64,000 nucleotides of DNA from Indolivaga capnocytophagoides DSM 22835 (GTDB taxonomy: Bacteria > Bacteroidota > Bacteroidia > Bacteroidales > Dysgonomonadaceae): contig NZ_AUFL01000004.1 of the NCBI RefSeq assembly GCF_000426485.1, forward strand, positions 310,001 to 374,000, read 5' to 3'. The notes under the pieces were generated by a model, which saw only the letters and a list, made by a program, of their open reading frames with translations, had not been told where the DNA came from and searched no databases. Shown one piece after another: positions 1 through 64,000 of the stretch (position 1 is the stretch's first letter; every line of letters starts with the position of its first letter). The translations under genes and the position numbers were made by a program.

Positions 1-300
1 TACCTCGCAACTACAGTTAACGCCGCTCGGCTTACGCCCGTCAGGTTTCCGGCATTGACGAAAAGCATGGGGTACCCGTTGTGAGAAGAAAGCGTTAAAA
101 GACAAATAGATATCGGCGATAATCATTTTATTTGTCTTAGCTTTCGAGCACGTAACGGATCGGGCTTGTAGGCACAGCCTTGATCTTTTGTTTCGTTTTG
201 CATCAAGGCAAAATAAAAAACAAACCCGAGAGGGTGCGTTAGTAAATAGCAGAACTTGAAAGTATAAAATAAAGAACGATTTTATCAATCTAACTACTGA
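1..300. other. Structured non-coding stretch at the left edge
   Basis: I see no gene here. The stretch is GC-richer than the rest of the window and contains nested inverted repeats. GAAAGC plus AAGACAAATA (88-108) pair with TATTTGTCTT plus GCTTTC (129-145). GCCTTGAT (177-184) pairs with ATCAAGGC (202-209), inside CGGGCTTGT (161-169) and ACAAACCCG (220-228), which match at 8 of 9 positions. This fits a folded RNA or a dispersed structured repeat, but I cannot name a family. Confidence 0.45.
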
Positions 301-323
301 TTGACATTAATGATAAACTTCCA

Positions 324-938
324 TCACTTACGCAAGCTGTCTCCCTTAAAGAGTACACGGGTGGTTATAGCCTTTATCCGGTCTAAAACCCTGTCGCCGT
401 ATTGGCTGCGTATTTGGTCGGATGTGAGATTAGTGGATACGATAACGATCTTCCCTGATTTTTCGGCCGCATCCATTATCTCTGCAAAGGCAAGACGGCG
501 TTCGCCATACTTTATCATCATTTCTTCGGAACCGATGTCATCCAGACTGATAATGCCTTTAGTCAGTACTTCATCCAGTTTGTGATTCATTTCCTGCATG
601 TCGTATATCTTTACAACCTTGCGGCAGGCATGCAGCAATATAGCCGGAATAACCTGTCGGCAAAGCAAACTCTTGCCGCGTCCGCAGTTACCATAAAGAA
701 ACAAGCCCTTGCCCTGATTGTCGGTAAGCCATTCAGCCACACGGTCGTATTCGGGCAGCCATTGAGCCTTTGTACCGTCTTTAGCCAGAAAATATTCGAG
801 AGCCCGGTATAAAAGATTTCGGGCATCGGGTACTTTCATATAGATACGGTCGGCTGGCATCGGCATACGGTGAAGACGCATTTCTTTTTCTACTTCTTCA
901 AAATTCACTGTACGAGATTGTGTTGTCATGCTTTGCAA
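324..938 (-). CDS. DnaC/IstB-like ATPase, probable helicase loader
   Basis: A P-loop ATPase of 204 residues resembling DnaC-type helicase loaders. Walker A is GNCGRGKS at residues 83-90, Walker B is IISLDDIG around 129-136, and a sensor-1-like VSTN lies near 170. Loaders of this family place the replicative helicase on DNA. The first 41 bases overlap the end of the upstream DnaD-like gene, which suggests translational coupling; a second ATG three codons in (929) is also possible. The DnaD-like plus DnaC-like pairing is typical of Bacteroidetes phages and integrative elements, but no integrase or phage gene is visible here, so the mobile origin is inference. Confidence 0.75.
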   Translation of the reverse strand: MQSMTTQSRTVNFEEVEKEMRLHRMPMPADRIYMKVPDARNLLYRALEYFLAKDGTKAQWLPEYDRVAEWLTDNQGKGLFLYGNCGRGKSLLCRQVIPAILLHACRKVVKIYDMQEMNHKLDEVLTKGIISLDDIGSEEMMIKYGERRLAFAEIMDAAEKSGKIVIVSTNLTSDQIRSQYGDRVLDRIKAITTRVLFKGDSLRK

Positions 939-1737
939 AATTATGTTTATTGTTATATTTTATTTTTTCCGATGGACGCTTATCCCTCTCTAACTGGAGC
1001 CGCAACCAGTTGGCAAAGTGCTGTTTAATATCTTTGGTATCGGTATGTGCAGAGCCTTCGTTTTCGAGTTTTACGAAGAACAGTTTCAGGTAACGAATCA
1101 GATTATCGCTGTTTTTGATGCCGTTATTTACACACAAGGTATTGATATATGGTTTATTCTCAGACATGAAAGACATTAATCGATGCAACCTGTTTGATAT
1201 AATATAAGATCTCCCATCGATATTTATATTAGCAGTGAGGCTTTGTTCAGGTTTACCCTCCTTTGATTTACTTTTCTTTTCTGTACTTTCTTTTACTTTA
1301 GTTTCCTTTACTTTACTTTGTGTATTATGGGAGTCATTAACGGGGTTATTGTCGGAAGAAATCCAGTAAATATCGTTAATAACCGATTCTTTCCTTTTAA
1401 GGGTGGCAGACTGAAATCTCGCCTGTATAGATTCGGATGTAAGGATACGATGACTTTCGTACATCTGCATATCGAAAAAACCTACTTCGAGAGCCTTAGT
1501 GATGACTTCATTTACGCTTTCTTCCGAAACATCCAATGTGTCGGCTGTATGAAAGCACAGATCGTCGCTGTATTCGGCATAATATCCCTTGTCTTTATAG
1601 ATGTTGCACAATAACCCGATAAGTATGGAGAATGCTTGTTCACCGCTTTTTTTGACAATCTTGCGAACTTTAATATCATATAAAATATCTACATCAAGAG
1701 GGAAGTAATCCAGTCCGGTTTTAAGAGGTCGTGCCAT
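898..1737 (-). CDS. DUF4373-type (Lin1244/Lin1753-like) replication-associated protein
   Basis: The 279-residue product begins with a segment (about residues 5-100) matching the Bacteroidetes DUF4373 family in character: a PLKTGLDYFPLD start, IGLLCNIYKDKGYY and a winged-helix-like body. A charged linker rich in Lys, Ser and Glu follows (about 140-170), then a C-terminal domain (about 175-275) resembling DnaD-like replication proteins. Members usually sit beside a DnaC-like loader, as here, and probably help start replication of mobile elements. The start ATG at 1737 follows a very AT-rich leader. The family assignment rests on recalled similarity and was not searched. Confidence 0.7.
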   Translation of the reverse strand: MARPLKTGLDYFPLDVDILYDIKVRKIVKKSGEQAFSILIGLLCNIYKDKGYYAEYSDDLCFHTADTLDVSEESVNEVITKALEVGFFDMQMYESHRILTSESIQARFQSATLKRKESVINDIYWISSDNNPVNDSHNTQSKVKETKVKESTEKKSKSKEGKPEQSLTANINIDGRSYIISNRLHRLMSFMSENKPYINTLCVNNGIKNSDNLIRYLKLFFVKLENEGSAHTDTKDIKQHFANWLRLQLERDKRPSEKIKYNNKHNFAKHDNTISYSEF

Positions 1738-1967
1738 ATATTATAAAATTATATTGTTAAATTATGTTTCTTTTATATAATAAATGAAATTTTTATGTAA
1801 ATTGGTATCGACTTAAAGGTCTTAGCATTTGTTTATAGATAAAATAATTAAGTGCGAAATCGATAATGTCAAAAAATAAAAAACATCAACTATCTGAAAA
1901 TCATTAAGTAATAAATTCAGTACAACCGTATATTTTTATATTATTTAACAAAAAGCAGTAGTAAACT

Positions 1968-1978
1968 GGTCTCTGACC
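1968..1978. repeat. GGTCT..GACC palindrome, site 1
   Basis: GGTCTCTGACC, a member of the window-wide palindrome family, lies 13 bases before the ATG of the lipoprotein gene at 1992. A weaker relative, GGTCTTAGCAT, is at 1818-1828. Confidence 0.6.
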
Positions 1979-1991
1979 CTATTTTTTCAGC

Positions 1992-2888
1992 ATGAAGAAC
2001 TTACTGTTATTCATTACGGTATTTATTTTCTTCTCGTGTGCCAAAGATGACTATAACGGGAACGACAGTACCACTCCTATCGACTTGAGGTTCGCTGCAG
2101 AACAGCAAACCATACCGGCCGAAAAAGGAGCGGATTTGTATGCTGTACAAGTATATATATCGGTAGCCGGTTCTGATGATTATGTTGCTTATGCATACGG
2201 ATTGTTCGACAACAACTCCGATATAAAGTTGGTGTTGCCCGATGATGCCAGATACAAAATAGAATCGACCATAGTGATTGACGGTAAACAGTTCGTGAGC
2301 CACGACAGCCTGTCGTACTACGAACCGTTTGTAGCAAATGATCATACTCCGGTTGAGTTATCCAATAAATTCACAATAAGCAGTACCCGTTATTTTACCG
2401 ATCTGTCGGGAAGTAAATCACGTGTTGTATCTCAAACCAAAGACTCAACTTACAACCATATATATCTGATTCCGGCTCTCGACCGGTATTATGGCGAATT
2501 AGCCGACTTCGATCCCGAACTATCACCTAAAGCCGAGGTAAATATGGATAGAGTTGTATTCGGGATGAACCTTTCGATAAAAAACACAACTAAATCAACG
2601 ATCTCCCTTAAAATAGACGGAACACCCGATTCGCTTGTTGTTGAAGGCGGTTCCAACAGAGCATTGGACAGACTGTATACCCTGCCCGACTTCAAAAAAG
2701 CAGGAGAATTACTCGATCCGCTCAAAATAACGATACAACACAACAACGGAGGCGTACTTGTTGAAGGTCAGGGCGAATACTTCGTGAAGAAACAAGCCCG
2801 TGAAATAATTACCCTTACCGTATCGAAAGCCGATAAGACCAAAGCAAGCTACAATTACGACATAGAACGCATAGCCGGATTTTATTGA
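1992..2888 (+). CDS. Secreted lipoprotein of unknown function
   Basis: This 298-residue protein has a lipoprotein signal: MKNLLLFITVFIFFSC with the lipidated Cys at residue 16, followed by AKDDYNGND, the acidic export context seen on Bacteroidetes surface lipoproteins. The rest looks like a beta-rich extracellular protein without a motif I recognise; the two-domain appearance vaguely recalls fimbrillin-associated lipoproteins, but I cannot support that. It is monocistronic: the DnaD-like gene points away and coaA begins 227 bp downstream. A GGTCT..GACC palindrome lies just before the start. Confidence 0.7.
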   Translation: MKNLLLFITVFIFFSCAKDDYNGNDSTTPIDLRFAAEQQTIPAEKGADLYAVQVYISVAGSDDYVAYAYGLFDNNSDIKLVLPDDARYKIESTIVIDGKQFVSHDSLSYYEPFVANDHTPVELSNKFTISSTRYFTDLSGSKSRVVSQTKDSTYNHIYLIPALDRYYGELADFDPELSPKAEVNMDRVVFGMNLSIKNTTKSTISLKIDGTPDSLVVEGGSNRALDRLYTLPDFKKAGELLDPLKITIQHNNGGVLVEGQGEYFVKKQAREIITLTVSKADKTKASYNYDIERIAGFY

Positions 2889-2967
2889 AGCTGCAAATTC
2901 ACAGATAAAAAATTGTATATTGAGGACTTACCTTAATATATCGGCATGTATAGATCATATGTCTACC

Positions 2968-3115
2968 CTTTTTTGTACATTTGCCCCAAAATAAATTTGC
3001 CGTATATAAAAAAAGCATCAGCTGAGACTCAATACCTGTAAAATTGACAGAAAAGGAGTATGCCGACAGCTTATTAATGGTATGGCAATAATGGTCTCCA
3101 ACCAAAAGATTATAA
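2968..3115 (+). promoter_or_regulatory. Probable coaA promoter and leader
   Basis: TACATTTG near 2970 matches the Bacteroidetes -7 box TAnnTTTG. The leader of about 130 bases ends with a degenerate palindrome, GGTCTCCAACC (3093-3103), shortly before the coaA ATG. No convincing -33 box is seen. Confidence 0.4.
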
Positions 3116-4057
3116 ATGGAAATTTCAGCGTTCAGCCCTTATATGCTTTTCAACAGAGAACAATGGGCAGCCTTGCGAGAGTCGGAACCAATGACACTGA
3201 CTCCCGAAGAAGTCGAAAAACTAAAAGGTATCAATGACGAACTGTCGATGGACGAGATTCGGGATATATACCTGCCGTTGTCCCGTTTGCTCAGTTACTA
3301 CGTAACCGCAACCACCAGCCGTCAGGCGGCAATGATGAAGTTTCTGAATCAGGAAGCACGCAAAATACCCTTTATAATAGGTGTAGCGGGCAGTGTTTCG
3401 GTCGGAAAAAGCACTACGTCACGCGTATTACAGGCATTACTTAGCCGATGGAAGGAAAACACAAAAGTAGCGTTGATCACCACTGACGGATTTCTGTATC
3501 CGAATGCCGTATTGGAAGAAAAAGGACTGATGCTGAAAAAAGGCTTTCCTCAGTCATATGATATCCACAGCCTGATACAATTTGTGAGTGATATAAAATC
3601 GGGTAAAACCGAAGTAAAAGCACCTAAATATTCACACCTCATATATGATGTAGTACCCGATGAGTACGAAATTATACGGCAACCCGATATACTGATTATC
3701 GAAGGACTGAACGTCTTGCAGAGCGGGATGGATTATCCGCAGGACAAACCCCGTGTATTTCTTTCGGATTATCTCAATTTCTCCATATATGTGGATGCCG
3801 AAGAAGAACTGCTCGAAAAATGGTACATCTCCCGCTTTCTGAAATTCAGACAGGGTGCATTTGCCGATCCGAAGTCTTATTTCTACAATTTCACGATGCT
3901 GACTGATGGCGGAGCGATACAGATGGCTAAAGGTGTATGGCGTGAAATAAACCGCAAAAATTTACGCAAAAATATATTACCCACACGTGAACGTGCCAGC
4001 CTGATTCTTCATAAAAGCGAAAATCATCAGGTCGATTATGTACGCTTGAAAAGGTAA
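3116..4057 (+). CDS. coaA: Pantothenate kinase, type I
   Basis: CoaA phosphorylates pantothenate, the first and usually rate-controlling step of coenzyme A synthesis, in the cytoplasm. The protein has 313 residues, close to the 316 of E. coli CoaA. The P-loop [12 protein letters not shown] spans residues 89-100, and [10 protein letters not shown] follows about 30 residues later, carrying the Asp expected in the active site. The conserved YDVVPDEY and IIEGLNVLQ segments are present. It is followed after 64 bp by kdsA. A palindrome copy begins at its stop codon, so the two genes may not share one transcript. Confidence 0.93.
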
Positions 4058-4098
4058 AGGTATCAGGTCTTTTTACTATTTTCGCAATCATAAGATTG
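4055..4098 (+). repeat. Palindrome repeat, 5' half copy abutting the coaA stop
   Basis: The degenerate palindrome GGTATCAGGTC (4059-4069) starts one base after the coaA TAA. It is followed by a sequence aligning with the inner part of the long element (TTTTTACTATTTTCGCAATC), which then stops short of the 3' half. Confidence 0.5.
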
Positions 4099-4121
4099 AA
4101 AACAATAAAAAAATATCAAAT

Positions 4122-4919
4122 ATGAATATATCGGAACTAAAAAGCGATAATTTCTTCCTGCTTGCCGGACCTTGTATTATCGAAGGTGAAGAAATGGCAT
4201 TGAATATCGCAGAACAGATCATGCAGATCACCTCTAAGCTCAATATACCTTATGTATTTAAAGGCTCATACCGCAAGGCAAACCGTTCGCGTGTGGATTC
4301 TTTCACAGGAATAGGAGATGAAAAAGCTCTGAAAATATTGCGCAAAGTCCGTGAAACATTCGGCATACCTGTAGTTACGGATATACACGAAGCACACGAA
4401 GCCGCTATGGCTGCCGAATATGTGGATGTACTTCAGATACCTGCATTTCTGTGCCGTCAGACCGATCTTTTGATTGCAGCAGCTAAAACAGGCAAAACAA
4501 TAAACATCAAGAAAGGACAATTTCTGGCTCCTTCGGCTATGAAGTTTGCCGCACAGAAAATAATAGACTCGGGCAATAATAATGTAACGCTTACCGAACG
4601 TGGAGTATCATTCGGATACGGCGATTTAGTTGTAGATTTCAGAGGTATACCCGAAATGCAGGAATTTGGATTTCCGGTTGTTCTGGATGCAACACACTGC
4701 CTGCAAAAACCCAATCAGGCATCGGGAGTAACCGGTGGACAACCTAAACTGATCGAAACCATGTGTAAAGCTGGTATAGCAGTAGGTGCAGACGGTTTAT
4801 TTATAGAAACCCACCCTACCCCTTCGACTGCAAAATCGGATGGTGCAAATATGCTTCCTCTTGATCAATTGGAGGGATTACTTACTAAACTTGTAAGAAT
4901 AAAAGAGGCTATAAGATAA
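4122..4919 (+). CDS. kdsA: 3-deoxy-D-manno-octulosonate 8-phosphate synthase
   Basis: KdsA condenses phosphoenolpyruvate with arabinose 5-phosphate to give KDO 8-phosphate for the lipopolysaccharide core. The 265-residue sequence carries LAGPCIIEG (14-22), FKGSYRKANRSR, the substrate loop region and DATHCLQKPN. Cys18 in AGPC is the metal-ligand Cys of the metal-dependent class, unlike the Asn of the E. coli enzyme, so this copy is probably metal-dependent. The TAA stop overlaps the next ATG by one base (TAATG), so maf is probably translationally coupled. kdsC and kdsD are not nearby. Confidence 0.95.
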   Translation: MNISELKSDNFFLLAGPCIIEGEEMALNIAEQIMQITSKLNIPYVFKGSYRKANRSRVDSFTGIGDEKALKILRKVRETFGIPVVTDIHEAHEAAMAAEYVDVLQIPAFLCRQTDLLIAAAKTGKTINIKKGQFLAPSAMKFAAQKIIDSGNNNVTLTERGVSFGYGDLVVDFRGIPEMQEFGFPVVLDATHCLQKPNQASGVTGGQPKLIETMCKAGIAVGADGLFIETHPTPSTAKSDGANMLPLDQLEGLLTKLVRIKEAIR

Positions 4920-5491
4920 TGGAGTTCAGGTACAAATTAATATTGGCATCTAACTCGCCACGTAGAAAAGAATTATTGTCAGGGCTCGATTACGACTACG
5001 AAGTGGTGGTTATACCCGGTATAGACGAATCTTATCCCGACAATATCGAAAAACGTCAGGTAGCCCAATATATAGCCAAAAAGAAAGCCGCAGCATACGA
5101 AGATTATCTGAAAGATGATACACTCGTTATCACTGCCGATACAGTAGTAATACTGGACAACAAAATATTCGGAAAACCGTCAGATGAAGCCTGTGCCAAG
5201 CAAATGCTCCGTGAACTATCGGGGCGTACGCATCAGGTGGTAACGGGTGTATGCCTCAGTACAGCCGATAAACAGCACGCATTCAGTGTAACATCTGAAG
5301 TAAGGTTCGCTACACTCACCGAGTCTGAAATCGAATATTACGTCACCCGATACAAGCCATTAGACAAAGCCGGTGCATATGGTATTCAGGAATGGATCGG
5401 ATTTGTTGGGGTCGAGTTTATATCCGGCTCCTATTATAATGTAATGGGACTTCCGATACAGCGTCTCTTCAGGGAACTGAAAAACTTCTGA
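4919..5491 (+). CDS. maf: Maf-type nucleotide pyrophosphatase
   Basis: Maf proteins hydrolyse non-canonical or excess dTTP and UTP to monophosphates and are linked to septum control. The 190-residue product has the N-terminal LASNSPRRKELL and the ITADTVV motif, with GKPSDEACAKQMLRELSGRTHQVVTGV following; these are the family's core elements. The dTTP/UTP (YhdE) subgroup is my reading and was not tested. It overlaps kdsA by one base, a pairing also known in other Bacteroidetes. Its TGA stop is directly followed by a long palindrome repeat copy. Confidence 0.92.
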   Translation: MEFRYKLILASNSPRRKELLSGLDYDYEVVVIPGIDESYPDNIEKRQVAQYIAKKKAAAYEDYLKDDTLVITADTVVILDNKIFGKPSDEACAKQMLRELSGRTHQVVTGVCLSTADKQHAFSVTSEVRFATLTESEIEYYVTRYKPLDKAGAYGIQEWIGFVGVEFISGSYYNVMGLPIQRLFRELKNF

Positions 5492-5575
5492 GGTCTCAGT
5501 CCATTATTTATTACCCGTCTAAGTATAATAGCAACAAAACGTTATTGTCTTAAAACTAAATATCGTTCTGTTGCT
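5490..5575 (+). repeat. Long palindrome repeat, copy A
   Basis: GGTCTCAGTCC (5492-5502) directly follows the maf TGA (5489-5491) and shares bases with it. The copy continues with TTATTACCCG, AATAGCAACAAAACGTTATTGT, and an eroded 3' part (AATATCGTTCTGTTGCTT). It fills the gap before the gene at 5594. Confidence 0.65.
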
Positions 5576-5593
5576 TCATGAATAACACTCTAT

Positions 5594-6586
5594 ATGATGA
5601 AACGGACACTTATTGCAATGTATTTATTCTCATCGGCTATTCTATCAAGCAGTGCTCAGGAGCAGGACTCAATAGATTCACCGAGAGCATTTCTTAATTT
5701 AGGGTTTGCAGGCATCTGGTGTACCAATGGCGAAAAAACTGATGAAACGACAAATAACATATCGTTATCATTGATTCATGGCTACAGTTATAATGTATAT
5801 GGCTTTATGCTTGCACCATTTGCAACCGTAAGAAAGTCGATGCACGGACTCCAGACAGGTATGATTAACCTTGCATCAGACATGAAAGGTGTGCAAGCAG
5901 GTTTCGGCAATAATGCAGATAAGCTCAGAGGAATACAGATAGGAGGCTTCAACGGTATAAACCAAGAGTCCGGAGGGCTTCAGATTGGATTAGCCAACTC
6001 CCGCAAATCGGGAGGCATACAGATCGGGTTAGTCAATATCGCCGAACATAATAACTATCCTATAGGTTTGATCAATATCATCAAAGACGGAGATATGTAT
6101 GCGGGAATTATGACCGACGAAATGAGTAATTTCACAGCAACTTTCCGGTCAGGAGGACGATATCTTTACGGCATTGCCGGTTTTGGACATAGTTTTGCAT
6201 CATCCCTCAATCAATGGATATTGGAAGGAGGTATAGGTATACACACTCCGATATTTAACAGGTTAAGAATAGATACCGAAATATCAGCCGCATTGATTAC
6301 CAAATTTTACGGGCGTATACATTTTGGCGATCAGGAAGAAGCAGAACGAAAAGCCGAAGAATATAACTATAAGACAGCAACGAAATACTCTTTCCGTATA
6401 ATGCCTACTTATAGATTCGGTAAACGAATAGAGGTATTTGGAGGACCATCACTCAATTACTTACAATCTCATTGTATGGAGAATGAACGAATATTCCCAT
6501 CTAATTATATGTGGCGAAAATTTACGTCATCGTCCTTGAAGCAGCTCTATTGGGGCTGGACTGCCGGAGTACAATATAAATTATAA
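5594..6586 (+). CDS. Outer-membrane protein with LA_2272-like surface repeats
   Basis: A 330-residue secreted protein with a signal peptide ending near SSSAQEQ. Residues about 85-165 contain a run of degenerate 16-20-residue repeats with the pattern G-x-Q-x-G-x-x-N (GLQTGMIN, GVQAGFGN, GIQIGGFN, GLQIGLAN, GIQIGLVN, IGLINI), resembling LA_2272 surface repeat proteins. The C-terminal half looks like an outer-membrane beta-barrel and ends GVQYKL. The start may be the first or second Met of MMKRTL. It lies 4 bp before the flavin-type gene and probably shares its transcript. Function is unknown. Confidence 0.7.
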   Translation: MMKRTLIAMYLFSSAILSSSAQEQDSIDSPRAFLNLGFAGIWCTNGEKTDETTNNISLSLIHGYSYNVYGFMLAPFATVRKSMHGLQTGMINLASDMKGVQAGFGNNADKLRGIQIGGFNGINQESGGLQIGLANSRKSGGIQIGLVNIAEHNNYPIGLINIIKDGDMYAGIMTDEMSNFTATFRSGGRYLYGIAGFGHSFASSLNQWILEGGIGIHTPIFNRLRIDTEISAALITKFYGRIHFGDQEEAERKAEEYNYKTATKYSFRIMPTYRFGKRIEVFGGPSLNYLQSHCMENERIFPSNYMWRKFTSSSLKQLYWGWTAGVQYKL

Positions 6587-6590
6587 GAAT

Positions 6591-7100
6591 ATGAATAATT
6601 ACGATAATTCGAACATACGACGCCAAGACCGTATACTGGAAGCCGACCAGGCATTGAATCTCCTTATCAACGGGGAATACGGCTTTCTAGCCATGAGTAA
6701 CGACGGGAGCGCATACGGAATCCCGATCAGCTATATCTATTCCGACAACAAGATATACCTGCATTGCGCCCCTGAAGGCGAAAAATTGAGGTATATCGAG
6801 AAAAATCCGTCAGTCTGTTTCTGTGTAGTCGGTTCTACAATGGTACAGCCCGCTAAATTTACCACAGCTTACGAAAGCGTTTTGGCATTCGGAGATATTG
6901 TAACAGTTGATGACAACGATGAGCGGATGAAAGCCCTCGAATTACTGGTCGATAAATATTCTCCTGAATACAAAGAAATCGGACTGAAATATGCTAAAGG
7001 ATCTTTTTCCAGAACCACTGTATTGCGCATAGATATCAAACGGATAAGCGGAAAAAGCAAAAGATCGGATGCGCCGTCAGTCACAGACCGTTCTAAATGA
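6591..7100 (+). CDS. Pyridoxamine 5'-phosphate oxidase-like flavoprotein (NimA type)
   Basis: The 169-residue product looks like a split-barrel FMN-binding protein of the Pyridox_ox_2/NimA type. It has LLINGEYGFLAMSNDGSAYGIPISYIY at 25-52, then IYLHCAPEGEKLRYIEKNPSVCFCVVG, the usual pattern for this family. Relatives include nitroimidazole reductases and uncharacterised flavin reductases, so the substrate cannot be inferred. It begins 4 bp after the surface-repeat gene. A strong terminator follows immediately. Confidence 0.82.
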   Translation: MNNYDNSNIRRQDRILEADQALNLLINGEYGFLAMSNDGSAYGIPISYIYSDNKIYLHCAPEGEKLRYIEKNPSVCFCVVGSTMVQPAKFTTAYESVLAFGDIVTVDDNDERMKALELLVDKYSPEYKEIGLKYAKGSFSRTTVLRIDIKRISGKSKRSDAPSVTDRSK

Positions 7101-7107
7101 AATAACA

Positions 7108-7146
7108 AAAAGAGATACACTTTCGCTAAAGCTGTATCTCTTTTCT
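7108..7146 (+). terminator. Rho-independent terminator
   Basis: AAAAGAGATACA (7108-7119) pairs with TGTATCTCTTTT (7133-7144), with an inner CTTT/AAAG extension, followed by T residues. It ends the 5594-7100 unit. Confidence 0.85.
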
Positions 7147-7334
7147 AAAATTAAGCAATTGATAAAATTAAAGTAGTTATACTTTATATCACAAATATAT
7201 CTTTTTGACAACCAAAACAAAAATTTACTCGACAAATTGACATATCCGATCGATATATAGTGTACAATAATCGGAGAACGGGTTTTACAGCCATTATTTT
7301 ACTAAATTAACACTCATCTTGAGACTCTATTTCT

Positions 7335-7395
7335 TACCTTTGCAGAACTAATATTACAGTAGGGTTTAAGACCCGAAAAGAGAAAACAAAACGAG
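7335..7395 (+). promoter_or_regulatory. cinA promoter with palindrome-like leader site
   Basis: TACCTTTG (7335-7342) is a perfect -7 box. The leader contains GGGTTTAAGACCC (7362-7374), a dyad that may be a diverged member of the GGTCT..AGACC family. No clear -33 box is visible. Confidence 0.5.
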
Positions 7396-8622
7396 ATGAA
7401 AACTGCAATTATTACAATCGGGGATGAAATACTGATAGGACAAATAGTCGATACGAATACAGCCTGGATGGCTCAAAAATTAACAAACGCCGGATTTGAT
7501 GTAACCGAAAAAATATCTATCGGTGATAACGCCCGGCAAATAAAAGACACAATAGCCGATGTCTTCACACGGGTGGATGTTATCCTTACCACCGGAGGAA
7601 TAGGACCGACAAAAGACGATATAACCAAGAAGACCCTCTGCGAATATTATGGTACGGAATTGATATTCGATGATTCGGTATTGGCGAATATACAAAATGT
7701 AGTTTCAACATGGACGGCTTTAAACCCGCTCACCCACGATCAGGCTTATGTTCCGAAAGATTGTACCGTTATACAAAACAAAGTAGGAACAGCCCCCATA
7801 ACATGGTTCGACCGCAATGACAAAGTATTGGTATCCATGCCTGGAGTGCCATACGAAATGAAGTTCAATATGGAGAACGAAATAATACCGCGTCTCCAAT
7901 CGAAATACAGTGCCGAAGCCTATGTCAGCAAGGTGTTTATAGTAGTCGGGTACACCGAATCGGCATTAGCAATCCATCTCACCGACTGGGAAAACAATCT
8001 ACCCGAAGGATTCGGTCTGGCTTATTTACCTTCTCCCGGGGTGATGAAGCTTCGCCTATTCGTAAAAGGTGAAGAACGCCGTCACGAACTGGAAGAAGAA
8101 ATCGTAAAGTTGTATAATCTGCTGGATAAAGCAATTGTTGCCGACAGAGATATTCCATTGGAAAAAATTTTAGGAGAGCATCTTCTTTCATCGGGTCTAA
8201 CGATAGGTACAGCCGAAAGCTGCACAGGCGGCAATATAGCTCACCTTATTACATCTATCGCCGGATCATCGGAATATTTCAAAGGCGGTATAGTTTCGTA
8301 TTCGAACGAAGTAAAATGCAACATACTGAAAGTTTCGGCATCTAATATAGAAAAAGACGGAGCTGTGAGTTGTTCGGTCGTGACAGATATGGCTAAAGGT
8401 GCACAAAAAGCATTAAACGTAGATTGTGCAATAGCTGTATCGGGCATAGCGGGTCCCGGTGGAGGAACCGATGAAAAACCGGTTGGCACGGTATGGATAG
8501 CCACTGCAATAGGAGAACGGCTAGTTGCGAAAAAATATCAAATGGGCAAAAACAGAGATATGAATATTATAAGAGCTTCTAATACCGCCATGATGCAATT
8601 ATTGGAAATGCTGAACGAATAA
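7396..8622 (+). CDS. cinA: CinA-family protein, NMN amidohydrolase/ADP-ribose pyrophosphatase
   Basis: CinA proteins recycle pyridine nucleotides through an N-terminal molybdopterin-binding-like ADP-ribose pyrophosphatase domain and a C-terminal NMN deamidase domain. Both are present in this 408-residue protein: GDEILIGQIVDTNTAWMAQKL and TTGGIGPTKDD in the N-terminal 170 residues, and TIGTAESCTGGNIAHLIT with AVSGIAGPGGGTDEKPVGTVWIA in the last 150. The length is standard for the two-domain form. It has its own -7 box upstream and no close operon partner; a lipoprotein gene follows after 44 bp. Confidence 0.93.
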   Translation: MKTAIITIGDEILIGQIVDTNTAWMAQKLTNAGFDVTEKISIGDNARQIKDTIADVFTRVDVILTTGGIGPTKDDITKKTLCEYYGTELIFDDSVLANIQNVVSTWTALNPLTHDQAYVPKDCTVIQNKVGTAPITWFDRNDKVLVSMPGVPYEMKFNMENEIIPRLQSKYSAEAYVSKVFIVVGYTESALAIHLTDWENNLPEGFGLAYLPSPGVMKLRLFVKGEERRHELEEEIVKLYNLLDKAIVADRDIPLEKILGEHLLSSGLTIGTAESCTGGNIAHLITSIAGSSEYFKGGIVSYSNEVKCNILKVSASNIEKDGAVSCSVVTDMAKGAQKALNVDCAIAVSGIAGPGGGTDEKPVGTVWIATAIGERLVAKKYQMGKNRDMNIIRASNTAMMQLLEMLNE

Positions 8623-8666
8623 GCGTTATAAACTTATCAAACATACAACATTCAAAATTTAAACAC

Positions 8667-9203
8667 ATGAAACGGACGTATTTTACTTTTTTATCAATAA
8701 TAGTATTTGTATCCACTATATTTATCAGTTGTGGAAGTGATGACAGTGATAACCGTACGTCATACACATTTACAGCCGTAGCATCGACAAATTATCCCAT
8801 CAAAGGGTTTGCCGACCAAACAGTTGTAAATACAGAGCCTGTAACAGTTCTTCTTGATGATATGCTGAAAGGAAATGATTATGTTTCGCCTATAACTAAA
8901 GGAGAATTATTCCCTACTCAAGGTACAGCTCTCGAAATTATAGGACTAAAAAGTGATGCTTCTCTCAAAAATTTTAAAATCACGGTAAATGATGTTACCA
9001 AAACATTTACAGAAATAAAAGAAAGTGATGCAAACCTATATACAAAAGATATGATCAGTTTTATGGATGAGACATTTACAAGAATGATTACTCGCAAAAA
9101 GCTAACAATATCTATTTCTTTCACTCCAAGCCAGACAATTACAGATCAGGATAATGTGTATTTAAAGATTGCTTACAACGGAAGATACACCTATCTGAAA
9201 TAA
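8667..9203 (+). CDS. Small lipoprotein, unknown function
   Basis: A 178-residue protein with a lipoprotein signal, FVSTIFISCGSDDSD, lipidated Cys at about residue 22 and an acidic stretch after it that favours surface export in Bacteroidetes. The mature part is beta-strand-like and shows no family I recognise. It starts 44 bp after cinA without an obvious promoter or terminator between them, so read-through from cinA is possible. Confidence 0.65.
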   Translation: MKRTYFTFLSIIVFVSTIFISCGSDDSDNRTSYTFTAVASTNYPIKGFADQTVVNTEPVTVLLDDMLKGNDYVSPITKGELFPTQGTALEIIGLKSDASLKNFKITVNDVTKTFTEIKESDANLYTKDMISFMDETFTRMITRKKLTISISFTPSQTITDQDNVYLKIAYNGRYTYLK

Positions 9204-9297
9204 GGATATTTAACACTCAGTAGATGTTTTTTTTTAAACAAATTCAAACAAAGGGCAGATATAATTGTTCTACTACTAAGGAATAATTAAAATACAT

Positions 9298-9849
9298 ATG
9301 ACTAAAAAGATATATACCATTGTTGCATTTCTTCTTATAGGCTGTATGCTGACTCTTACAGCTCAAAAGAAAACTTTATACGATTTCAAAGTAAAAGACA
9401 TCGACGGAAAACCGTATGATCTTGCAAAACTGAAAGGAAAAAAAGTACTGATTGTTAATGTTGCATCTAAATGCGGTTTAACACCTCAGTACGCACAACT
9501 CGAAGAACTTTATCAGAAGTACAAAGATCAGGGATTAATTATATTGGGTTTTCCGAGTAATGATTTTAAAGAACAAGAACCGGGTACAAATGCCGAAATA
9601 AAAGAATTCTGCACACTGAATTATGGAGTTACTTTCCCTATAATGGATAAGATAACTGTTGTGGGCAATAAAAAGGTTCCACTCTATAAATGGCTGACAG
9701 AAAAGACTGAAAACGGCAAATTTGACGCTGAAGTTCAATGGAACTTTCAGAAATTTATGATCGATACCGATGGCCAGGTTTCCGGTTATGTTTTACCAAA
9801 GGGAAGTCCATTAAGTGCCGAGATAATAAGCTGGATTGAAAAACCTTGA
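9298..9849 (+). CDS. Glutathione peroxidase-family thiol peroxidase
   Basis: A 183-residue peroxidase of the GPX fold that reduces hydroperoxides, in bacteria usually with thioredoxin. The peroxidatic Cys59 lies in NVASKCGLT, Gln93 in the EQEPG segment, and Trp148-Asn149 in VQWNFQKF, completing the catalytic tetrad. Cys105 (EFCTLNYG) is in the position of the resolving Cys in thioredoxin-dependent members. It is exported: the N-terminus is a signal peptide cleaved either after LTA (residue 22) or as a lipoprotein at LIGC (Cys16). The enzyme therefore acts in the periplasm or on a membrane face. Confidence 0.9.
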   Translation: MTKKIYTIVAFLLIGCMLTLTAQKKTLYDFKVKDIDGKPYDLAKLKGKKVLIVNVASKCGLTPQYAQLEELYQKYKDQGLIILGFPSNDFKEQEPGTNAEIKEFCTLNYGVTFPIMDKITVVGNKKVPLYKWLTEKTENGKFDAEVQWNFQKFMIDTDGQVSGYVLPKGSPLSAEIISWIEKP

Positions 9850-9852
9850 TCT

Positions 9853-9960
9853 TAAGGTCTCAGGTCTATCTGTTATCCATATCTAAATGTAAGATCAATA
9901 GATAGTTATTGCTTTAAAATAGAATATTAAATACTTACTGTTACTTAATATATTTAACAA
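9853..9960 (+). repeat. Long palindrome repeat, copy B
   Basis: GGTCTCAGGTC (9856-9866) follows the peroxidase stop by a few bases. The inner TTTGCAA region is eroded, but AGTTATTGCTTTAAAAT and ATTAAATACTTACTGTTACT are conserved. It ends at the A-rich upstream region of the ompA-type gene. Confidence 0.7.
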
Positions 9961-10045
9961 AATAACAAAAAAATTAAAAAAAACTATGTATCTTTCGCCC
10001 AACAAAGGGCTAAATTTTAGGGATTCCATTGTTTATCTAGAAATT

Positions 10046-11197
10046 ATGAATATGAAAAAATTTTACTTATTTGCTGCAAGCACACTTCTTGCATTATCAG
10101 TTAACGCTCAGGAAAAAGCATTGAAACAATACGGATTTGGGGATAACTGGTTCATTCAGGGACAAGTTGGGGGGTCATACACTTTTAGTGAAAACTCCAG
10201 TAAAGCAGACCTTTTTGATGTGGTAACACCTCATGTCGCATTGTCAGTAGGAAAACACTTCTCTCCTATTGCCGGAGCACGTTTACAAGTCGGAGGATGG
10301 GAAAGCAAAACTTATCTTGGCGAAGCTTTAGACAAAACGTACAAAAACAAATACATTCAGGCAAACGCAGACGCGTTGCTGAATTTAACAAATCTATTCT
10401 CTACATACGAAGGTGATAAAGCTTTTAACCTATATGGTATTTTAGGTCTTGGTTATGTGCATACATTTGCAGACAGAGACATCAAAGAAGCTGATGTAAA
10501 AACAACAAACACTATTGTTCCTCGTGTAGGTTTACAAGCTGATTTCCGTTTGACAGAAAGCCTGAGCCTTAATGTTGAAGCTACAGGTAACCTGATGGCC
10601 GACAGATTTAACGGAATTGTTGGAGGTAAAAATAACGATGCTACATTGAACCTGTTAGCAGGTTTGACATACCGTTTTACTCCCGGAGGATTCCAAACAG
10701 TTGACGTAATTGATCCTAGCGAATTAAGTGCTGTTAATGACAAAGTAAACGAGTTACAATCTCAGTTAAGAAACAAAGACAGACAAATTCAGGAATACAA
10801 AGCATCTGTTGCTGGTCTTGAAAGAAAACTAGCGGAAAAACCTGCTGAAGTTGTAACTAAAGGCGAAAGCGAAGTTGTATTGAATGCTGTAGTAGTATTC
10901 CGTATCGGTAGTGCTAAACTTGAACAAAATCAGGATATTAACATTTATAACGCTGCAAAATATCTGCAAGACAATAAAGATGTTAATGTAACAGTTACAG
11001 GATATGCTGATAAGAGTACAGGTACAGCTGCTATCAACCAAAGATTATCGGAACAAAGAGCTAAAGCCGTTGCTGATATCCTTATCAAGAAATATGGTAT
11101 CGAAGCTAACCGTATAACTACAGAAGCTAGTGGCGACAGAGTTCAACCATTCCAGATTGATTCTTGGAACCGTGTAGTAATCTTCACTGCTAAATAA
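10046..11197 (+). CDS. OmpA-family outer-membrane porin with peptidoglycan-binding domain
   Basis: The mature protein has an N-terminal beta-barrel (roughly residues 20-220, ending in GLTYRF), a coiled-coil linker (VNDKVNELQSQLRNKDRQIQEYKASVAG) and a C-terminal OmpA domain (about 265-380) with TGYADKSTGTAAINQRLSEQRAKAV, which binds peptidoglycan. It links the outer membrane to the wall. I chose ATG 10046 because MNMKKFYLFAASTLLALSVNAQ is a clean signal peptide. The reading frame is open back to 9986, but that segment holds a promoter-like TATCTTTC and would bury the signal. It is probably highly expressed. Confidence 0.9.
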   Translation: MNMKKFYLFAASTLLALSVNAQEKALKQYGFGDNWFIQGQVGGSYTFSENSSKADLFDVVTPHVALSVGKHFSPIAGARLQVGGWESKTYLGEALDKTYKNKYIQANADALLNLTNLFSTYEGDKAFNLYGILGLGYVHTFADRDIKEADVKTTNTIVPRVGLQADFRLTESLSLNVEATGNLMADRFNGIVGGKNNDATLNLLAGLTYRFTPGGFQTVDVIDPSELSAVNDKVNELQSQLRNKDRQIQEYKASVAGLERKLAEKPAEVVTKGESEVVLNAVVVFRIGSAKLEQNQDINIYNAAKYLQDNKDVNVTVTGYADKSTGTAAINQRLSEQRAKAVADILIKKYGIEANRITTEASGDRVQPFQIDSWNRVVIFTAK

Positions 11198-11226
11198 TTT
11201 TAAGCAGAACAGATAAAATATCAATT

Positions 11227-11262
11227 AAAAGGCTGTCTCAGTAATGAGGCGGCCTTTTTCCT
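11227..11262 (+). terminator. Terminator after the OmpA gene
   Basis: AAAAGGC (11227-11233) through CTCA pairs with TGAG through GCCTTTT (11252-11258) around the loop GTAA. The stem is 14 bp with two G.U pairs, followed by a T-run. Confidence 0.85.
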
Positions 11263-11394
11263 TTTAAGCAGAACCTGCATAAACTGTGTTTAATTAAGAA
11301 CAATCGGTAGGGATTCAGTGTTAGTCAAATAAGATAGAGAAACAACTGCCCTTCTCTAAAAGAATCAATATAATATTAATCCTAAACAATTTAC

Positions 11395-12486
11395 ATGCCT
11401 ATGCTTATATTGCAGATAAACGATTTATGGAACAACGATACATACCGTGTATTATTTACAAGTATATTATTCATTTTTTCGCTGACAGCTGTTTTTATCA
11501 TATACAGGTTTACCATCAATCATTTGAAAAAGAAAGCTGCTAAAAGTGATAACCAGTTAGACGATTTTGTTATCGAGTTGCTGAAAGTGCCGCTGCTGTG
11601 GCTTGCGTTCTGGATTGTTCTGAAGATATTCAGTGCATATTCTTTTCTGGCAGATCTACCCTTTGCGGGAAACCTTGCACAGATAAATAACATCTTATTA
11701 ATAGCTACTATAGGATGGATATTGATTAAAAGTGTAAGAATAGCCTTCTATTATTTTCAGAAAAAGCAGGATATGACGGTATCCGACAATCTGAATGCCC
11801 GGAAAAATCTCACCAAAATGAAGATTTTCGAAGGGATTATAGTTGCCCTTATCACGGTCATTGTAGTTGCTATTTGCCTTATGACTTTTGATAAAGTACG
11901 TTCTATCGGAATCAGTTTATTAACATCAGCCGGAATCGCCGGTATAATTATAGGATTTGCCGCACAGAAAAGTATTGCCACCATTCTGGCAGGAATACAG
12001 ATTGCTATCACACAACCAATCAGGCTGGATGATGTTGTTATTGTAGAAGGAGAATGGGGACGGATCGAAGAAATTACGCTGACATATGTTGTTGTGAAAA
12101 TATGGGACGAACGCAGGCTTATACTTCCTGTAAATTATTTTCTGGATCAACCCTTTCAGAATTGGACTCGTAATGCTTCGAATATTTTGGGAACAGTATT
12201 TCTGTATGTCGATTATAAACTTCCGGTCGATTCGCTGCGCTCTTATCTCAACTCATTGGTTGAAGATAATCCGTTATGGGATAAGCGGGTTGCTAATATA
12301 CAGGTCACCAACACAAATGAACGGAATAAAGAACTGAGAGTTTTACTCAGTAGCATAGATTCTTCTAAGAATTGGGACTTAAGAGTGGAAATACGCGAAA
12401 AACTGATAGATTATATAAATAACAACTATCCCGATAGCTTTGTGAAATACCGTATGGTTGAAGATAATAAACCAGATCGGGGATAA
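11395..12486 (+). CDS. MscS-family mechanosensitive channel
   Basis: A 363-residue membrane protein that probably releases osmolytes under hypo-osmotic stress. Four hydrophobic segments occupy about residues 17-40, 62-90, 95-120 and 145-165. They are followed by the MscS pore helix and beta domain: TSAGIAGIIIGFAAQKSIATILAGIQIAITQPIRLDDVVIVEGEWGRIEEITLTYVVVKIWDERRLILP, split here only by spacing. The FxTxNxxxxN segment of the family is seen as FQNWTRN. It is monocistronic, with a terminator on both sides. A second Met is two codons in, and either could be the start. Confidence 0.9.
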   Translation: MPMLILQINDLWNNDTYRVLFTSILFIFSLTAVFIIYRFTINHLKKKAAKSDNQLDDFVIELLKVPLLWLAFWIVLKIFSAYSFLADLPFAGNLAQINNILLIATIGWILIKSVRIAFYYFQKKQDMTVSDNLNARKNLTKMKIFEGIIVALITVIVVAICLMTFDKVRSIGISLLTSAGIAGIIIGFAAQKSIATILAGIQIAITQPIRLDDVVIVEGEWGRIEEITLTYVVVKIWDERRLILPVNYFLDQPFQNWTRNASNILGTVFLYVDYKLPVDSLRSYLNSLVEDNPLWDKRVANIQVTNTNERNKELRVLLSSIDSSKNWDLRVEIREKLIDYINNNYPDSFVKYRMVEDNKPDRG

Positions 12487-12540
12487 AAAAAATTGAAGTT
12501 GCTTATAACCGACTCTCTGAGTTTATAAGCAACTTCAATA
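12485..12540 (-). terminator. Bidirectional stem, strongest for the minus-strand gene
   Basis: A perfect 17-bp stem (12492-12508 with 12523-12539) lies between converging genes. The T-run follows the stem on the minus strand (complement of 12485-12491), so it mainly terminates the small minus-strand gene, and it may also end the MscS transcript. Confidence 0.85.
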
Positions 12541-12569
12541 TCACCCTATAATAAAAAGCACGATGTATA

Positions 12570-12830
12570 TCAGATACCAATTTGTGCCTTGACAAATGCT
12601 TCAGCATCATCTTCTGTTTTAAAGTAAATTATACGATTATATTCGACCGGAAATTTACTTAAGGCGATCTTTATTATTTTCTTCACCTTTCCGTAAGCAC
12701 TTGTTTCGCTGGCAGCAACACTGCCATAACCATCTTCAATTCGTTCTATACTGATCCTCTGAATGACCAGCCTTTGAGGATCTACACTATATATAGTGTC
12801 CCCAACCTTCAAGTTTACTACAGCTCCCAT
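12570..12830 (-). CDS. Small hypothetical protein
   Basis: I chose the ATG at 12830, giving MGAVVNLKVGDTIYSVDPQRL and 86 residues. The frame is open upstream to a TTG at 12872 (100 residues). The product is soluble, with a VNLKVGDTIYSVDP beta-like start and an amphipathic C-terminal half (RIIYFKTEDDAEAFVKAQIGI). I recognise no family. Convergence with mscS across a strong minus-strand terminator supports a real transcript. Confidence 0.55.
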   Translation of the reverse strand: MGAVVNLKVGDTIYSVDPQRLVIQRISIERIEDGYGSVAASETSAYGKVKKIIKIALSKFPVEYNRIIYFKTEDDAEAFVKAQIGI

Positions 12831-12947
12831 GGTAATATCGTTTTTAAGTGGTCTTGTTATTATAACAGACAATAAAGGGATATAGTTCTCCGAAAAATCT
12901 TTTTAACATAAAATAAATCTGATAGTTGAAGTCTTTTTTTTATTAAG

Positions 12948-12998
12948 TATCTTTGTATAAGATTCTGCTTGATTTTTTATGCATAATCTTATACAAAA
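12948..12998 (+). promoter_or_regulatory. Promoter overlapped by a 13-bp inverted repeat
   Basis: A -33-like GTTG (12925-12928), a 19-bp spacer and TATCTTTG (12948-12955) form a promoter for the gene at 13023. TTTGTATAAGATT (12952-12964) and AATCTTATACAAA (12985-12997) are a perfect inverted repeat whose left arm begins inside the -7 box. Confidence 0.6.
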
Positions 12999-13020
12999 GA
13001 CATATTTCAGAAGGATAACT

Positions 13021-13058
13021 TTATGCTTGGTAAGTCAATAAAAAGGTCTCTGACCTTA
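13021..13058 (-). repeat. Palindrome repeat inside a coding start
   Basis: ATGCTTGGTAAGTCAATAAA followed by AAGGTCTCTGACCTTA aligns almost base for base with the reverse complement of copy C (25305-25345). The match covers the start codon and first 12 codons of the gene at 13023. Confidence 0.7.
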
Positions 13059-13859
13059 TTTTCTTTTTTATTGAACCTTTCGGTATGTTTCGGACAGATA
13101 TACACAGGTAAAGTAATTGACAAGGATTCTAAAAACGAAGTCGAATTTGTCGAAATAGGAATACTCAATCACGAAACAGGGACAATATCCGATATTGATG
13201 GCCGATATTCAATAGATATTACTAACTGTGATGCGGCGGATACCTTGCGTTTTTCGCATGTGGGGTATCAGCATATCGACTTTAAGGTTTCGGAATTCAG
13301 AGACAAAATAGACAAGGATATATATTTACAGCCCAAAGACAATTATATAGAAACAATAATAGTCGATCATAAAAGGTTTAAGGAAAAGACTTTGGGTAAT
13401 AATTTCTCAGGCGATAAATATCAGGGAGGATTTATTCAAAATATAAAAGGATTCGAATGCGGTGTACTACTAAATATCGATAAACGGGCTATTCTCGAAA
13501 AATTAATAATGAACGTGACGGATTGTGCTTACGAAAGTATTTACTATAGAGTGAATGTGTACAAAGAAACCGGAAAAAATAAGTTCGAAAACATACTGAG
13601 CAAGCCTATCTATCTGAAGCAGGAAATGAATGGACACGAAAAGGAATTATCTATTGACCTGACACCTTATTATGTTCATGTAGAAGGAAATACACTGGTA
13701 ACCTTGCAACATATAGCCAATATCGGAAAGGGGCAGCTTTTGTTTGCCGGCAGTTCATTTAAAGGATCGGTCTGTTATTACAGAACATCGTCTCAGGGGG
13801 GCTGGTCAAAAACACCGATGAAACTATCATTCAGAGTGGAGGCATTAGTCGAAAATTAG
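13023..13859 (+). CDS. Secreted protein with carboxypeptidase-regulatory-like domain
   Basis: A 278-residue exported protein. After the signal peptide (MLGKSIKRSLTLFSFLLNLS, cut near CFGQ) comes a CarboxypepD_reg-like beta-sandwich: IYTGKVIDKDSKNEVEFVEIGILNHETGTISDIDGRYSIDI, shown here only as a landmark around residues 26-110. In Bacteroidetes this domain precedes TonB receptors or stands alone on surface proteins. The remaining 150 residues form no family I know. The start codon and signal n-region are supplied by a palindrome repeat copy. No later Met could start a signal peptide, so this start seems real. Confidence 0.75.
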   Translation: MLGKSIKRSLTLFSFLLNLSVCFGQIYTGKVIDKDSKNEVEFVEIGILNHETGTISDIDGRYSIDITNCDAADTLRFSHVGYQHIDFKVSEFRDKIDKDIYLQPKDNYIETIIVDHKRFKEKTLGNNFSGDKYQGGFIQNIKGFECGVLLNIDKRAILEKLIMNVTDCAYESIYYRVNVYKETGKNKFENILSKPIYLKQEMNGHEKELSIDLTPYYVHVEGNTLVTLQHIANIGKGQLLFAGSSFKGSVCYYRTSSQGGWSKTPMKLSFRVEALVEN

Positions 13860-13868
13860 TTCGGGCAG

Positions 13869-13900
13869 ATTGCTTAATCAGAATATATCTCCTACCTTTG
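13869..13900 (+). promoter_or_regulatory. Promoter of the Fsr-type exporter gene
   Basis: ATTG (13869-13872), a 20-bp spacer and TACCTTTG (13893-13900) fit the Bacteroidetes promoter. The predicted transcript carries a palindrome copy just before the start codon. Confidence 0.65.
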
Positions 13901-13930
13901 CATTCATTTTCTGGCTTAACTGCAAATAAA

Positions 13931-13950
13931 AAAGGTCTCGAACCTTAATT
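13931..13950 (-). repeat. Palindrome site before the Fsr-type gene
   Basis: GGTCTCGAACC (13934-13944) with AAAAAA before and TTA after it reads in the promoter-to-palindrome orientation. It lies 10 bases before the ATG. Confidence 0.6.
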
Positions 13951-13953
13951 TAC

Positions 13954-15153
13954 ATGATGAAAAAACAACAAAGTACAACGTTTTCCATACTCATACTCCT
14001 CAGTATAACTCATATGTTTAATGACACCCTGCAAAATATGGTGCAGGCTGTTTATCCGTTATTGAAGGAGTCCTTAGTTCTGAATTTTAGTCAAATAGGC
14101 ATCATTACCTTGGTTTACCAAATGTCTTCGTCGATATTTCAGCCCATTATCGGGGCATATACCGACCGCAAGCCGCAACCTTACTCATTGCCTATCGGTA
14201 TGATGTTCACTATGTGCGGCATTCTGTCTTTAGCCTTTGCTTCGGATTTTATGCACGTTCTTTTAGCTGTGTTTCTGGCAGGGATCGGATCATCGGTTTT
14301 TCATCCCGAAGCGAGTAGACTCGCTCATATTGCATCAGGAGGAAAGCACGGTCTGGCACAATCGATCTTTCAGGTCGGAGGCAACTTTGGAGGCTCTATC
14401 GGCCCATTGTTCGCAGCTATATTCATAGCTCCATACGGTCGCCAGAATATAGGCTGGTTTGCAATTATTGCACTTGTATGTATTCTGTTTATGTTATATA
14501 TAAGCCGTTGGTATAAGGGTGTTTTACTTCGGGTAAAAGAAACTCGCACATCGCAAGATTATATAGAGCCGAAAGTAAATAAACCTATTGCATCGAAACG
14601 GAAGATAATATCAACGCTCCTTATCTTGTTGATTCTTATTTTCTCGAAATACGTTTATATGTCAAGTTTAACTAGTTATTATACATTCTATCTGATCGAA
14701 AAATTCGGAGTATCAATCGGGCAGTCACAGATTTATTTATTTATTTTTTTATTTGCAGTCGCTCTTGGTACATTTTTCGGAGGTCCTATCGGAGACCGGT
14801 TCGGGCGAAAGTATGTGATTTGGTTCTCTATACTCGGCGCAGCCCCTTTTGCCTTATATATGCCTTATGCAGGGCTTACCGGAACATGTATACTGAGTGT
14901 GATTATCGGTCTTGTACTATCTTCGGCTTTTTCGGCAATACTGGTATATGCTCAGGAATTATTACCAGGTAAGGAAGGTCTTATCGGAGGTCTCTTCTTC
15001 GGACTGGCATTCGGTATAGCAGGTATTGCATCCGCCATTTTTGGTAAGTTAGCAGACCTCCACGGCATTGAGTATATTTATCATATAGCGGCATTTATGC
15101 CACTGCTGGGGCTTGTGGCAGGTCTTTTACCTAATATTAAAAGAGAGAAATAA
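13954..15153 (+). CDS. fsr: MFS transporter, fosmidomycin-resistance (Fsr) type
   Basis: A 399-residue major facilitator protein with about 12 membrane segments. The Fsr-family signatures are clear: THMFNDTLQNMVQAVYPLLKE at the N-terminus and GIGSSVFHPEASRLAH in the loop after the fourth helix. E. coli Fsr exports fosmidomycin; the natural substrates of Bacteroidetes homologues are unknown, so the gene name shows family and not drug specificity. It has its own promoter with a palindrome site in the leader and is followed by 107 bp without a clear terminator. Confidence 0.85.
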   Translation: MMKKQQSTTFSILILLSITHMFNDTLQNMVQAVYPLLKESLVLNFSQIGIITLVYQMSSSIFQPIIGAYTDRKPQPYSLPIGMMFTMCGILSLAFASDFMHVLLAVFLAGIGSSVFHPEASRLAHIASGGKHGLAQSIFQVGGNFGGSIGPLFAAIFIAPYGRQNIGWFAIIALVCILFMLYISRWYKGVLLRVKETRTSQDYIEPKVNKPIASKRKIISTLLILLILIFSKYVYMSSLTSYYTFYLIEKFGVSIGQSQIYLFIFLFAVALGTFFGGPIGDRFGRKYVIWFSILGAAPFALYMPYAGLTGTCILSVIIGLVLSSAFSAILVYAQELLPGKEGLIGGLFFGLAFGIAGIASAIFGKLADLHGIEYIYHIAAFMPLLGLVAGLLPNIKREK

Positions 15154-15260
15154 AGATCGTTTTTCTTTTCTTCTTGCTATCTTAGCATCGTGATTCATGC
15201 TATAAAATAATACGATAACTATCTATTACCGTCAAAGGTATAATTCTAGAAAACAATAAA

Positions 15261-17087
15261 TTGATCAAAGTACGAAAAATAGAACTGCTTGCTCCGGCTA
15301 AAAATCTCGAATGCGGAATAGAAGCTATTAATCACGGAGCAGATGCTTTATATATCGGAGCTCCTAAATTCGGAGCCCGTTCTGCAGTAGGTAATTCTCT
15401 CGAAGATATACATGCCTTAGCTCAATATGCTCATCAGTTTGACGCAAGAGTATATGTTGCTTTAAACACGATACTGAACGATACTGAACTCACCGAAGCC
15501 GAAAGCCTGATATGGAGCTTATATAAAGCCGGGGTTGATGCAATCATCATTCAGGATATGGGTATTCTGGTGCTCGATCTTCCTCCTATCCCACTCCATG
15601 CCAGCACACAAACAGATAACCGTACTGTCGAAAAAGTCCAATTTATGGCTAATGCCGGATTTTCGCAGGTTGTCTTAGCCCGTGAGCTTACAATAGACGA
15701 AATAAAGCGTATAGCAGACAACGTTTCGGTATCGCTAGAAGCCTTTGTCCATGGTGCATTATGTGTTTGTTACAGCGGACAGTGTTATCTGAGTGAAGCC
15801 ATCAGCAAAAGAAGTGCTAATCGTGGAGCCTGTGCACAATTTTGCCGTTTGCCCTATACTTTGGTTGATTCGGATGATGAAGAAATCCTTCAAAAGAAAC
15901 ATTTGCTTTCGATGAAAGATTTGAACTTATCTGAGCAGCTTGAAGAAATAATGGATGCAGGAGTCAGCTCTTTGAAAATAGAGGGAAGGCTTAAAGATAT
16001 ACAATACGTAAAAAATGTAGTTGCTTATTATCGTCAAAAGTTAGACCGCATATTATCTCGCCGACAAGAGTATATTCGTGCGTCAGCAGGAAAAAGTACA
16101 TATACATTCAAACCAGACTTAGATAAAAGTTTCAACAGAAGCTACACTCAGTACTTCTTCAATGGACGTACTCCCGATATGTGGTCATTGGATACTCCCA
16201 AATCAGTAGGAGAACCCATCGGTAAAGTGAAAGATGTTTTCGACCGCTTCTTTACTTTATCGGGCACAAAAAAGCTGAATAACGGAGACGGGCTCTGTTT
16301 TATGGGAAACAACAACAAAGAGCTTTTCGGAATCAGAGTGAACAGAATTGATGGCGAAAAGATCTTTCCTGCTGAAAATCACGTACAGATACGCAAAGGA
16401 ACTTTTGTTTATCGAAACTATGATCATGAATTCGATAAAGTAGTAAACAAAAAATCAGCTGAACGTAAAATTAATGTCTCCATCACTCTATCAGAAATAA
16501 ATGACGGATTTATCGTTTATGCCGAAGACGAAACCGGAATAACAGCTCAACACGATATAAACATAACTAAAGAAGTCGCTCAAAAAGATCAGAGCACCAA
16601 TATAAGCAATAACCTGAGCAAGGCGGGCAATACGATTTTTGAAGTTTCGGAGGTAAAGATAAATACATCTCAAAACTGGTTTATTCCGTCTTCTCTCTTA
16701 TCCGAATGGAGACGTGTATTATTGAGTAATCTTCTGATAAACAGAATATCTTCTCATATCATAGAAGTAGTTGTCCATGAGCCGACTAATCACCCATTCC
16801 CTGTTAAAGATATTACATATCTTGGAAATGTGATGAATGAGAGAGGACGCAGATTTTATGAGCTGCATCAGGCTAACATCAGCCAGATGGCATTCGAAAA
16901 AAAATCAATAGACAATGTCCCCCTCATGTTTACCCGGCATTGTATCAAGCAATCTATGGGATGGTGTCCGAAAGACAGTAAAGTAACTATGCAATACAAA
17001 GAACCTCTTTATATAGTACATAACGATACCCGTCTCAGACTAGAATTTGATTGTCGAAAATGTGAAATGAAAGTTTATAACGACTGA
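15261..17087 (+). CDS. U32-family peptidase/RlhA-like tRNA-rRNA modification protein
   Basis: A 608-residue U32-family protein with a C-terminal DUF3656-like region. Landmarks are ELLAPAKNLECGIEAINHGADALYIGAPKFGAR at residues 8-40 and CVCYSGQCYLSEAISKRSANRGACAQFCRLPY, whose Cys residues are the likely iron-sulfur ligands, near 173-204. Further Cys residues near the C-terminus (GWCPKD, DCRKCEMK) fit this architecture. E. coli members RlhA and TrhP hydroxylate rRNA or tRNA; protease activity is doubtful. The start is a TTG at 15261; no nearby in-frame ATG precedes the conserved N-terminus. Confidence 0.85.
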   Translation: MIKVRKIELLAPAKNLECGIEAINHGADALYIGAPKFGARSAVGNSLEDIHALAQYAHQFDARVYVALNTILNDTELTEAESLIWSLYKAGVDAIIIQDMGILVLDLPPIPLHASTQTDNRTVEKVQFMANAGFSQVVLARELTIDEIKRIADNVSVSLEAFVHGALCVCYSGQCYLSEAISKRSANRGACAQFCRLPYTLVDSDDEEILQKKHLLSMKDLNLSEQLEEIMDAGVSSLKIEGRLKDIQYVKNVVAYYRQKLDRILSRRQEYIRASAGKSTYTFKPDLDKSFNRSYTQYFFNGRTPDMWSLDTPKSVGEPIGKVKDVFDRFFTLSGTKKLNNGDGLCFMGNNNKELFGIRVNRIDGEKIFPAENHVQIRKGTFVYRNYDHEFDKVVNKKSAERKINVSITLSEINDGFIVYAEDETGITAQHDINITKEVAQKDQSTNISNNLSKAGNTIFEVSEVKINTSQNWFIPSSLLSEWRRVLLSNLLINRISSHIIEVVVHEPTNHPFPVKDITYLGNVMNERGRRFYELHQANISQMAFEKKSIDNVPLMFTRHCIKQSMGWCPKDSKVTMQYKEPLYIVHNDTRLRLEFDCRKCEMKVYND

Positions 17088-17100
17088 GAGAAAGAATAAA

Positions 17101-17136
17101 AAAAGTCCGTTATCTGAATTCAGATAACGGACTTTT
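17101..17136. terminator. Bidirectional terminator
   Basis: AAAAGTCCGTTATCTGAA is followed directly by its reverse complement, a perfect 36-bp palindrome with T-runs on both strands. It separates the converging U32 and aqpZ genes. Confidence 0.9.
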
Positions 17137-17153
17137 ACCTTATATTAAAAGGC

Positions 17154-17861
17154 TTATGCTTCTTGAGCTTCTGTATCAACTATTTTCCAAACCAATGATG
17201 CTAATATAGCACCGACAAACGGCCCTACAATAAATATCCATAATTGGCTAAGAGCTTCACCTCCCTGAAAAAGAGCAGGTCCAATACTACGAGCAGGATT
17301 AACAGATGTACCAGTTAAAGGAATACACACAATGTGTACCAGTAAAAGAGATAAACCGATAGCTAAACCGGCAAAATTCCCGGCTCCGCCTTTCGATGTT
17401 GTGCCTAATACAACTAATACAAACACAAACGTAAATACGATTTCGGCAATCAAGCCACCGGTAAAACTTACTCCGGGTTGAAGCCCATTTGCTCCTGTAG
17501 TAGTTGCAAAACTACCACTCTGAGCAATATAAGAGGCACTGCCTGTATCAATAGATGATACGATTGCAAACAGAATAGCAGAGCCTATTACAGCACCTAA
17601 TACTTGAAATAACATATACATTGCGGCATCTTTTGCCGACATTCTTTTGGATAAGAAAACCCCTAAAGTTATCGCCGGATTGATATGGCATCCCGAAACT
17701 TTACCTATAGTATAGGCCATTGCTACAACAGATAGCCCAAACCCGAAAGCAACAGTAAGAACCTGAGCTGTAGAGCCTACTCCAAAATTAAAGATTGCAC
17801 TACCGCATCCCATAAGAACTAACACCATAGTTCCGACTAATTCCGCTAAATACTTTTTCAT
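17154..17861 (-). CDS. aqpZ: Aquaporin Z-type water channel
   Basis: A 235-residue channel of six membrane helices that passes water across the inner membrane. Both NPA boxes are present: GCHINPAITLG (Asn61) and GTSVNPARSIGPALF near residue 187. The ar/R filter Arg follows the second NPA, as in water-selective AqpZ. The length fits AqpZ (231 in E. coli) and not the longer glycerol facilitators. A -7 box lies upstream, and a perfect bidirectional terminator ends the gene. Confidence 0.95.
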   Translation of the reverse strand: MKKYLAELVGTMVLVLMGCGSAIFNFGVGSTAQVLTVAFGFGLSVVAMAYTIGKVSGCHINPAITLGVFLSKRMSAKDAAMYMLFQVLGAVIGSAILFAIVSSIDTGSASYIAQSGSFATTTGANGLQPGVSFTGGLIAEIVFTFVFVLVVLGTTSKGGAGNFAGLAIGLSLLLVHIVCIPLTGTSVNPARSIGPALFQGGEALSQLWIFIVGPFVGAILASLVWKIVDTEAQEA

Positions 17862-17886
17862 GAGAAATGTGTTAAATTATACAATG

Positions 17887-17894
17887 CAAATATA
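17887..17894 (-). promoter_or_regulatory. aqpZ -7 box
   Basis: On the minus strand TATATTTG (complement of 17887-17894) matches TAnnTTTG 26 bases before the aqpZ ATG. No -33 consensus is visible. Confidence 0.5.
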
Positions 17895-17977
17895 ATAAAA
17901 TCAGACATATTTTAGCATAATAGAATTTCTTTTATGTTAAAATACAGATAATACTATCGTAACAGGGTATAATAAAA

Positions 17978-18535
17978 TTATTTCTTTGGAGGACGGATAC
18001 TTACTTTCTCAATTAATTCTTTTGTTATAATAATGGGGCTCTCATCAACTTCAATACCAAATACATTGATAAGTATATTCTTTGATTTTTCGGATAATTT
18101 CTTTGCTCCTCCTCCTGATAGATTCAAACCGGAAGGAGTAACGAGCCCATCAACTCGGTTTGCTGTATTCATAAATTCCCATCTACCATTGTTAAACACA
18201 GGAGTAACGTGCCCGTCCGGCAATTTATTTAACGGAATATTAGATCTTAAATTCTTTAATCCTTCACCTAATTGATATTTATCTTCGAATTCGGCTCCTC
18301 CTGTCTTTTTCTGATATTTCTTTGCAAACTCCGATAAATCATCGTCTTGTATAGCTTTTCCGAGTGTAGACTGTTGTCGAAATGACGATGGGGGAAGAGA
18401 GGTTGGCTTGACCTGTTTTAACAAATCCTTTTTAATTTCATCCCTTATTGACCCTGATAATGAACTTTGAGCTTGTAAGGTAATCCCGATTGAAAGGAAA
18501 AGAAAACTAGTAACGCATCTCTGACTAAAGTTCAT
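17978..18535 (-). CDS. Secreted protein of unknown family (paralogue 1)
   Basis: A 185-residue exported protein with signal peptide ending near TLQAQSS. It is a paralogue of the next gene upstream (18765-19316). The two share an IRDEIKKDLLKQVKP-like start, GGAEFEDK in the middle, and SGLNLSGG..LSEKSKNILINVFGIEVDE near the end. No known domain is recognised. Its upstream region holds two palindrome repeats, including copy F, whose inner part offers TACGTTTG as a -7 box on this strand. Confidence 0.6.
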   Translation of the reverse strand: MNFSQRCVTSFLFLSIGITLQAQSSLSGSIRDEIKKDLLKQVKPTSLPPSSFRQQSTLGKAIQDDDLSEFAKKYQKKTGGAEFEDKYQLGEGLKNLRSNIPLNKLPDGHVTPVFNNGRWEFMNTANRVDGLVTPSGLNLSGGGAKKLSEKSKNILINVFGIEVDESPIIITKELIEKVSIRPPKK

Positions 18536-18584
18536 TTTTTTTGTATTAAATAACCGAAAAATATAACAGGTAAAACCATAAAAT

Positions 18585-18595
18585 GGTCTGAGGCC
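18585..18595. repeat. Palindrome site between paralogues
   Basis: GGTCTGAGGCC, one mismatch from the perfect palindrome, flanked by AAAT and TTAAT. It lies 50 bases upstream of the ATG of the 185-residue paralogue. Confidence 0.55.
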
Positions 18596-18682
18596 TTAAT
18601 GTAAATTTATAGAGCAAATCTATAAAATAAGTATGTTGCTTTTTATACAAAAAAGTTAACAAACATTACATTATGAAACTTT

Positions 18683-18764
18683 AAGGTCTCTGTTCTTTTA
18701 TTGATTTTGCAAACGTAATATTTACAGGTAACTATTGCTTTCGAGTTTCTAATACTTAAAAAAA
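18683..18764 (+). repeat. Long palindrome repeat, copy F
   Basis: GGTCTCTGTTC (18685-18695), TTTATTGATTTTGCAAACGT, then GGTAACTATTGCTTT and CTAATACTTAAAAAAATTAA. On the minus strand the core reads TACGTTTG (18710-18717), a -7 box facing the gene that starts at 18535. Confidence 0.7.
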
Positions 18765-19316
18765 TTAATTATCAATATCCATACCTAAAACATGTTTCAG
18801 TACATTTTTTGATTTAGTCGATATCGGCTTTTTCTCTTTGAATCCTGAAAGATTTAGACCTCCTGCAGTCACTTCGGCTTTAATACCCTGTAACCGATTT
18901 TTCTGCGATAAGTTATCTTGAATAAAATCAGTTGCGGATTTTTTTATAAAATAAGATTTACCATTAGAGATAACGACCTTATATGTCGATCCGTTTTCCA
19001 TCTTGAACAGATCCATGTTAGCCATCGATCCCCCTAGCCCCTTAGTTGTAAGTTTATCTTCAAACTGAGCTCCCCCGTTCCGGTACTGACCTATTTTTTT
19101 ATGGATATTATCCTTATTTACAACTTTTACAACCGCCCCCTCTCTAAATTGTTCTTTGTAATTTCTCATATTAGGGTCTATGATCTGCAGTGGTGGCTTT
19201 ACCTGATTGAGAAGTGATTTTTTGCGTTCGTCTTCTATCGATGATTGTGCATATACTGATCCAGAGAATAAGAGAATCAAGCATATATTACAGGTTATCT
19301 GTTTTGTAAAGGTCAT
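18765..19316 (-). CDS. Secreted protein of unknown family (paralogue 2)
   Basis: I chose ATG 19316, giving MTFTKQITCNICLILLFSGS and a clean signal peptide (cut near VYAQSS); the frame extends 15 codons upstream. The 183-residue product shares with the adjacent gene DERKKSLLNQVKP, GGAQFEDK, an ENG/PDG turn, and GGLNLSGF...STKSKNVLKHVLGMDIDN. This paralogue lacks the last 20 residues of its neighbour. The duplicated pair is separated by palindrome repeats. Function is unknown. Confidence 0.6.
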   Translation of the reverse strand: MTFTKQITCNICLILLFSGSVYAQSSIEDERKKSLLNQVKPPLQIIDPNMRNYKEQFREGAVVKVVNKDNIHKKIGQYRNGGAQFEDKLTTKGLGGSMANMDLFKMENGSTYKVVISNGKSYFIKKSATDFIQDNLSQKNRLQGIKAEVTAGGLNLSGFKEKKPISTKSKNVLKHVLGMDIDN

Positions 19317-19435
19317 AATCAATAGTGTCAGTGATATGACAACAAAACTAACTAAAGACAACCTTATTATATATGTAAAGAAAGTTAACCTTATAACCTA
19401 TACATATAAGAATTGTTTCGTTTGTTAAAAATTAA

Positions 19436-19921
19436 CTAAACAAACGACCGAGACAGTAATAACACAATTTGCTCTAAATAAGTAGCATCTATTTCAGAAA
19501 AGCACCCTATATATTCACTATCTATATCCAAAACGCCCATGATTGAGTCGTTTATTCTAATAGGAAGAACTATCTCTGACAACGATTCGGCATCGCAGGC
19601 AATATGCCCCGGAAAAGTATTGACATCTTCCACTATTTGAATTTTATCTTCTTTCCATGCTGTACCGCAAACACCTTTGCCGTATGCTATACGGGTACAT
19701 GCTATTTTTCCCTGAAAAGGACCTAATACTAATTGATTATTCTTTATAATGTAAAAGCCAACCCATAAAAAATGAAAGGCTTCTTTTAATACTGCCGAAA
19801 CATTAGCCATATTTGCTATCATATCAGTTTCACCCGATAGTAAGCCCTCAATTTGAGGAAGTAAACTCTTATATTGCTCTTCTCTCGATACATCTTGGAG
19901 AAGATTTAATTTTTCAGTCAT
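19436..19921 (-). CDS. msrC: Free methionine-(R)-sulfoxide reductase (GAF domain)
   Basis: This 161-residue GAF-domain enzyme reduces free L-methionine-(R)-sulfoxide. The family markers are WVGFYI, LGPFQGKIACTRIAYGKGVCGTAW, and VNTFPGHIACDAESLSEIVLPI. These carry the three redox Cys residues, in IAC, GVC and IAC order, of which the last is the nucleophile in E. coli fRMsr. DIDSEYIGCFSEID completes the domain. It sits 4 bp downstream of the YceI lipoprotein gene, so both probably form one unit that may respond to oxidative stress; the last point is inference. Confidence 0.9.
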   Translation of the reverse strand: MTEKLNLLQDVSREEQYKSLLPQIEGLLSGETDMIANMANVSAVLKEAFHFLWVGFYIIKNNQLVLGPFQGKIACTRIAYGKGVCGTAWKEDKIQIVEDVNTFPGHIACDAESLSEIVLPIRINDSIMGVLDIDSEYIGCFSEIDATYLEQIVLLLSRSFV

Positions 19922-19925
19922 AATT

Positions 19926-20588
19926 TTATTTTGGATTTTTTACCCGTGCTATAATCTCAACTTTTATTTCGATACTGTCATTAACTATGCTAGATTGCAT
20001 TTCATCATATATCGTATTCGAACCGTAATTAATCCCCCATTGAGTACGATCTATTTTAAACGGACGAGAGACTGCCTTATAAACATCCCCGTCTTTAGTG
20101 ATCTTCGCATCAAAAGACAACCCTTTGTCCAAACCTTTCAATTCCAGATGACCTCCAATATGGTGAGTAACACTATCATTATTTGCAACTACTTCACACT
20201 GAGTTAAAGTGAATTGTGCATCCGGAAACCTGATAATATCAAAAAAGTCACTCCTATTCAAATGTCTTTCGAGTTTTAGCCGATCTTTTTCATTAGTTAT
20301 GCTTGTACACTTTATCGTATTCATATTTATAGTAAAGCCTCCTAATTTTATTTTGTCACCTGCAATATACAAGATACCTTCTTTCAGTTTCAATGTTCCG
20401 TGATGCATTGTCTTTGGTCCGAATCCTGTCCAATAAATAATTGAAGCATCTGTATCCACGGTCAATGGTATGCCATTATCTTCGGTCGCCACTGCCATAG
20501 TCTTTTCTTTTTTTTCTTTACATGAATAACTAAAAAGCAATCCTAAAATCAATATCCACGTTACATTGTTCATTTTAATCTTTACCAT
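19926..20588 (-). CDS. YceI-family lipoprotein
   Basis: A 220-residue lipoprotein: GLLFSYSCKEKKEK places the lipidated Cys near residue 23. The YceI lipocalin-like domain begins near residue 45 (VDTDASIIYWTGFGPKTMHHGTLKLKEG) and ends with EIKVEIIARV. YceI barrels bind isoprenoid-like lipids. The start is ATG 20588 or the in-frame ATG at 20573, which gives a more compact signal. It precedes msrC by 4 bp. A tiny membrane ORF may lie 11 bp upstream. Confidence 0.85.
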   Translation of the reverse strand: MVKIKMNNVTWILILGLLFSYSCKEKKEKTMAVATEDNGIPLTVDTDASIIYWTGFGPKTMHHGTLKLKEGILYIAGDKIKLGGFTINMNTIKCTSITNEKDRLKLERHLNRSDFFDIIRFPDAQFTLTQCEVVANNDSVTHHIGGHLELKGLDKGLSFDAKITKDGDVYKAVSRPFKIDRTQWGINYGSNTIYDEMQSSIVNDSIEIKVEIIARVKNPK

Positions 20589-20599
20589 ATATTGTATGC

Positions 20600-20791
20600 T
20601 TATTTTCTCTTTATTTTCTGAGAGAGTAAAAAAATCCCCAAACTATATAATGCCACAAAAATAACATTAAAAAGCAGAACAGTAATAAGCTGCTTTGATA
20701 TTTTTCGTTTGCAATACCGTATTGAATCAATATATCCAATATTAGCTTTATAATATACAATAATATTAAAATAACCGATAAACCATAGCAT
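20600..20791 (-). CDS. Possible small membrane protein
   Basis: A 63-codon ORF from ATG 20791 with a basic middle (RYCKRKISKQ) and a single strong hydrophobic stretch (LITVLLFNVIFVALYSLGIF) ending in a basic tail. This is a plausible topology for a small inner-membrane protein. It ends 11 bp before the YceI gene in the same direction. I recognise no family, and the region is AT-rich enough to give such an ORF by chance. Confidence 0.3.
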   Translation of the reverse strand: MLWFIGYFNIIVYYKANIGYIDSIRYCKRKISKQLITVLLFNVIFVALYSLGIFLLSQKIKRK

Positions 20792-20950
20792 ATTATGATG
20801 CTATCTTACAAAAACAAATACATTAATATGGATATATATAAAGATATATCCAATCATTATATTTATAGTAAACAAAAAAAATCCGGTACAAATAACCAAC
20901 AGAAAAGATTCAACAAAAGCTAAAAGTAAGGGTTTGTTATTTTTTCTAAC
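20792..20950. other. AT-rich gap before the leu leader
   Basis: No gene is seen. GGATATAT and ATATATCC (20828-20851) form a short 8-bp hairpin. Nothing else is recognised before the leu promoter. Confidence 0.4.
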
Positions 20951-20956
20951 ATTTTA

Positions 20957-20987
20957 TTTGGATTACAAGAAATATATTATACTTTTG
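20957..20987 (+). promoter_or_regulatory. leu operon promoter
   Basis: TTTG (20957-20960), a 19-bp spacer and TACTTTTG (20980-20987) match the Bacteroidetes promoter at every consensus base. It lies 24 bases before the leader-peptide ATG. Confidence 0.8.
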
Positions 20988-21011
20988 TTGTCAACATTTA
21001 AATAGGATTCA

Positions 21012-21071
21012 ATGAAGTCATTTATTAACAATATTAGCATTTCTCTTATTCTGCTCTGGGAACAATCTTAG
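21012..21071 (+). CDS. leuL: leu operon leader peptide
   Basis: A 19-codon ORF, MKSFINNISISLILLWEQS, begins 24 bases after the leu -7 box. Its core has Ile, Leu, Ile, Leu and Leu close together (codons ATT, CTT, ATT, CTG, CTC within 21039-21056), as expected of a leader that senses charged tRNA-Leu and perhaps tRNA-Ile. It ends 46 bases before a strong terminator hairpin. It has the same length and the same Gln-Ser-stop end as the trp leader in this window. Confidence 0.75.
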   Translation: MKSFINNISISLILLWEQS

Positions 21072-21116
21072 AGTGAGTAATGCTGTGTAGTAATTAAAAA
21101 TGATAATAATATATAC

Positions 21117-21156
21117 CAGAGCCTTTCTCACAAAAGAGAAAGGCTCTGATTTTTTT
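21117..21156 (+). terminator. leu attenuator terminator
   Basis: CAGAGCCTTTCTC (21117-21129) pairs perfectly with GAGAAAGGCTCTG (21136-21148), followed by seven T. Two competing pairings are possible: GCTCTGG of the leader (21053-21059) with CCAGAGC (21116-21122), and TTAGAGT over the leader stop (21068-21074) with GCTCTGA (21143-21149). Confidence 0.85.
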
Positions 21157-21217
21157 AATAAAGTACACTCGGTTATTTTTTAGGATTAACTATTAAATTT
21201 TTTAATATTGATTTGTT

Positions 21218-22708
21218 ATGGACAAGTTATTTATTTTTGACACGACATTAAGAGATGGAGAGCAGGTACCAGGCTGCCAGTTAAACACAATTGAAAAAAT
21301 TGAGGTAGCCAAATCACTCGAAATACTCGGTGTAGATGTTATTGAAGCCGGTTTTCCTGTCTCTAGTCCGGGAGACTTTAAGTCTGTTGTCGAAATATCA
21401 AAAGCAGTAACATGGCCTACGATATGCGCATTAACCAGAGCCGTAGAAAAAGACATAGAAGTTGCAGCTGAAGCCCTGAAATACGCAAAAAACAAAAGAA
21501 TACACACCGGAATCGGAACATCCGAATACCATATAAAATATAAGTTCAACTCGACTCAGGACGAGATTATTGAGCGGGCAGCAGCAGCAGTAAAATATGC
21601 AAAACGTTTCGTTGAAGATATTGAATTTTATGCCGAAGACGCCGGACGTACAGACAATGCCTACCTAGCCAGAGTAGTACAGGCTGTAATCAATGCCGGT
21701 GCTACTGTAGTAAATATACCTGACACAACCGGATATTGTCTGCCTACCGAATACGGAGCAAAAATAAAATATCTGATAGATCATGTGGATATGAAAAATG
21801 CAATATTATCTACACATTGTCATCAAGATTTGGGTATGGCTACGGCCAACTCCATAATGGGAGTCATGAATGGAGCCCGTCAAGTAGAAGTTACAATCAA
21901 CGGTATCGGTGAACGTGCCGGAAATACATCTCTGGAAGAAGTTGTTATGGCTATAAAGAGTCATAAAGAACTAAATATAGAAACAAATATCAATACACAA
22001 AAGATATACCCGATAAGCCGGATGATTTCGAGTCTTATGAACATGCCTGTTCAGCCCAATAAAGCAATAGTAGGCCGTAATGCTTTTGCCCATTCATCAG
22101 GGATACATCAGGATGGTGTATTAAAGAATATGGCTACCTACGAAATCATAGATCCTAAAGAAGTTGGTATTGATGACAATGCCATCGTACTTACAGCCAG
22201 AAGCGGGCGTGCTGCTTTAAAAAACAGATTGGGAATACTTGGTATCCAGATTTCAGATGATGAGTTAGCCGAAATTTATCAACGTTTTTTAGAACTTGCC
22301 GATAGAAAAAAAGATATTACTGACGAAGATATTCTTATCTTAGCAGGCAAAGAAACGGGAAAAATGCACCGCATCAAATTAGATTACCTGCAAGTAATAG
22401 CCGGAATCGGAGTAAAATGTGTTGCAAATGTCGGGATAGATATAGCCGGCGAAAAATTTGAAGCATCGGCATCCGGCAATGGTCCTGTAGATGCAGCCAT
22501 ATCAGCTATTAAACAAATAGTCCGTCGTCATACAGTGATACAAGAATTCCTGATACAAGCTATCAATAAAGGTAGCGATGATGTAGGGAAAGTACATATG
22601 CAAGTAGAACATGACGGGCAGATATATTATGGATTCGCAGCAAATACAGACATCGTAGCCGCGTCGGCCGAAGCATTTATCAATGCAATAAATAAGTTTG
22701 TCAAATAA
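21218..22708 (+). CDS. leuA: 2-isopropylmalate synthase
   Basis: LeuA condenses acetyl-CoA with 2-oxoisovalerate, the first committed step of leucine synthesis. The 496-residue protein has the catalytic barrel start [16 protein letters not shown], the metal-binding [14 protein letters not shown] and [17 protein letters not shown], then [10 protein letters not shown]-terminal leucine-sensing LeuA_dimer domain (about 385-496, with [18 protein letters not shown]) should give feedback inhibition. It is the first gene after the attenuator. A weak hairpin (22748-22791) separates it from the inserted acyltransferase gene. Confidence 0.95.
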
Positions 22709-22747
22709 TGTCCAAAACTTTTGGAGAACTTTGGATAGCACAATAAA

Positions 22748-22791
22748 AACGGAGAGATACAGTTATAATATACAATAAGTAACTCTCTGTT
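22748..22791 (+). other. Imperfect hairpin after leuA
   Basis: AACGGAGAGATAC (22748-22760) and GTAACTCTCTGTT (22779-22791) pair with one mismatch and one G.U, followed by a weak T-rich tail. It could reduce read-through into the acyltransferase gene. Confidence 0.45.
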
Positions 22792-22809
22792 ATTTAACCA
22801 GAAGCATCT

Positions 22810-23901
22810 GTGGAGCCTAAAAAAATTGAATATATAGATAGTTTAAGAGGAATTGCTATATTATTAGTAGTGGGAGTACATATCCTTACCTATTTTAAGG
22901 GTAATACATCGGAATTTTTCCCTCCGCTATTAACAGAATATATATATGATTTCCGTTGCGGTGTATCCCTCTTCTTTATTGTCAGTGCATATACTTTGGC
23001 AATGTCGCACGACCGAAGAAGTGATGAGAAATATGCCTCTAGAAATTTCTTTATCAGACGGTTTTTCCGTATAGCACCTATTTATTACTTAGCCATTATT
23101 TGCATCTATTTATATAGATATAATTTCAATGTGGCTGATTTCATAGAAGGAACTAAATCATTCTGGTTTGTGAGCAATTTCTTATTCATAAATACACTAT
23201 CTCCCCATATAATTGGAATAATCGTACCGGGAGGATGGTCTGTTTCTGTCGAATTCATGTTTTATATTCTATTTCCGATTTTAACCATATGGGTAAAGAA
23301 TACCAACCGGAGTTTACTATTCTTTTGTATCATGATCACCATTGCGGCTCTATTCCATTATATATATAAAGATGATCCGCTGTTGTCGAAATTTGAATTT
23401 ATGGAAATAAATTTTCTGTATCAGATACCGATCTTTTTCCTTGGAATATTTGCTTACCATATTATTCAAAAAAAAGATTACAGAATAAATCCGGTCACCA
23501 TCTTATTTGCAGCTGCGATAATCATTATGTTTGCTCATATAGACTATCCTTATTATTTCCCCTGGATTATTGCTTTTACTGTGCTTCTCGTTGTACAAAG
23601 TAAATATTCTCTGAAAATATTCTCGAATAAGATTCTAGCTCAGATAGGAAAAGTCAGTTTCAGTATGTATATTATTCATTTCTTTGTAATACAAATACTC
23701 GAAAGTTTAGGATTTGTACAAATCATTCCGATCACGAATCTGACAAGTTCTTTGCTCAACTTTTGCATGCTGTATCTGGCTGTAGCTCTGATTACATTCC
23801 TTATTGCCAATATTACATATAAACTTATAGAAATACCGGGACAAAACCTGGGTAAGAAAATCATAAAAAAATTAGATCAACAAAATAAAATTACTGTATG
23901 A
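22810..23901 (+). CDS. OafA/YrhL-type membrane acyltransferase
   Basis: A 363-residue Acyltransferase_3 protein with about ten membrane helices. [20 protein letters not shown] at residues 6-25 carries the family's Arg and catalytic His. [17 protein letters not shown] and the [13 protein letters not shown] segment follow in the expected order. Such enzymes acetylate surface polysaccharides. The start is GTG 22810; the conserved motif follows immediately. The last four bases overlap leuC (ATGA), so it is translated within the leu transcript although it has no role in leucine synthesis. Confidence 0.88.
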
Positions 23902-25292
23902 AAACATTGTTTGATAAAATCTGGGATGCACACACTGTATCTACCGTAGTTGATGGACCTACACAATTGTACATCGACAGGCACTTTTGCCATGAGGTAA
24001 CAAGCCCGCAGGCTTTTAACGGATTACGTTCCAGAGGACTCAAGGTTCTTCGCCCCGAAAGAACGACTCTTACAGCAGACCATAATACACCGACAATCAA
24101 TCAAGATCAGCCGGTAAAAGATCCTATTTCCAAAAATCAATTGGATACCCTTTCTAAAAATGCTCAGGAATTCGGATTGACATTGTATGCTCTTGGTCAC
24201 AGAAAAAACGGAGTAGTACATATCATCGGACCTGAAAACGGATATACTCAACCCGGTATGACTATCGTATGTGGAGATAGCCACACTTCTACTCATGGAG
24301 CTTTCGGTTCTATTGCATTCGGAATAGGTACATCCGAAGTCGAAATGGTATTGGCTACACAATGTATCTTGCAGTCGAGACCTAAAACAATGAGGATAAC
24401 CTTCAACGGAAAATTGGATAAAGGTGTAACAGCTAAAGATGTTGCGCTATATATGATATCTAAGTTGACAACAGGAGGAGCCACCGGATATTTCGTTGAA
24501 TATGCAGGTGAGGTAATCCGCAACATGTCGATGGAGGAACGTATGACTCTATGTAACCTGAGTATAGAGATGGGTGCTCGCGGAGGGCTTATTGCTCCTG
24601 ATGAAAAGACATTCAATTATGTAAAAGGTCGTGAATTTGCACCTAAAGGAGAAGAATACGACAAAGCTTTGACATATTGGGAAACGCTTAAAACAGATGA
24701 AGGAGCCAAATTCGATAAGGAACTGGTATTTGAAGCTGCCGACATACAACCCATGATTACATACGGAACTAATCCGGGAATGGGTATGGCTATAAACGGA
24801 ACTATCCCTACATTGGACGAAATAGATGAAGCCGGACGTATTTCTTTCCAGAAATCAATGGATTATATGGGGTTCAAACCGGGAGAAAAACTTGAAGGTA
24901 AACAAATAGACTATGTCTTTTTAGGCAGTTGTACTAATGGCCGTATTGAAGACTTCCGAGCATTTACCAACTTCATCAAAGGCAAGAAAAAAGCAGAAAA
25001 CGTGATTGCATGGCTCGTTCCTGGAAGTTGGATGGTAGAACAACAAATTAAGGAAGAAGGATTGTATGACATACTTATCGAAGCCGGATTTGAATTACGT
25101 CAACCCGGATGTTCGGCATGTTTGGCTATGAATGATGATAAAGTACCAGCCGGAAAATATGCAGTATCGACATCAAACCGTAATTTCGAAGGACGACAAG
25201 GTCCGGGAGCCCGTACTATTTTGGCTGGACCATTGGTTGCTGCTGCTGCTGCTGTTACCGGAAAAATTACTGACCCCAGAAGTTTTATGTAA
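23898..25292 (+). CDS. leuC: 3-isopropylmalate dehydratase, large subunit
   Basis: LeuC with LeuD isomerises 2- to 3-isopropylmalate. The 464-residue sequence is the standard length. Iron-sulfur ligands are the Cys in GSCTNGR and the pair in [44 protein letters not shown] and [12 protein letters not shown] are family segments. Its ATG overlaps the stop of the acyltransferase gene. LeuD follows after 129 bp that are mostly a long palindrome repeat. Confidence 0.96.
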
Positions 25293-25304
25293 TATCCGAT
25301 TGCA

Positions 25305-25410
25305 TTAAGGTCTCAGACCTATTTATTGACTTTGCAAGCATAACAGCAACAGCAGGTTATCGTTAAAAGAAATGTCATTAAATATTTTCTGTCACTTAAT
25401 TTACTTAAAA
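25305..25410 (+). repeat. Long palindrome repeat, copy C
   Basis: A perfect palindrome, GGTCTCAGACC (25309-25319), is followed by TATTTATTGACTTTGCAAGC, ATAACAGCAACAG, GGTTATCGTTAAAA, and CATTAAATATTTTCTGTCAC plus TTAATTTAC. It fills the leuC-leuD gap and is the clearest full copy. Confidence 0.8.
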
Positions 25411-25421
25411 AAATTGTCTAA

Positions 25422-26012
25422 ATGGAAAAGTTTCAAAAATTAACATCAACATACGTTCCACTTCCAATCGAAAATGTGGATACAGACCAAATTATACCTG
25501 CACGTTTCCTTAAAGCTACAACTAAAGAGGGTTTCGGAGATAATCTTTTTGCCGACTGGCGATATGAAAAAGACGGAAATCCAAAAAAAGATTTCGTACT
25601 GAACAACCCTACTTACAGTGGAGAAATTCTGGTTGCAGGTAAGAACTTCGGTAGCGGATCGAGTCGCGAACACGCTGCATGGGCTATTGCTGGTTATGGT
25701 TTTAAAGCTGTTGTATCGAGCTTTTTTGCCGATATTTTCAGAAATAATGCTTTAAATAACGGTGTTTTACCTGTAATTATTTCACCTGAATTTCTTGCTG
25801 AAATTTTCAGCTCTATGAGCAAGAATCCAAAGGCTACATTGACCATAGATCTGGAAAATCAAACCATAACCAATAATTCGACCGGAAAGAGCGAATCATT
25901 CGAAATCAATCCTTACAAAAAAGAGTGTTTGATGAAAGGTCTTGATGATATAGATTACCTGTTATCAAAAAAAGATTCAATCGAGCAATACGAAACAGAT
26001 CGTACATTCTAA
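25422..26012 (+). CDS. leuD: 3-isopropylmalate dehydratase, small subunit
   Basis: LeuD is the swivel-domain partner of LeuC. The 196-residue product begins with [21 protein letters not shown] and carries [17 protein letters not shown], the substrate-recognition loop, and [17 protein letters not shown]. Length and order after leuC are normal. A perfect hairpin with a short T-run follows (26026-26061), which could shift the ratio of leuD to the downstream genes. Confidence 0.96.
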
Positions 26013-26025
26013 TAATGCTGAATAT

Positions 26026-26061
26026 GCCAATACCTGATTCAATTTAGGTATTGGCTTTTCT
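26026..26061 (+). terminator. Hairpin between leuD and the second IPMS-like gene
   Basis: GCCAATACCT (26026-26035) and AGGTATTGGC (26046-26055) pair perfectly, followed by TTTTCT. It is a partial terminator or attenuator inside the operon. Confidence 0.7.
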
Positions 26062-26095
26062 GAACAATCAATCTATAACTACATCCAATGTTAGT

Positions 26096-27607
26096 ATGTT
26101 AGAAATAATGGATACAACCCTGCGGGACGGAGAACAGACTTCGGGCGTATCATTCTCGTCGCAGGAGAAAATGAGTATAGCTCACTTATTACTGGTCGAT
26201 CTGGGTGTCAACCGTATAGAGATTGCATCAGCCAGAGTTTCGAACGGAGAGTTTAATACTGTGAAGAAAATTGCCGATTGGGCAAGAGGTGCAGGTTATA
26301 TTGATCAGATAGAGATATTGGGCTTTGTTGATAATGGAGCTTCTTTAAGATGGATCAAAGATGTAGGATGCAAAACCATCAATTTATTATCAAAGGGATC
26401 TTACAAACACGTAACTGAGCAATTAAAAAAAACACCGGAAGAACATCTCGAAGATATTAAACGTGAAATCAATCTGGCTGTAGAAATGGGAATAGACGTA
26501 AATCTCTACCTAGAAGACTGGTCTAACGGTATCCTCAATTCTATGGAATATGTATATTTCATGGTCGACAATCTGAAAGATATGCCTATCAAGCGTTTTA
26601 TGCTGCCCGATACCCTTGGTATATTAAACCCTCATACAACCATGAGAGCCTGTCGGCGTATGGTAAGACGCTATCCCAATCTCCATTTCGACTTTCATGC
26701 TCATAACGACTATGATCTGGCTGTTGCAAACGTAATGGTTGCTATTGAAGTCGGAGTCAAAGGTGTGCATGTGACCATGAACGGACTAGGAGAACGTGCA
26801 GGCAATGCCTCTTTATCAAGTGTTGTAGCAGTCGTTCACGATCAACTGAATATAAAAACTTCTATCAAAGAAGATAAGTTGAACAGGGTCAGTCGGGTTG
26901 TAGAGACATATTCAGGTCTTAATATTGCCGCAAATCAGCCGATTGTCGGAGAAAATGTATTTACACAATGCGCAGGAATACATGCTGATGGAGACAATAA
27001 AAACAATCTGTATTACAACGAATTATATCCCGAAAGATTTGGACGTGTCCGAGAATATGCTCTAGGGAAGTTATCAGGAAAATCGAATATAAGAAAGAAT
27101 ATAGAAGCACTTGGTATCGAACTCGATGATAAAGAAATGACACTAGTTACGAACAGAGTTATCGAGTTGGGTGATAAAAAAGAGATTATAACTCAAGACG
27201 ATCTTCCGTATATCATATCTGATGTATTGAAAGGTGGAGAGAAAATACAGAAAGTCAAAATCATATCATTTGCGTTTCTTTTATCGAAAGGAGTACGGCC
27301 ATCAGCATCTGTAAGGATTGAGATAGACGGTAATGAGTATGAAGGAATAGCTGCCGGAGACGGACAATACCATGCTTTTTCGAAGGCTCTCTGGAAGATC
27401 TACACTAAACTAGATAAACAGAAGCCCGATCTTATCAACTATTCGGTAATTATACCTCCAGGTGGACGAACCGATGCATTGGTTCAGACAGTTATTACCT
27501 GGCGAATCAACGGTAAGACCTTTAAGACAAGAGGTCTTGATGCTGACCAAACCGAAGCAGCTGTAAAAGCTACCGAAAAAATGCTGAATATAATAGAAGA
27601 TATGTAA
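26096..27607 (+). CDS. Second isopropylmalate/citramalate synthase-family enzyme
   Basis: A 503-residue DRE-TIM enzyme with [57 protein letters not shown] and CAGIHADGD, plus a C-terminal allosteric domain (KVKIISFAFLLSKGVRPSASVRI). It differs strongly from the leuA product. Bacteroides leu operons carry a similar second gene, and citramalate synthase activity for isoleucine is a reasonable guess, untested. I chose ATG 26096; the frame is open to a TTG at 26051, but that codon lies inside the terminator hairpin. Its TAA stop is shared with a palindrome repeat. Confidence 0.82.
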   Translation: MLEIMDTTLRDGEQTSGVSFSSQEKMSIAHLLLVDLGVNRIEIASARVSNGEFNTVKKIADWARGAGYIDQIEILGFVDNGASLRWIKDVGCKTINLLSKGSYKHVTEQLKKTPEEHLEDIKREINLAVEMGIDVNLYLEDWSNGILNSMEYVYFMVDNLKDMPIKRFMLPDTLGILNPHTTMRACRRMVRRYPNLHFDFHAHNDYDLAVANVMVAIEVGVKGVHVTMNGLGERAGNASLSSVVAVVHDQLNIKTSIKEDKLNRVSRVVETYSGLNIAANQPIVGENVFTQCAGIHADGDNKNNLYYNELYPERFGRVREYALGKLSGKSNIRKNIEALGIELDDKEMTLVTNRVIELGDKKEIITQDDLPYIISDVLKGGEKIQKVKIISFAFLLSKGVRPSASVRIEIDGNEYEGIAAGDGQYHAFSKALWKIYTKLDKQKPDLINYSVIIPPGGRTDALVQTVITWRINGKTFKTRGLDADQTEAAVKATEKMLNIIEDM

Positions 27608-27620
27608 GGTCTTAGATCTT
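27605..27620 (+). repeat. Palindrome site fused to a stop codon
   Basis: The stop codon TAA of the preceding gene runs directly into GGTCTTAGATC (27608-27618). No long inner part follows; the next gene starts 22 bases later. Confidence 0.55.
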
Positions 27621-27640
27621 TGTAAATCAGAAGAAAAGGA

Positions 27641-28690
27641 ATGAAACTTAAGATAAAGAATATAATATCGGATCGTAATTTTGAAACGTGGGTAAGTTAC
27701 CAACTTATTTACGAATGGGAAGATGAACTGTCCCGAACATTACAAATACCGATTATTAATAATCCCGATAGACTCGAAACAAATCTGGTCAACAGGATTA
27801 GATACAACTTATCAAAGCGAATTTCATATCCTTTAATTAAAATAATGCGGCGTATATTACCGTCTTCTAAGGAGAATAAGGAACTAACGGTCAGCTTGTA
27901 CTTCAATCTGATAGTCTCCGCTCCCATTGAGCTAAAAAAAAGCAGGATGAGCAAGATAGTGCCGGTTATAGTCGATGCTTTTATTGATGCGGATTTTTTA
28001 CCGGAGTTCAATAAAAAGTACGCTGACTGCCCTTTAGTGCTTATTTCAAGTATAGAAACTTACAATTACCTGAAGTCAGCAAACTGTCCTTTAAATATAC
28101 ATTATTGGGGTTTGAGTTTACCCGATAAGTACAAAATGAATTCGGATAGTACCTACCCTAAAAAGTACGATATTTTATTAGCCGGAAGACAAAATAGCTG
28201 TCTCGAACAATATCTCGAAGAGTTTATTAAAAAAAACACAGACAAGGATATTAATATTGTGAGAAGTGAAATTCAAGAGGGACAGTTGATTTTTACATCA
28301 AACAAAGATGGTGTATTAGGCAGCTTCAACAGTAGGGACGAATATATGCAGCTACTAAGAAAAGCTCGTGTTGTATTCTATGCCACTCCCGGACAGGATG
28401 GAGGCGAAAAACGAACAAAAGGCTATAACCCTGTAACTCCTAAATATTTGGAGTCACTGTCAGCCCAATGCAAAATTATACTTCGATATCCTGATACAGT
28501 TGAAACCCAATTGTATGGGTTGCCAAAAGTATCCCCAAGTATAGATAGTTACGAGGCTTTTGAGAAACAAATAGATTTATATATTTCGCAAAAAGACAAC
28601 TTTGACAGAGAGACATATACCGGTATATTAAATAACTCGTATACCTCAGTCAGAGCACAAGAACTCTCTGATATAATTAAGAACGTATAG
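27641..28690 (+). CDS. Glycosyltransferase-like protein
   Basis: A 349-residue soluble protein with the feel of a GT-B glycosyltransferase. A Rossmann-like C-terminal half begins at KKYDILLAGRQNSCLEQYLEEFIKK, then RDEYMQLLRKARVVFYATPG and TPKYLESLSAQCKIILRYPD, where the nucleotide-sugar site of GT-B enzymes lies. The N-terminal half is unfamiliar. It sits between leuA2 and a UDP-galactopyranose-mutase-like gene, supporting a role in a surface glycan. The glycosyltransferase call is moderate. Confidence 0.55.
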   Translation: MKLKIKNIISDRNFETWVSYQLIYEWEDELSRTLQIPIINNPDRLETNLVNRIRYNLSKRISYPLIKIMRRILPSSKENKELTVSLYFNLIVSAPIELKKSRMSKIVPVIVDAFIDADFLPEFNKKYADCPLVLISSIETYNYLKSANCPLNIHYWGLSLPDKYKMNSDSTYPKKYDILLAGRQNSCLEQYLEEFIKKNTDKDINIVRSEIQEGQLIFTSNKDGVLGSFNSRDEYMQLLRKARVVFYATPGQDGGEKRTKGYNPVTPKYLESLSAQCKIILRYPDTVETQLYGLPKVSPSIDSYEAFEKQIDLYISQKDNFDRETYTGILNNSYTSVRAQELSDIIKNV

Positions 28691-28712
28691 ATAGGATAAA
28701 AAAAGAATAATA

Positions 28713-29972
28713 GTGAACGAGAATCAGAAAAAACTAAAAATAGGTGTTCTAGGAGGAGGTATCAGCGGACTGAGTGTCGCCCGTCTTCTGAATAACCTAT
28801 ATGACGTAGAAGTATTAGAGGCTTTGCCTGTATGCGGAGGGATTGCCCGCACCACCAATGTTAACGGAATAGCATATCATACCGTTGGAGGACATTGTTT
28901 CAATTCCAAACATCAAGATGTACTGTCTTTTGTTTTTGATGAAGTACTTCCTTTGGATCAATGGAATAAAATTGAAAGGAAATCGAAGATTAAGTTTCAT
29001 GGATATGAAGTAGACTACCCTATTGAGTTTTCTATAAAACAGATTTATGAGCATGATAAAGAGTTAGCTAAAAAGTTAACTTTGGATTTTCTCAATTCTA
29101 CAGACGACGGAAAATACTCTAATCTGGAAGAGTGGTTCCAGAAGAAATTCGGAAATAGTTTTGCCGAAGAATATTTTATACCATATAACCGTAAAATATG
29201 GAATAACGAACCCCGTAACATGAGTTACCTATGGGTAGAAGATAAGCTTCCGATTCCAGATAAAGACTCTTTTTTCGAAGGGTTAATATCCAATATAAAG
29301 GATAAAATGTCTCACGCGGTATTCTATTACCCTAAAAGTAACAACCAAAATACATTTCTGGACGCTTTAGCAAATGGACTAAACGTAAAAAATAATTACA
29401 AGGTAACTTCTATTCAATTGAATCAGTCCACAAATAAATGGATTGTAAACAATAAAGATACATTTGATCTGCTTATCAATACAACTCCATTAGATAAGCT
29501 CATCAGCCTATTCTCGGATGCTCCCGAAAACGTACAGAAGATGGCTGGAGCTTTGAGAAAAAACGGAGTATCAAATATCCTTTGGGAAGCTCAGGAAACG
29601 GACAAAACATGGACATACATTCCCGATAAAGATTACCTTTTCCATAGGTATATCCATATCGGATCTTATTTTACACCCCGCCGGAATATTTCAATATCTG
29701 AGGTAATCGGCAGCCATAGTAAAGAAGAAATGGCAAAAGCCGGATCTTCAGATGATTTTCTCATCAGACCATTAGCTCATTCAACTTCTGAATATGCTTA
29801 TGTCATTTTCGATGAAAATTATACGGAAGCGACCACTAAAATAAAAGAGTATCTGCAAGAAAAGGGCATATACACCTTAGGCAGATTTGGCGAATGGCAA
29901 TATTATAACATGGATATTTGCATCAAAAAAGCAATTGATTTATCTAAGATAATTACAAATAAATATAATTAA
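28713..29972 (+). CDS. FAD-dependent protein, UDP-galactopyranose mutase/amine-oxidase-like
   Basis: A 419-residue flavoprotein starting at GTG 28713. [20 protein letters not shown] (residues 9-28) is the FAD-binding Rossmann motif, followed by [36 protein letters not shown], as in UDP-galactopyranose mutases and related sugar-nucleotide or carotenoid-type oxidoreductases. [10 protein letters not shown] and the C-terminal [17 protein letters not shown] are typical of the mutase-like group. It is one base upstream of leuB and 22 bases downstream of the glycosyltransferase-like gene, so it is embedded in the leu operon. Confidence 0.78.
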
Positions 29973-29973
29973 A

Positions 29974-31041
29974 ATGAAATTAAACATTGCAGTACTCCCG
30001 GGTGATGGTATAGGTCCCGAAATCATTGGACAAGCTTTACGCGTAACAGAAGCTATTTGCGAAAAATTCGGACACGAATTATCTTACGAATACGGTATCG
30101 TAGGAGCATGTGCCATTGATCAGGTGGGAAGCCCCTACCCCGAATCAACTCACGAACTTTGTATGGAATCCGACGCTGTTCTATTCGGAGCTATCGGAGA
30201 CCCTAAATATGATAATAATCCTTCGGCTAAAGTTCGTCCCGAACAAGGTCTTTTGAAGATGCGCAAAGACTTGGGATTATACGCAAACCTTCGTCCTATC
30301 ACGACTTTTCCCTCTTTGATACATAAATCTCCGCTTCGTGCCGATTTAGTTGAAGGTGCTGATTTTATGTGCGTCAGGGAATTGACCGGCGGACTGTACT
30401 TCGGACGCCCTCAGGGACGTTCGGAAGATGGAAATACGGCTTATGATACTTGTGTATATACCCGTGAAGAAGTAGAACGTATACTACACTTGTCATATAA
30501 ATACGCCCGTCAACGCCGTAAGAAATTAACGGTTGTAGATAAAGCTAATGTTCTTTGTACTTCTCGTCTATGGAGAGAAGTTGCACAGGAAATTGAAAAA
30601 CAATATCCTGATGTAGAGACCGAATATATGTTTGTAGATAATGCAGCTATGCAAATTATACAATGGCCAAAACGCTTTGACGTGCTGGTTACCGAAAACC
30701 TTTTCGGAGATATACTTACCGACGAATCATCTGTTATTACAGGTTCATTAGGGATGTTGCCATCAGCTTCGATCGGAATCCATACTTCGGTATTCGAACC
30801 GATACATGGATCTTATCCTCAGGCCGCAGGCAAAAATATAGCCAATCCTGTAGCTACTATTCTTTCAGCGGCAATGATGTTCGAATACGCATTCAATCTG
30901 ATGGAAGAAGGTAAACTCATCAGAGATGCAGTAAATGCTTCACTAGAGGAAGGTATCGTTACCGAAGATATAGCATCGGGTGGAAAAGCTTATTCAACAT
31001 CCGAAGTCGGAGACTGGATCGTTAATTTCGTAAAGAAATAA
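29974..31041 (+). CDS. leuB: 3-isopropylmalate dehydrogenase
   Basis: LeuB oxidises and decarboxylates 3-isopropylmalate to 2-oxoisocaproate. The 355-residue sequence shows [63 protein letters not shown] and [18 protein letters not shown], all expected. One base separates it from the mutase-like gene, so it depends on read-through of the inserted genes. A strong terminator follows. Confidence 0.97.
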
Positions 31042-31059
31042 AATTACCAAGACAATCAC

Positions 31060-31096
31060 AAAAGGCAATATTCTCTTTCGGATATTGCCTTTTTTC
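31060..31096 (+). terminator. Terminator of the leu operon
   Basis: AAAAGGCAATAT (31060-31071) pairs with ATATTGCCTTTT (31082-31093), followed by TT. Confidence 0.88.
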
Positions 31097-31122
31097 AATT
31101 AGTAAACAAGAAGAAAAAATCA

Positions 31123-31168
31123 TACCTTTGTTACTTATTCTAACAATAATACAAGGTCATAGCCCCTA
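31123..31168 (+). promoter_or_regulatory. Promoter and degenerate palindrome before the RluA-type gene
   Basis: TACCTTTG (31123-31130) is a perfect -7 box. GGTCATAGCCC (31155-31165), a weak palindrome relative, lies 11 bases before the ATG. Confidence 0.45.
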
Positions 31169-31176
31169 ATTGATAT

Positions 31177-32109
31177 ATGAAGGAAAAAGCCCATAATACA
31201 GCCTTACAGGAAATGAAGGTTAGCAAACCGTCCGAGTTGCTCGATTTTTTGATTGAATCGAAGGTTCGTAAGAGTCGGAATGCCGTAAAATCGTTATTAA
31301 CCCACAAACAAATCAAAGTTAATAATCAGACTGTTACCCAATATAATTATGAATTGAAAACGGGTGATAAGGTTAGCATTCACAAACACGACCATAAACT
31401 AGATGAGAAAAAGCTAAAAGGGTTGACTATCATATATGAAGATAAATATATTGTAGTAATAGACAAAGAATCCGGATTACTCTCAGTTTCGACAGGTAAA
31501 GAACAAATGAAAGAAACTGCTTACAATATTATAAGTTCTTATCTGAAGGTAAAGAATGCTGAAAACAAGCCGTATATATTATACCGTTTAGATCGTGAGA
31601 CATCTGGATTAATGGTATTCACAAAAGATCCTGATTTGCAGGAAAAACTGCAAAAAGAATGGATATTACATCCGCCCAAAAGATCATATATTGCTGTTGT
31701 GGATAGCCCTTTAGCTGTTACATCGGGAACTATTACTTCATGGTTGACTGAAAATAAAAATTTCGTAGTTTTTGCTTCTGAAAAAGATAATGGAGGGCTC
31801 AAAGCTGTAACTCATTACAAAGTAGAAAAAGCGAATAGCAGATACACTGTTTTGAAATTGAATGCAGAAACATCAAGAAAAAATCAGTTGCGGGTTCAGT
31901 TGCAATTTATAGGACATCCTATTGTCGGAGATAAAAAATACGGATCCAAGACAAGCCCTATCAGACGTATTGCATTACATGCCAACGAATTAGAATTCAG
32001 ACATCCGGTAACAAAAGAAAAAATGTATTTTGTATCGGCTCTGCCTAAAAAAATGCAGGTCATGGTAGATGCAATTAATCCGCCTAAACCTAAGGAAGAC
32101 AGCGAATAA
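31177..32109 (+). CDS. RluA-family pseudouridine synthase
   Basis: A 310-residue RNA modification enzyme. An S4 RNA-binding domain (about residues 17-75) is followed by the catalytic domain with ILYRLDRETSGLMVFTKD, where the Asp of RLDRETSG is the catalytic residue. QLRVQLQFIGHPIVGDKKYG near the end is standard. It belongs to the RluC/RluD-like group that modifies 23S rRNA; the exact site cannot be told. It has its own -7 box, and a YigZ gene follows after 3 bp. Confidence 0.9.
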   Translation: MKEKAHNTALQEMKVSKPSELLDFLIESKVRKSRNAVKSLLTHKQIKVNNQTVTQYNYELKTGDKVSIHKHDHKLDEKKLKGLTIIYEDKYIVVIDKESGLLSVSTGKEQMKETAYNIISSYLKVKNAENKPYILYRLDRETSGLMVFTKDPDLQEKLQKEWILHPPKRSYIAVVDSPLAVTSGTITSWLTENKNFVVFASEKDNGGLKAVTHYKVEKANSRYTVLKLNAETSRKNQLRVQLQFIGHPIVGDKKYGSKTSPIRRIALHANELEFRHPVTKEKMYFVSALPKKMQVMVDAINPPKPKEDSE

Positions 32110-32112
32110 TAT

Positions 32113-32709
32113 ATGGATACATTTAAGACAATACAAGATACTGCACAAGGTTTATTTACAGAAAAGAAAAGTAAATTTATCTCTTATGCGATTCCTGTTA
32201 AAAGTGTCGAGGATGTAAAAACAGAACTGGAAAAGTACAGAAAAGAATATTATGATGCCCGACATATATGTTGGGCATATATGCTTGGTGCAGAACGCAA
32301 TGAGTTCAGATCTAATGACGATGGCGAACCCTCTGGTACAGCAGGAAAACCCATATTAGGTCAAATCAATTCGAATGAGCTTACAGACATATTGATACTC
32401 GTTGTGCGTTATTTTGGTGGTATAAAACTCGGAACCAGCGGGCTTATCGTTTCTTATCGCGAGGCAGCATCCGAGGCAATAACAGCTTCCGAAATCATTG
32501 AAAAAACAGTGGATATCGACATTCGTTTCAAATTTGAGTACCCCTTCATGAATGATGTTATGAAGGTTGTAAAGGATTTGGAACCTGTAATTCTTGAACA
32601 ACAATACGATATGGATTGTATAATGGAATTACGGATAAGAAAAGCGTTATTTGAACAGTTAAAAAGTAGATTAGAGAAAATCGAGACTTTACATATTATA
32701 TCCGAATAA
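32113..32709 (+). CDS. yigZ: YigZ/IMPACT-family protein
   Basis: A 198-residue protein with an N-terminal UPF0029/IMPACT domain. KSKFISYAIPVKSVEDV, DARHICWAYMLG, DDGEPSGTAGKPIL and LVVRYFGGIKLGTSGLIVSYREAA are the conserved signature. The second domain (about 130-198) is the RNA-binding-like C-terminal fold of YigZ. The molecular role is unclear; eukaryotic IMPACT acts on translation control. It starts 3 bp after the pseudouridine synthase gene, so the two are probably co-transcribed. Confidence 0.9.
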   Translation: MDTFKTIQDTAQGLFTEKKSKFISYAIPVKSVEDVKTELEKYRKEYYDARHICWAYMLGAERNEFRSNDDGEPSGTAGKPILGQINSNELTDILILVVRYFGGIKLGTSGLIVSYREAASEAITASEIIEKTVDIDIRFKFEYPFMNDVMKVVKDLEPVILEQQYDMDCIMELRIRKALFEQLKSRLEKIETLHIISE

Positions 32710-32750
32710 CAACATTTCTCATTCTGTTTTATCACTTAGATTTCAAACCT

Positions 32751-33620
32751 ATGCCAATTAAGTACCCCAAAATACCTCATGTTTTTATTAAAGATTCGTC
32801 TAAATACAAGCTACTGAACATCAAGGGGATTACAGCAATAGCAGCTTTTGAACAGACTGTTAAAAGTGAGGGGCTTATGTATCTTGAAGAACACTTAATG
32901 ATCTTTGTGTTAGATGGAGTAAATATATTAACCCATGGAGACCAGCAATTTACTATCAGTAAAAATCAAATGATATTGCTTCCTTGCAATACTGTATGGA
33001 AATTCTCCAAAGCAGGCAATCCGAACGAAGATAATCGATATAACAGCATGTTGTTCTTTTTAAAAGATGAATTTATTTCTGATTTTATAAAAATTGCTGA
33101 TATTAAGAATTTGAATAATATATCGACTAACACATTAGAAGTTCGATTAATACAAGAAGCGCTTTTACCATATCTGAATTCCCTGAGACCGTATTTTAAT
33201 GCAAATAATGGTATAGATTCAGAATTAGTGCGTCTCAAGATAATAGAATTATTATATAACTTGTTATTAACAGAACCTTCTTTACTGCAACATATCCTCC
33301 AACTCAGGCAGAATATTAAAAGTGATCTTATTTCAGTACTGGAACAGCACTATACCGATCACTTGACATTAGCAGAATTAGCGAAACTTTCAGGGCGTAG
33401 TTTATCTACATTTAAACGTGAATTTATGTCTATATATAATATATATCCATCATTGTTCATTCGTAATAAAAGACTTGAAAAAGCGCAATCACTCCTTCGT
33501 TCTACCTCTTTGAATGTTGCTGAAGTATGTTATATGAGTGGTTTCGAAAATATAGCACATTTCTCAATGATATATAAAAAAAGATATGGATATACCCCAT
33601 CAGCAGAAAAAAAGACATGA
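32751..33620 (+). CDS. AraC-family transcriptional regulator
   Basis: A 289-residue regulator. The N-terminal part (about 1-150) is a cupin-like sensor seen in LEEHLMIFVLDGVNILTHGDQQFTISKNQMILLPCNT. The C-terminal AraC domain has two helix-turn-helix units: LTLAELAKLSGRSLSTFKREFMSIYNIYPSLFIRNKRLEKA and LNVAEVCYMSGFENIAHFSMIYKKRYGYTPS. The inducer is unknown. The downstream small monooxygenase gene, in the same direction after 88 bp, is a plausible target. Confidence 0.9.
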   Translation: MPIKYPKIPHVFIKDSSKYKLLNIKGITAIAAFEQTVKSEGLMYLEEHLMIFVLDGVNILTHGDQQFTISKNQMILLPCNTVWKFSKAGNPNEDNRYNSMLFFLKDEFISDFIKIADIKNLNNISTNTLEVRLIQEALLPYLNSLRPYFNANNGIDSELVRLKIIELLYNLLLTEPSLLQHILQLRQNIKSDLISVLEQHYTDHLTLAELAKLSGRSLSTFKREFMSIYNIYPSLFIRNKRLEKAQSLLRSTSLNVAEVCYMSGFENIAHFSMIYKKRYGYTPSAEKKT

Positions 33621-33708
33621 ACTAAATAATGAAATTTATTGAACTATATAATAAAGCAGCCAATCTCTTATTACTCTATTTTTGTAGTATTCAAAATAAA
33701 AAAACAAT

Positions 33709-33990
33709 ATGACAAAAACAATTGTAATAGCCAAGATTGAAATTATTAAAGGAAAAGAGGCTGAATATTTATCTCTGGTTGCACCACTAAAGGAAATGAC
33801 AAACACCGAAGCCGGGAATCTAACTTATAAGTTATATAAGGAGGTTGACAATACATCAGAATATATAGCTTATGAGGAATATGTAAATCAAGAAGCATTC
33901 AAGCAACACTGTAGCACTAAACTCTTTGCATCTTTCGTGGAACAGGTAAAACCTTTATTAGCAAAAGAAATGGATATTCAGATTTTTTAA
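33709..33990 (+). CDS. Antibiotic biosynthesis monooxygenase-domain protein (YgiN-like)
   Basis: A 93-residue single-domain protein of the ABM ferredoxin-like fold. KIEIIKGKEAEYLSLVAPLKEMTNTEAGNLTYKLYKEVDN and EEYVNQEAFKQHCSTKLFASF match the YgiN quinol-monooxygenase group in pattern, including the conserved His of the QHCST segment. Members act on quinols or other small aromatics as dimers. It follows the AraC gene, which may regulate it. Confidence 0.85.
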   Translation: MTKTIVIAKIEIIKGKEAEYLSLVAPLKEMTNTEAGNLTYKLYKEVDNTSEYIAYEEYVNQEAFKQHCSTKLFASFVEQVKPLLAKEMDIQIF

Positions 33991-34067
33991 ATTAAAACAT
34001 TTTTAGCCGGTTAGTATTAGATATTTAAATATAAGATGATAACTTTATAAAATAAATAACATCTCTA

Positions 34068-34850
34068 ATGAAAATAACAATAATAGGCGGAGGTAATATG
34101 GGTAGTGCCATTGCTCTGGGGTTGGCATCGGGAAACTGTATTACGGCATCAGATATAACAGTAATTAATCGACGTCAGGAAAAGGCTGATGAATTAAAAT
34201 CCGCAAACAATAAGATTAATTCAGTTGCAAATGATTATTCATCTATATCCAATGCCGATATTATTGTATTAGGCGTTAAACCTTGGATGATTGAAGACAT
34301 TCTTACATCTTACAAAGACAAAATCAACAACCGGCAAATTATATTATCAGTTGCTGCAGGAATCACTCTTGACCAATTGGCCGGATGGACTTATCCTGCA
34401 TCTCCGGTATATAGAGTAATACCAAACACTGCAATTGCTATAAAACAAAGTATGACTTTTGTAGCTTCTAAAAATGCAACAAAACAACAAGATGATTTAA
34501 TAATCAGTCTGTTTAATGAACTGGGTAAAACTTTATTAATCGAGGAGAAGCTATTTCCGGCTGTAACATCTTTATCTTCTTGTGGAATTGCTTATGCTTT
34601 CCGCTATATCCGTGCAGCAATGGAAGGCGGAGTCGAAATTGGAGTGAAAGCCGATCATGCAAAAGAAATAGTCATGCAGACATTGCAAGGAGCAATAGAC
34701 TTACTTGCAGCTAATCAGTCACATCCTGAAAGTGAAATAGATAAAGTAACAACTCCAGGAGGAATTACTATAAAAGGGCTGAATGAGATGGAGCATGCAG
34801 GCTTCACATCAGCTGTGATTAAAGGATTAAAAGCCAGCAATGTCAAATAA
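34068..34850 (+). CDS. proC: Pyrroline-5-carboxylate reductase
   Basis: ProC makes proline from pyrroline-5-carboxylate with NAD(P)H. The 260-residue sequence has the N-terminal GGGNMGSAIALGLASG, ILSVAAGITLDQLAGW, YRVIPNTAIAIKQSMT, and the dimerisation-domain signature TTPGGITIKGLNEMEHAGFTSAVI. Its length is normal. The last 11 bases overlap the ATP-grasp-like gene, suggesting tight coupling. Confidence 0.95.
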   Translation: MKITIIGGGNMGSAIALGLASGNCITASDITVINRRQEKADELKSANNKINSVANDYSSISNADIIVLGVKPWMIEDILTSYKDKINNRQIILSVAAGITLDQLAGWTYPASPVYRVIPNTAIAIKQSMTFVASKNATKQQDDLIISLFNELGKTLLIEEKLFPAVTSLSSCGIAYAFRYIRAAMEGGVEIGVKADHAKEIVMQTLQGAIDLLAANQSHPESEIDKVTTPGGITIKGLNEMEHAGFTSAVIKGLKASNVK

Positions 34851-36048
34851 GAAGACAAATAGCAAGCTTTATTATTTTAATCCAGGACATGAGAATGCAA
34901 TTCTCAATGGATCTCCATATTATACACCTCCGGCTAATATTGCCAAAATGCAAGCCGACTTAGAGAGCCTTCCTGTATGGTATGCGGACTCGAATGATTG
35001 TGTTTATACCCGTAATGCCCTATCTCGTGAATTTTCTCTATTTATTACTAATAATGGGATACCTATCGCCCAAACGATAACACAGGATCAATTGGATACA
35101 AACTCATCCTATGCTGTCCACTTTTGGGGTATTTCACCTCAGGCGATACATTTTATTGAAGAAATAAATAGACAAACGGGCTCAATATTACAAACTCCCG
35201 TTTGGAATAATAAATTAGAGGAACTGAGCAGCCGAAAAACCGCTGCAATATGCTTAAGGAGCCTTCTAAACGAAATTCCGAAAATATCGGATAATATCAT
35301 TCCCGAATTTTATTCTGATTTAAACAGTATTGAAAATACCGTAGCTCTAAATAAATATCAGTTATTAGCAAAGGCTCCATTTTCTTCATCCGGAAGAGGT
35401 CTTTTGTGGTTACCTGTAGGGGAACTGACAAGAACAGAGCGACAGATATTGCACGGTATATTAAAAAAACAAAAGAATGTATCCATAGAAAGAGCATTAA
35501 ACAAGCAAATTGATTTTGCTATGGAATTTATCATATCACCGGATGCAGATGATTGTTTTGTAGGATATTCCCTTTTTGAAACAAACAGCAAAGGTGCGTA
35601 TACAGGAAATTATTTAGGATTGCAATCCAATATTGAAAACACAATAACTAAATATATTCAAAAAAATTTACTTGAATCTGTAAAAAATTGGTTATCATCA
35701 TATTTGAAACAAAATTTTGCTTCTTTTTATGAAGGCTGCATCGGTGTTGACATGATGATTTATCTCGAAAATGACTCCTACAAACTACACCCTTGTGTAG
35801 AAATAAACGTAAGGGATAATATGGGACTGCTAGCCCTACGTTTCAGTCAAAACCACTTGGATAAATCAGCAACCGGACACTTTTATATTGATTTTAGTTC
35901 AAAAGAGAATGTCATGTATGAAAAACACATACAAATGCAAGAAGAACATCCTCTGGTTCTATCAGGAAACAAATTTACACACGGTTATTTTAGTTTATGT
36001 CCTGTATCTCCAAGAACCAACTATAGAGCTTATATCTTATTGGATTAA
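34840..36048 (+). CDS. ATP-grasp-like protein of unknown function
   Basis: A 402-residue cytoplasmic protein. I read it as a divergent ATP-grasp enzyme. LAKAPFSSSGRGLLWLPVGE (about residues 174-193) resembles the nucleotide-binding Lys and glycine-rich loop, and IGVDMMIYLENDSYKLHPCVEINVRDNMG (about 304-332) resembles the metal-binding Asp-to-E-x-N-x-R end of the fold. YYFNPGHENAILNGSPYYTPPANIAKM opens the protein. Close relatives probably occur beside proC in other Bacteroidetes; I recall this but cannot verify it. It overlaps proC by 11 bases and ends 24 bp from a convergent gene. The substrate is unknown. Confidence 0.6.
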   Translation: MSNKKTNSKLYYFNPGHENAILNGSPYYTPPANIAKMQADLESLPVWYADSNDCVYTRNALSREFSLFITNNGIPIAQTITQDQLDTNSSYAVHFWGISPQAIHFIEEINRQTGSILQTPVWNNKLEELSSRKTAAICLRSLLNEIPKISDNIIPEFYSDLNSIENTVALNKYQLLAKAPFSSSGRGLLWLPVGELTRTERQILHGILKKQKNVSIERALNKQIDFAMEFIISPDADDCFVGYSLFETNSKGAYTGNYLGLQSNIENTITKYIQKNLLESVKNWLSSYLKQNFASFYEGCIGVDMMIYLENDSYKLHPCVEINVRDNMGLLALRFSQNHLDKSATGHFYIDFSSKENVMYEKHIQMQEEHPLVLSGNKFTHGYFSLCPVSPRTNYRAYILLD

Positions 36049-36072
36049 GATCTATACTATAATACAGCAAGA

Positions 36073-36711
36073 TTATTTATTAGATGAATATTTTCTAGCT
36101 AAAAAAATCTTATAATAAGCAACGGTTTCATTTCCCTGAATATCAGCGACAGATAATCTCAACTGATAAGGACCTTTCATCCATGTTTGACGTAATTTAT
36201 ATTTCAACTCGTTTTTCGAATCAATATAAGAGACTTGAGTTGTGGTATCTAAAGCAACAGACTGAATAATGGTTTTGTCGGTCTTTCCATATATCGCTTG
36301 AGACTGATAATTTCTTTTCCAATAAGCGTATACAACAGTATCCCCGGGATACATTACTGTATCTACTTTAGATGTATCTTTAACTATATCAGTAGCATCT
36401 GCATTCAATCCTCTTATTCGTATATTATAGGATGACAATGCTTTATCATCTTTAAAACGGATTCTTATTCGATTAAATATACTATCCTGATCCATAAAAT
36501 AGTATAAAGTATCTCCATCAGACAGAGATAACGGATAAGTAGCTGTTGAATCAAGAGCTAATATTTCAAAAGAAGGCGGTGTATTATCATCATTATCTTC
36601 TTTGCTACAGGAAAACAAAAAACAAGTCAGAATAAATCCTGATATAAATAACATAAAATACTTAATTCCCATATATTTTTTGTTTCTCGTTTCTAACTTA
36701 ACTCTTGACAT
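36073..36711 (-). CDS. Lipoprotein at the end of the trp operon
   Basis: A 212-residue lipoprotein. ATG 36711 lies one base after the trpA stop (TGATATG). A second ATG at 36672 gives a shorter signal, MGIKYFMLFISGFILTCFLF, with the lipidated Cys in FSCSKEDNDDN. The mature protein (TPPSFEILAL...) resembles Bacteroidetes DUF4625-type surface lipoproteins, with an immunoglobulin-like body. It is the last gene of the trp transcript and has no evident role in tryptophan synthesis. Confidence 0.65.
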   Translation of the reverse strand: MSRVKLETRNKKYMGIKYFMLFISGFILTCFLFSCSKEDNDDNTPPSFEILALDSTATYPLSLSDGDTLYYFMDQDSIFNRIRIRFKDDKALSSYNIRIRGLNADATDIVKDTSKVDTVMYPGDTVVYAYWKRNYQSQAIYGKTDKTIIQSVALDTTTQVSYIDSKNELKYKLRQTWMKGPYQLRLSVADIQGNETVAYYKIFLARKYSSNK

Positions 36712-36712
36712 A

Positions 36713-37486
36713 TCATTTGGACAGGCTGTCTTTCAGATTTTTGACAGCTTCCTTTATATCCATTGAATCTTTCAGCAAAGTTATAAATTTACTTCCAATT
36801 ATAGCACCATTTGCATTAGCTTGTGCAGCATCTAAAGTAGCTTTATTGGATATACCGAATCCGATCAGTCGAGGATTTTTCAATCCCATAGAATTTATTT
36901 TCTTGAAATAGGCTTGTTTTCCATCATCAAAATTGCTTTGAGCTCCCGTAGTAGATGCCGACGAAACCATATAAATAAACCCATCAGTATGATCATCAAT
37001 AAGGCGGATACGTTCGTCCGATGTTTCCGGAGTTATAAGCATTACTATCTTGATATCGTATTTCTCTGCTATGGGTTTGTATTCTTTCAAATAATCATCA
37101 AAAGGTAAGTCTGGTATAATCGCACCATCGATACCAACTTCATTACATTGCTTACAGAAATTTTCGAATCCATATTGCATTATCGGATTAAGATATCCCA
37201 TCATAATCAGAGGGATACTTACTTTTTTCCTGATATCAGCCAGTTGATGAAACAATATCCGAAGAGTCATGCCGTTACGCAGAGCAATAGTTCCACTAGC
37301 CTGAATAGTAGGACCGTCTGCCATCGGATCAGAAAATGGAATACCTATTTCAATCAAATCAATATCATTATCCTCTAATTGAGAAATGATTTCACAAGTA
37401 TCATTTAATTGAGGGTAACCAGCTGTAAAATAAATGGAAAGTATATCTTTTTTCTTCTGGTCAAAAAGTTGTTTTATTCTATTCAT
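36713..37486 (-). CDS. trpA: Tryptophan synthase alpha subunit
   Basis: TrpA releases indole from indole-3-glycerol phosphate. The 257-residue protein has [42 protein letters not shown] with the catalytic Glu, [12 protein letters not shown] with the catalytic Asp, and [10 protein letters not shown]. It follows trpF by 2 bp. The order trpC-F-A closes the biosynthetic part of the operon. Confidence 0.96.
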
Positions 37487-37488
37487 CG

Positions 37489-38115
37489 TTATATTGTTTT
37501 AAAGTGAGATATAAAGTTGTTCAACATATTTATATTTTTCAATCCGGGTTCAATTTCAAATTTACTGTTCAAATCCAAAGCGTATAAACGGGGTAAAGAA
37601 AGTTTACTAATGCTTTCGACGTCTGACGCGGATATTCCTCCGCTAAGAAAAAATGGCAGATTTTCTTGATATGCTTTCAATATATTCCAATCGAACTTTA
37701 TGCCTGACCCTCCATGTTGAGAAGTCTTGGTATCAAATAAGAAATAATCACATACTTCAGTATATTCTTTTGTCTTTGCAAAATCAGCCTCCGTTGAGAC
37801 ATTAAATGCTTTGATTACCTTAACACCTGTTTCTTTACGGCATTTTAAGCAAAGCTCCACCGATTCTTGCCCATGTAGTTGTACATAAGTCAGCTTATAC
37901 TTATTTACCAATCGGGCTATTGTCTCAAAATCTTCATTAACAAACACTCCTACCCTTTCTATTGAAACCGGAAGTGACGATAAATCGGTAAGTTCCAAGC
38001 CTACTGCATACCGTGGAGATTTCTCAAAAAATATAAATCCTATAAAGTCAATCGGCAATTGACCTAATTGATCTATATTTTGCGGATTCTTCATTCCACA
38101 GACTTTTATTTTCAT
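37489..38115 (-). CDS. trpF: Phosphoribosylanthranilate isomerase
   Basis: TrpF catalyses the Amadori rearrangement to CdRP. The 208-residue barrel starts [15 protein letters not shown] with the catalytic Cys, then [43 protein letters not shown] with the catalytic Asp, and [12 protein letters not shown]. It lies 2 bp after trpC and is separate from TrpC, unlike the fused enterobacterial form. Confidence 0.95.
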
Positions 38116-38117
38116 AC

Positions 38118-38906
38118 CTATTTTGTTTTCAATTCCTGAATAAACTGGTTTAATGCTTGTCCCGGATTATCTGTTTTCATAAAGTTTTCACCCATTAAAA
38201 AACCCTTATAACCAACACTTTGCAATTCTTTTACCGTTTGCGTTTGAGAAATTCCACTCTCTGATATTTTTAAGAAATCCGTAGGTATTTTATCTGCCAG
38301 ATCAAAAGAACCTTTCACGTCTGTAATAAATGTAGTCAGATCCCGATTATTTACGCCTACAACATCCACATATTCATTTATATGTGACAATTCTTTTTCG
38401 TTATGAATTTCAAGCAAAACATCCATCCCTAATTCTTTGGCTAAAGCTCCAAATTGTTTTGTTTCTTTTATTGTTAAAGAAGCTGCAATCAAGAGTATGG
38501 CATTAGCTCCTAAAACTTTGGCCTGGTAAAACTGATATTCATCCACCATAAAGTCTTTTCTCAACAATGGTGTTTTTGTTAAACTTCGTGCTAACTCAAA
38601 ATCAGTAAAAGTTCCTCCAAAAAAATCAGTATCTGTCAGAACAGAAATTGCACTAGCTCCATTTTCTGAATAAGATGGAATAACATCTTCTATTTTTGCA
38701 TTTTCGAAAATCCAGCCTCTTGAAGGTGATTTACGCTTAAACTCGGATATAATACCCGTTGAAGAATTGGCCAATGACTTTTTGAATGAATATAGGTTAT
38801 TTGTATCGGCTATTTGTGCAGCCAATTTATCAATACTTATTTCTTTCTTTTGCAGTTCGACCTCTTTGCGCTTATTAGCTACAATACGGTCTAGTATATT
38901 TGTCAT
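38118..38906 (-). CDS. trpC: Indole-3-glycerol phosphate synthase
   Basis: TrpC closes the indole ring. The 262-residue sequence carries ISEFKRKSPSRGWIF, VLTDTDFFGGTFTDF, LLRKDFMVDEYQFYQAKVLGANAILLIAA, VGVNNRDLTTF, and ISESGISQTQTV, with the catalytic Lys and Glu residues in place. It begins 8 bp after the end of the inserted MFS gene. Confidence 0.96.
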   Translation of the reverse strand: MTNILDRIVANKRKEVELQKKEISIDKLAAQIADTNNLYSFKKSLANSSTGIISEFKRKSPSRGWIFENAKIEDVIPSYSENGASAISVLTDTDFFGGTFTDFELARSLTKTPLLRKDFMVDEYQFYQAKVLGANAILLIAASLTIKETKQFGALAKELGMDVLLEIHNEKELSHINEYVDVVGVNNRDLTTFITDVKGSFDLADKIPTDFLKISESGISQTQTVKELQSVGYKGFLMGENFMKTDNPGQALNQFIQELKTK

Positions 38907-38914
38907 AATGAAAC

Positions 38915-40102
38915 TTATTTATCTTTCTTAAAAACTTTTATCTGGGAAGTCAGGATTACAATACATATTCCAAACACACCGATCAAAGCATACGAGTACC
39001 TCAGATTAGTTGCCTGTGATATATAACCGATCAATGGAGGCCCCATCAAAAAACCAAGAAAACTAATACTCGAAACTATGGTCAACGCGATCCCTGTAGG
39101 TATCTTGGTTTTCTGTCCGGCAATACTATAAATAGTAGGTACTATACTTGACGTGCCCAACCCTATTATCATAAATCCGAGTATGGTGAGGGGCAAAGAA
39201 GGAAACGCTACAGCTAGAAATAATCCTAAAGAAATAAGTAACCCTCCTGCCTGAATGATTCGTTGGCGTCCCCATCTTTCGATAGCCTTATCGGCAAAGA
39301 AACGTCCGGATGCCATGGTAACCATATATGCAGCAAATCCCAATGGCACCAATTTTTCCGAGACTTTCACAATATCTTTAAAGTACAATCCACTCCAATC
39401 TGACATTGCTCCCTCGGCAGCCATTCCACAGAATGCAACTATACCAAGTAGATACAAGAATGTTTCAGGCTTATTCTTCTTTTTAGACTCCAGTTCGTCC
39501 TTATTCTTTTGCTTTTTTATATCCGGTTGTAAAAACCTTTTATTAACAAACATATTAATCAATACAATTACAGCAACTATCAGAAAATGATAGAATGGAC
39601 TTAATCCTATATTTATCATCAGCAAACCGATAGCCGAGCCCGTAAAACAAGCAAGGCTCCATCCTCCATGAAACGACGACATTATAGATTTACCATATAA
39701 TGACTCTATACTGACACCTTGCGTATTTACTGAAATGTTACAGAAGTTACCAAAGAACCCGAATACTATCAAGCTCATAAGCAATGCATATTCCGTCTGA
39801 GATGCTCCTATAGCAATAAGGGTCAAAGCATAGAAAAATAAAGATACAGGCAAGATTTTACGACTGCCTATCTTTGAAACCAATAGCCCAGATAATGTCA
39901 TTCCACAAATCTGACCTATCGGAATCATCAATAAAATTGTACCCCATGCAGCATCATCTAATCCTAAGAATCCTTTGATATCGGGTATACGGCTCGCCCA
40001 ACTCGAGAAACACAGTCCTTGAGAAAAATAAAATGCAAATATCCCTAAACGAATTCGTTTTCGCTCGGCATCACTCAGTTTATGTATAACTTCTTCTTCC
40101 AT
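38915..40102 (-). CDS. MFS transporter (YbjJ-like) inserted in the trp operon
   Basis: A 395-residue, 12-helix major facilitator protein. The N-terminus LGIFAFYFSQGLCFSSWASRIPDIKGFLGLDDAAWGTILL resembles YbjJ-type transporters, and GLLVSKIGSRK is the usual loop 2-3 motif. It lies between a methyltransferase and trpC. A long palindrome repeat occupies the upstream gap of about 115 bp. A role in exporting a chorismate- or indole-derived product is possible from context but unproven. Confidence 0.85.
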   Translation of the reverse strand: MEEEVIHKLSDAERKRIRLGIFAFYFSQGLCFSSWASRIPDIKGFLGLDDAAWGTILLMIPIGQICGMTLSGLLVSKIGSRKILPVSLFFYALTLIAIGASQTEYALLMSLIVFGFFGNFCNISVNTQGVSIESLYGKSIMSSFHGGWSLACFTGSAIGLLMINIGLSPFYHFLIVAVIVLINMFVNKRFLQPDIKKQKNKDELESKKKNKPETFLYLLGIVAFCGMAAEGAMSDWSGLYFKDIVKVSEKLVPLGFAAYMVTMASGRFFADKAIERWGRQRIIQAGGLLISLGLFLAVAFPSLPLTILGFMIIGLGTSSIVPTIYSIAGQKTKIPTGIALTIVSSISFLGFLMGPPLIGYISQATNLRYSYALIGVFGICIVILTSQIKVFKKDK

Positions 40103-40120
40103 CTGTTCAATATGAAATAT

Positions 40121-40220
40121 TCTGATATTTAAGAAACTGCAAGTATTTAATGATATATTTTTAGTCTATAACAAATTTTGGTTGTTTTACTTACCAAAGT
40201 AATAAAAGGTCTGAGACCTT
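40121..40220 (-). repeat. Long palindrome repeat, copy I
   Basis: Read on the minus strand, a perfect palindrome GGTCTCAGACC (40218-40208) runs out of the methyltransferase TAA. TTTTATTACTTTGGTAAG, AATTTGTTATAGAC, and CATTAAATACTTGCAGTTTC then follow. It fills the gap between the methyltransferase and MFS genes. Confidence 0.75.
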
Positions 40221-41010
40221 ATTTCTTTTCACCCAATAACGAATATACCATGGGTATATTATGTTCTAAATGACTTATTCGATATTTACCCTTAGCAAAC
40301 TCAACTATATTTTTGAAACACGGATAAGGGGAATAATCAAATTCATCAAACTTCTTTATTTCTATCCCTACCCCGATTAAACTATTCAGAACATCACTCA
40401 ATGGATGATTCCACGATATTTCCGAATAACTTATATCGGCATTCCTATCGGCATAAGTTCCTGCAAATGTCTCTATAATCTCTCCGGTATCAAAATAATC
40501 GTATGCTATTTTACGAAAATCTTCATCAAAGATCCAAACCAATGGATGAAATTCCACAAATACAAACTTTCCATGAGGTTTTAAATAATTTGATATCAGT
40601 TGAGCCCAACTGTCCAAATCCGGCAACCAGCCTATAACTCCATAAGATGTAAATACAATATCAAATTTCTGATCAAGTATTTCCGGTAAGTCATAGATAT
40701 CTGAGCATATAAAATTGACGTCGAAACCAAGCTGTTTAGAAAAGATTCGCGCATTTTCTATTGCTTTTTCAGACAAATCAACAGCTGTTACTTCTGCCCC
40801 CATACGTGCCAAAGATATTGAGTCCTGTCCGAAATGACATTGCAGATGCAGTATACTTTTACCATGAACATCTCCAAGCATATCTAATTCGATACTATTC
40901 AGAGTATTTCTACCTTTCAAGAAAGAATCATTATCATAAAAGTCAGAATCAATATGAATAGCTGTTTTTATGTTCCAAGCTTGTCTGTTTATTTCCTTAT
41001 AATTATTCAT
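40219..41010 (-). CDS. SAM-dependent class I methyltransferase
   Basis: A 263-residue Rossmann-fold methyltransferase. Motif I is KSILHLQCHFGQDSISLARMGAEVTAVDLSEKAIENAR (about 48-85), followed by FDIVFTSYGVIGWLPDLDSW and KFVFVEFHPLVWIF. It is related to small-molecule (UbiE/Tam-like) methyltransferases; the substrate is unknown. Its ATG overlaps the stop of the chorismate-mutase-type gene by four bases (ATGA), linking the two. Its TAA stop is directly followed by a palindrome repeat. Confidence 0.85.
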   Translation of the reverse strand: MNNYKEINRQAWNIKTAIHIDSDFYDNDSFLKGRNTLNSIELDMLGDVHGKSILHLQCHFGQDSISLARMGAEVTAVDLSEKAIENARIFSKQLGFDVNFICSDIYDLPEILDQKFDIVFTSYGVIGWLPDLDSWAQLISNYLKPHGKFVFVEFHPLVWIFDEDFRKIAYDYFDTGEIIETFAGTYADRNADISYSEISWNHPLSDVLNSLIGVGIEIKKFDEFDYSPYPCFKNIVEFAKGKYRISHLEHNIPMVYSLLGEKK

Positions 41011-41297
41011 AATTTTGTTAAAGCTTCTTTTTCCAGTTCAATAAAAGCTCCGATCATTGCTCGATAAACCTTCTCTGCAATATCAGGGTTCAGCTTTTTC
41101 GAAACAGCCACATGCCGTACCTTATCAATCACCTCTTGTACTCTTTGAGGAGCTTCCACTTCAGCCTCACTTTTTTTGAATCGAGAGGCTTCATTCACAA
41201 AAAAACTTCTTTCTGATATTAACTGGATGATAACTCTGTCAATCAGGTCGATATTATATCGCACATCATCCAATGAGTTATAACTTTTTGTTTCCAT
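41007..41297 (-). CDS. PchB-like chorismate mutase/isochorismate pyruvate-lyase family protein
   Basis: A 96-residue all-helical AroQ-fold protein. DVRYNIDLIDRVIIQLISERSFFV is the first helix. ASRFKKSEAEVEAPQRVQEVI closely resembles the ASRFK..EA...AP.RV segment I recall for PchB. PchB makes salicylate from isochorismate and also has weak chorismate mutase activity. The fold cannot tell which reaction is used here. It lies between trpD and a methyltransferase, overlapping the latter. No isochorismate synthase gene is in the window, which weakens a salicylate role. Confidence 0.8.
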   Translation of the reverse strand: METKSYNSLDDVRYNIDLIDRVIIQLISERSFFVNEASRFKKSEAEVEAPQRVQEVIDKVRHVAVSKKLNPDIAEKVYRAMIGAFIELEKEALTKL

Positions 41298-41301
41298 CTT
41301 A

Positions 41302-42300
41302 TCAGCTGTTTAATTCAAGAAATTTATGAAATGTATTTTTAAGTCTGCCACTATCAATTGCTTCTGTTGCCTGAGCAATACAATCATCAATAGACAATTC
41401 GGGTTTGATAGTTTGAATCGCAAAAGCAGAATTTATTATCACTGCATTTTTTTGAGCTTTCGTAGCAGTATTGTTAACAACGTCATCAAATATTGCAGCA
41501 GCATCTTCGAGCGTTGCTCCTCCATCAAGATCAGCTTCTGCATATCTGTCAAATCCTAATTCTTCAGGAGTATATATTGTCTCAGTTTGCTTTGTTATAA
41601 TCTTAAAATCGCCTGTCAATGAAATTTCATCATATCCATCCAGCCCATGTACTATTGCATAATCTACATCGGTTTGCTGATACATATAAAAATACATACG
41701 AGCCATTTTCAGGTTAAATACACCCAGCATTTGCTTTTTGGGACAAATTGGATTCACCACAGGTCCTAACATGTTGAAAAACGTTCGTACCCCCAATGCT
41801 TTTCTGACAGGAGCAACGACTTTTAAAGCATTATTGAACAATGGAGCATGCAAGTAAGCAATATTTACCTTATCCAAAGATTCTTCGAGTTTCGAAATAT
41901 CGGTTGTAAATTTTACACCATGCTGTTCCATTACTGTTGATGCACCACTTACAGATGTAGCTCCGTAATTTCCATGTTTAGCGACTTTATATCCTGCCGC
42001 GGCAACAGTAAAACACGATAATGTCGAAATATTAAATGTATTTTTATTATCACCTCCGGTTCCTACAATATCTATGGGATCATAAGCCCTCAAGGCATCT
42101 ACATTTGTCCGAAGATCCAACAATGCATCTGTAAAACCCATAAATTCATCAATAGAGATACTTCGCATCAAATATACACTTATAAATGCAGCTATCTGCG
42201 ATTCATTGTATTCTCCGGCAGCCATGTGGCTAAGGATATCTTTGGCCTCCTGCCTATCCAGATGCTGATGGCTAAACAATCGGTTTAATATTTGCTTCAT
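41302..42300 (-). CDS. trpD: Anthranilate phosphoribosyltransferase
   Basis: TrpD joins anthranilate with PRPP. The 332-residue protein has DIVGTGGDNKNTFNISTLS with the PRPP-binding glycine loop, KHGNYGATSVSGASTVMEQHG, and FFNMLGPVVNP. It is unfused to TrpG. The upstream gap to trpB2 is short, so both are probably on one transcript. Confidence 0.96.
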   Translation of the reverse strand: MKQILNRLFSHQHLDRQEAKDILSHMAAGEYNESQIAAFISVYLMRSISIDEFMGFTDALLDLRTNVDALRAYDPIDIVGTGGDNKNTFNISTLSCFTVAAAGYKVAKHGNYGATSVSGASTVMEQHGVKFTTDISKLEESLDKVNIAYLHAPLFNNALKVVAPVRKALGVRTFFNMLGPVVNPICPKKQMLGVFNLKMARMYFYMYQQTDVDYAIVHGLDGYDEISLTGDFKIITKQTETIYTPEELGFDRYAEADLDGGATLEDAAAIFDDVVNNTATKAQKNAVIINSAFAIQTIKPELSIDDCIAQATEAIDSGRLKNTFHKFLELNS

Positions 42301-42332
42301 AACTTTTTAATTTTTAAGCATTAGCACATACA

Positions 42333-43688
42333 CTATACTAATTTTTCAAGTGTATCTCTTGATTTTGCTATTTCTTCGTCGGTCAGTTCGTAGTTTTTCA
42401 TATTTCCACTCAAATACTGATCATAAGCGGCCATATCAATTAAGCCATGTCCCGAAAGATTAAACAATATAGTTTTTTGTACTCCTTCTTCTTTAGCCTT
42501 TAATGCTTCTCTGATGGCTACGGCAATAGCATGTGTCGATTCCGGTGCAGGGATAATACCTTCGGTATTCGCAAATAGTTTTCCGGCTTCAAACGTTTCA
42601 AGCTGCGGAATATCCTGTACTTCAATCAGTCCATCTTTTCTCAATTGACTGACAATAGTTCCGGCTCCATGATATCGAAGTCCTCCTGCATGAATGTCTG
42701 CTGGTTGAAAATCATGTCCTAATGTATACATAGGTAAAAGCGGGGTAAGCCCTACTGTATCGCCAAAATCATATTCGAAACGACCTCGTGACAATTTAGG
42801 ACAACTGGAAGGTTCTGCTGCAATAACCCGAATTTCTTTTCCATCAGTCAATTTATGACGCAAAAAAGGAAAGCCGATACCTGAAAAGTTTGAACCTCCA
42901 CCGAAACATCCGATAACAATATCAGGATATTCGCCTGCCATACCCATTTGCTTTTCACTTTCGAGTCCGATAACAGTTTGATGCAAAGCAACATGATTCA
43001 GCACACTGCCTAATGTATATCTAGCCTCGGGATCCTGTACCGCCATTTCTACAGCTTCGGATATTGCAATACCCAGACTACCTGAATTATCAGGATCTTT
43101 AGCTAGTATGCTGCGTCCTGCATTGGTCGTATTACTGGGTGATGGAATCACATTTGCCCCCCAAGTTTGCATCATCATTCTGCGGTATGGTTTCTGCCCG
43201 GAGCTAACTTTCACCATATATACATCCAAACCTAAACCGAATACACTTGAAGCAAAACTTAATGCTGCACCCCACTGACCTGCACCGGTTTCGGTTGTGA
43301 GCCGTTTTATGCCTTGCATCTTATTGTAGTATGCCTGAGGTAATGCCGAGTTCAGTTTATGTGAGCCGACAGGACTGACTCCTTCGTTCTTAAAGTAAAT
43401 ATGAGCCGGAGTATCTAATGCTTTTTCAAGACCTGTTGCTCTTACCAATGGTGTAGGTCGCCATATCTTGTATAATTCACGCACTTCTTCCGGTATCTCG
43501 ATCCAACGCTCCTGCGACATTTCTTGCTTGATTAGTTCTTTTGCAAAAACAGGTTCCAAATCTTCTGCCGTTAATACTTGTTTCGTAGCCGGATTTAATG
43601 GAGGTAAAGGTTTATTATCCATATCAGCTACAATATTATACCACTTTTCGGGAATTTCGTTTTCACTCAAAAATATCTTTTTGCTCAT
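42333..43688 (-). CDS. trpB2: Second tryptophan synthase beta chain (TrpB2 type)
   Basis: A 451-residue PLP enzyme of the TrpB2 class, which has a longer N-terminus ([23 protein letters not shown]) than TrpB1. The PLP Lys111 is in [31 protein letters not shown] and [17 protein letters not shown] are cofactor and phosphate loops. TrpB2 proteins convert indole with serine or phosphoserine. I chose ATG 43688; the frame is open 22 codons upstream but that part is repeat copy D. A trpB1 gene heads the same operon, so this one is not needed for TrpA coupling. Confidence 0.92.
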
Positions 43689-43718
43689 ATTATTTTTTAA
43701 GATTATATTTATAGAAAG

Positions 43719-43815
43719 TAAGGTATCTGACCTTTTTATTGACTTTGCAAACACAACAACAGCTGGTTATTGCTTTAAAACACATCATTAAATACTTCTA
43801 TTACTTATTTTAGTT
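43719..43815 (+). repeat. Long palindrome repeat, copy D
   Basis: GGTATCTGACC (43722-43732), TTTTTATTGACTTTGCAAAC, AACAACAGCTGGTTATTGCT, TTAAAA and CATCATTAAATACTTCTATT. It lies between trpG and trpB2, reading opposite to the operon. On the minus strand it would encode a [11 protein letters not shown]-like extension in front of trpB2. Confidence 0.8.
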
Positions 43816-43829
43816 TAAAAGAAAAAAAC

Positions 43830-44396
43830 TTATTTCGATAAAAAATTTTTCACTATAATTTCTCCTTCAGGTGTTAATACCGATTCGGGATGAAACTGAA
43901 CTCCATGTACATCATAGATGTTGTGTTTCATTGCCATAATTTGCCCCGATTTATCAACTGCTGTGACTGTAAAACATTCGGGTAAACCTTTAGAGTCAAC
44001 GATCCATGAATGATAGCGCCCCACTTCTATTTCACTGTCAATATCCGAGAAGATATAATCATCAGCAATAATTTCCACTTTTGTAGAAATTCCATGATAA
44101 ACATCCTCCAGATTAATCAATGTTCCGCCAAATGCTTCACCTATTGCCTGATGTCCTAAACAGACTCCTAATATCGGCTTTAACGAAGCATATTGTTTTA
44201 TTAGGGGGAGAAGTAAACCGGCCTCAGAAGGAATACCCGGCCCGGGAGAAAGAATAATTTTATCGTATTTAGCAACGTCAGCCAATTCTATTTTATCATT
44301 TCTGAATACATCAACATCTGTATAGCCCAGTTCTTTAACAAGATGTACTAGATTGTATGTAAATGAATCGTAATTGTCGAATATTAATATTTTCAT
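43830..44396 (-). CDS. trpG: Anthranilate synthase glutamine amidotransferase
   Basis: TrpG supplies ammonia to TrpE. The 188-residue class I glutaminase has ILIFDNYDSFTYNLVHLVKELG, ILSPGPGIPSEAGLL, ILGVCLGHQAIGEAFGG with the nucleophile Cys, and GVQFHPESVLTPEG with the His-Glu pair. It may also serve 4-amino-4-deoxychorismate synthesis. It begins 9 bp after trpE. Copy D lies downstream. Confidence 0.95.
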   Translation of the reverse strand: MKILIFDNYDSFTYNLVHLVKELGYTDVDVFRNDKIELADVAKYDKIILSPGPGIPSEAGLLLPLIKQYASLKPILGVCLGHQAIGEAFGGTLINLEDVYHGISTKVEIIADDYIFSDIDSEIEVGRYHSWIVDSKGLPECFTVTAVDKSGQIMAMKHNIYDVHGVQFHPESVLTPEGEIIVKNFLSK

Positions 44397-44405
44397 GATG
44401 AGATC

Positions 44406-45812
44406 TTATTTCTTAATGGTTTCAGCGACTTTTACAGCTTTAGCCAATGCTCCTAGTTTATTCTTTACTTCCATAACTTCTGTTTCAGGTGTTGACTTTG
44501 CAACAATTCCCCCACCCGCCTGATAATAAAGCGTATTATTTTTACTCATAAATGTTCGGATCGTTATTGCCTGATTTAAATCTCCGTCAAAACCAATATA
44601 ACCGATGCAACCACCATATACTCCACGCATAGCAGGCTCTATATCTCTGATAAGCTGCATAGCCCTGACTTTTGGAGCACCTGATAATGTTCCTGCAGGA
44701 AATGTATCAGCAAATACTTTTATGCTGTCAATACCCTTATCAACAACACCGCTAACCCTCGAAACAAGATGAATGACATGTGAGTAAAACTGTACATTCT
44801 TATAAAATTCAACTTTTACGTTATTACAGTTTCTACTCAAATCGTTTCGTGCTAAGTCAACCAACATCACATGTTCGGCATTTTCTTTTTCGTCTTTTAG
44901 TAAATTTTCGGATAAAACGCGGTCTTTTTCATCATCTCCTGTTCGAAAATAAGTTCCCGCAATAGGATCTATATACGCTTTACCTTTACTCACCTTACAA
45001 TGTGTTTCCGGAGAAGATCCGAAGACTCTGAATGAGCCAAAATCGAAGAAAAATAAATAGGGAGAAGGATTGATCGAACGTAAAGCCCTGTATACATTAA
45101 ATTCGTCTCCTTTAAATTTTTGAGTAAAACACCTTGATAATACTATTTGAAATACATCTCCCCGTTTACAATGAGATATACCCTTGTTTATCATCCCTAT
45201 ATGTTCTTCATCCGTGATATAAGAAGATTCAGAACCAATACATTCAAAATTATATTCTGCAATATTATTATTTAGTAGGACAGCTTCAAGTTCATCAATC
45301 TTAGATATTTCCCCGTCTAACAAATTTTCCACAATAGTCAATTCATTTTTTAAGTGATTGATTACTATAATAAAATGATATAGGTTATAATAAAACTCTG
45401 GAACATCTGCATTTTCAAGCTTAGTATTTATCGGATCTACATCTTCAAAATAACGAATAGCGTCATAGGATGTATAGCCCATAAATCCGTTTAAACCTGT
45501 TGAATTATTTCCTCTCACTTCAAATTTTTTAAGGAACGATTGAAATGCGGATGTCAGTTCTATGGATTCATCCAATTCTTCAATATCAACTTTTCCACAG
45601 GGATATTCTTTAATTATCTGTTCATTCTGAACTTTAAATGAGGCGATGGCCTTCACTCCTATTAAAGAATAACTATTATCATCAGAATGATAGTCTGAAC
45701 TTTCGAGCAAAGTCGATTCAGGATATATATCTCTTATTTTCAGATAAATTCCTACGGGAGTTTGTAAATCTGCTAATAGTTTTTTTGTTTGTACATTTAT
45801 TATAGTTTTCAT
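44406..45812 (-). CDS. trpE: Anthranilate synthase component I
   Basis: TrpE makes anthranilate from chorismate. The 468-residue sequence contains the tryptophan-binding LLESSDYHSDDNSYSLIG region, then the chorismate domain: GDVFQIVLSRCFTQKF, GSSPETHCKV, PIAGTYFRTGDDEKDR, MLVDLARNDLSR, and GAPKVRAMQLIRDIEP, GGCIGYIGFDGD. The LLES-type motif suggests feedback inhibition by tryptophan. Its ATG overlaps the trpB stop by four bases. Confidence 0.96.
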   Translation of the reverse strand: MKTIINVQTKKLLADLQTPVGIYLKIRDIYPESTLLESSDYHSDDNSYSLIGVKAIASFKVQNEQIIKEYPCGKVDIEELDESIELTSAFQSFLKKFEVRGNNSTGLNGFMGYTSYDAIRYFEDVDPINTKLENADVPEFYYNLYHFIIVINHLKNELTIVENLLDGEISKIDELEAVLLNNNIAEYNFECIGSESSYITDEEHIGMINKGISHCKRGDVFQIVLSRCFTQKFKGDEFNVYRALRSINPSPYLFFFDFGSFRVFGSSPETHCKVSKGKAYIDPIAGTYFRTGDDEKDRVLSENLLKDEKENAEHVMLVDLARNDLSRNCNNVKVEFYKNVQFYSHVIHLVSRVSGVVDKGIDSIKVFADTFPAGTLSGAPKVRAMQLIRDIEPAMRGVYGGCIGYIGFDGDLNQAITIRTFMSKNNTLYYQAGGGIVAKSTPETEVMEVKNKLGALAKAVKVAETIKK

Positions 45813-47002
45813 AAAGCCAGATTCTCTTTTATACGTACATAAGTTTCCATATCCTTATCTCCACGCCCCGAAAGGCAAAGCACAATAATATCGTCTTTTT
45901 TGAATTGTTTTTGCCCGAAAACGCCCAGAGCATGAGCCGACTCAATAGCAGGAATAATTCCTTCGATGGCAGTCAATTCAAAAGCGGCTTTTATCGCTTC
46001 ATCATCGGTTACAGCCAGAACTTCAGACCGTCCTATTTTTGCAAGATGGGCATGCATAGGTCCGATACCCGGATAATCGAGCCCGGCCGATATAGAATAA
46101 GGTTCTTCTATCTGACCATCTTCCGATTGCATTATCAACGTTTTACTTCCATGTATAATACCCAAACGTCCGAGATGTATAGTCGCAGCAGACTCACCCG
46201 AATTAATACCTTTACCGGCAGCTTCAGCTAAAACGATTTTCACATCCGGTTCATCCAGAAAATGATAAATCATACCTGCAGCATTACTTCCTCCTCCAAC
46301 ACAAGCTATCACATAATCGGGAGTCTCACGTCCCTCTTTTTCAAGAAGTTGTTTACGGGTCTCTTCGCTTATTACAGACTGTAAACGAGCTACCATATCA
46401 GGATACGGATGCGGCCCTACTGTAGATCCTATAATATAATAGGTATCAGAGGGATTACAACACCAATCTCTGATAGCTTCATTTGTGGCATCTTTCAATG
46501 TCATATTTCCACTGGTTACAGGAACAACTTTAGCTCCCAGCATTTCCATTTTCTGAACATTCAACTTTTGACGCTGAACATCTGTTGCACCCATATAAAC
46601 AATACATTCCATATCCATCAAGGCACATACGGTTGCTGTAGCTACACCATGTTGTCCGGCTCCTGTTTCGGCGATGATACGGGTTTTCCCCATACGTCTG
46701 GCCAATAATATCTGACCGATAGTATTATTTATTTTGTGTGCTCCGGTATGATTAAGATCTTCTCTCTTCAGATAGATTTTACATCCGTATTTCTCTGACA
46801 ACCTTTTGGCCAAGTACAAAGGAGAAGGACGTCCCACATAATCTTTCAACAAATCATGGTATTCTTTCTGAAAGGCTGGGTCATCTAAAACCTGTAAATA
46901 AGCATTTTTCAGATCTTCTACATTGTCATAAAGTATTTCGGGGATATAAGCTCCACCGAATTCTCCATAAAAACCATTAGAGTCAACTTTAAAATTTTCC
47001 AT
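45809..47002 (-). CDS. trpB: Tryptophan synthase beta subunit (TrpB1)
   Basis: TrpB makes tryptophan from indole and serine, partnered with TrpA. The 397-residue protein is standard length. Lys90 in LNHTGAHKINN binds PLP; RIIAETGAGQHGVATATVCA, CVGGGSNAAGMIYHF, and SAGLDYPGIGP follow. trpB heads the operon, as in other Bacteroides-type trp clusters. It is preceded by a Trp-rich leader and an attenuator, and the stop overlaps trpE. Confidence 0.96.
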   Translation of the reverse strand: MENFKVDSNGFYGEFGGAYIPEILYDNVEDLKNAYLQVLDDPAFQKEYHDLLKDYVGRPSPLYLAKRLSEKYGCKIYLKREDLNHTGAHKINNTIGQILLARRMGKTRIIAETGAGQHGVATATVCALMDMECIVYMGATDVQRQKLNVQKMEMLGAKVVPVTSGNMTLKDATNEAIRDWCCNPSDTYYIIGSTVGPHPYPDMVARLQSVISEETRKQLLEKEGRETPDYVIACVGGGSNAAGMIYHFLDEPDVKIVLAEAAGKGINSGESAATIHLGRLGIIHGSKTLIMQSEDGQIEEPYSISAGLDYPGIGPMHAHLAKIGRSEVLAVTDDEAIKAAFELTAIEGIIPAIESAHALGVFGQKQFKKDDIIVLCLSGRGDKDMETYVRIKENLAL

Positions 47003-47040
47003 TTGTATATCTTGTTTTTGTTATTTTCAAAAGTGTTATC

Positions 47041-47073
47041 AAAGAAAAAGCCCATCGTGAGTACGACGGGCTT
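47041..47073 (-). terminator. trp attenuator terminator
   Basis: On the minus strand AAGCCCGTCGT (47073-47063) pairs with ACGATGGGCTT (47058-47048), with one G.U, followed by a T-rich run. Its loop and 3' arm (47056-47062) can instead pair with TCGTGAGT at the leader stop (47117-47124), an 8-bp alternative. Confidence 0.88.
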
Positions 47074-47118
47074 GTATTTTAATTTATTTCCATTCTATAA
47101 ATACACAAGGATTCTGAC

Positions 47119-47178
47119 TCACGACTGTTTAAGTTGTAAGCGCCACCACCAGTATGTATTTGTCAATTGAAAATTCAT
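47119..47178 (-). CDS. trpL: trp operon leader peptide
   Basis: A 19-codon ORF, MNFQLTNTYWWWRLQLKQS, with three consecutive TGG Trp codons (47151-47143). It starts about 23 bases after the trp -7 box. The bases over its stop codon form the leader arm of the antiterminator. A ribosome stalled at the Trp codons would leave them free, whereas one reaching the stop would cover them and allow the terminator. Confidence 0.88.
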   Translation of the reverse strand: MNFQLTNTYWWWRLQLKQS

Positions 47179-47200
47179 TTCTACTTCATTTTGATAGATG

Positions 47201-47230
47201 CAAAGTTATAAAATTTTTAGAATGGACAAA
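47201..47230 (-). promoter_or_regulatory. trp operon promoter
   Basis: On the minus strand TTTG (47230-47227), an 18-bp spacer and TAACTTTG (47208-47201) match the Bacteroidetes promoter. The leader ORF follows closely. Confidence 0.8.
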
Positions 47231-47247
47231 TAATTATCCTGCTTTTT

Positions 47248-48267
47248 TCATTTTTTTTCGTCAGACTTTGCTATAAACTCTTCGACCTTCTTTACCATAT
47301 TCTTACTTCCGCAGTAAAATGGTGTTCTTTCGTGCAATTCAGTCGGTTTCATTTCCAATATACGGGTACGTCCGTTAGAAGCATATCCTCCCGCCTGTTC
47401 TGTTATGAAAGCCATCGGATTACATTCATAAAGCAAACGAAGCTTACCTTTGGGAGTTTTAAATGTCGAAGGATACATATAAACACCACCTCTCATAAGG
47501 TTACGGTGACAGTCCGAAACAAGACTTCCTATATAACGGGATGTGTACGGACGGTTATCTTTCTCTTCCTGACAGTATTTAATATAATCTTTTACCCCTT
47601 GAGGAAAATGTACATAATTTCCTTCATTCACCGAATATACGTTTCCATCCTCAGGACATTTCATATTAGGATGCGACAGATAAAAACTACCGATTGCCTG
47701 GTTGAGTGTAAAACCGCTTACGCCCTTACCTGTTGTATACACAATCATGGTAGATGTACCATATAGAATATAGCCGGCAGCAACTTGTTTTACTCCGGGT
47801 TGAAGAAAATCTTCCATCGTAACAGGTGTACCAACCGGAGATATGCGTCTGTACACAGAAAATATAGTACCGACCGATACATTCACATCAATATTTGAAG
47901 ATCCATCCAAAGGATCCATCAATACTACATACTTGTTGTTATGGGCTTCGTCAAGCCCTTCAATGGTGATAAAGTTGTCATTTTCTTCAGAAGCAATACC
48001 ACAAACAATTTCTCTGTTGACAAGTGTTTCCACAAATACATTATGAGCATACAAGTCTAACTTCTGCTGATCCTCGCCCTGTACATTAGTAGTCCCCACT
48101 GAACCAATAATATCTATTAAACCGGCTTTACGAATTTTATAGCTCACAACCCGTGCAGCTAATAAGATCGAGTTTAATAGTCTGGATAATTCGCCTGTAG
48201 AGTATTGAAAGTCGTCTTGCCTTTCAATAATAAATTCATCCAATGTCTTTCTTGTGTTTTTCTTCAT
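47248..48267 (-). CDS. fbp: Fructose-1,6-bisphosphatase, class I
   Basis: Fbp hydrolyses fructose 1,6-bisphosphate in gluconeogenesis. The 339-residue product has [52 protein letters not shown] with the metal-binding Asp residues, and [23 protein letters not shown]. These identify class I, not the class III enzyme common in other Bacteroides. ATG 48267 is chosen; the frame reaches a TTG at 48279 only. The downstream trp promoter starts just after its stop. Confidence 0.95.
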
Positions 48268-48504
48268 AACTAAACGCAATTAAATAATTTCTTTTAAATA
48301 TTCGAACATCAGCATACTTTCCTTATATCCGATCTTCTACTTTGATATTAATTATATTAACGCACTTTTTAAATGAATGTTTTGAAAGAACTATTATTTT
48401 GTCAAAAAAGAAGAAGATTATTTATTTAAGAATATCCGAATTTAAACATTATGATAAAAATAAAAAGAGGCTTACAATTCCTTGTAAGCCTCTCATTTTT
48501 TAAG
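48268..48504. other. Gap between fbp and tRNA-Met
   Basis: Apart from the terminator at 48466-48493, this AT-rich stretch shows no gene. It should contain the fbp promoter, but no clean TAnnTTTG box was identified. Confidence 0.4.
48466..48500. terminator. Terminator after tRNA-Met
   Basis: AGAGGCTTACAA (48466-48477) pairs with TTGTAAGCCTCT (48482-48493) around TTCC, with T-runs in both directions. On the minus strand it ends the tRNA transcript. Confidence 0.88.
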
Positions 48505-48578
48505 TAGCGGGACCGGGACTTGAACCCGGGACCTCATGATTATGAATCATGCGCTCTAACCAGCTGAGCTATCCCGCC
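48505..48578 (-). tRNA. tRNA-Met (CAT anticodon)
   Basis: A complete cloverleaf of 74 bases: acceptor GGCGGGA with TCCCGCT, D-loop AGCTCAGCTGGTTAGAGC, anticodon stem CATGA/TCATG around the loop TTCATAA, and T-arm GGTTCAAGT. The anticodon is CAU. I read it as elongator Met; tRNA-Ile with modified CAU cannot be excluded. CCA is not encoded. Confidence 0.92.
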
Positions 48579-48941
48579 ATTACCTGATTAGCGGATGCAA
48601 AAGTAGAAGATATTTTTTTATTTCACAAGTCTATTTTCAAAAAAGATTTAATAAAACAAGTAACTTTAATGAAAGACTCTGAGAGTGAGACTATAAATCA
48701 AATAGATTTTTTCTTTTATTTTTCAGAATATCTTTCATTCTGAATTTATACACGCATTTCGGTAAAAAAATGATAAAAAAGATTATATTTGCAGGCTTAA
48801 AGTAAGTTATATGTAGCTATTTAGCTAGGCTTCACTTATAAAATCGGATTGATAATTGCATGAAGAATATATTAAGCCTGAATCTATATCTTATTGAATA
48901 TTAAATATTAAAACAAAAATAGTAACAAAAGTAAGTGTAAA
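48579..48941 (+). promoter_or_regulatory. secDF upstream region
   Basis: TATATTTG (48784-48791) is a perfect -7 box about 150 bases before secDF, leaving a long AT-rich leader without an evident gene or strong hairpin. No consensus -33 box is seen. Confidence 0.5.
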
Positions 48942-51839
48942 ATGCAAAACAAAGGATTTGTAATCACATTTTCCGTTTTGTTGACTTTGGTCTGCTGTTT
49001 TTATCTCTCATTCTCATTTGTGACGAGATATTATGAAAAACAAGCTGCCGAATTCGCAAACGGGGATCTCAATGCGGAGAGTCATTATCTGGACTCTATT
49101 TCTACAGAAAAAGTATGGTTAGGATACACCCTTAAACAAGCCCGGGAAAAAGAAATTGGACTAGGACTTGACCTTAAAGGAGGTATGAACGTTATCCTCG
49201 AAGTTGATGCTGCAGCTGTGCTCAGATCATTGGCTAATGAAGAAGACGCTCAATTCAATCAAGCGCTAAAATTAGCAGTTGATGAAAACCGTAAGGGAAG
49301 TAACAAAGACTTCATTACTTTATTTGTTGAGAAATATGAAGGTATTAATAAGTCTGGTAAATTAGCTGCTGTATTTGGTGCTAAGTTGAAAGACCAAATT
49401 AATCCGACCGATGACAACGCTGCCGTAAAAAAAGTTTTAGTAACAGAACTTCAAAGCGTTGCTGATAACTCATTCAATGTTTTACGTACACGTATCGACC
49501 GTTTTGGGGTAGTTGCTCCTAACATTCAAAAATTAGATCGTGCAGAACGTATTCTAATCGAGTTACCGGGAATAAAAGAACCTGAACGTGTAAAAAAACT
49601 TTTACAAGGTAATGCTAACCTTGAGTTTTGGAAAACATACAATCTCCAGGAAATCCAAGGCTACTTGAGTTCTATCAATTCAAGAAGTGTTGATATTCTT
49701 GCAGCTCAAAAAACAGGAAATAAAGTAGCAGCGGACTCTGTCGCTACAGATTCAACCGCATCTGCACAAGAAGAAAAAGCTATAGCTAATGCTATTTCAG
49801 AAAAAGCATTCAGCAAACCTCTTTTCGATTATTTTGACGGAAATTGGGGCGGAGGTGCTACAGTTGCAATTGCAGATAAAAAAGATACTGCAGCAATTAA
49901 TGCTATTCTATACGCAGCAAGGGATTTATATCCCACCGATTTGAAATTCTCTTGGGGATTCAAAGCAATCGACGATAAAGAAACTAAATTCCAATTATAC
50001 TCTTTGAGAGGAGACGGTACGAAAAGAGGTCCTGCACTGGATGGCGATGCAGTAGTTTCGGCTAAAGCAGATCAGGTACAAGGTCAAGGATGGGGCGTAA
50101 GCATGCAAATGAATACCACCGGAGCAAAACGTTGGGCATCCGTAACAGGAGCTGAACGTGGAAAATCAATCGCTATTGTTCTTGATGGATATGTATATTC
50201 AGCTCCAATGGTTAATGACCGTATAGAAGGAGGTAACTCTTCTATCACAGGAAACTTCTCAATAGATGAAGCAAAAGACTTGGAAAACGTGCTGAAATCC
50301 GGAAAAATGCGTGCAGGAGTACGTATTGTACAAGAAGATATCGTAGGTCCTTCGTTAGGGGACGAGTCAATCCAAGCAGGTGTTATATCTTTCGTAGTAG
50401 CTATCATTGTGTTGATGGCTTATATGTGCTTAGTTTATGGTTTGATTCCAGGACTTATAGCCAATGCTGCTCTATTACTCAACTTATTCTTCACGATGGG
50501 AGTACTGGCGTCATTCCATGCTGTACTCACGTTGCCCGGTATTGCAGGTCTTGTATTGGCTTTGGCAATGGCTGTGGATGCGAACGTTCTTATATATGAA
50601 AGAACAAAAGAAGAATTACGTTCAGGAAAGAATGTCAAAACGGCTGTTCAGGATGGCTACAAACATGCATTTACCGCAATTTTTGACTCCAACTTAACAT
50701 CCATCATTACTGGTCTTATCCTTTATAATTTTGGAACAGGAGCTATCCGTGGATTTGCGATTACAGAAATTATCGGTATTGCGGCTTCATTCTTTACTGC
50801 GATCTTCATGACACGTATGATTTACACATATGCGTTCTCGAAAGGAAAGCTTTTGAATTTGACATTCTCTACTAAGCCGGTTCGTAATTTCTTAATGGAT
50901 ACTAAGATCAACTTCCTTAATATGCACCGCAAAGCTTATTTAATCTCAGCTATTGTTGTTTTATTAGGTGTTGTTTCGATATTTACATTAGGGTTAAACA
51001 AAGGTATCGACTTCTCGGGAGGACGTAACTATATCGTTCGTTTCGATAAACCGGTAAGTACAGAAGATATCACAGATGCACTTAAGCCTCAATTCGATGG
51101 AGCTATGGTAAGTACAATCACTATCGGATCAAGCAACCAGGTAAGAATATCTACCAACTACAAAATCGAAGATGCTAATACCAGTGTAGAAACTGAGATC
51201 AAGGATAAAATGGCTACAGCTCTAAGCAGCTATATAGCTCCGGGTAAAACTATTGACGACTACATTCAAAGTTCGCAGAAGGTAGGTCCAAGTGTTGCCG
51301 ATGATATGAAAACAGCAGCCGTTATAGCCGTTGTTATCGCAATCATCTGTATGGGTCTATATATATTGTTGCGTTTCCGAGATGTAGCTTTCTCTGTAGG
51401 AACTATAATCGCTGTGGCACACGATGCTGCCATCATTATATTTGCATATTCGTTCTTCCACAAATTCATGCCATTCTCATTAGAGATCGACCAACACTTT
51501 ATAGCAGCTATCCTTACTGTTGTAGGGTTCTCTATTCACGATAAGGTCGTTATCTTTGACCGTGTGCGTGAAAGACGTAATATGTATCCGCTAAGAGATA
51601 TAGGTATCAACATCAATGATTCATTGAACACTACCCTAACCCGTACAATCAGTACTACAGTAAGTACAATATTAGTACTTTTATGTATCTTTACACTAGG
51701 AGGTGATTCAATCAGAAGCTTTGCTTTTGCGATGTTGCTTGGTATCATTTTAGCAGTATATTCATCGGTATTCATTGCAACTCCAATTGCTTATGAAATC
51801 CTTGATAAAAAAGCGAAAAAAGTAAAAGGCGAAAATTAA
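48942..51839 (+). CDS. secDF: SecDF fusion, protein translocase subunit
   Basis: A 965-residue fusion of SecD and SecF that uses proton motive force to help complete protein export across the inner membrane. The SecD half has LGLDLKGGMNVILEVD (about residues 72-87), RIDRFGVVAPNIQ and the large periplasmic domain, then six membrane helices with AMAVDANVLIYERTKEEL. The SecF half begins near GLNKGIDFSGGRNYIVRFD and ends with TVVGFSIHDKVVIFDRVRE. Fusion is normal for Bacteroidetes. It is monocistronic and ends in a terminator. Confidence 0.96.
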   Translation: MQNKGFVITFSVLLTLVCCFYLSFSFVTRYYEKQAAEFANGDLNAESHYLDSISTEKVWLGYTLKQAREKEIGLGLDLKGGMNVILEVDAAAVLRSLANEEDAQFNQALKLAVDENRKGSNKDFITLFVEKYEGINKSGKLAAVFGAKLKDQINPTDDNAAVKKVLVTELQSVADNSFNVLRTRIDRFGVVAPNIQKLDRAERILIELPGIKEPERVKKLLQGNANLEFWKTYNLQEIQGYLSSINSRSVDILAAQKTGNKVAADSVATDSTASAQEEKAIANAISEKAFSKPLFDYFDGNWGGGATVAIADKKDTAAINAILYAARDLYPTDLKFSWGFKAIDDKETKFQLYSLRGDGTKRGPALDGDAVVSAKADQVQGQGWGVSMQMNTTGAKRWASVTGAERGKSIAIVLDGYVYSAPMVNDRIEGGNSSITGNFSIDEAKDLENVLKSGKMRAGVRIVQEDIVGPSLGDESIQAGVISFVVAIIVLMAYMCLVYGLIPGLIANAALLLNLFFTMGVLASFHAVLTLPGIAGLVLALAMAVDANVLIYERTKEELRSGKNVKTAVQDGYKHAFTAIFDSNLTSIITGLILYNFGTGAIRGFAITEIIGIAASFFTAIFMTRMIYTYAFSKGKLLNLTFSTKPVRNFLMDTKINFLNMHRKAYLISAIVVLLGVVSIFTLGLNKGIDFSGGRNYIVRFDKPVSTEDITDALKPQFDGAMVSTITIGSSNQVRISTNYKIEDANTSVETEIKDKMATALSSYIAPGKTIDDYIQSSQKVGPSVADDMKTAAVIAVVIAIICMGLYILLRFRDVAFSVGTIIAVAHDAAIIIFAYSFFHKFMPFSLEIDQHFIAAILTVVGFSIHDKVVIFDRVRERRNMYPLRDIGININDSLNTTLTRTISTTVSTILVLLCIFTLGGDSIRSFAFAMLLGIILAVYSSVFIATPIAYEILDKKAKKVKGEN

Positions 51840-51860
51840 TATTTTCATCCAATATAATAT

Positions 51861-51893
51861 AAAGGCTGCCAAAATAGGCAGCCTTTTGTTTTT
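51861..51893 (+). terminator. secDF terminator
   Basis: AAAGGCTGCC (51861-51870) pairs with GGCAGCCTTT (51877-51886), followed by a T-run. Confidence 0.88.
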
Positions 51894-51924
51894 AATATGA
51901 GTGCTTGTCTTTCTTTTATTTTCG

Positions 51925-51955
51925 TATATTTGTTGCGTTTTAGGTCTGAGACCTG
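51925..51955 (-). repeat. Promoter-type palindrome copy before malY
   Basis: TATATTTG (51925-51932), ten bases, then a perfect GGTCTGAGACC (51943-51953). The -7 box and palindrome read toward the downstream gene, the inverted orientation of the long element. Confidence 0.7.
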
Positions 51956-52037
51956 CTAATTATTTTATTGCATTGACCGGCTAAAGTTGGCTACCAATTG
52001 CAATAGGTCATTAAACTTCTCATTTTACTTAACTTAT

Positions 52038-53210
52038 ATGTCCAAATATAATTTTGATACTATCATAGATCGTAAAGGCACAAATGCCTTAAAGACAGAT
52101 GTCTTGAAAGAAAGATATGGCAGTGAAGACTTGATCCCGTTGTGGGTTGCAGATATGGATTTCTTATCACCGCCCGCCATTTCGGAAGCTATAATAGAAC
52201 GAGCCCAGCATTGTTTGTTTGGGTATACCTGCCCTGCCCAATCATATTATGATTCGATTCTCAATTGGATCAAGAAGTCTCATCAATGGGAAATCAAGCA
52301 AGAATGGATCAGTTTTATTCCGGGAATAGTAAAAGGCATAGCTTTTGTTGTTGATTGCTTTTCTGATAAGAGCGATAAAGTTATCATACAACCACCGGTT
52401 TATCATCCGTTCCGTATAATTCCGACATTACATCATCGAACAATTGTAAACAATCCTTTAGTATTATCGGCAGGTCAATATGAAATGAATTTAGAAAACC
52501 TGAATTCTGTTATTGACGACAGTTGTAAGATTTTAATACTTTGTAATCCTCATAATCCGGGAGGCCGTGTATGGAATAAACAAGAACTAATTGATCTGGC
52601 GGAGCTCTGTTACGACCGTAATATATTGGTAATATCCGACGAAATCCATTCGGATCTGATACATCAGGATAATAAACATACTCCGTTTGCCTCTGTATCG
52701 GAAAAAGCAGCTCAAAACAGTATCACTTTTATGGCTCCCAGCAAGACATTCAATATTGCCGGTATTGTCAGTTCATTTGCTATTGTTCCGAATGATGAAA
52801 TCAGAAGTCAATTTTATAATTATCTGAAGAGCAGTGAACTTGACGAAGGTCATATATTTGCCTATACTGCAACAGAAGCAGCATATACTAAATGTGATGA
52901 CTGGTTGAATGAAGCAATAGAGTATATTTGGCAGAATATACAATTTGTCAATGACTATCTGAAAAAGAATATACCTCAGATAAAGGTTATGATACCGCAA
53001 GCATCTTACCTAGTCTGGCTTGATTGCCGGGAGTTGAATTTACCTCAGAATAAGTTAGTTTCATTATTTGTAAAAGATGCTAAGTTGGCACTTAACGATG
53101 GGGCTATGTTTGGTAAAGAAGGAAATGGGTTTATGCGGATGAACGTAGGATCACCACGAAGTGTCTTAGCTCAGGCTCTGGACAATCTGAAGGACGCATT
53201 ATTGAAATAA
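52038..53210 (+). CDS. MalY/PatB-type PLP-dependent C-S lyase
   Basis: A 390-residue class I/II aminotransferase-fold enzyme. YNFDTIIDRKGTNALKTD, LWVADMDFLSPPAISEAI, LCNPHNPGGRVWNKQEL, VISDEIHSDLI and APSKTFNIAGI with the PLP Lys mark the MalY/PatB group of cystathionine beta-lyases. I chose ATG 52038 because MSKYNFDTIID is the conserved N-terminus; the frame extends 17 codons upstream only to a TTG. The promoter is a -7 box coupled to a palindrome copy about 85-110 bases upstream. Confidence 0.9.
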   Translation: MSKYNFDTIIDRKGTNALKTDVLKERYGSEDLIPLWVADMDFLSPPAISEAIIERAQHCLFGYTCPAQSYYDSILNWIKKSHQWEIKQEWISFIPGIVKGIAFVVDCFSDKSDKVIIQPPVYHPFRIIPTLHHRTIVNNPLVLSAGQYEMNLENLNSVIDDSCKILILCNPHNPGGRVWNKQELIDLAELCYDRNILVISDEIHSDLIHQDNKHTPFASVSEKAAQNSITFMAPSKTFNIAGIVSSFAIVPNDEIRSQFYNYLKSSELDEGHIFAYTATEAAYTKCDDWLNEAIEYIWQNIQFVNDYLKKNIPQIKVMIPQASYLVWLDCRELNLPQNKLVSLFVKDAKLALNDGAMFGKEGNGFMRMNVGSPRSVLAQALDNLKDALLK

Positions 53211-53313
53211 GAATTAATGCAACAAAAAGGCATGATTCTTGTTATATTATAAAAAAACAGCTTTAGGTCAACTGAAGCGATTATCAACTTTAATCATAAA
53301 TAAAATAAACAAA

Positions 53314-53895
53314 ATGAAGATTTCACCTAATAAATTTGTTTCGGTATCATACGACCTGAATGTAGGCGAAGGTGGCGAAAAAGAATTAATGGAAAAAGCA
53401 ACTGCTGAAAATCCTCTGGAATTTATTTTCGGAACTAACTCTATGTTAGAAGCTTTCGAAAAAAATCTGGAAGATTTATCAGAAGGAGACACCTTTGATT
53501 TCGTATTAACACCGGAGCAAGCATACGGTGAATACGATGACGAGCATGTAGTAGATTTGCCTCGCAATATATTCGAGGTTGAAGGAAAACTGGATGAAAA
53601 TGTAGTATTTGAAGGCAATACAGTTCCTATGATGGATGCTAACGGAAACAGATTGAATGGTTCTGTTATATCTGTTGGTGACGATGTTATCAAAATGGAT
53701 TTCAACCATCCTCTAGCCGGAGAAACATTACATTTTACAGGTAACATTTTATCAGTAAGAGAAGCTTCTGCTGAAGAAATCGCAGCGTTATTTGCACCTC
53801 AAGGTGGCGGATGTGGTTCAGGATGCGGTTGTGGCAGTCATGAAGAAGAATCTGAATCTTGCGGATGTGGTTCCGGAGGATGCGGATGTCACTAA
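53314..53895 (+). CDS. slyD: FKBP-type peptidyl-prolyl isomerase, SlyD
   Basis: A 193-residue SlyD homologue: FKBP domain (KFVSVSYDLN...), the inserted IF chaperone domain (about 70-120, with AYGEYDDEHVV and PRNIFEV), then FNHPLAGETLHFTGNIL. The C-terminal tail is Cys-rich (about ten Cys with Gly in a CGSGC, CGCG and CGC pattern, plus His), as in metal-binding SlyD used for nickel insertion. ATG 53314 is the first reasonable start; upstream codons begin at a TTG. A strong terminator follows. Confidence 0.92.
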   Translation: MKISPNKFVSVSYDLNVGEGGEKELMEKATAENPLEFIFGTNSMLEAFEKNLEDLSEGDTFDFVLTPEQAYGEYDDEHVVDLPRNIFEVEGKLDENVVFEGNTVPMMDANGNRLNGSVISVGDDVIKMDFNHPLAGETLHFTGNILSVREASAEEIAALFAPQGGGCGSGCGCGSHEEESESCGCGSGGCGCH

Positions 53896-53916
53896 GCCGA
53901 TTGCAATATAAATAAC

Positions 53917-53949
53917 AAAAAAAGCAGATCCACAGATCTGCTTTTTTTG
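53917..53949 (+). terminator. slyD terminator
   Basis: AAAAAGCAGATC pairs with GATCTGCTTTTT around CACA, followed by T residues. It may also stop converging transcription. Confidence 0.88.
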
Positions 53950-53986
53950 TATTATCAGTACTTATATGAAACCAAGATCTAAAACC

Positions 53987-55465
53987 TTAGAATTTGTATG
54001 TGAGCATTAATTTACCTTCTCCCGTTTTAGAATACACACTGTCAAAATATTTGTAGTGTGTAGAACGTCTGTAAAAACTACCAATTCCTGTCAGATACCA
54101 CTGATCTCGAAGTTTTAAATCGACACGAAGGCTCGATGTATTAAATGTTGCATTAGATTTATCGCCCTGAGCATTTAACTCGTTATAATCAACAGTAGCT
54201 AAATCCGTACCTTCAGGATAACCTTTCCACGTATAAAGACGATATCCTTCATACAGCCACGAAACACCGATCTTATCCTTATAAGAGATGTTTATACCTG
54301 TTTTCCATCCAAATCCACTGGCCAGATTGTAGTTTCTTTCTGAAACTTTATAATGATCACTCAGCGTTGCTCCTAAAAGAATACCATTAATGTGGGCATA
54401 AGAATTAAAATCCCAATCGGCAAATCGTTTACTCTTATGAATAAGTCCAACACCAAAAGCTGCAGGTGTTGCCATTTTATACGGAATTTCATTCGAGACA
54501 CTCGAAATTGTATCCGAATCATAATAGTCGAAATGTTGATATATACCGATATTAAAATAATCCTTACTATTGTCAATCAGTTCAGCAGCCCACAATCGGC
54601 CTATTATATTAATCTGACCCAATAGAGGTTGAGAAGCTTGTACATTGAGACTGGCACGCATTGTAAAATAATCGAAAGGCTTACTGTTTTCTCCATCATA
54701 TCGATCTCCATATTCAGCACTAAACAACGTACCGAATCCTACCCCTTTATCCAATATTTCATCCTGAATTTCCAATACTCGTACTCCGGCAGAGATTTCG
54801 ACACTAATCTCCGGTATACCAAACTGCCGTCCCGAAGATGGCCTTACTTTCCATGCATCTCCATTAATTAAACGAGTTAAGCCTCTAGTAGGAGCAACAA
54901 GAAAAGCTAGTACCTCACGCCTAACCCTCTCTCCTCCCCTTTTTCTGTCATCCAGAATCATATCCGATCCTCTATAAAATACTTCTCCGATAGCCATTCC
55001 TCCTATCGGAGTTGCTATTATATCATTAATGGAAGGATGCTCATTCTCCATAAACAATTCCCACATAGCACTTCCTCCCAAAGCAAATGCTCCGGATTCC
55101 CAATAATTATATCCTCTGGATCGAGCCGAGTTATAATATAGATTACCATGATAAGGATGCAAAAACATATTTGTTCCCAACTGATCATTGTCCCAATAAA
55201 AACCATTTTCAAGATTCTTTTTTATCGAGTTAAACCCAATATAAGCAAAATCAGCTTTTTGTACATATCTATCAAAAGCCCAAACACCAAGATTTAGCCC
55301 TATCACCTGCCCGGCGGCTGCCCATCCGTTCTTTTTTGAAGAATAATACTGTAAATCCAAAGAATCAACAGCATGTGGAGTTGTAGTTTTGTGTCTCATC
55401 AGAAACTGAGCTGATATATTCTGATGTATTAGTATCACTGAAAAAATTAAAATATATTTTCTCAT
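53987..55465 (-). CDS. DUF3943-type outer-membrane protein
   Basis: A 492-residue exported protein with signal MRKYILIFSVILIHQNISAQ. Residues about 60-210 resemble the Bacteroidetes DUF3943 domain, with DNDQLGTNMFLHPYHGNLYYNSARSRGYNYWESGAFALGGSAMWELFMENEHPSINDIIATPIGGMAIGEVFYR. The rest looks like an outer-membrane beta-barrel ending in YKF. Function is unknown. Upstream lies a compound pair of palindrome copies shared with terC. Confidence 0.8.
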   Translation of the reverse strand: MRKYILIFSVILIHQNISAQFLMRHKTTTPHAVDSLDLQYYSSKKNGWAAAGQVIGLNLGVWAFDRYVQKADFAYIGFNSIKKNLENGFYWDNDQLGTNMFLHPYHGNLYYNSARSRGYNYWESGAFALGGSAMWELFMENEHPSINDIIATPIGGMAIGEVFYRGSDMILDDRKRGGERVRREVLAFLVAPTRGLTRLINGDAWKVRPSSGRQFGIPEISVEISAGVRVLEIQDEILDKGVGFGTLFSAEYGDRYDGENSKPFDYFTMRASLNVQASQPLLGQINIIGRLWAAELIDNSKDYFNIGIYQHFDYYDSDTISSVSNEIPYKMATPAAFGVGLIHKSKRFADWDFNSYAHINGILLGATLSDHYKVSERNYNLASGFGWKTGINISYKDKIGVSWLYEGYRLYTWKGYPEGTDLATVDYNELNAQGDKSNATFNTSSLRVDLKLRDQWYLTGIGSFYRRSTHYKYFDSVYSKTGEGKLMLTYKF

Positions 55466-55479
55466 TCAATTTTTATTAA

Positions 55480-55568
55480 GGTCGCAGACCTGTTTTTTAT
55501 ATTTTATACAGCAAGGTTAATTAGCTAGCGCTATAACACTTACTTTGCGAACAAAAAGGTCTAAGACC
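55480..55568. repeat. Compound divergent palindrome element
   Basis: Two palindromes, GGTCGCAGACC (55480-55490) and GGTCTAAGACC (55558-55568), flank a 67-bp core centred on the palindrome AGCTAGCGCT. TTACTTTG (55540-55547) faces the right palindrome. On the minus strand TAACCTTG faces the left one. It lies between the diverging genes DUF3943 and terC. Confidence 0.6.
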
Positions 55569-55630
55569 TAAAAACACCAGTACCCCTAATAATCTTAACC
55601 GATTTATTATAAAAATATCTGTCAAGCCAT

Positions 55631-55638
55631 TAAATTTG
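55631..55638 (+). promoter_or_regulatory. terC -7 box
   Basis: TAAATTTG matches TAnnTTTG, with a leader of about 40 bases. No -33 consensus is seen. A second promoter may lie in the compound repeat upstream. Confidence 0.5.
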
Positions 55639-55678
55639 TACAGAATTTGTGACACGAATATACTTAAGATTATTTAAA

Positions 55679-56512
55679 ATGGAAATACTAGAAACCTTTT
55701 TATTGCCATCGGCCTGGATTGCATTACTCACACTGGCCTTTCTCGAAATCGTGTTAGGGGTAGATAATATTGTTTTTCTCTCTATCATGTCTTCTAAACT
55801 ACCCCAAGAACAGCAAGGCAAAGCCAGAACCATAGGTTTAATTTGTGCTATGCTATTCCGCATTTTATTGCTGTTTTGTATATCATTGCTGATGCAGTTA
55901 ACCAAACCCATATTATCTTTTGACACGGCCTATTTCGATGGATCTATATCGGGTCAGAGCTTGATTATTTTATGTGGTGGACTGTTCTTATTATACAAAA
56001 GTGTTACCGAGATACACCATAAACTGGAAGGTGAAGAAGACCTCCATTCCGGAGCTAAAAAGAATGGGCTAGTATCGGTCATAGTACAAATAGTAGCTTT
56101 GGATATTGTTTTTTCATTCGATAGTGTACTTACAGCCGTAGGTCTGGTCAGTTTCAACGAATTCGGATATGAGGGTGCGATGGCTATTATGGTTACAGCA
56201 GTGATTATATCTGTAATGATAATGCTTCTATTCTCGGGGCCTGTCAGTCGATTTGTAAATACACATCCCACAATCCAGATATTGGGATTGTCTTTTCTTA
56301 TACTAATCGGTGTAATGCTTTTATTAGAAGCAGCCCATTTGTCTCACATATCCCTTTTCGGAACAGTAGTAGGAGAAATCCCCAAGGGTTATATTTATTT
56401 TGCCATCGCATTTTCGCTATTAGTAGAGTTCTTCAATATGAAAATGAGAAAACGGTCAAAACCGGTTCAATTGAGAGATTCCGAAATAGTAGAACATAAA
56501 AAGAAAAATTGA
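55679..56512 (+). CDS. TerC-family integral membrane protein
   Basis: A 277-residue protein with about seven to nine membrane helices. LEIVLGVDNIVFLSIMSSKLPQEQQGKART and VIVQIVALDIVFSFDSVLTAVGLV carry the conserved intramembrane Asp residues of the TerC family (LGxDN, DxVFSFDS). Relatives include TerC, Alx and the manganese exporter MeeF/MeeY, so a metal-efflux role is likely but unproven. ATG 55679 is chosen over the upstream in-frame GTG at 55649, which lies in the leader after the -7 box. Confidence 0.9.
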   Translation: MEILETFLLPSAWIALLTLAFLEIVLGVDNIVFLSIMSSKLPQEQQGKARTIGLICAMLFRILLLFCISLLMQLTKPILSFDTAYFDGSISGQSLIILCGGLFLLYKSVTEIHHKLEGEEDLHSGAKKNGLVSVIVQIVALDIVFSFDSVLTAVGLVSFNEFGYEGAMAIMVTAVIISVMIMLLFSGPVSRFVNTHPTIQILGLSFLILIGVMLLLEAAHLSHISLFGTVVGEIPKGYIYFAIAFSLLVEFFNMKMRKRSKPVQLRDSEIVEHKKKN

Positions 56513-56588
56513 TCATAAAGGATCATTTTTGCTAAAATAGTATACGTTTTTGATTGATGCGTAGGATTGCGGGTCTTCATAGTTTTAC

Positions 56589-56596
56589 TATATTTG
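56589..56596 (+). promoter_or_regulatory. Phosphohexomutase promoter -7 box
   Basis: TATATTTG (56589-56596), with an ATTG 19 bases upstream as the likely -33 element, about 40 bases before the ATG. Confidence 0.65.
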
Positions 56597-56635
56597 TATC
56601 TAAAGAAAACGAATAATCACACAAATATAAAATTC

Positions 56636-58381
56636 ATGGAAAACAAAGAATTACTAGACTTGGTTACTTCTCGGGCTAATTCGTGGTTGGAAGGCAATTA
56701 CGATGCAGAGACTAAAGCCGAAGTAAAAAAGTTAATGGATAGCTCTGATAAAAGCGAACTGATCGAATGCTTTTACAAAGATCTTGAATTCGGAACAGGA
56801 GGGCTTCGTGGTATTATGGGTGTAGGTTCTAACCGTATGAATAAATATACAGTTGGGGCAGCTACACAAGGTTTGTCAAACTATTTATTGAAAGAATTTG
56901 CAAATTTACCCGAAATAAAAGTTGTTATCAGTTATGACTGTCGCAACAACAGTAAGAAATTCGCTCAAATAACAGCTGATGTATTTACCGCTAACGGAAT
57001 AAAAGTATATCTGTTTGAGAATCTAAGACCTACTCCCGAAGTATCTTTTGCAATCCGTAAATTAGGATGTCAAAGTGGTGTTATGCTTACTGCTTCTCAC
57101 AATCCGAAAGAATACAACGGCTACAAAGCATATTGGAACGACGGAGCGCAGGTTACACCTCCTCACGATTCTAATATTATAGACGAAGTAAACAAAGTAA
57201 CTGCTGCTGATATCAAATTTGAAGGCAAACCATCCCTGATTGAAAAATTAGGAGAAGATATGGATAACCAATTTATCGAAGCAGTACGCAGTGTATTATT
57301 ATCACCCGAATCGGTGAAAAAACATGGCAATATCGGAATCGTTTATACTCCAATTCATGGAACAGGAGGGCAGTTGGTTCCTAAAGCTCTTAAAGCATAC
57401 GGATTTACAAACATCATTCATGTTCCCGAACAGGATGTTGTAAGTGGAGATTTCCCCACAGTAAAATCACCGAATCCAGAAGAACCTGCGGCAATGGCGA
57501 TGGCTGTTCAGAAAGGAATAGAAACCGGAGCTGATCTTGTTTTCGCTACAGACCCGGATGCAGACCGTTTTGGTGCAGGTGTACGTGATGATAATGGTAA
57601 CTTTGTTTTATTAAACGGTAATCAGACAATGATTATTCTCGTTTATTATCTTGTTACCCGTTGGAGAGAGCTAGGTAAGCTTACAGGAACAGAATACACT
57701 GTTCGCACTATTGTGACTAGCGAACTGACTCAGACTATTTCAGAAAAGAATGGCGTGGAAATGTTTGAATGTTTCACAGGATTTAAATGGGTAGCAACAG
57801 TTATGCGCGAACTTGAAGGTAAACGTAAATACATCGGTGGCGGTGAAGAAAGCTACGGATTCCTTGCCGTAGACTTCATCCGTGATAAAGATTCTGTATC
57901 TGCTGCTGCTTTATTTGCCGAAATCGCCGCTTGGTGCAAAGATAACGGACGTACTATTTATCAGATGCTTCAGGATATTTATGTTGAATATGGCTTCTCT
58001 AAAGAAAAAGGTATTTCTGTTGTGAAAAAAGGAATAACCGGAGCTCAGGAGATACAAGCTATGATGGATAAGTTCCGTAATAATCCGTTAAAAGAAATTG
58101 CTGGTTCAAAAGTCATTACCGTAAAAGACTACATTCCTCTTGAATCAAAAAATACTATAACAGGAGAGGTTAGCAAGATGGATATGCCTACAACTTCTAA
58201 TGTATTGCAATACTTTACCGAAGATAAGACTAAAGTATCTATCCGTCCTTCAGGAACAGAACCTAAAATTAAGTTCTATATCGAAGTTCATGGAAAACTA
58301 GCGTCTCGTGCAGACTTTTCAGCAGTAAATGAAGAAACAGACAAAAAGATCGAGCAAATCTGTAAAGATTTAGGTATCTGA
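56636..58381 (+). CDS. Phosphoglucomutase/phosphomannomutase (alpha-D-phosphohexomutase)
   Basis: A 581-residue phosphohexomutase. LEFGTGGLRGIMGVGSNRMN marks the start of domain 1, VMLTASHNPKEYNGYKAYW holds the phosphorylated Ser, FATDPDADRFGAGV the metal-binding Asp cluster, GGGEESYGFLAV the sugar loop, and SIRPSGTEPKIKFY the phosphate loop. It interconverts glucose or mannose 1- and 6-phosphates. I chose ATG 56636 because it follows a promoter-like TATATTTG and begins the conserved region; the frame extends upstream to 56567 without support. Confidence 0.93.
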   Translation: MENKELLDLVTSRANSWLEGNYDAETKAEVKKLMDSSDKSELIECFYKDLEFGTGGLRGIMGVGSNRMNKYTVGAATQGLSNYLLKEFANLPEIKVVISYDCRNNSKKFAQITADVFTANGIKVYLFENLRPTPEVSFAIRKLGCQSGVMLTASHNPKEYNGYKAYWNDGAQVTPPHDSNIIDEVNKVTAADIKFEGKPSLIEKLGEDMDNQFIEAVRSVLLSPESVKKHGNIGIVYTPIHGTGGQLVPKALKAYGFTNIIHVPEQDVVSGDFPTVKSPNPEEPAAMAMAVQKGIETGADLVFATDPDADRFGAGVRDDNGNFVLLNGNQTMIILVYYLVTRWRELGKLTGTEYTVRTIVTSELTQTISEKNGVEMFECFTGFKWVATVMRELEGKRKYIGGGEESYGFLAVDFIRDKDSVSAAALFAEIAAWCKDNGRTIYQMLQDIYVEYGFSKEKGISVVKKGITGAQEIQAMMDKFRNNPLKEIAGSKVITVKDYIPLESKNTITGEVSKMDMPTTSNVLQYFTEDKTKVSIRPSGTEPKIKFYIEVHGKLASRADFSAVNEETDKKIEQICKDLGI

Positions 58382-58394
58382 TCAAATGTCTTAA

Positions 58395-58405
58395 GGTCTC
58401 AGACC
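58395..58405 (+). repeat. Perfect palindrome after phosphohexomutase
   Basis: GGTCTCAGACC, flanked by TTAA and TATTA, 14 bases after the stop. The inner part of the element is absent. Confidence 0.65.
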
Positions 58406-58422
58406 TATTAATATAGCAGTAT

Positions 58423-58456
58423 AAAGCCGGTGGATTTAGTCCATCGGCTTTCTTTA
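58423..58456 (+). terminator. Phosphohexomutase terminator
   Basis: AAAGCCGGTGGA (58423-58434) pairs with TCCATCGGCTTT (58440-58451), with one G.U pair, followed by CTTT. Confidence 0.8.
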
Positions 58457-58684
58457 TCTAAACCCGAAGCTGATTATTTATTTTTATCTATAAGTAAAAT
58501 ATTCTTTGAAATCAGCCTTCAGCCAACAGTTATCATTACCAAAATCAGATTAGCAGATAAAAAGGTATCACCTGAAAATGTGTATTTTTGGCGTTACTTT
58601 TGTTACCTTTTAGAACTTAAATTTAAGGACACACTTAAAAGCGATAACAGTCTGTTGTATCTATGCTTACAATGTTAACAAAAA

Positions 58685-58695
58685 GGTCTGCGATC
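58685..58695. repeat. Degenerate palindrome upstream of the riboswitch
   Basis: GGTCTGCGATC preceded by AAAA and followed by TTAAAA. Confidence 0.45.
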
Positions 58696-58774
58696 TTAAA
58701 ATTCTAATGCTCAGATATTAGATCAATAATACAAATCTTTTGGCTGACAAGCAGTCGAATATCAATAATATTAT

Positions 58775-58782
58775 TAACTTTG
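58775..58782 (+). promoter_or_regulatory. Riboswitch -7 box
   Basis: TAACTTTG, a perfect TAnnTTTG match, about 10 bases before the first riboswitch helix. No TTTG lies 19-21 bases upstream. Confidence 0.55.
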
Positions 58783-58792
58783 CATCGTTATT

Positions 58793-58970
58793 CAGGTGCT
58801 TTTTATTCATATATCCGAATAAAAAGTGAAAAGGGAATCAGGTGTAAATCCTGAACAGACCCCGCTGCTGTAAGCTTCTCTGATGTTATTGGTACTGCTT
58901 GATCCACTGTTTATGCACAACGGGAAGGACAACCAATAATGAAGCAAGTCAGAAGACCTGCCTGATGTAT
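58793..58970 (+). ncRNA. Cobalamin (adenosylcobalamin-type) riboswitch
   Basis: The conserved blocks appear in order: CAGGTGC, AAAAGGGAATCAGGTG, AAATCCTGAACAGACCCCGC with TGCTGTAA (the B12 box core), ATCCACTG, CGGGAAGGAC, and GCAAGTCAGAAGACCTGCC. Such RNAs repress B12 synthesis or uptake genes when the coenzyme is abundant. No such gene follows: the next gene is pflB, about 290 bases downstream, with an inverted repeat copy in between. Confidence 0.92.
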
Positions 58971-59109
58971 ACATTTTTGTGGCTTTCGGGTTTATAAAGC
59001 AGACAAATAAGATTCATATAACTAAAAACTGGTCAATAGAATTTATGGTAGTATTATTGTTATGTATGAAACCACAACAATAATTACCTGTATGTATTTA
59101 AGCTGTTTC

Positions 59110-59206
59110 GATAGTTTAGGTAACAGATAGTATCTTAGGATATATCCGAGGAATAACTACCTATTGCTTTTATATTTGCAAAGTCGATAAAAAAGTCTGA
59201 GACCTT
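59110..59206 (-). repeat. Long palindrome repeat, copy G (inverted)
   Basis: On the minus strand: GGTCTCAGACT, TTTTTATCGACTTTGCAAAT, AAAGCAATAGGTAGTTATT, then GATACTATCTGTTACCTAAA. On the plus strand the core reads TATATTTG (59171-59178), a perfect -7 box facing pflB, 80 bases before its ATG. Confidence 0.75.
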
Positions 59207-59257
59207 ATTGGTTACTCTTATTATAAATTTATATACATAAACACTATATTATATAAA

Positions 59258-61489
59258 ATGGAAGCATATAGAAATTTTAAAGGTACTAAATGGCAGAATG
59301 AAATTAATATTAACAATTTCATTTTGGAAAATTATACCGAGTACTCCGGAAACGAATCTTTTCTTGAAGGTCCGACTGAAGCGACCAATCAATTATGGAA
59401 GCTTCTTAGTGAAATGTTTCTCGAAGAAAAGAAAAATGGAATTTATGATGCCGAAACCCGCATTCCATCGCAAATAGATGCATATGGCGCTGGATATATA
59501 AATAAAGATCTTGAAAAGATAGTCGGTGTACAAACAGATAAGCCACTGAAAAGAGCTATTTTCCCGAATGGTGGTCTTCGTATGGTTCAACAGAGCCTTG
59601 AAGAATATGGCTATAAACTGGATGAAACCACTGCTGAGATTTTCACAAAATACCGCAGGACACACAACGAAGGAGTATTTGCGGCCTATACAGACAGTAT
59701 TCGTCGTGCCCGCAGCAACGGCTTATTGACAGGTCTGCCCGATGCTTATGGCCGCGGCCGTATTATCGGAGACTACCGCCGTGTTGCCCTTTATGGTATA
59801 GACAGACTTATCAGCGAAAGAGAGAAACGTTTCAAAGAGTGTGACCCTATAGTTATGACGGATGATTTGATCCGTTTGAGAGAAGAATTAAGTACACAAA
59901 TACAAGCATTAAAAGCCTTAAAACGTATGGCTGCTTCTTACGGCTTTGATATCTCTCAATCGGCAAAAAATGCACAGGAGGCTATACAGTGGACTTATTT
60001 TGCATATCTTGGTGCTATTAAAGACCAAAACGGTGCCGCGATGAGCCTTGGACGTGTAACTACTTTCCTTGATATCTTCATCGAAAGAGACTTGAAAGAA
60101 GGTACACTTACAGAACAGGGAGCACAAGAGCTGATCGATCATTTCATTATGAAACTTCGTATCGTTCGTTTCCTTAGAACAAATGAATACAACGAATTAT
60201 TCTCCGGAGATCCGGTTTGGGTTACTGAATCAATCGGAGGTATGACTAACAACGGTAAATCGATGGTTACTAAAAACAGCTATCGAATGCTACATACTTT
60301 ATATAACCTTGGACCCGCTCCGGAACCGAACCTTACTATCCTTTGGAGTGACAGGCTTCCTGAGAACTGGAAGAAATATTGTGCAAAGGTATCAATTGAT
60401 ACATCTTCACTTCAGTATGAGAATGATGATTTGATGCGTCCTCAATTGGGTGACGACTATGGTATTGCATGTTGTGTGTCTCCTATGCGTATAGGACATC
60501 AGATGCAATTTTTCGGTGCTCGTGCCAATCTGCCTAAATCTCTCCTTTATACTATAAACGGGGGTAAAGACGAGAAAACGAAAGCTCAGGTATTGCCAAA
60601 ACACTGGGTGGAAAAAATTTCGGGAGATTATCTTGAATTTGATGAAGTTTGGGATAAATTTGACCGTACACTCGACTGGGTAGCCGAAACATACGTCAAA
60701 GCATTGAATATTATCCACTATATGCACGACAAATATTCATACGAAGCTCTTGAAATGGCTTTGCATGATGTAGATATTGTACGCACTCAAGCATTCGGAG
60801 TTTCAGGTTTATCTATTATTGCAGATTCATTTGCGGCTATCAAATTCGGGAAAGTACGTATTGTAAGAGATGCTGATGGCGATGCTGTTGATTATATACA
60901 AGAAAAAGAATATGTTCCGTTTGGAAATAATGACGATAATACAGACCAGTTTGCCATTGATATCGTTGAAAAATTCATGAGCAAAATCCGTAAACGCAAG
61001 ATGTATAAAGATGCAATACCTACTCAATCGGTATTAACTATTACTTCTAATGTTGTTTATGGAAAGAAAACAGGTAACACCCCTGACGGTCGCCGCGATG
61101 GCACTCCATTTGCGCCGGGAGCCAATCCAATGCACGGACGTGATACCAGAGGTGCAGTAGCATCACTTTCGTCTGTCGCTAAATTACCATTCGAACATGC
61201 CAATGACGGTATTTCTTATACGTTTGCCATTACGCCGAACACTTTGGGTAAAAACAGAGAAGAGGAAGCGGCAAATCTATCGGGACTGATGGATGGATAT
61301 TTTGCCCAGACAGGTCATCACTTGAATATAAATGTCTTTGATCGTAACCTATTGATCGATGCAATGGATCATCCCGAAAAATATCCTCAGTTAACAATTC
61401 GTGTATCAGGATATGCTGTAAACTTTGTTAAATTAACAAAGGAACAACAATTGGATGTTATCAATAGAACGATTACAACTTCGTTCTAG
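59258..61489 (+). CDS. pflB: Pyruvate formate-lyase (formate C-acetyltransferase)
   Basis: PflB splits pyruvate with CoA into acetyl-CoA and formate in anaerobic fermentation. The 743-residue glycyl-radical enzyme shows the catalytic pair Cys405-Cys406 in GIACCVSPM and the radical Gly718 in [31 protein letters not shown] is a typical segment. Upstream are a cobalamin riboswitch and a promoter-type repeat copy. The stop codon is shared with the palindrome of copy E. The activating enzyme gene pflA follows. Confidence 0.96.
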
Positions 61490-61590
61490 GTTGCAGACCT
61501 TTTATTACTTTGGCAATTATAACAATCTGAATTTGTTATAATTTGAAAATATATAATTAAATACATTCTTTTACTTAGTATATTTACAAG
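61488..61590 (+). repeat. Long palindrome repeat, copy E
   Basis: The pflB TAG (61487-61489) runs into GGTTGCAGACC (61489-61499), then TTTTATTACTTTGGCAATTA, AATTTGTTATAATTTG, and AATTAAATACATTCTTTTAC. It fills most of the pflB-pflA gap. Confidence 0.72.
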
Positions 61591-61616
61591 CAGAGAAAAG
61601 CTCTTTTTCTCTGCTT
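61588..61616 (+). other. Hairpin between pflB and pflA
   Basis: AAGCAGAGAAAA (61588-61599) pairs perfectly with TTTTCTCTGCTT (61605-61616). There is no long T-run after it, so it could be a processing or stability element, or a weak terminator setting the PflB:PflA ratio. Confidence 0.6.
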
Positions 61617-61633
61617 GATTTTCTTGATTCGAT

Positions 61634-62350
61634 ATGAAAGGTTTGATTCACTCTTTTGAAAGTTTCGGAACAAAGGATGGTCCCGGCATCCGGTTTGTAT
61701 TCTTTATGCAGGGTTGTCCACTCAGGTGTTTATACTGCCATAATCCTGATACATGGAACATGTGCAAAGTTCAATATCAAATGACACCCGAGGAAGCATT
61801 CAAAGAGGTTATTAAGGTAAAGGCTTTTGTCAAAGGGGGTGTTACTATCTCAGGGGGAGAACCTATGCTGCAACCCGAATTTGTGGCATCTTTATTCAAA
61901 TTATGCAAAGATACAGGAATGCACACAGCTGTCGACACATCTGGGTTTATATTAAATGATAAAGTCAGGGAAGCTCTAAAATATACAGATTTAGTCCTTT
62001 TGGATATCAAACATATCAATCCAGAGAAGTACCAGATACTGACAGGGAAGCCACTAGAACCAACACTAAAATTTATCGAATACCTTAAAGATATAAATAA
62101 GCCGATATGGATACGCTATGTTTTGGTTCCGGGCTATTCTGATGATGAAGCAGACCTACACAATTGGGCTAAATTTGTGTCAAGATTAAAAAATGTTGAG
62201 CGTGTGGATATCCTACCCTTTCATCAGATGGGAATGCAAAAGTGGAAAGAGCTGAATCAGGAATACAAACTATCTGATGTTAATCCTCCTTCAGCAGAAC
62301 TCATATCAAAAACGACTGAAATATTTAGGAGCTACGGTTTAAAAGTATGA
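61634..62350 (+). CDS. pflA: Pyruvate formate-lyase activating enzyme
   Basis: PflA is a radical-SAM enzyme that installs the glycyl radical on PflB. The 238-residue protein has the CxxxCxxC cluster motif at Cys28, Cys32 and Cys35 (GCPLRCLYC), followed by HNPDTW, then GGVTISGGEPMLQPEF and VDTSGF. It lies 144 bp after pflB with repeat copy E and a hairpin between. The convergent pyridoxal kinase gene ends 4 bp away. Confidence 0.95.
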   Translation: MKGLIHSFESFGTKDGPGIRFVFFMQGCPLRCLYCHNPDTWNMCKVQYQMTPEEAFKEVIKVKAFVKGGVTISGGEPMLQPEFVASLFKLCKDTGMHTAVDTSGFILNDKVREALKYTDLVLLDIKHINPEKYQILTGKPLEPTLKFIEYLKDINKPIWIRYVLVPGYSDDEADLHNWAKFVSRLKNVERVDILPFHQMGMQKWKELNQEYKLSDVNPPSAELISKTTEIFRSYGLKV

Positions 62351-62354
62351 CGTA

Positions 62355-63224
62355 TCAGCCTAAATTCAGGCAATGCAACAAGCATTCCGAATTCATCTCC
62401 ATCACACCTCTTTCTTTAGAGTAAACTAAAGCCCTATACAAGGATTCGGACGCTAATTCAGTCGCACGTAATAAATCCGCACCTTTAGCTAATTGCACGG
62501 ATATAATAGCAGTAAACAAATCGCCGGCTCCTACCATTGCGATATCTAGTTTAGGTGATGATATTCGATCGGCATGTCCGTTTTGTATAACGAGCATATC
62601 TATGATATCAGCGGGTGTATCTTTAAGAATACATCCTGTTACTATTATCTTTTTCTCAGACAACAACGGATTGGCAACCACAGCCTCCAGAATTGAATCG
62701 ACTGTATCAGCATCACTCTTCAATAACCGTTTCAATTCGAAATGATTAGGAGTCATCACATCTGCAAGAGGGATCAAATACTCTGAAATAGATTTTTCGA
62801 CCTCTTCGGAAACATACATGCCCTGATCGAAGTCCCCCATTACAGGATCGCAGATATATAGGCGATCAGGATATTGATCTTTGATATGTTTAATGAACTG
62901 TGCCGAAGACTCAACAATTTCTGGAGTACCTATATAGCCGGTAATTATATTATTAACATCTTTAATGACATTTATAGCTTTAATTCCTTCTACCAGTTCA
63001 TCAAAAAGAGCTTTTGATGTAGCACTACCATATATACGAGATATTCCGGTATGTGTGGAAAACAACACTGAAGGGAACGCTATAACATCCAATCCATGCA
63101 GTTGTATTGCCAATTCGGCAATATTATTCCCAACATAACCACATACCAAACGACTCTGAATAGAAAGTATCTTCTTTCTGAAACCTAAATCTGTCTTTTT
63201 CATTTTACCTTTTAAACTGCTCAT
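62355..63224 (-). CDS. pdxK: Pyridoxal/pyridoxamine kinase
   Basis: A 289-residue ribokinase-fold kinase that phosphorylates B6 vitamers in the salvage route. IQSRLVCGYVGNNIAELAIQLHGLDVIAFPSVLFSTHTG is the N-terminal signature, YICDPVMGD and DVMTPNHFELKRLL are active-site segments, and DIAMVGAGDLFTAIISVQLAKG carries the catalytic GxGD. PdxK or PdxY cannot be told apart from this alone. Starts at residue 1 or at the second Met (63203) are both possible. It converges with pflA without a visible terminator. Confidence 0.88.
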   Translation of the reverse strand: MSSLKGKMKKTDLGFRKKILSIQSRLVCGYVGNNIAELAIQLHGLDVIAFPSVLFSTHTGISRIYGSATSKALFDELVEGIKAINVIKDVNNIITGYIGTPEIVESSAQFIKHIKDQYPDRLYICDPVMGDFDQGMYVSEEVEKSISEYLIPLADVMTPNHFELKRLLKSDADTVDSILEAVVANPLLSEKKIIVTGCILKDTPADIIDMLVIQNGHADRISSPKLDIAMVGAGDLFTAIISVQLAKGADLLRATELASESLYRALVYSKERGVMEMNSECLLHCLNLG

Positions 63225-63269
63225 TTGAGAAAGTAAAGTAAGGGATAATTTTTCAGAAAGAGCAAAAAA

Positions 63270-63345
63270 GGAAGGAGTAAGTTTGTTATAAACTAAAGTA
63301 TCATCAAATACCTGCTGTTACTTATAATCTCATCTTACCCCTTCC
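63270..63345. repeat. Inverted repeat enclosing a repeat 3'-half
   Basis: GGAAGGAGTAAG (63270-63281) and CTTACCCCTTCC (63334-63345) pair at 11 of 12 positions. Between them TATCATCAAATACCTGCTGT plus TACTTATAA (63299-63327) resembles the 3' end of the long palindrome element, without a palindrome. Confidence 0.45.
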
Positions 63346-63371
63346 TTCCGAAACAACCTTTTTCATCAAAA

Positions 63372-64000
63372 CTAGTCTCTAAATGTGCTTATATCTAGTG
63401 TAGCACTTTTCAGCTTTTCAGTTTTTACAGTAAGTGTAATTTTTCCAGGTTTCTTTCCTGATTGAATAATAACAACAGCCTTGCCGTTAAATAACTTTCT
63501 CTGCGGCTTTTTCAAAGAAACAGAATCTGTAGGATCACCATTATCAGTTCCGGTAATAAAGCCATCTCCCGAAACCGAAAAGTCCATTAGATTATCAGCT
63601 GTCGGTACAGGTATGCCGTTTTCATCCACTGCTTCAATCGTAACAAAGGATAAATCTTTGCCGTTCGCTTTAATTTTACTTCGATCGGCTGTTAGTTTAA
63701 TAGTTGCTGGCTTTCCGGCTGTTTTAATCTCTTTTGTTAAAACTTCTTTTCCATTTTTATACGATACTGCTTTTAATGTACCCTTTGTAAAAGGAACACG
63801 CCAAACAACATGGAATACATCTTTACTCTTTGATTTCTTTCCTAATGATTTCCCATTCAGGAAAAGCTCTACTTCATCTGCATTATTATAATATGCCCAC
63901 ACATCGACATTCTGTCCCTCTTGCCAATTCCAGTGAGGAAATATATGCAAAACATTTTTGTCTGTCCATTCACTCTGGTACATATAATACACATCCTTAG
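63372..64000 (-). CDS. Glycoside hydrolase family 2 (beta-galactosidase-like), C-terminal part
   Basis: The reading frame is open to the right edge, so only the last 209 codons are visible. WTDKNVLHIFPHWNWQEGQNVDVWAYYNNADEVELFLNGKSLGKK is the DUF4982-like beta-sandwich that follows the catalytic domain in GH2 enzymes. An Ig-like domain follows (PATIKLTADRSKIKANGKDLSFVTIEAVDENGIPVP). These domains suggest a periplasmic or surface beta-galactosidase or related enzyme. The catalytic domain and start lie outside the window. Confidence 0.85.
   Translation of the reverse strand, partial: KDVYYMYQSEWTDKNVLHIFPHWNWQEGQNVDVWAYYNNADEVELFLNGKSLGKKSKSKDVFHVVWRVPFTKGTLKAVSYKNGKEVLTKEIKTAGKPATIKLTADRSKIKANGKDLSFVTIEAVDENGIPVPTADNLMDFSVSGDGFITGTDNGDPTDSVSLKKPQRKLFNGKAVVIIQSGKKPGKITLTVKTEKLKSATLDISTFRD

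Follow-up and report, generated by a model that had tools for sequence, protein, structure and literature searches.

A GGTC-NNN-GACC dyad in Dysgonomonas marks the conserved left end of a probably mobile, protein-less repeat of about 93 bases

Introduction

The RUP, BOX and SPRITE sequences of Streptococcus pneumoniae are described as short, protein-less interspersed repeats, BOX being modular (boxA/B/C) with modules that also occur alone, SPRITE having a terminal inverted repeat of 4 bases and RUP measuring 107 bp (PMC3049150). The repeat analysed here resembles them, as they are described there, in being short, protein-less and interspersed, in its modules and in its 4-base terminal repeat. 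It differs in that sequence and phylum are unrelated, its ends recur across families with replaced middles, its copies crowd at start and stop codons, and the search reported below found no insertion sequence that shares these ends. Within the Bacteroidales, the BrickBuilt MITE of Porphyromonas gingivalis is reported to carry internal tandem repeats and 12-bp IS5-type terminal inverted repeats (TIRs) at both ends, with 19 copies in the strain studied (PMC4596501). Its TIR ends GAGACCTTTGCA/...AAAGGTCTC resemble the half-dyad AAGGTCT/AGACCTT, a likeness in letters that may serve as a lead, but in that account BrickBuilt makes other target duplications (PMC4596501), and the right end of the present element, TACTTA, is without an IS5-type TIR. 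Among the matches listed in a search of the open-access literature for small Bacteroidales mobile repeats only P. gingivalis elements appeared, and such repeats seem little catalogued in this order.

Correia elements are linked to IS630, duplicate a TA target and have long TIRs, whereas the terminal repeat of the present element is 4 bp and its ends are otherwise asymmetric. Like the present repeat, they are short and often located immediately 5' of genes, as described in a review (PMC10969869). The GTAG and CGTC families of REP/BIME sequences are small palindromes in many copies, the CGTC REPs being reported also from Bacteroidetes, without a dedicated transposase (PMC3733652); our element, in contrast, has no GTAG/CGTC tag, a shorter palindrome, a 93-bp body and a second end. 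The TAACTGA heptamers repeated in Beggiatoaceae and certain Bacteroidetes lie just 5' of start codons and have possibly spread horizontally, but as described they form direct arrays rather than a dyad and include no 93-bp element with fixed ends (PMC4679880).

Experimental Procedures

The window is the whole 64-kb stretch of DNA that was analysed. Its host is a Dysgonomonas, and genus genomes are Dysgonomonas genomes; D. alginatilytica (G002) and Dysgonomonas sp. HGC4 (G005) are called the sister species. Long copies in the window were called with a profile HMM at a threshold of E<1e-3. The sample C1:1-400000 consisted of 400 kb picked irrespective of the motif and amounted to 464 kb together with the window. 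Gene boundaries for dyad placement were those of our own simple gene caller.

Results

The original prediction of a recurring dyad element was borne out genome-wide. The sequence GGTCTNAGACC matched the window 30 times at up to 2 mismatches, against 13.5 expected, and none of 100 shuffles reached 30. AAGGTCTNAGACCTT was present at 100 genomic places and its reversed control at none, and the 464 kb contained 39 occurrences of GGTCNNNGACC, of which 8 fell in the window and 31 in C1:1-400000, the next best 3-GC tetramer dyad reaching 9; the genome as a whole thus has an excess of the motif. The invariant core of the dyad is GGTC/GACC, two 4-base arms around a 3-base spacer, and it is flanked 5' by TTAA. 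The spacer varies and can be non-palindromic: it reads TNA in 93 of the 140 dyads whose arms are intact here, and in genome G052 it is TTC in 38 of 52 intact copies. As had been claimed, the dyads are mostly intergenic: 35 of the 39 GGTCNNNGACC occurrences lie between genes, and 135 of the 140 dyads with intact arms are located outside called genes. The dyad at 13045 is within an ORF as called, whose start codon, we suspect, was placed too far upstream.

The 20 sites first listed for the window were of unequal quality (Table 1). Compared with GGTCTNAGACC, 5 were exact, 7 had one mismatch and 6 had two, and those at 4059 and 18685 had three each; since 13.5 chance matches are expected, a lone 2-mismatch site is indistinguishable from a chance match if only the dyad is considered. 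A longer repeat takes in 12 of the 20, those at 1968, 55480 and 58395 have intact arms and no recognisable body, and those at 18585 and 27608 have one mismatch, whereas 3093, 4059 and 13934 are weak; judged by its similarity, the dyad at 4059 is perhaps a decayed left end.

Table 1. Copies of the element and solo dyads in the window
Feature	Position	Strand	Context	Profile HMM
Solo dyad GGTCTCTGACC	1968..1978	.	13 nt upstream of ORF 1992; arms intact	
Weak dyad, 2 mismatches	3093..3103	.	12 nt upstream of ORF 3116; alone not above chance	
Very weak dyad, 3 mismatches	4059..4069	+	65% similar to copy 25306 over 43 nt	
Long element	5491..5576	+	dyad 5492-5502, right after stop of ORF 4919-5491	32.6 bits, E 5.9e-8
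Full-length	9853..9947	+	dyad 9856-9866, 3 bp past stop of ORF 9298-9849	46.9 bits; training copy
Left part of long element	12996..13058	-	dyad 13045-13055	29.3 bits, positions 1-74
Weak dyad, 2 mismatches	13934..13944	.	9 nt upstream of ORF 13954; alone not above chance	
Solo dyad, one mismatch	18585..18595	.		
Left part, decayed dyad at 18685	18682..18746	+		21.5 bits, E 1.7e-4
Full-length, top-scoring window copy	25306..25398	+	dyad 25309-25319	74.4 bits; training copy
One-mismatch dyad	27608..27618	+	directly after TAA stop of ORF 26051-27607; read as remnant	
Full-length	40130..40221	-	overlaps stop codon of minus-strand ORF 40219-41010	66.9 bits; training copy
Full-length	43719..43807	+	start of minus-strand ORF 42333-43754 as listed (true start probably near 43690)	55.8 bits; training copy
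Diverged long element	51942..52031	+	dyad 51943-51953	20.7 bits, E 2.9e-4
Solo dyad, one mismatch, arms intact	55480..55490	+		
Left part	55513..55569	-	dyad 55558-55568, inverted pair facing dyad 55480	24.3 bits
Exact solo dyad	58395..58405	+	13 bp past stop of ORF 56567-58381	
Long element, right end unrecognised	58621..58698	-	upstream of cobalamin riboswitch (Rfam)	46.7 bits, positions 1-78
Full-length	59117..59207	-	head ~50 nt upstream of ORF 59258	52.8 bits; training copy
Full-length	61488..61577	+	overlaps stop of ORF 59258-61489	47.3 bits; training copy

Shared blocks beyond the 11-bp dyad had also been described, and the long copies indeed align across about 93 bp, the real unit being a discrete element, 5'-TAAGGTCTCAGACCTWTTTATT...TTTCTGTTACTTA-3', rather than the palindrome. 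The profile, whose training alignment contained 6 of the 12 window copies (the training copies of Table 1), detected 12 long copies in the window, and the motif-blind 400 kb yielded another 34, which extrapolates very roughly to 370 per genome. In all five near-complete genus genomes, including the host's own, most of the repeat matches listed for copy 25306 (40 candidates scored per genome) started at query 4304-4310 and stopped at 4399-4404. The ends are better conserved than the middle, head and body are separated in several copies by additional blocks, 27 to about 80 bp in size, and 70 of 140 intact-arm dyads lack the body (solo dyads). On alignment the element appears as a mosaic of conserved ends and exchangeable interiors; it shows the combinable and lone modules typical of BOX, and it is short, high-copy and non-coding like a MITE. 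MITE-style terminal inverted repeats, about 10 bp or longer, are not present, the repeat being TAAG/CTTA only (2 bp excluding TA) or, at best, an imperfect TAAGNNNNCAGA. The closest pair among 87 near-full Dysgonomonas copies is 91% identical, and activity in this genus is accordingly not very recent; copy 25306 has a 90% identical copy in its own genome.

Twelve of 65 long copies with an intact dyad abutted stop codons, against 0.3 expected and a maximum of 4 in 2000 trials, and in the G052 sample the TAA of the element was overlapped by 8 of 31 head-side gene ends and none of 71 full copies lay wholly within a called gene. Of 67 solo dyads, 39 had a start codon 5-45 nt away on their head side (10.4 expected). 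The head pointed to a gene start in 41 long copies and to a gene end in 26, the corresponding values for solo dyads being 53 and 15. Solo dyads were oriented by their T-richness, a rule open to bias from A-rich leaders.

Empty sites in relatives had been proposed as a check, and the sister species provided three clean presence/absence differences of 83-90 bp. HGC4 has a net 83 bp at the stop codon that corresponds to window 27607, with a long copy there and none in D. alginatilytica, and D. alginatilytica has 86 and 90 bp extra at C14 and C2. The three junctions agree with insertion into a TA that then flanks the element left and right, two of them having one flanking dinucleotide off TA; at C14 the right flank carries further differences, and none of the three is polarised as gain or loss. 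In G004, two dyads (L019 3982/4126) are absent between the same flanking genes and the gap is 37 rather than 171 bp, and the gap orthologous to that of the 40130 copy is 70 bp shorter and has no dyad. The 25306 site holds a degraded long copy in G004, a solo dyad in G001 and at most a decayed trace in the sister species. The 51943 dyad is absent from the orthologous gaps of G001, G003, G004 and G005, which are not consistently shorter (167-346 vs 198 bp).

Discussion

In our view the motif is likely to represent the left end of a family of MITE-like, non-autonomous transposable elements, some 80-130 bp long, that apparently insert at TA. The discrete ends, the differences between sister species, the TA junctions, the copies flush with stop codons and the related elements in other families all support the small non-autonomous mobile repeat of the original prediction. 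The widespread regulatory cassette offered beside it is possible chiefly for solo dyads near start codons, but a mobile repeat is the best reading. The element begins with TAAGG, here within the GGTC-NNN-GACC dyad, and continues through TWTTTA and an exchangeable middle to the terminus ACTTTCTGTTACTTA or AACTTTTGTANNNGTRCTTA. A transposase acting in trans would recognise the two ends and insert the element at TA, leaving TA on each side, and selection would purge copies from coding sequence, so that survivors occupy intergenic gaps, stop codons and the interval that separates a promoter from its start codon; stop-codon sites would be tolerated because the element's own TAA restores the stop.

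The searches turned up no enzyme that would mobilise the element. The Y1 transposase (PF01797) had no match in the host's own genome; of the 6 genus genomes, 3 had a single match each above the cut-off, with no intact-arm dyad in the 3.2 kb surrounding these three loci. The IS630-type DDE_3 domain (PF13358) was matched in none of the 6 genus genomes, as against 3 of 14 controls, and a limited head-to-tail pattern scan, covering 258 kb in G052 and 864 kb in G000, gave no ORF-bearing version with the same ends.

A second reading, compatible with the transposon explanation and to be regarded as a possibility of modest weight, is that GGUC-NNN-GACC forms a stem-loop in mRNA 5' leaders, a candidate RNA control element spread by or derived from the transposon. 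The dyad had been thought to suit protein binding better than an RNA hairpin, a preference that was not supported: the constant GGTC/GACC arms with their variable spacer weaken the case for a continuous protein-binding palindrome, and a triloop hairpin would fit GGTC-NNN-GACC at least as well. The closeness to start codons, a predicted stability of -4.6 to -7.2 kcal/mol and a leader family with GGGTC...GACCC, in which the next pair is G-C in place of A-T, agree with such a hairpin. The stem is weak, however, none of its 5 pairs is changed on both sides among 35 aligned copies, and presence at orthologous sites is mixed. Covarying columns among the 87 copies resemble subfamily differences, and at the gathering score none of the three Rfam matches in the window covers an element.

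It is unlikely that the dyad is instead the site of a global DNA-binding regulator near start codons, the longer similarity being an extended regulatory region. The excess of solo dyads before start codons speaks for an operator, as do the scarcity of the dyad in other genera and its position at ftsA-ftsZ, which G000 and G001 share and at which G002 and G005 have a dyad with one arm mismatch. Nevertheless, the discrete 83-90 bp differences and the copies flush with stop codons speak against it, and the spacer is not necessarily palindromic. Moreover, among the 45 long copies of the window and C1 sample that have a left end, only 21 retain both arms intact, and in them the dyad is about as divergent as the right end; in the ortholog comparison, only 7 of 39 copy-by-genome rows held a dyad matching in 9 or more of 10 letters. 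The -7 box of Bacteroidetes is TAnnTTTG, and it was not enriched upstream (6 of 66 vs 72 of 595 background windows).

That TAA-GGTCTCAGACC-TTTTTATT is a conserved intrinsic terminator after genes is very improbable: it offers a stem, a T-run and stop-flush copies, and a consensus scan of window 1-20000 flagged copy 13057-13043 among 20 sites (14.3 expected), but heads point mostly to gene starts, the wrong orientation for a terminator in the majority of copies, and a terminator would not require a conserved 93-bp body. A REP/BIME system mobilised by a RAYT tyrosine transposase, suggested by the short palindrome, high copy number, mosaic make-up and inverted pairs, can practically be dismissed given the missing GTAG/CGTC tag, a palindrome of 11 bp against the 20-40 bp given for REPs (PMC3733652), the second conserved end and the lack of a Y1_Tnp match in the host's own genome.

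Returning to the mobile repeat, solo dyads are best taken as decayed or shortened left ends, some perhaps kept as leader hairpin or operator, and they are not fully explained. We tentatively propose, as a rather speculative extension, that mosaic transposons may have delivered the GGTC-NNN-GACC hairpin or operator to a fixed place 5-45 nt upstream of very many start codons, the head being kept for its effect on expression after loss of the body. This would amount to a natural means of writing and rewiring leader elements genome-wide, and the family allows one to ask whether transposon ends turn into leader elements. For annotators, the element accounts for a repeat at stop and start codons that is able to shift gene calls.

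In other Bacteroidales families, elements with matching ends and unrelated middles were found. The G052 sample, 258 kb selected around dyads, contained 129 copies of a 104-bp form, G105 had 20 matches spanning at least 91 of 107 bases, two of them identical, and both ends were present in 4 of 5 stretches of G260 and in 1 of 2 of G029. Hundreds of copies, ends shared across families and replaced interiors raise the question of which enzyme recognises the ends. A second G105 family retains TAAGG and a 43-bp tail of about 86% identity, with 8-bp tandem repeats in place of the dyad, an example of a different interior between such ends in another lineage.

A dispersed 93-bp element carries the GGTC-NNN-GACC dyad

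When the window was searched for GGTCTNAGACC with up to two mismatches, 30 matches were found against 13.5 expected, and none of 100 shuffled sequences had as many. In the host genome (4.38 Mb, 38 contigs), AAGGTCTNAGACCTT occurred at 100 places and its reversed control at none, so that the motif is in excess both in the window and genome-wide. In a 464-kb sample consisting of the window and the first 400 kb of contig C1 of the same genome (C1:1-400000, picked regardless of the motif), GGTCNNNGACC was counted 39 times (31 in C1 and 8 in the window), 35 of them outside genes, versus nine for the runner-up 3-GC tetramer dyad. Of the 20 window positions listed originally, 12 lie within a longer repeat and three more have intact arms (both GGTC and GACC exact); the other five are weaker.

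A comparison of 10 kb from the window against the genus delimited the longer repeat. Among the matches listed, those to the copy at 25306 started mostly at query positions 4304-4310, ended at 4399-4404, and came from dozens of places in the host genome and from four other near-complete congeners. Alignment and an iterated profile defined an element of 93 bp, TAAGGTCTCAGACCTATTTATT...CATTAAATACTTTCTGTTACTTA, whose middle is less conserved than either end; the alignment had 35 rows from 39 copies, with three window copies chosen by eye, and the 39-copy pool skipped 17 hand-listed copies and left out two tailless ones. Over 864 kb, of which 400 kb had been selected for perfect dyads, the profile matched 120 times; C1:1-400000 contributed 34 matches and the window 12. 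The resulting figure of about 370 copies per genome is approximate because it is extrapolated from the C1 count (34 in 400 kb). At least three subfamilies were distinguished by eye. In some copies the head (the left end, with the dyad) and the body are separated by additional blocks, 27 to about 80 bp long, and since similar blocks recur across copies, the element is a mosaic. One recurring block of about 75-80 bp, present in four host copies (see the table), is perhaps a second repeat family.

Whole-element differences between congeners

The original prediction had offered a small non-autonomous mobile repeat as one reading, and this is the one that we adopt: the repeat is probably a MITE-like element whose TAAGG...TACTTA ends would be recognised by a putative transposase supplied in trans, with insertion at TA. 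D. alginatilytica and Dysgonomonas sp. HGC4 are about 90% identical in the compared loci, and at corresponding places one has a whole element that the other lacks. At the orthologue of the stop codon at window position 27607, HGC4 reads ATG-TAAGG...TTTACTTAA-TATGAGG, with a decayed dyad, and D. alginatilytica reads ATG-TGA-TATGAGG, a net difference of 83 bp. Alignment of 76 kb between these two genomes gave 120 indels of 14 bp or more. Ten have a dyad in or beside them, and two of these ten are clean whole elements (86 and 90 bp) that D. alginatilytica has and HGC4 lacks. The three junctions, which are unpolarised, are compatible with TA at the target and on either side of the filled site, if one substitution is allowed in two of them and more flank differences in the third. 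At L019 (3982/4126), a locus with two dyads, the gap measures 171 bp, versus 37 bp between the same flanking genes in the congener G004. Site 51943 is less clean, as the congener gaps lack the dyad and yet range from 167 to 346 bp.

Orthologous gaps were also compared copy by genome. This gave 39 rows, each with both flanking genes matched, for 16 copies located in the window, L011 and L019; the listed window positions represented are 25309, 40208, 51943, 55480 and 55558, five of the 20. A dyad with at least nine of ten letters was present in 7/39 rows, and one with both arms intact in 3/39. Site 25306 is shared: it is occupied by a degraded long copy in G004 and by a solo dyad, that is, one without body, in the congener G001. 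Between ftsA and ftsZ, the dyad is present in the host and G001, has an arm mismatch in D. alginatilytica and HGC4, and is missing from G004.

Search for the mobilising enzyme

Two candidate movers found no support. For a RAYT, the Y1 domain had no match in the host genome, and three congeners have one that is not beside a dyad; for an IS630 transposase, there were no DDE_3 matches in the genus. An ORF-bearing version of the element was sought as head-to-tail spans of up to 4 kb, with no intervening head, in 864 kb of the host and 258 kb of G052, a member of another Bacteroidales family. The host yielded two such spans, 2.8 kb at L014:13965 and 1.9 kb at L017:5795, both explained by ordinary copies in which the pattern does not recognise the other end (full profile matches at L014:13965-14054 and L017:7647-7734); G052 yielded three spans of 201-226 bp. 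In viral contigs, the 20-base head pattern had no match, and the tail pattern occurred in nine, none with GGTC-NNN-GACC in the preceding 130 bases. The element of G105 (another Bacteroidales genome) had no phage matches, the window copy 25305-25401 had no plasmid matches, and the octamer-repeat element described below gave only partial, low-score matches to plasmids and phages. Among the open-access literature matches listed, no description of the element sequence was found; the comparison literature comprised PMC10969869, PMC4679880, PMC3733652, PMC4596501 and PMC3049150.

Placement at stop and start codons

The head is flush with a stop codon in 12 of the 65 long intact-arm copies, compared with 0.3 expected from random placement inside the same gaps. 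In 21/65 long copies (7.6 expected; maximum 17 in 2000 trials) and 39/67 solos (10.4 expected; maximum 21), the head is 5-45 nt away from a start codon. Solos were oriented by T-richness, a criterion open to bias from A-rich leaders. With a start codon allowed on either side, the solos numbered 42/67 against about 21. Start positions are approximate because genes were called by a simple script of our own. A promoter within the element was also considered and discarded, as TAnnTTTG was not enriched upstream of near-start dyads (6/66, versus 72/595 background windows).

Distribution in Dysgonomonas and other Bacteroidales

Within the genus, AAGGTCTNAGACC is present in all five near-complete genomes, the host included, and has no occurrence in the 62%-complete G003; five of the family's 31 other genomes have one to six occurrences each. 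An FtsA search matched Dysgonomonas records, D. macrotermitis, D. alginatilytica and HGC4 among others. Of its 11 ftsA loci, those of D. alginatilytica and HGC4 have a dyad with intact arms or no more than one mismatch, and the other nine, including D. macrotermitis, lack it.

Across the order, TTAAGGTCTNAGACC occurs in 12/393 genomes and 8/206 genera. In G052 (27% GC in the sample), it heads an element of 104-107 bp whose middle differs from the Dysgonomonas form and which reached 129 profile matches, up to about 5% of the sequence, in 258 kb selected around dyads. None of 71 full G052 copies lies wholly within a called gene, and the element's TAA is shared with 8 of 31 head-side gene ends. 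Some subfamily copies in this genome (L191-L210) are nearly identical. In G105, where 40 of 313 initial candidates were scored, at least 20 matches span 91 or more of 107 bases, and two of these matches are identical. Both ends were seen in 4/5 stretches of G260 and 1/2 of G029; G195 has heads, with the tail-like GGTACTTA in one of five stretches, and no recognisable tail was present in the two G119 stretches, which have heads, or in the single G023 stretch. The dyad sites fetched were 5/8 for G105, 5/5 for G195, 5/6 for G260, 2/2 for G119, 2/2 for G029 and 1/2 for G023, with G010, G208 and G293 left out of this comparison. The tail AACTTTTGTANNNGTRCTTA is common to G052, G105 and G260.

In another G105 family, TAAGG is present together with a tail that shares about 86% identity along 43 bp, and 8-bp tandem repeats take the place of the dyad. 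Of its 13 tailed copies, 11 measure 81, 97, 105, 113, 121 or 129 bp, i.e. 81 plus a multiple of 8, and two measure 96 and 98 bp. Because this family has TAAGG and the tail without the dyad, those two, rather than the dyad, look from sequence comparison like the most general ends of the element.

Possible roles of the dyad

The original prediction favoured a protein-binding dyad over an RNA hairpin. This preference was not sustained: the spacer is three bases long (TTC in 38/52 intact G052 copies, TNA in 93/140 in the host), and arms so spaced would suit a triloop hairpin no less than a continuous operator. A larger RNA fold with head-tail pairing was seen in single sequences, but the alignment retains the dyad hairpin alone, with no two-sided changes. 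A reading as covarying stems was abandoned; covarying columns look like subfamily differences, and RNA structure was not supported by covariation in the element alignments.

Selection on the dyad after insertion was likewise rejected. In the window and C1:1-400000 copies, divergence is 0.18-0.21 in the dyad, 0.17-0.22 in the tail and 0.25-0.36 in the body; the dyad diverges about like the tail and less than the body, which argues for conservation of the ends and against dyad-specific selection. Over the full set, of which half was picked for perfect dyads, the dyad appears better kept (0.11-0.15 versus 0.16-0.22). Within the window and C1:1-400000, just 21 of the 45 long copies that have a left end are intact in both arms. 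Of 140 intact-arm dyads, 70 lack the body, and 19 of these 70 touch other repeated sequence; solo dyads may be relics or retained leader elements. A set of mutually similar leaders with a common dyad was also noted and is included in the table with the neighbours of the element in the window.

Coordinates of associated and neighbouring features (L, loci)
Feature	Position	Strand	Remarks
Cobalamin riboswitch	window 58777-58979	+	close to long copy 58621-58698
Bacteroidete tryptophan leader RNA	window 47065-47198	-	
Inverted dyad pair	window 55480-55568		between divergent genes; 67 bp enclosed
Inserted block, about 75-80 bp (...TCTCGCGATTCGGCAAAG...)	L011:16877, L008:17860, C1:100786, L022:6286 (host)		between head and body
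Similar leaders with common dyad	L006:17769, L007:11733, L008:9206, L010:2697/5710/5750/10944		partly G-C-closed, GGGTC...GACCC; further inverted repeat GCAGTAAAGTGCA...TGCACTTTACTGC
Octamer-repeat elements	L280, L291, L293-L295, L297-L301, L304 (G105)		repeats AATGATAC/AATTATTC/AATGGTTC
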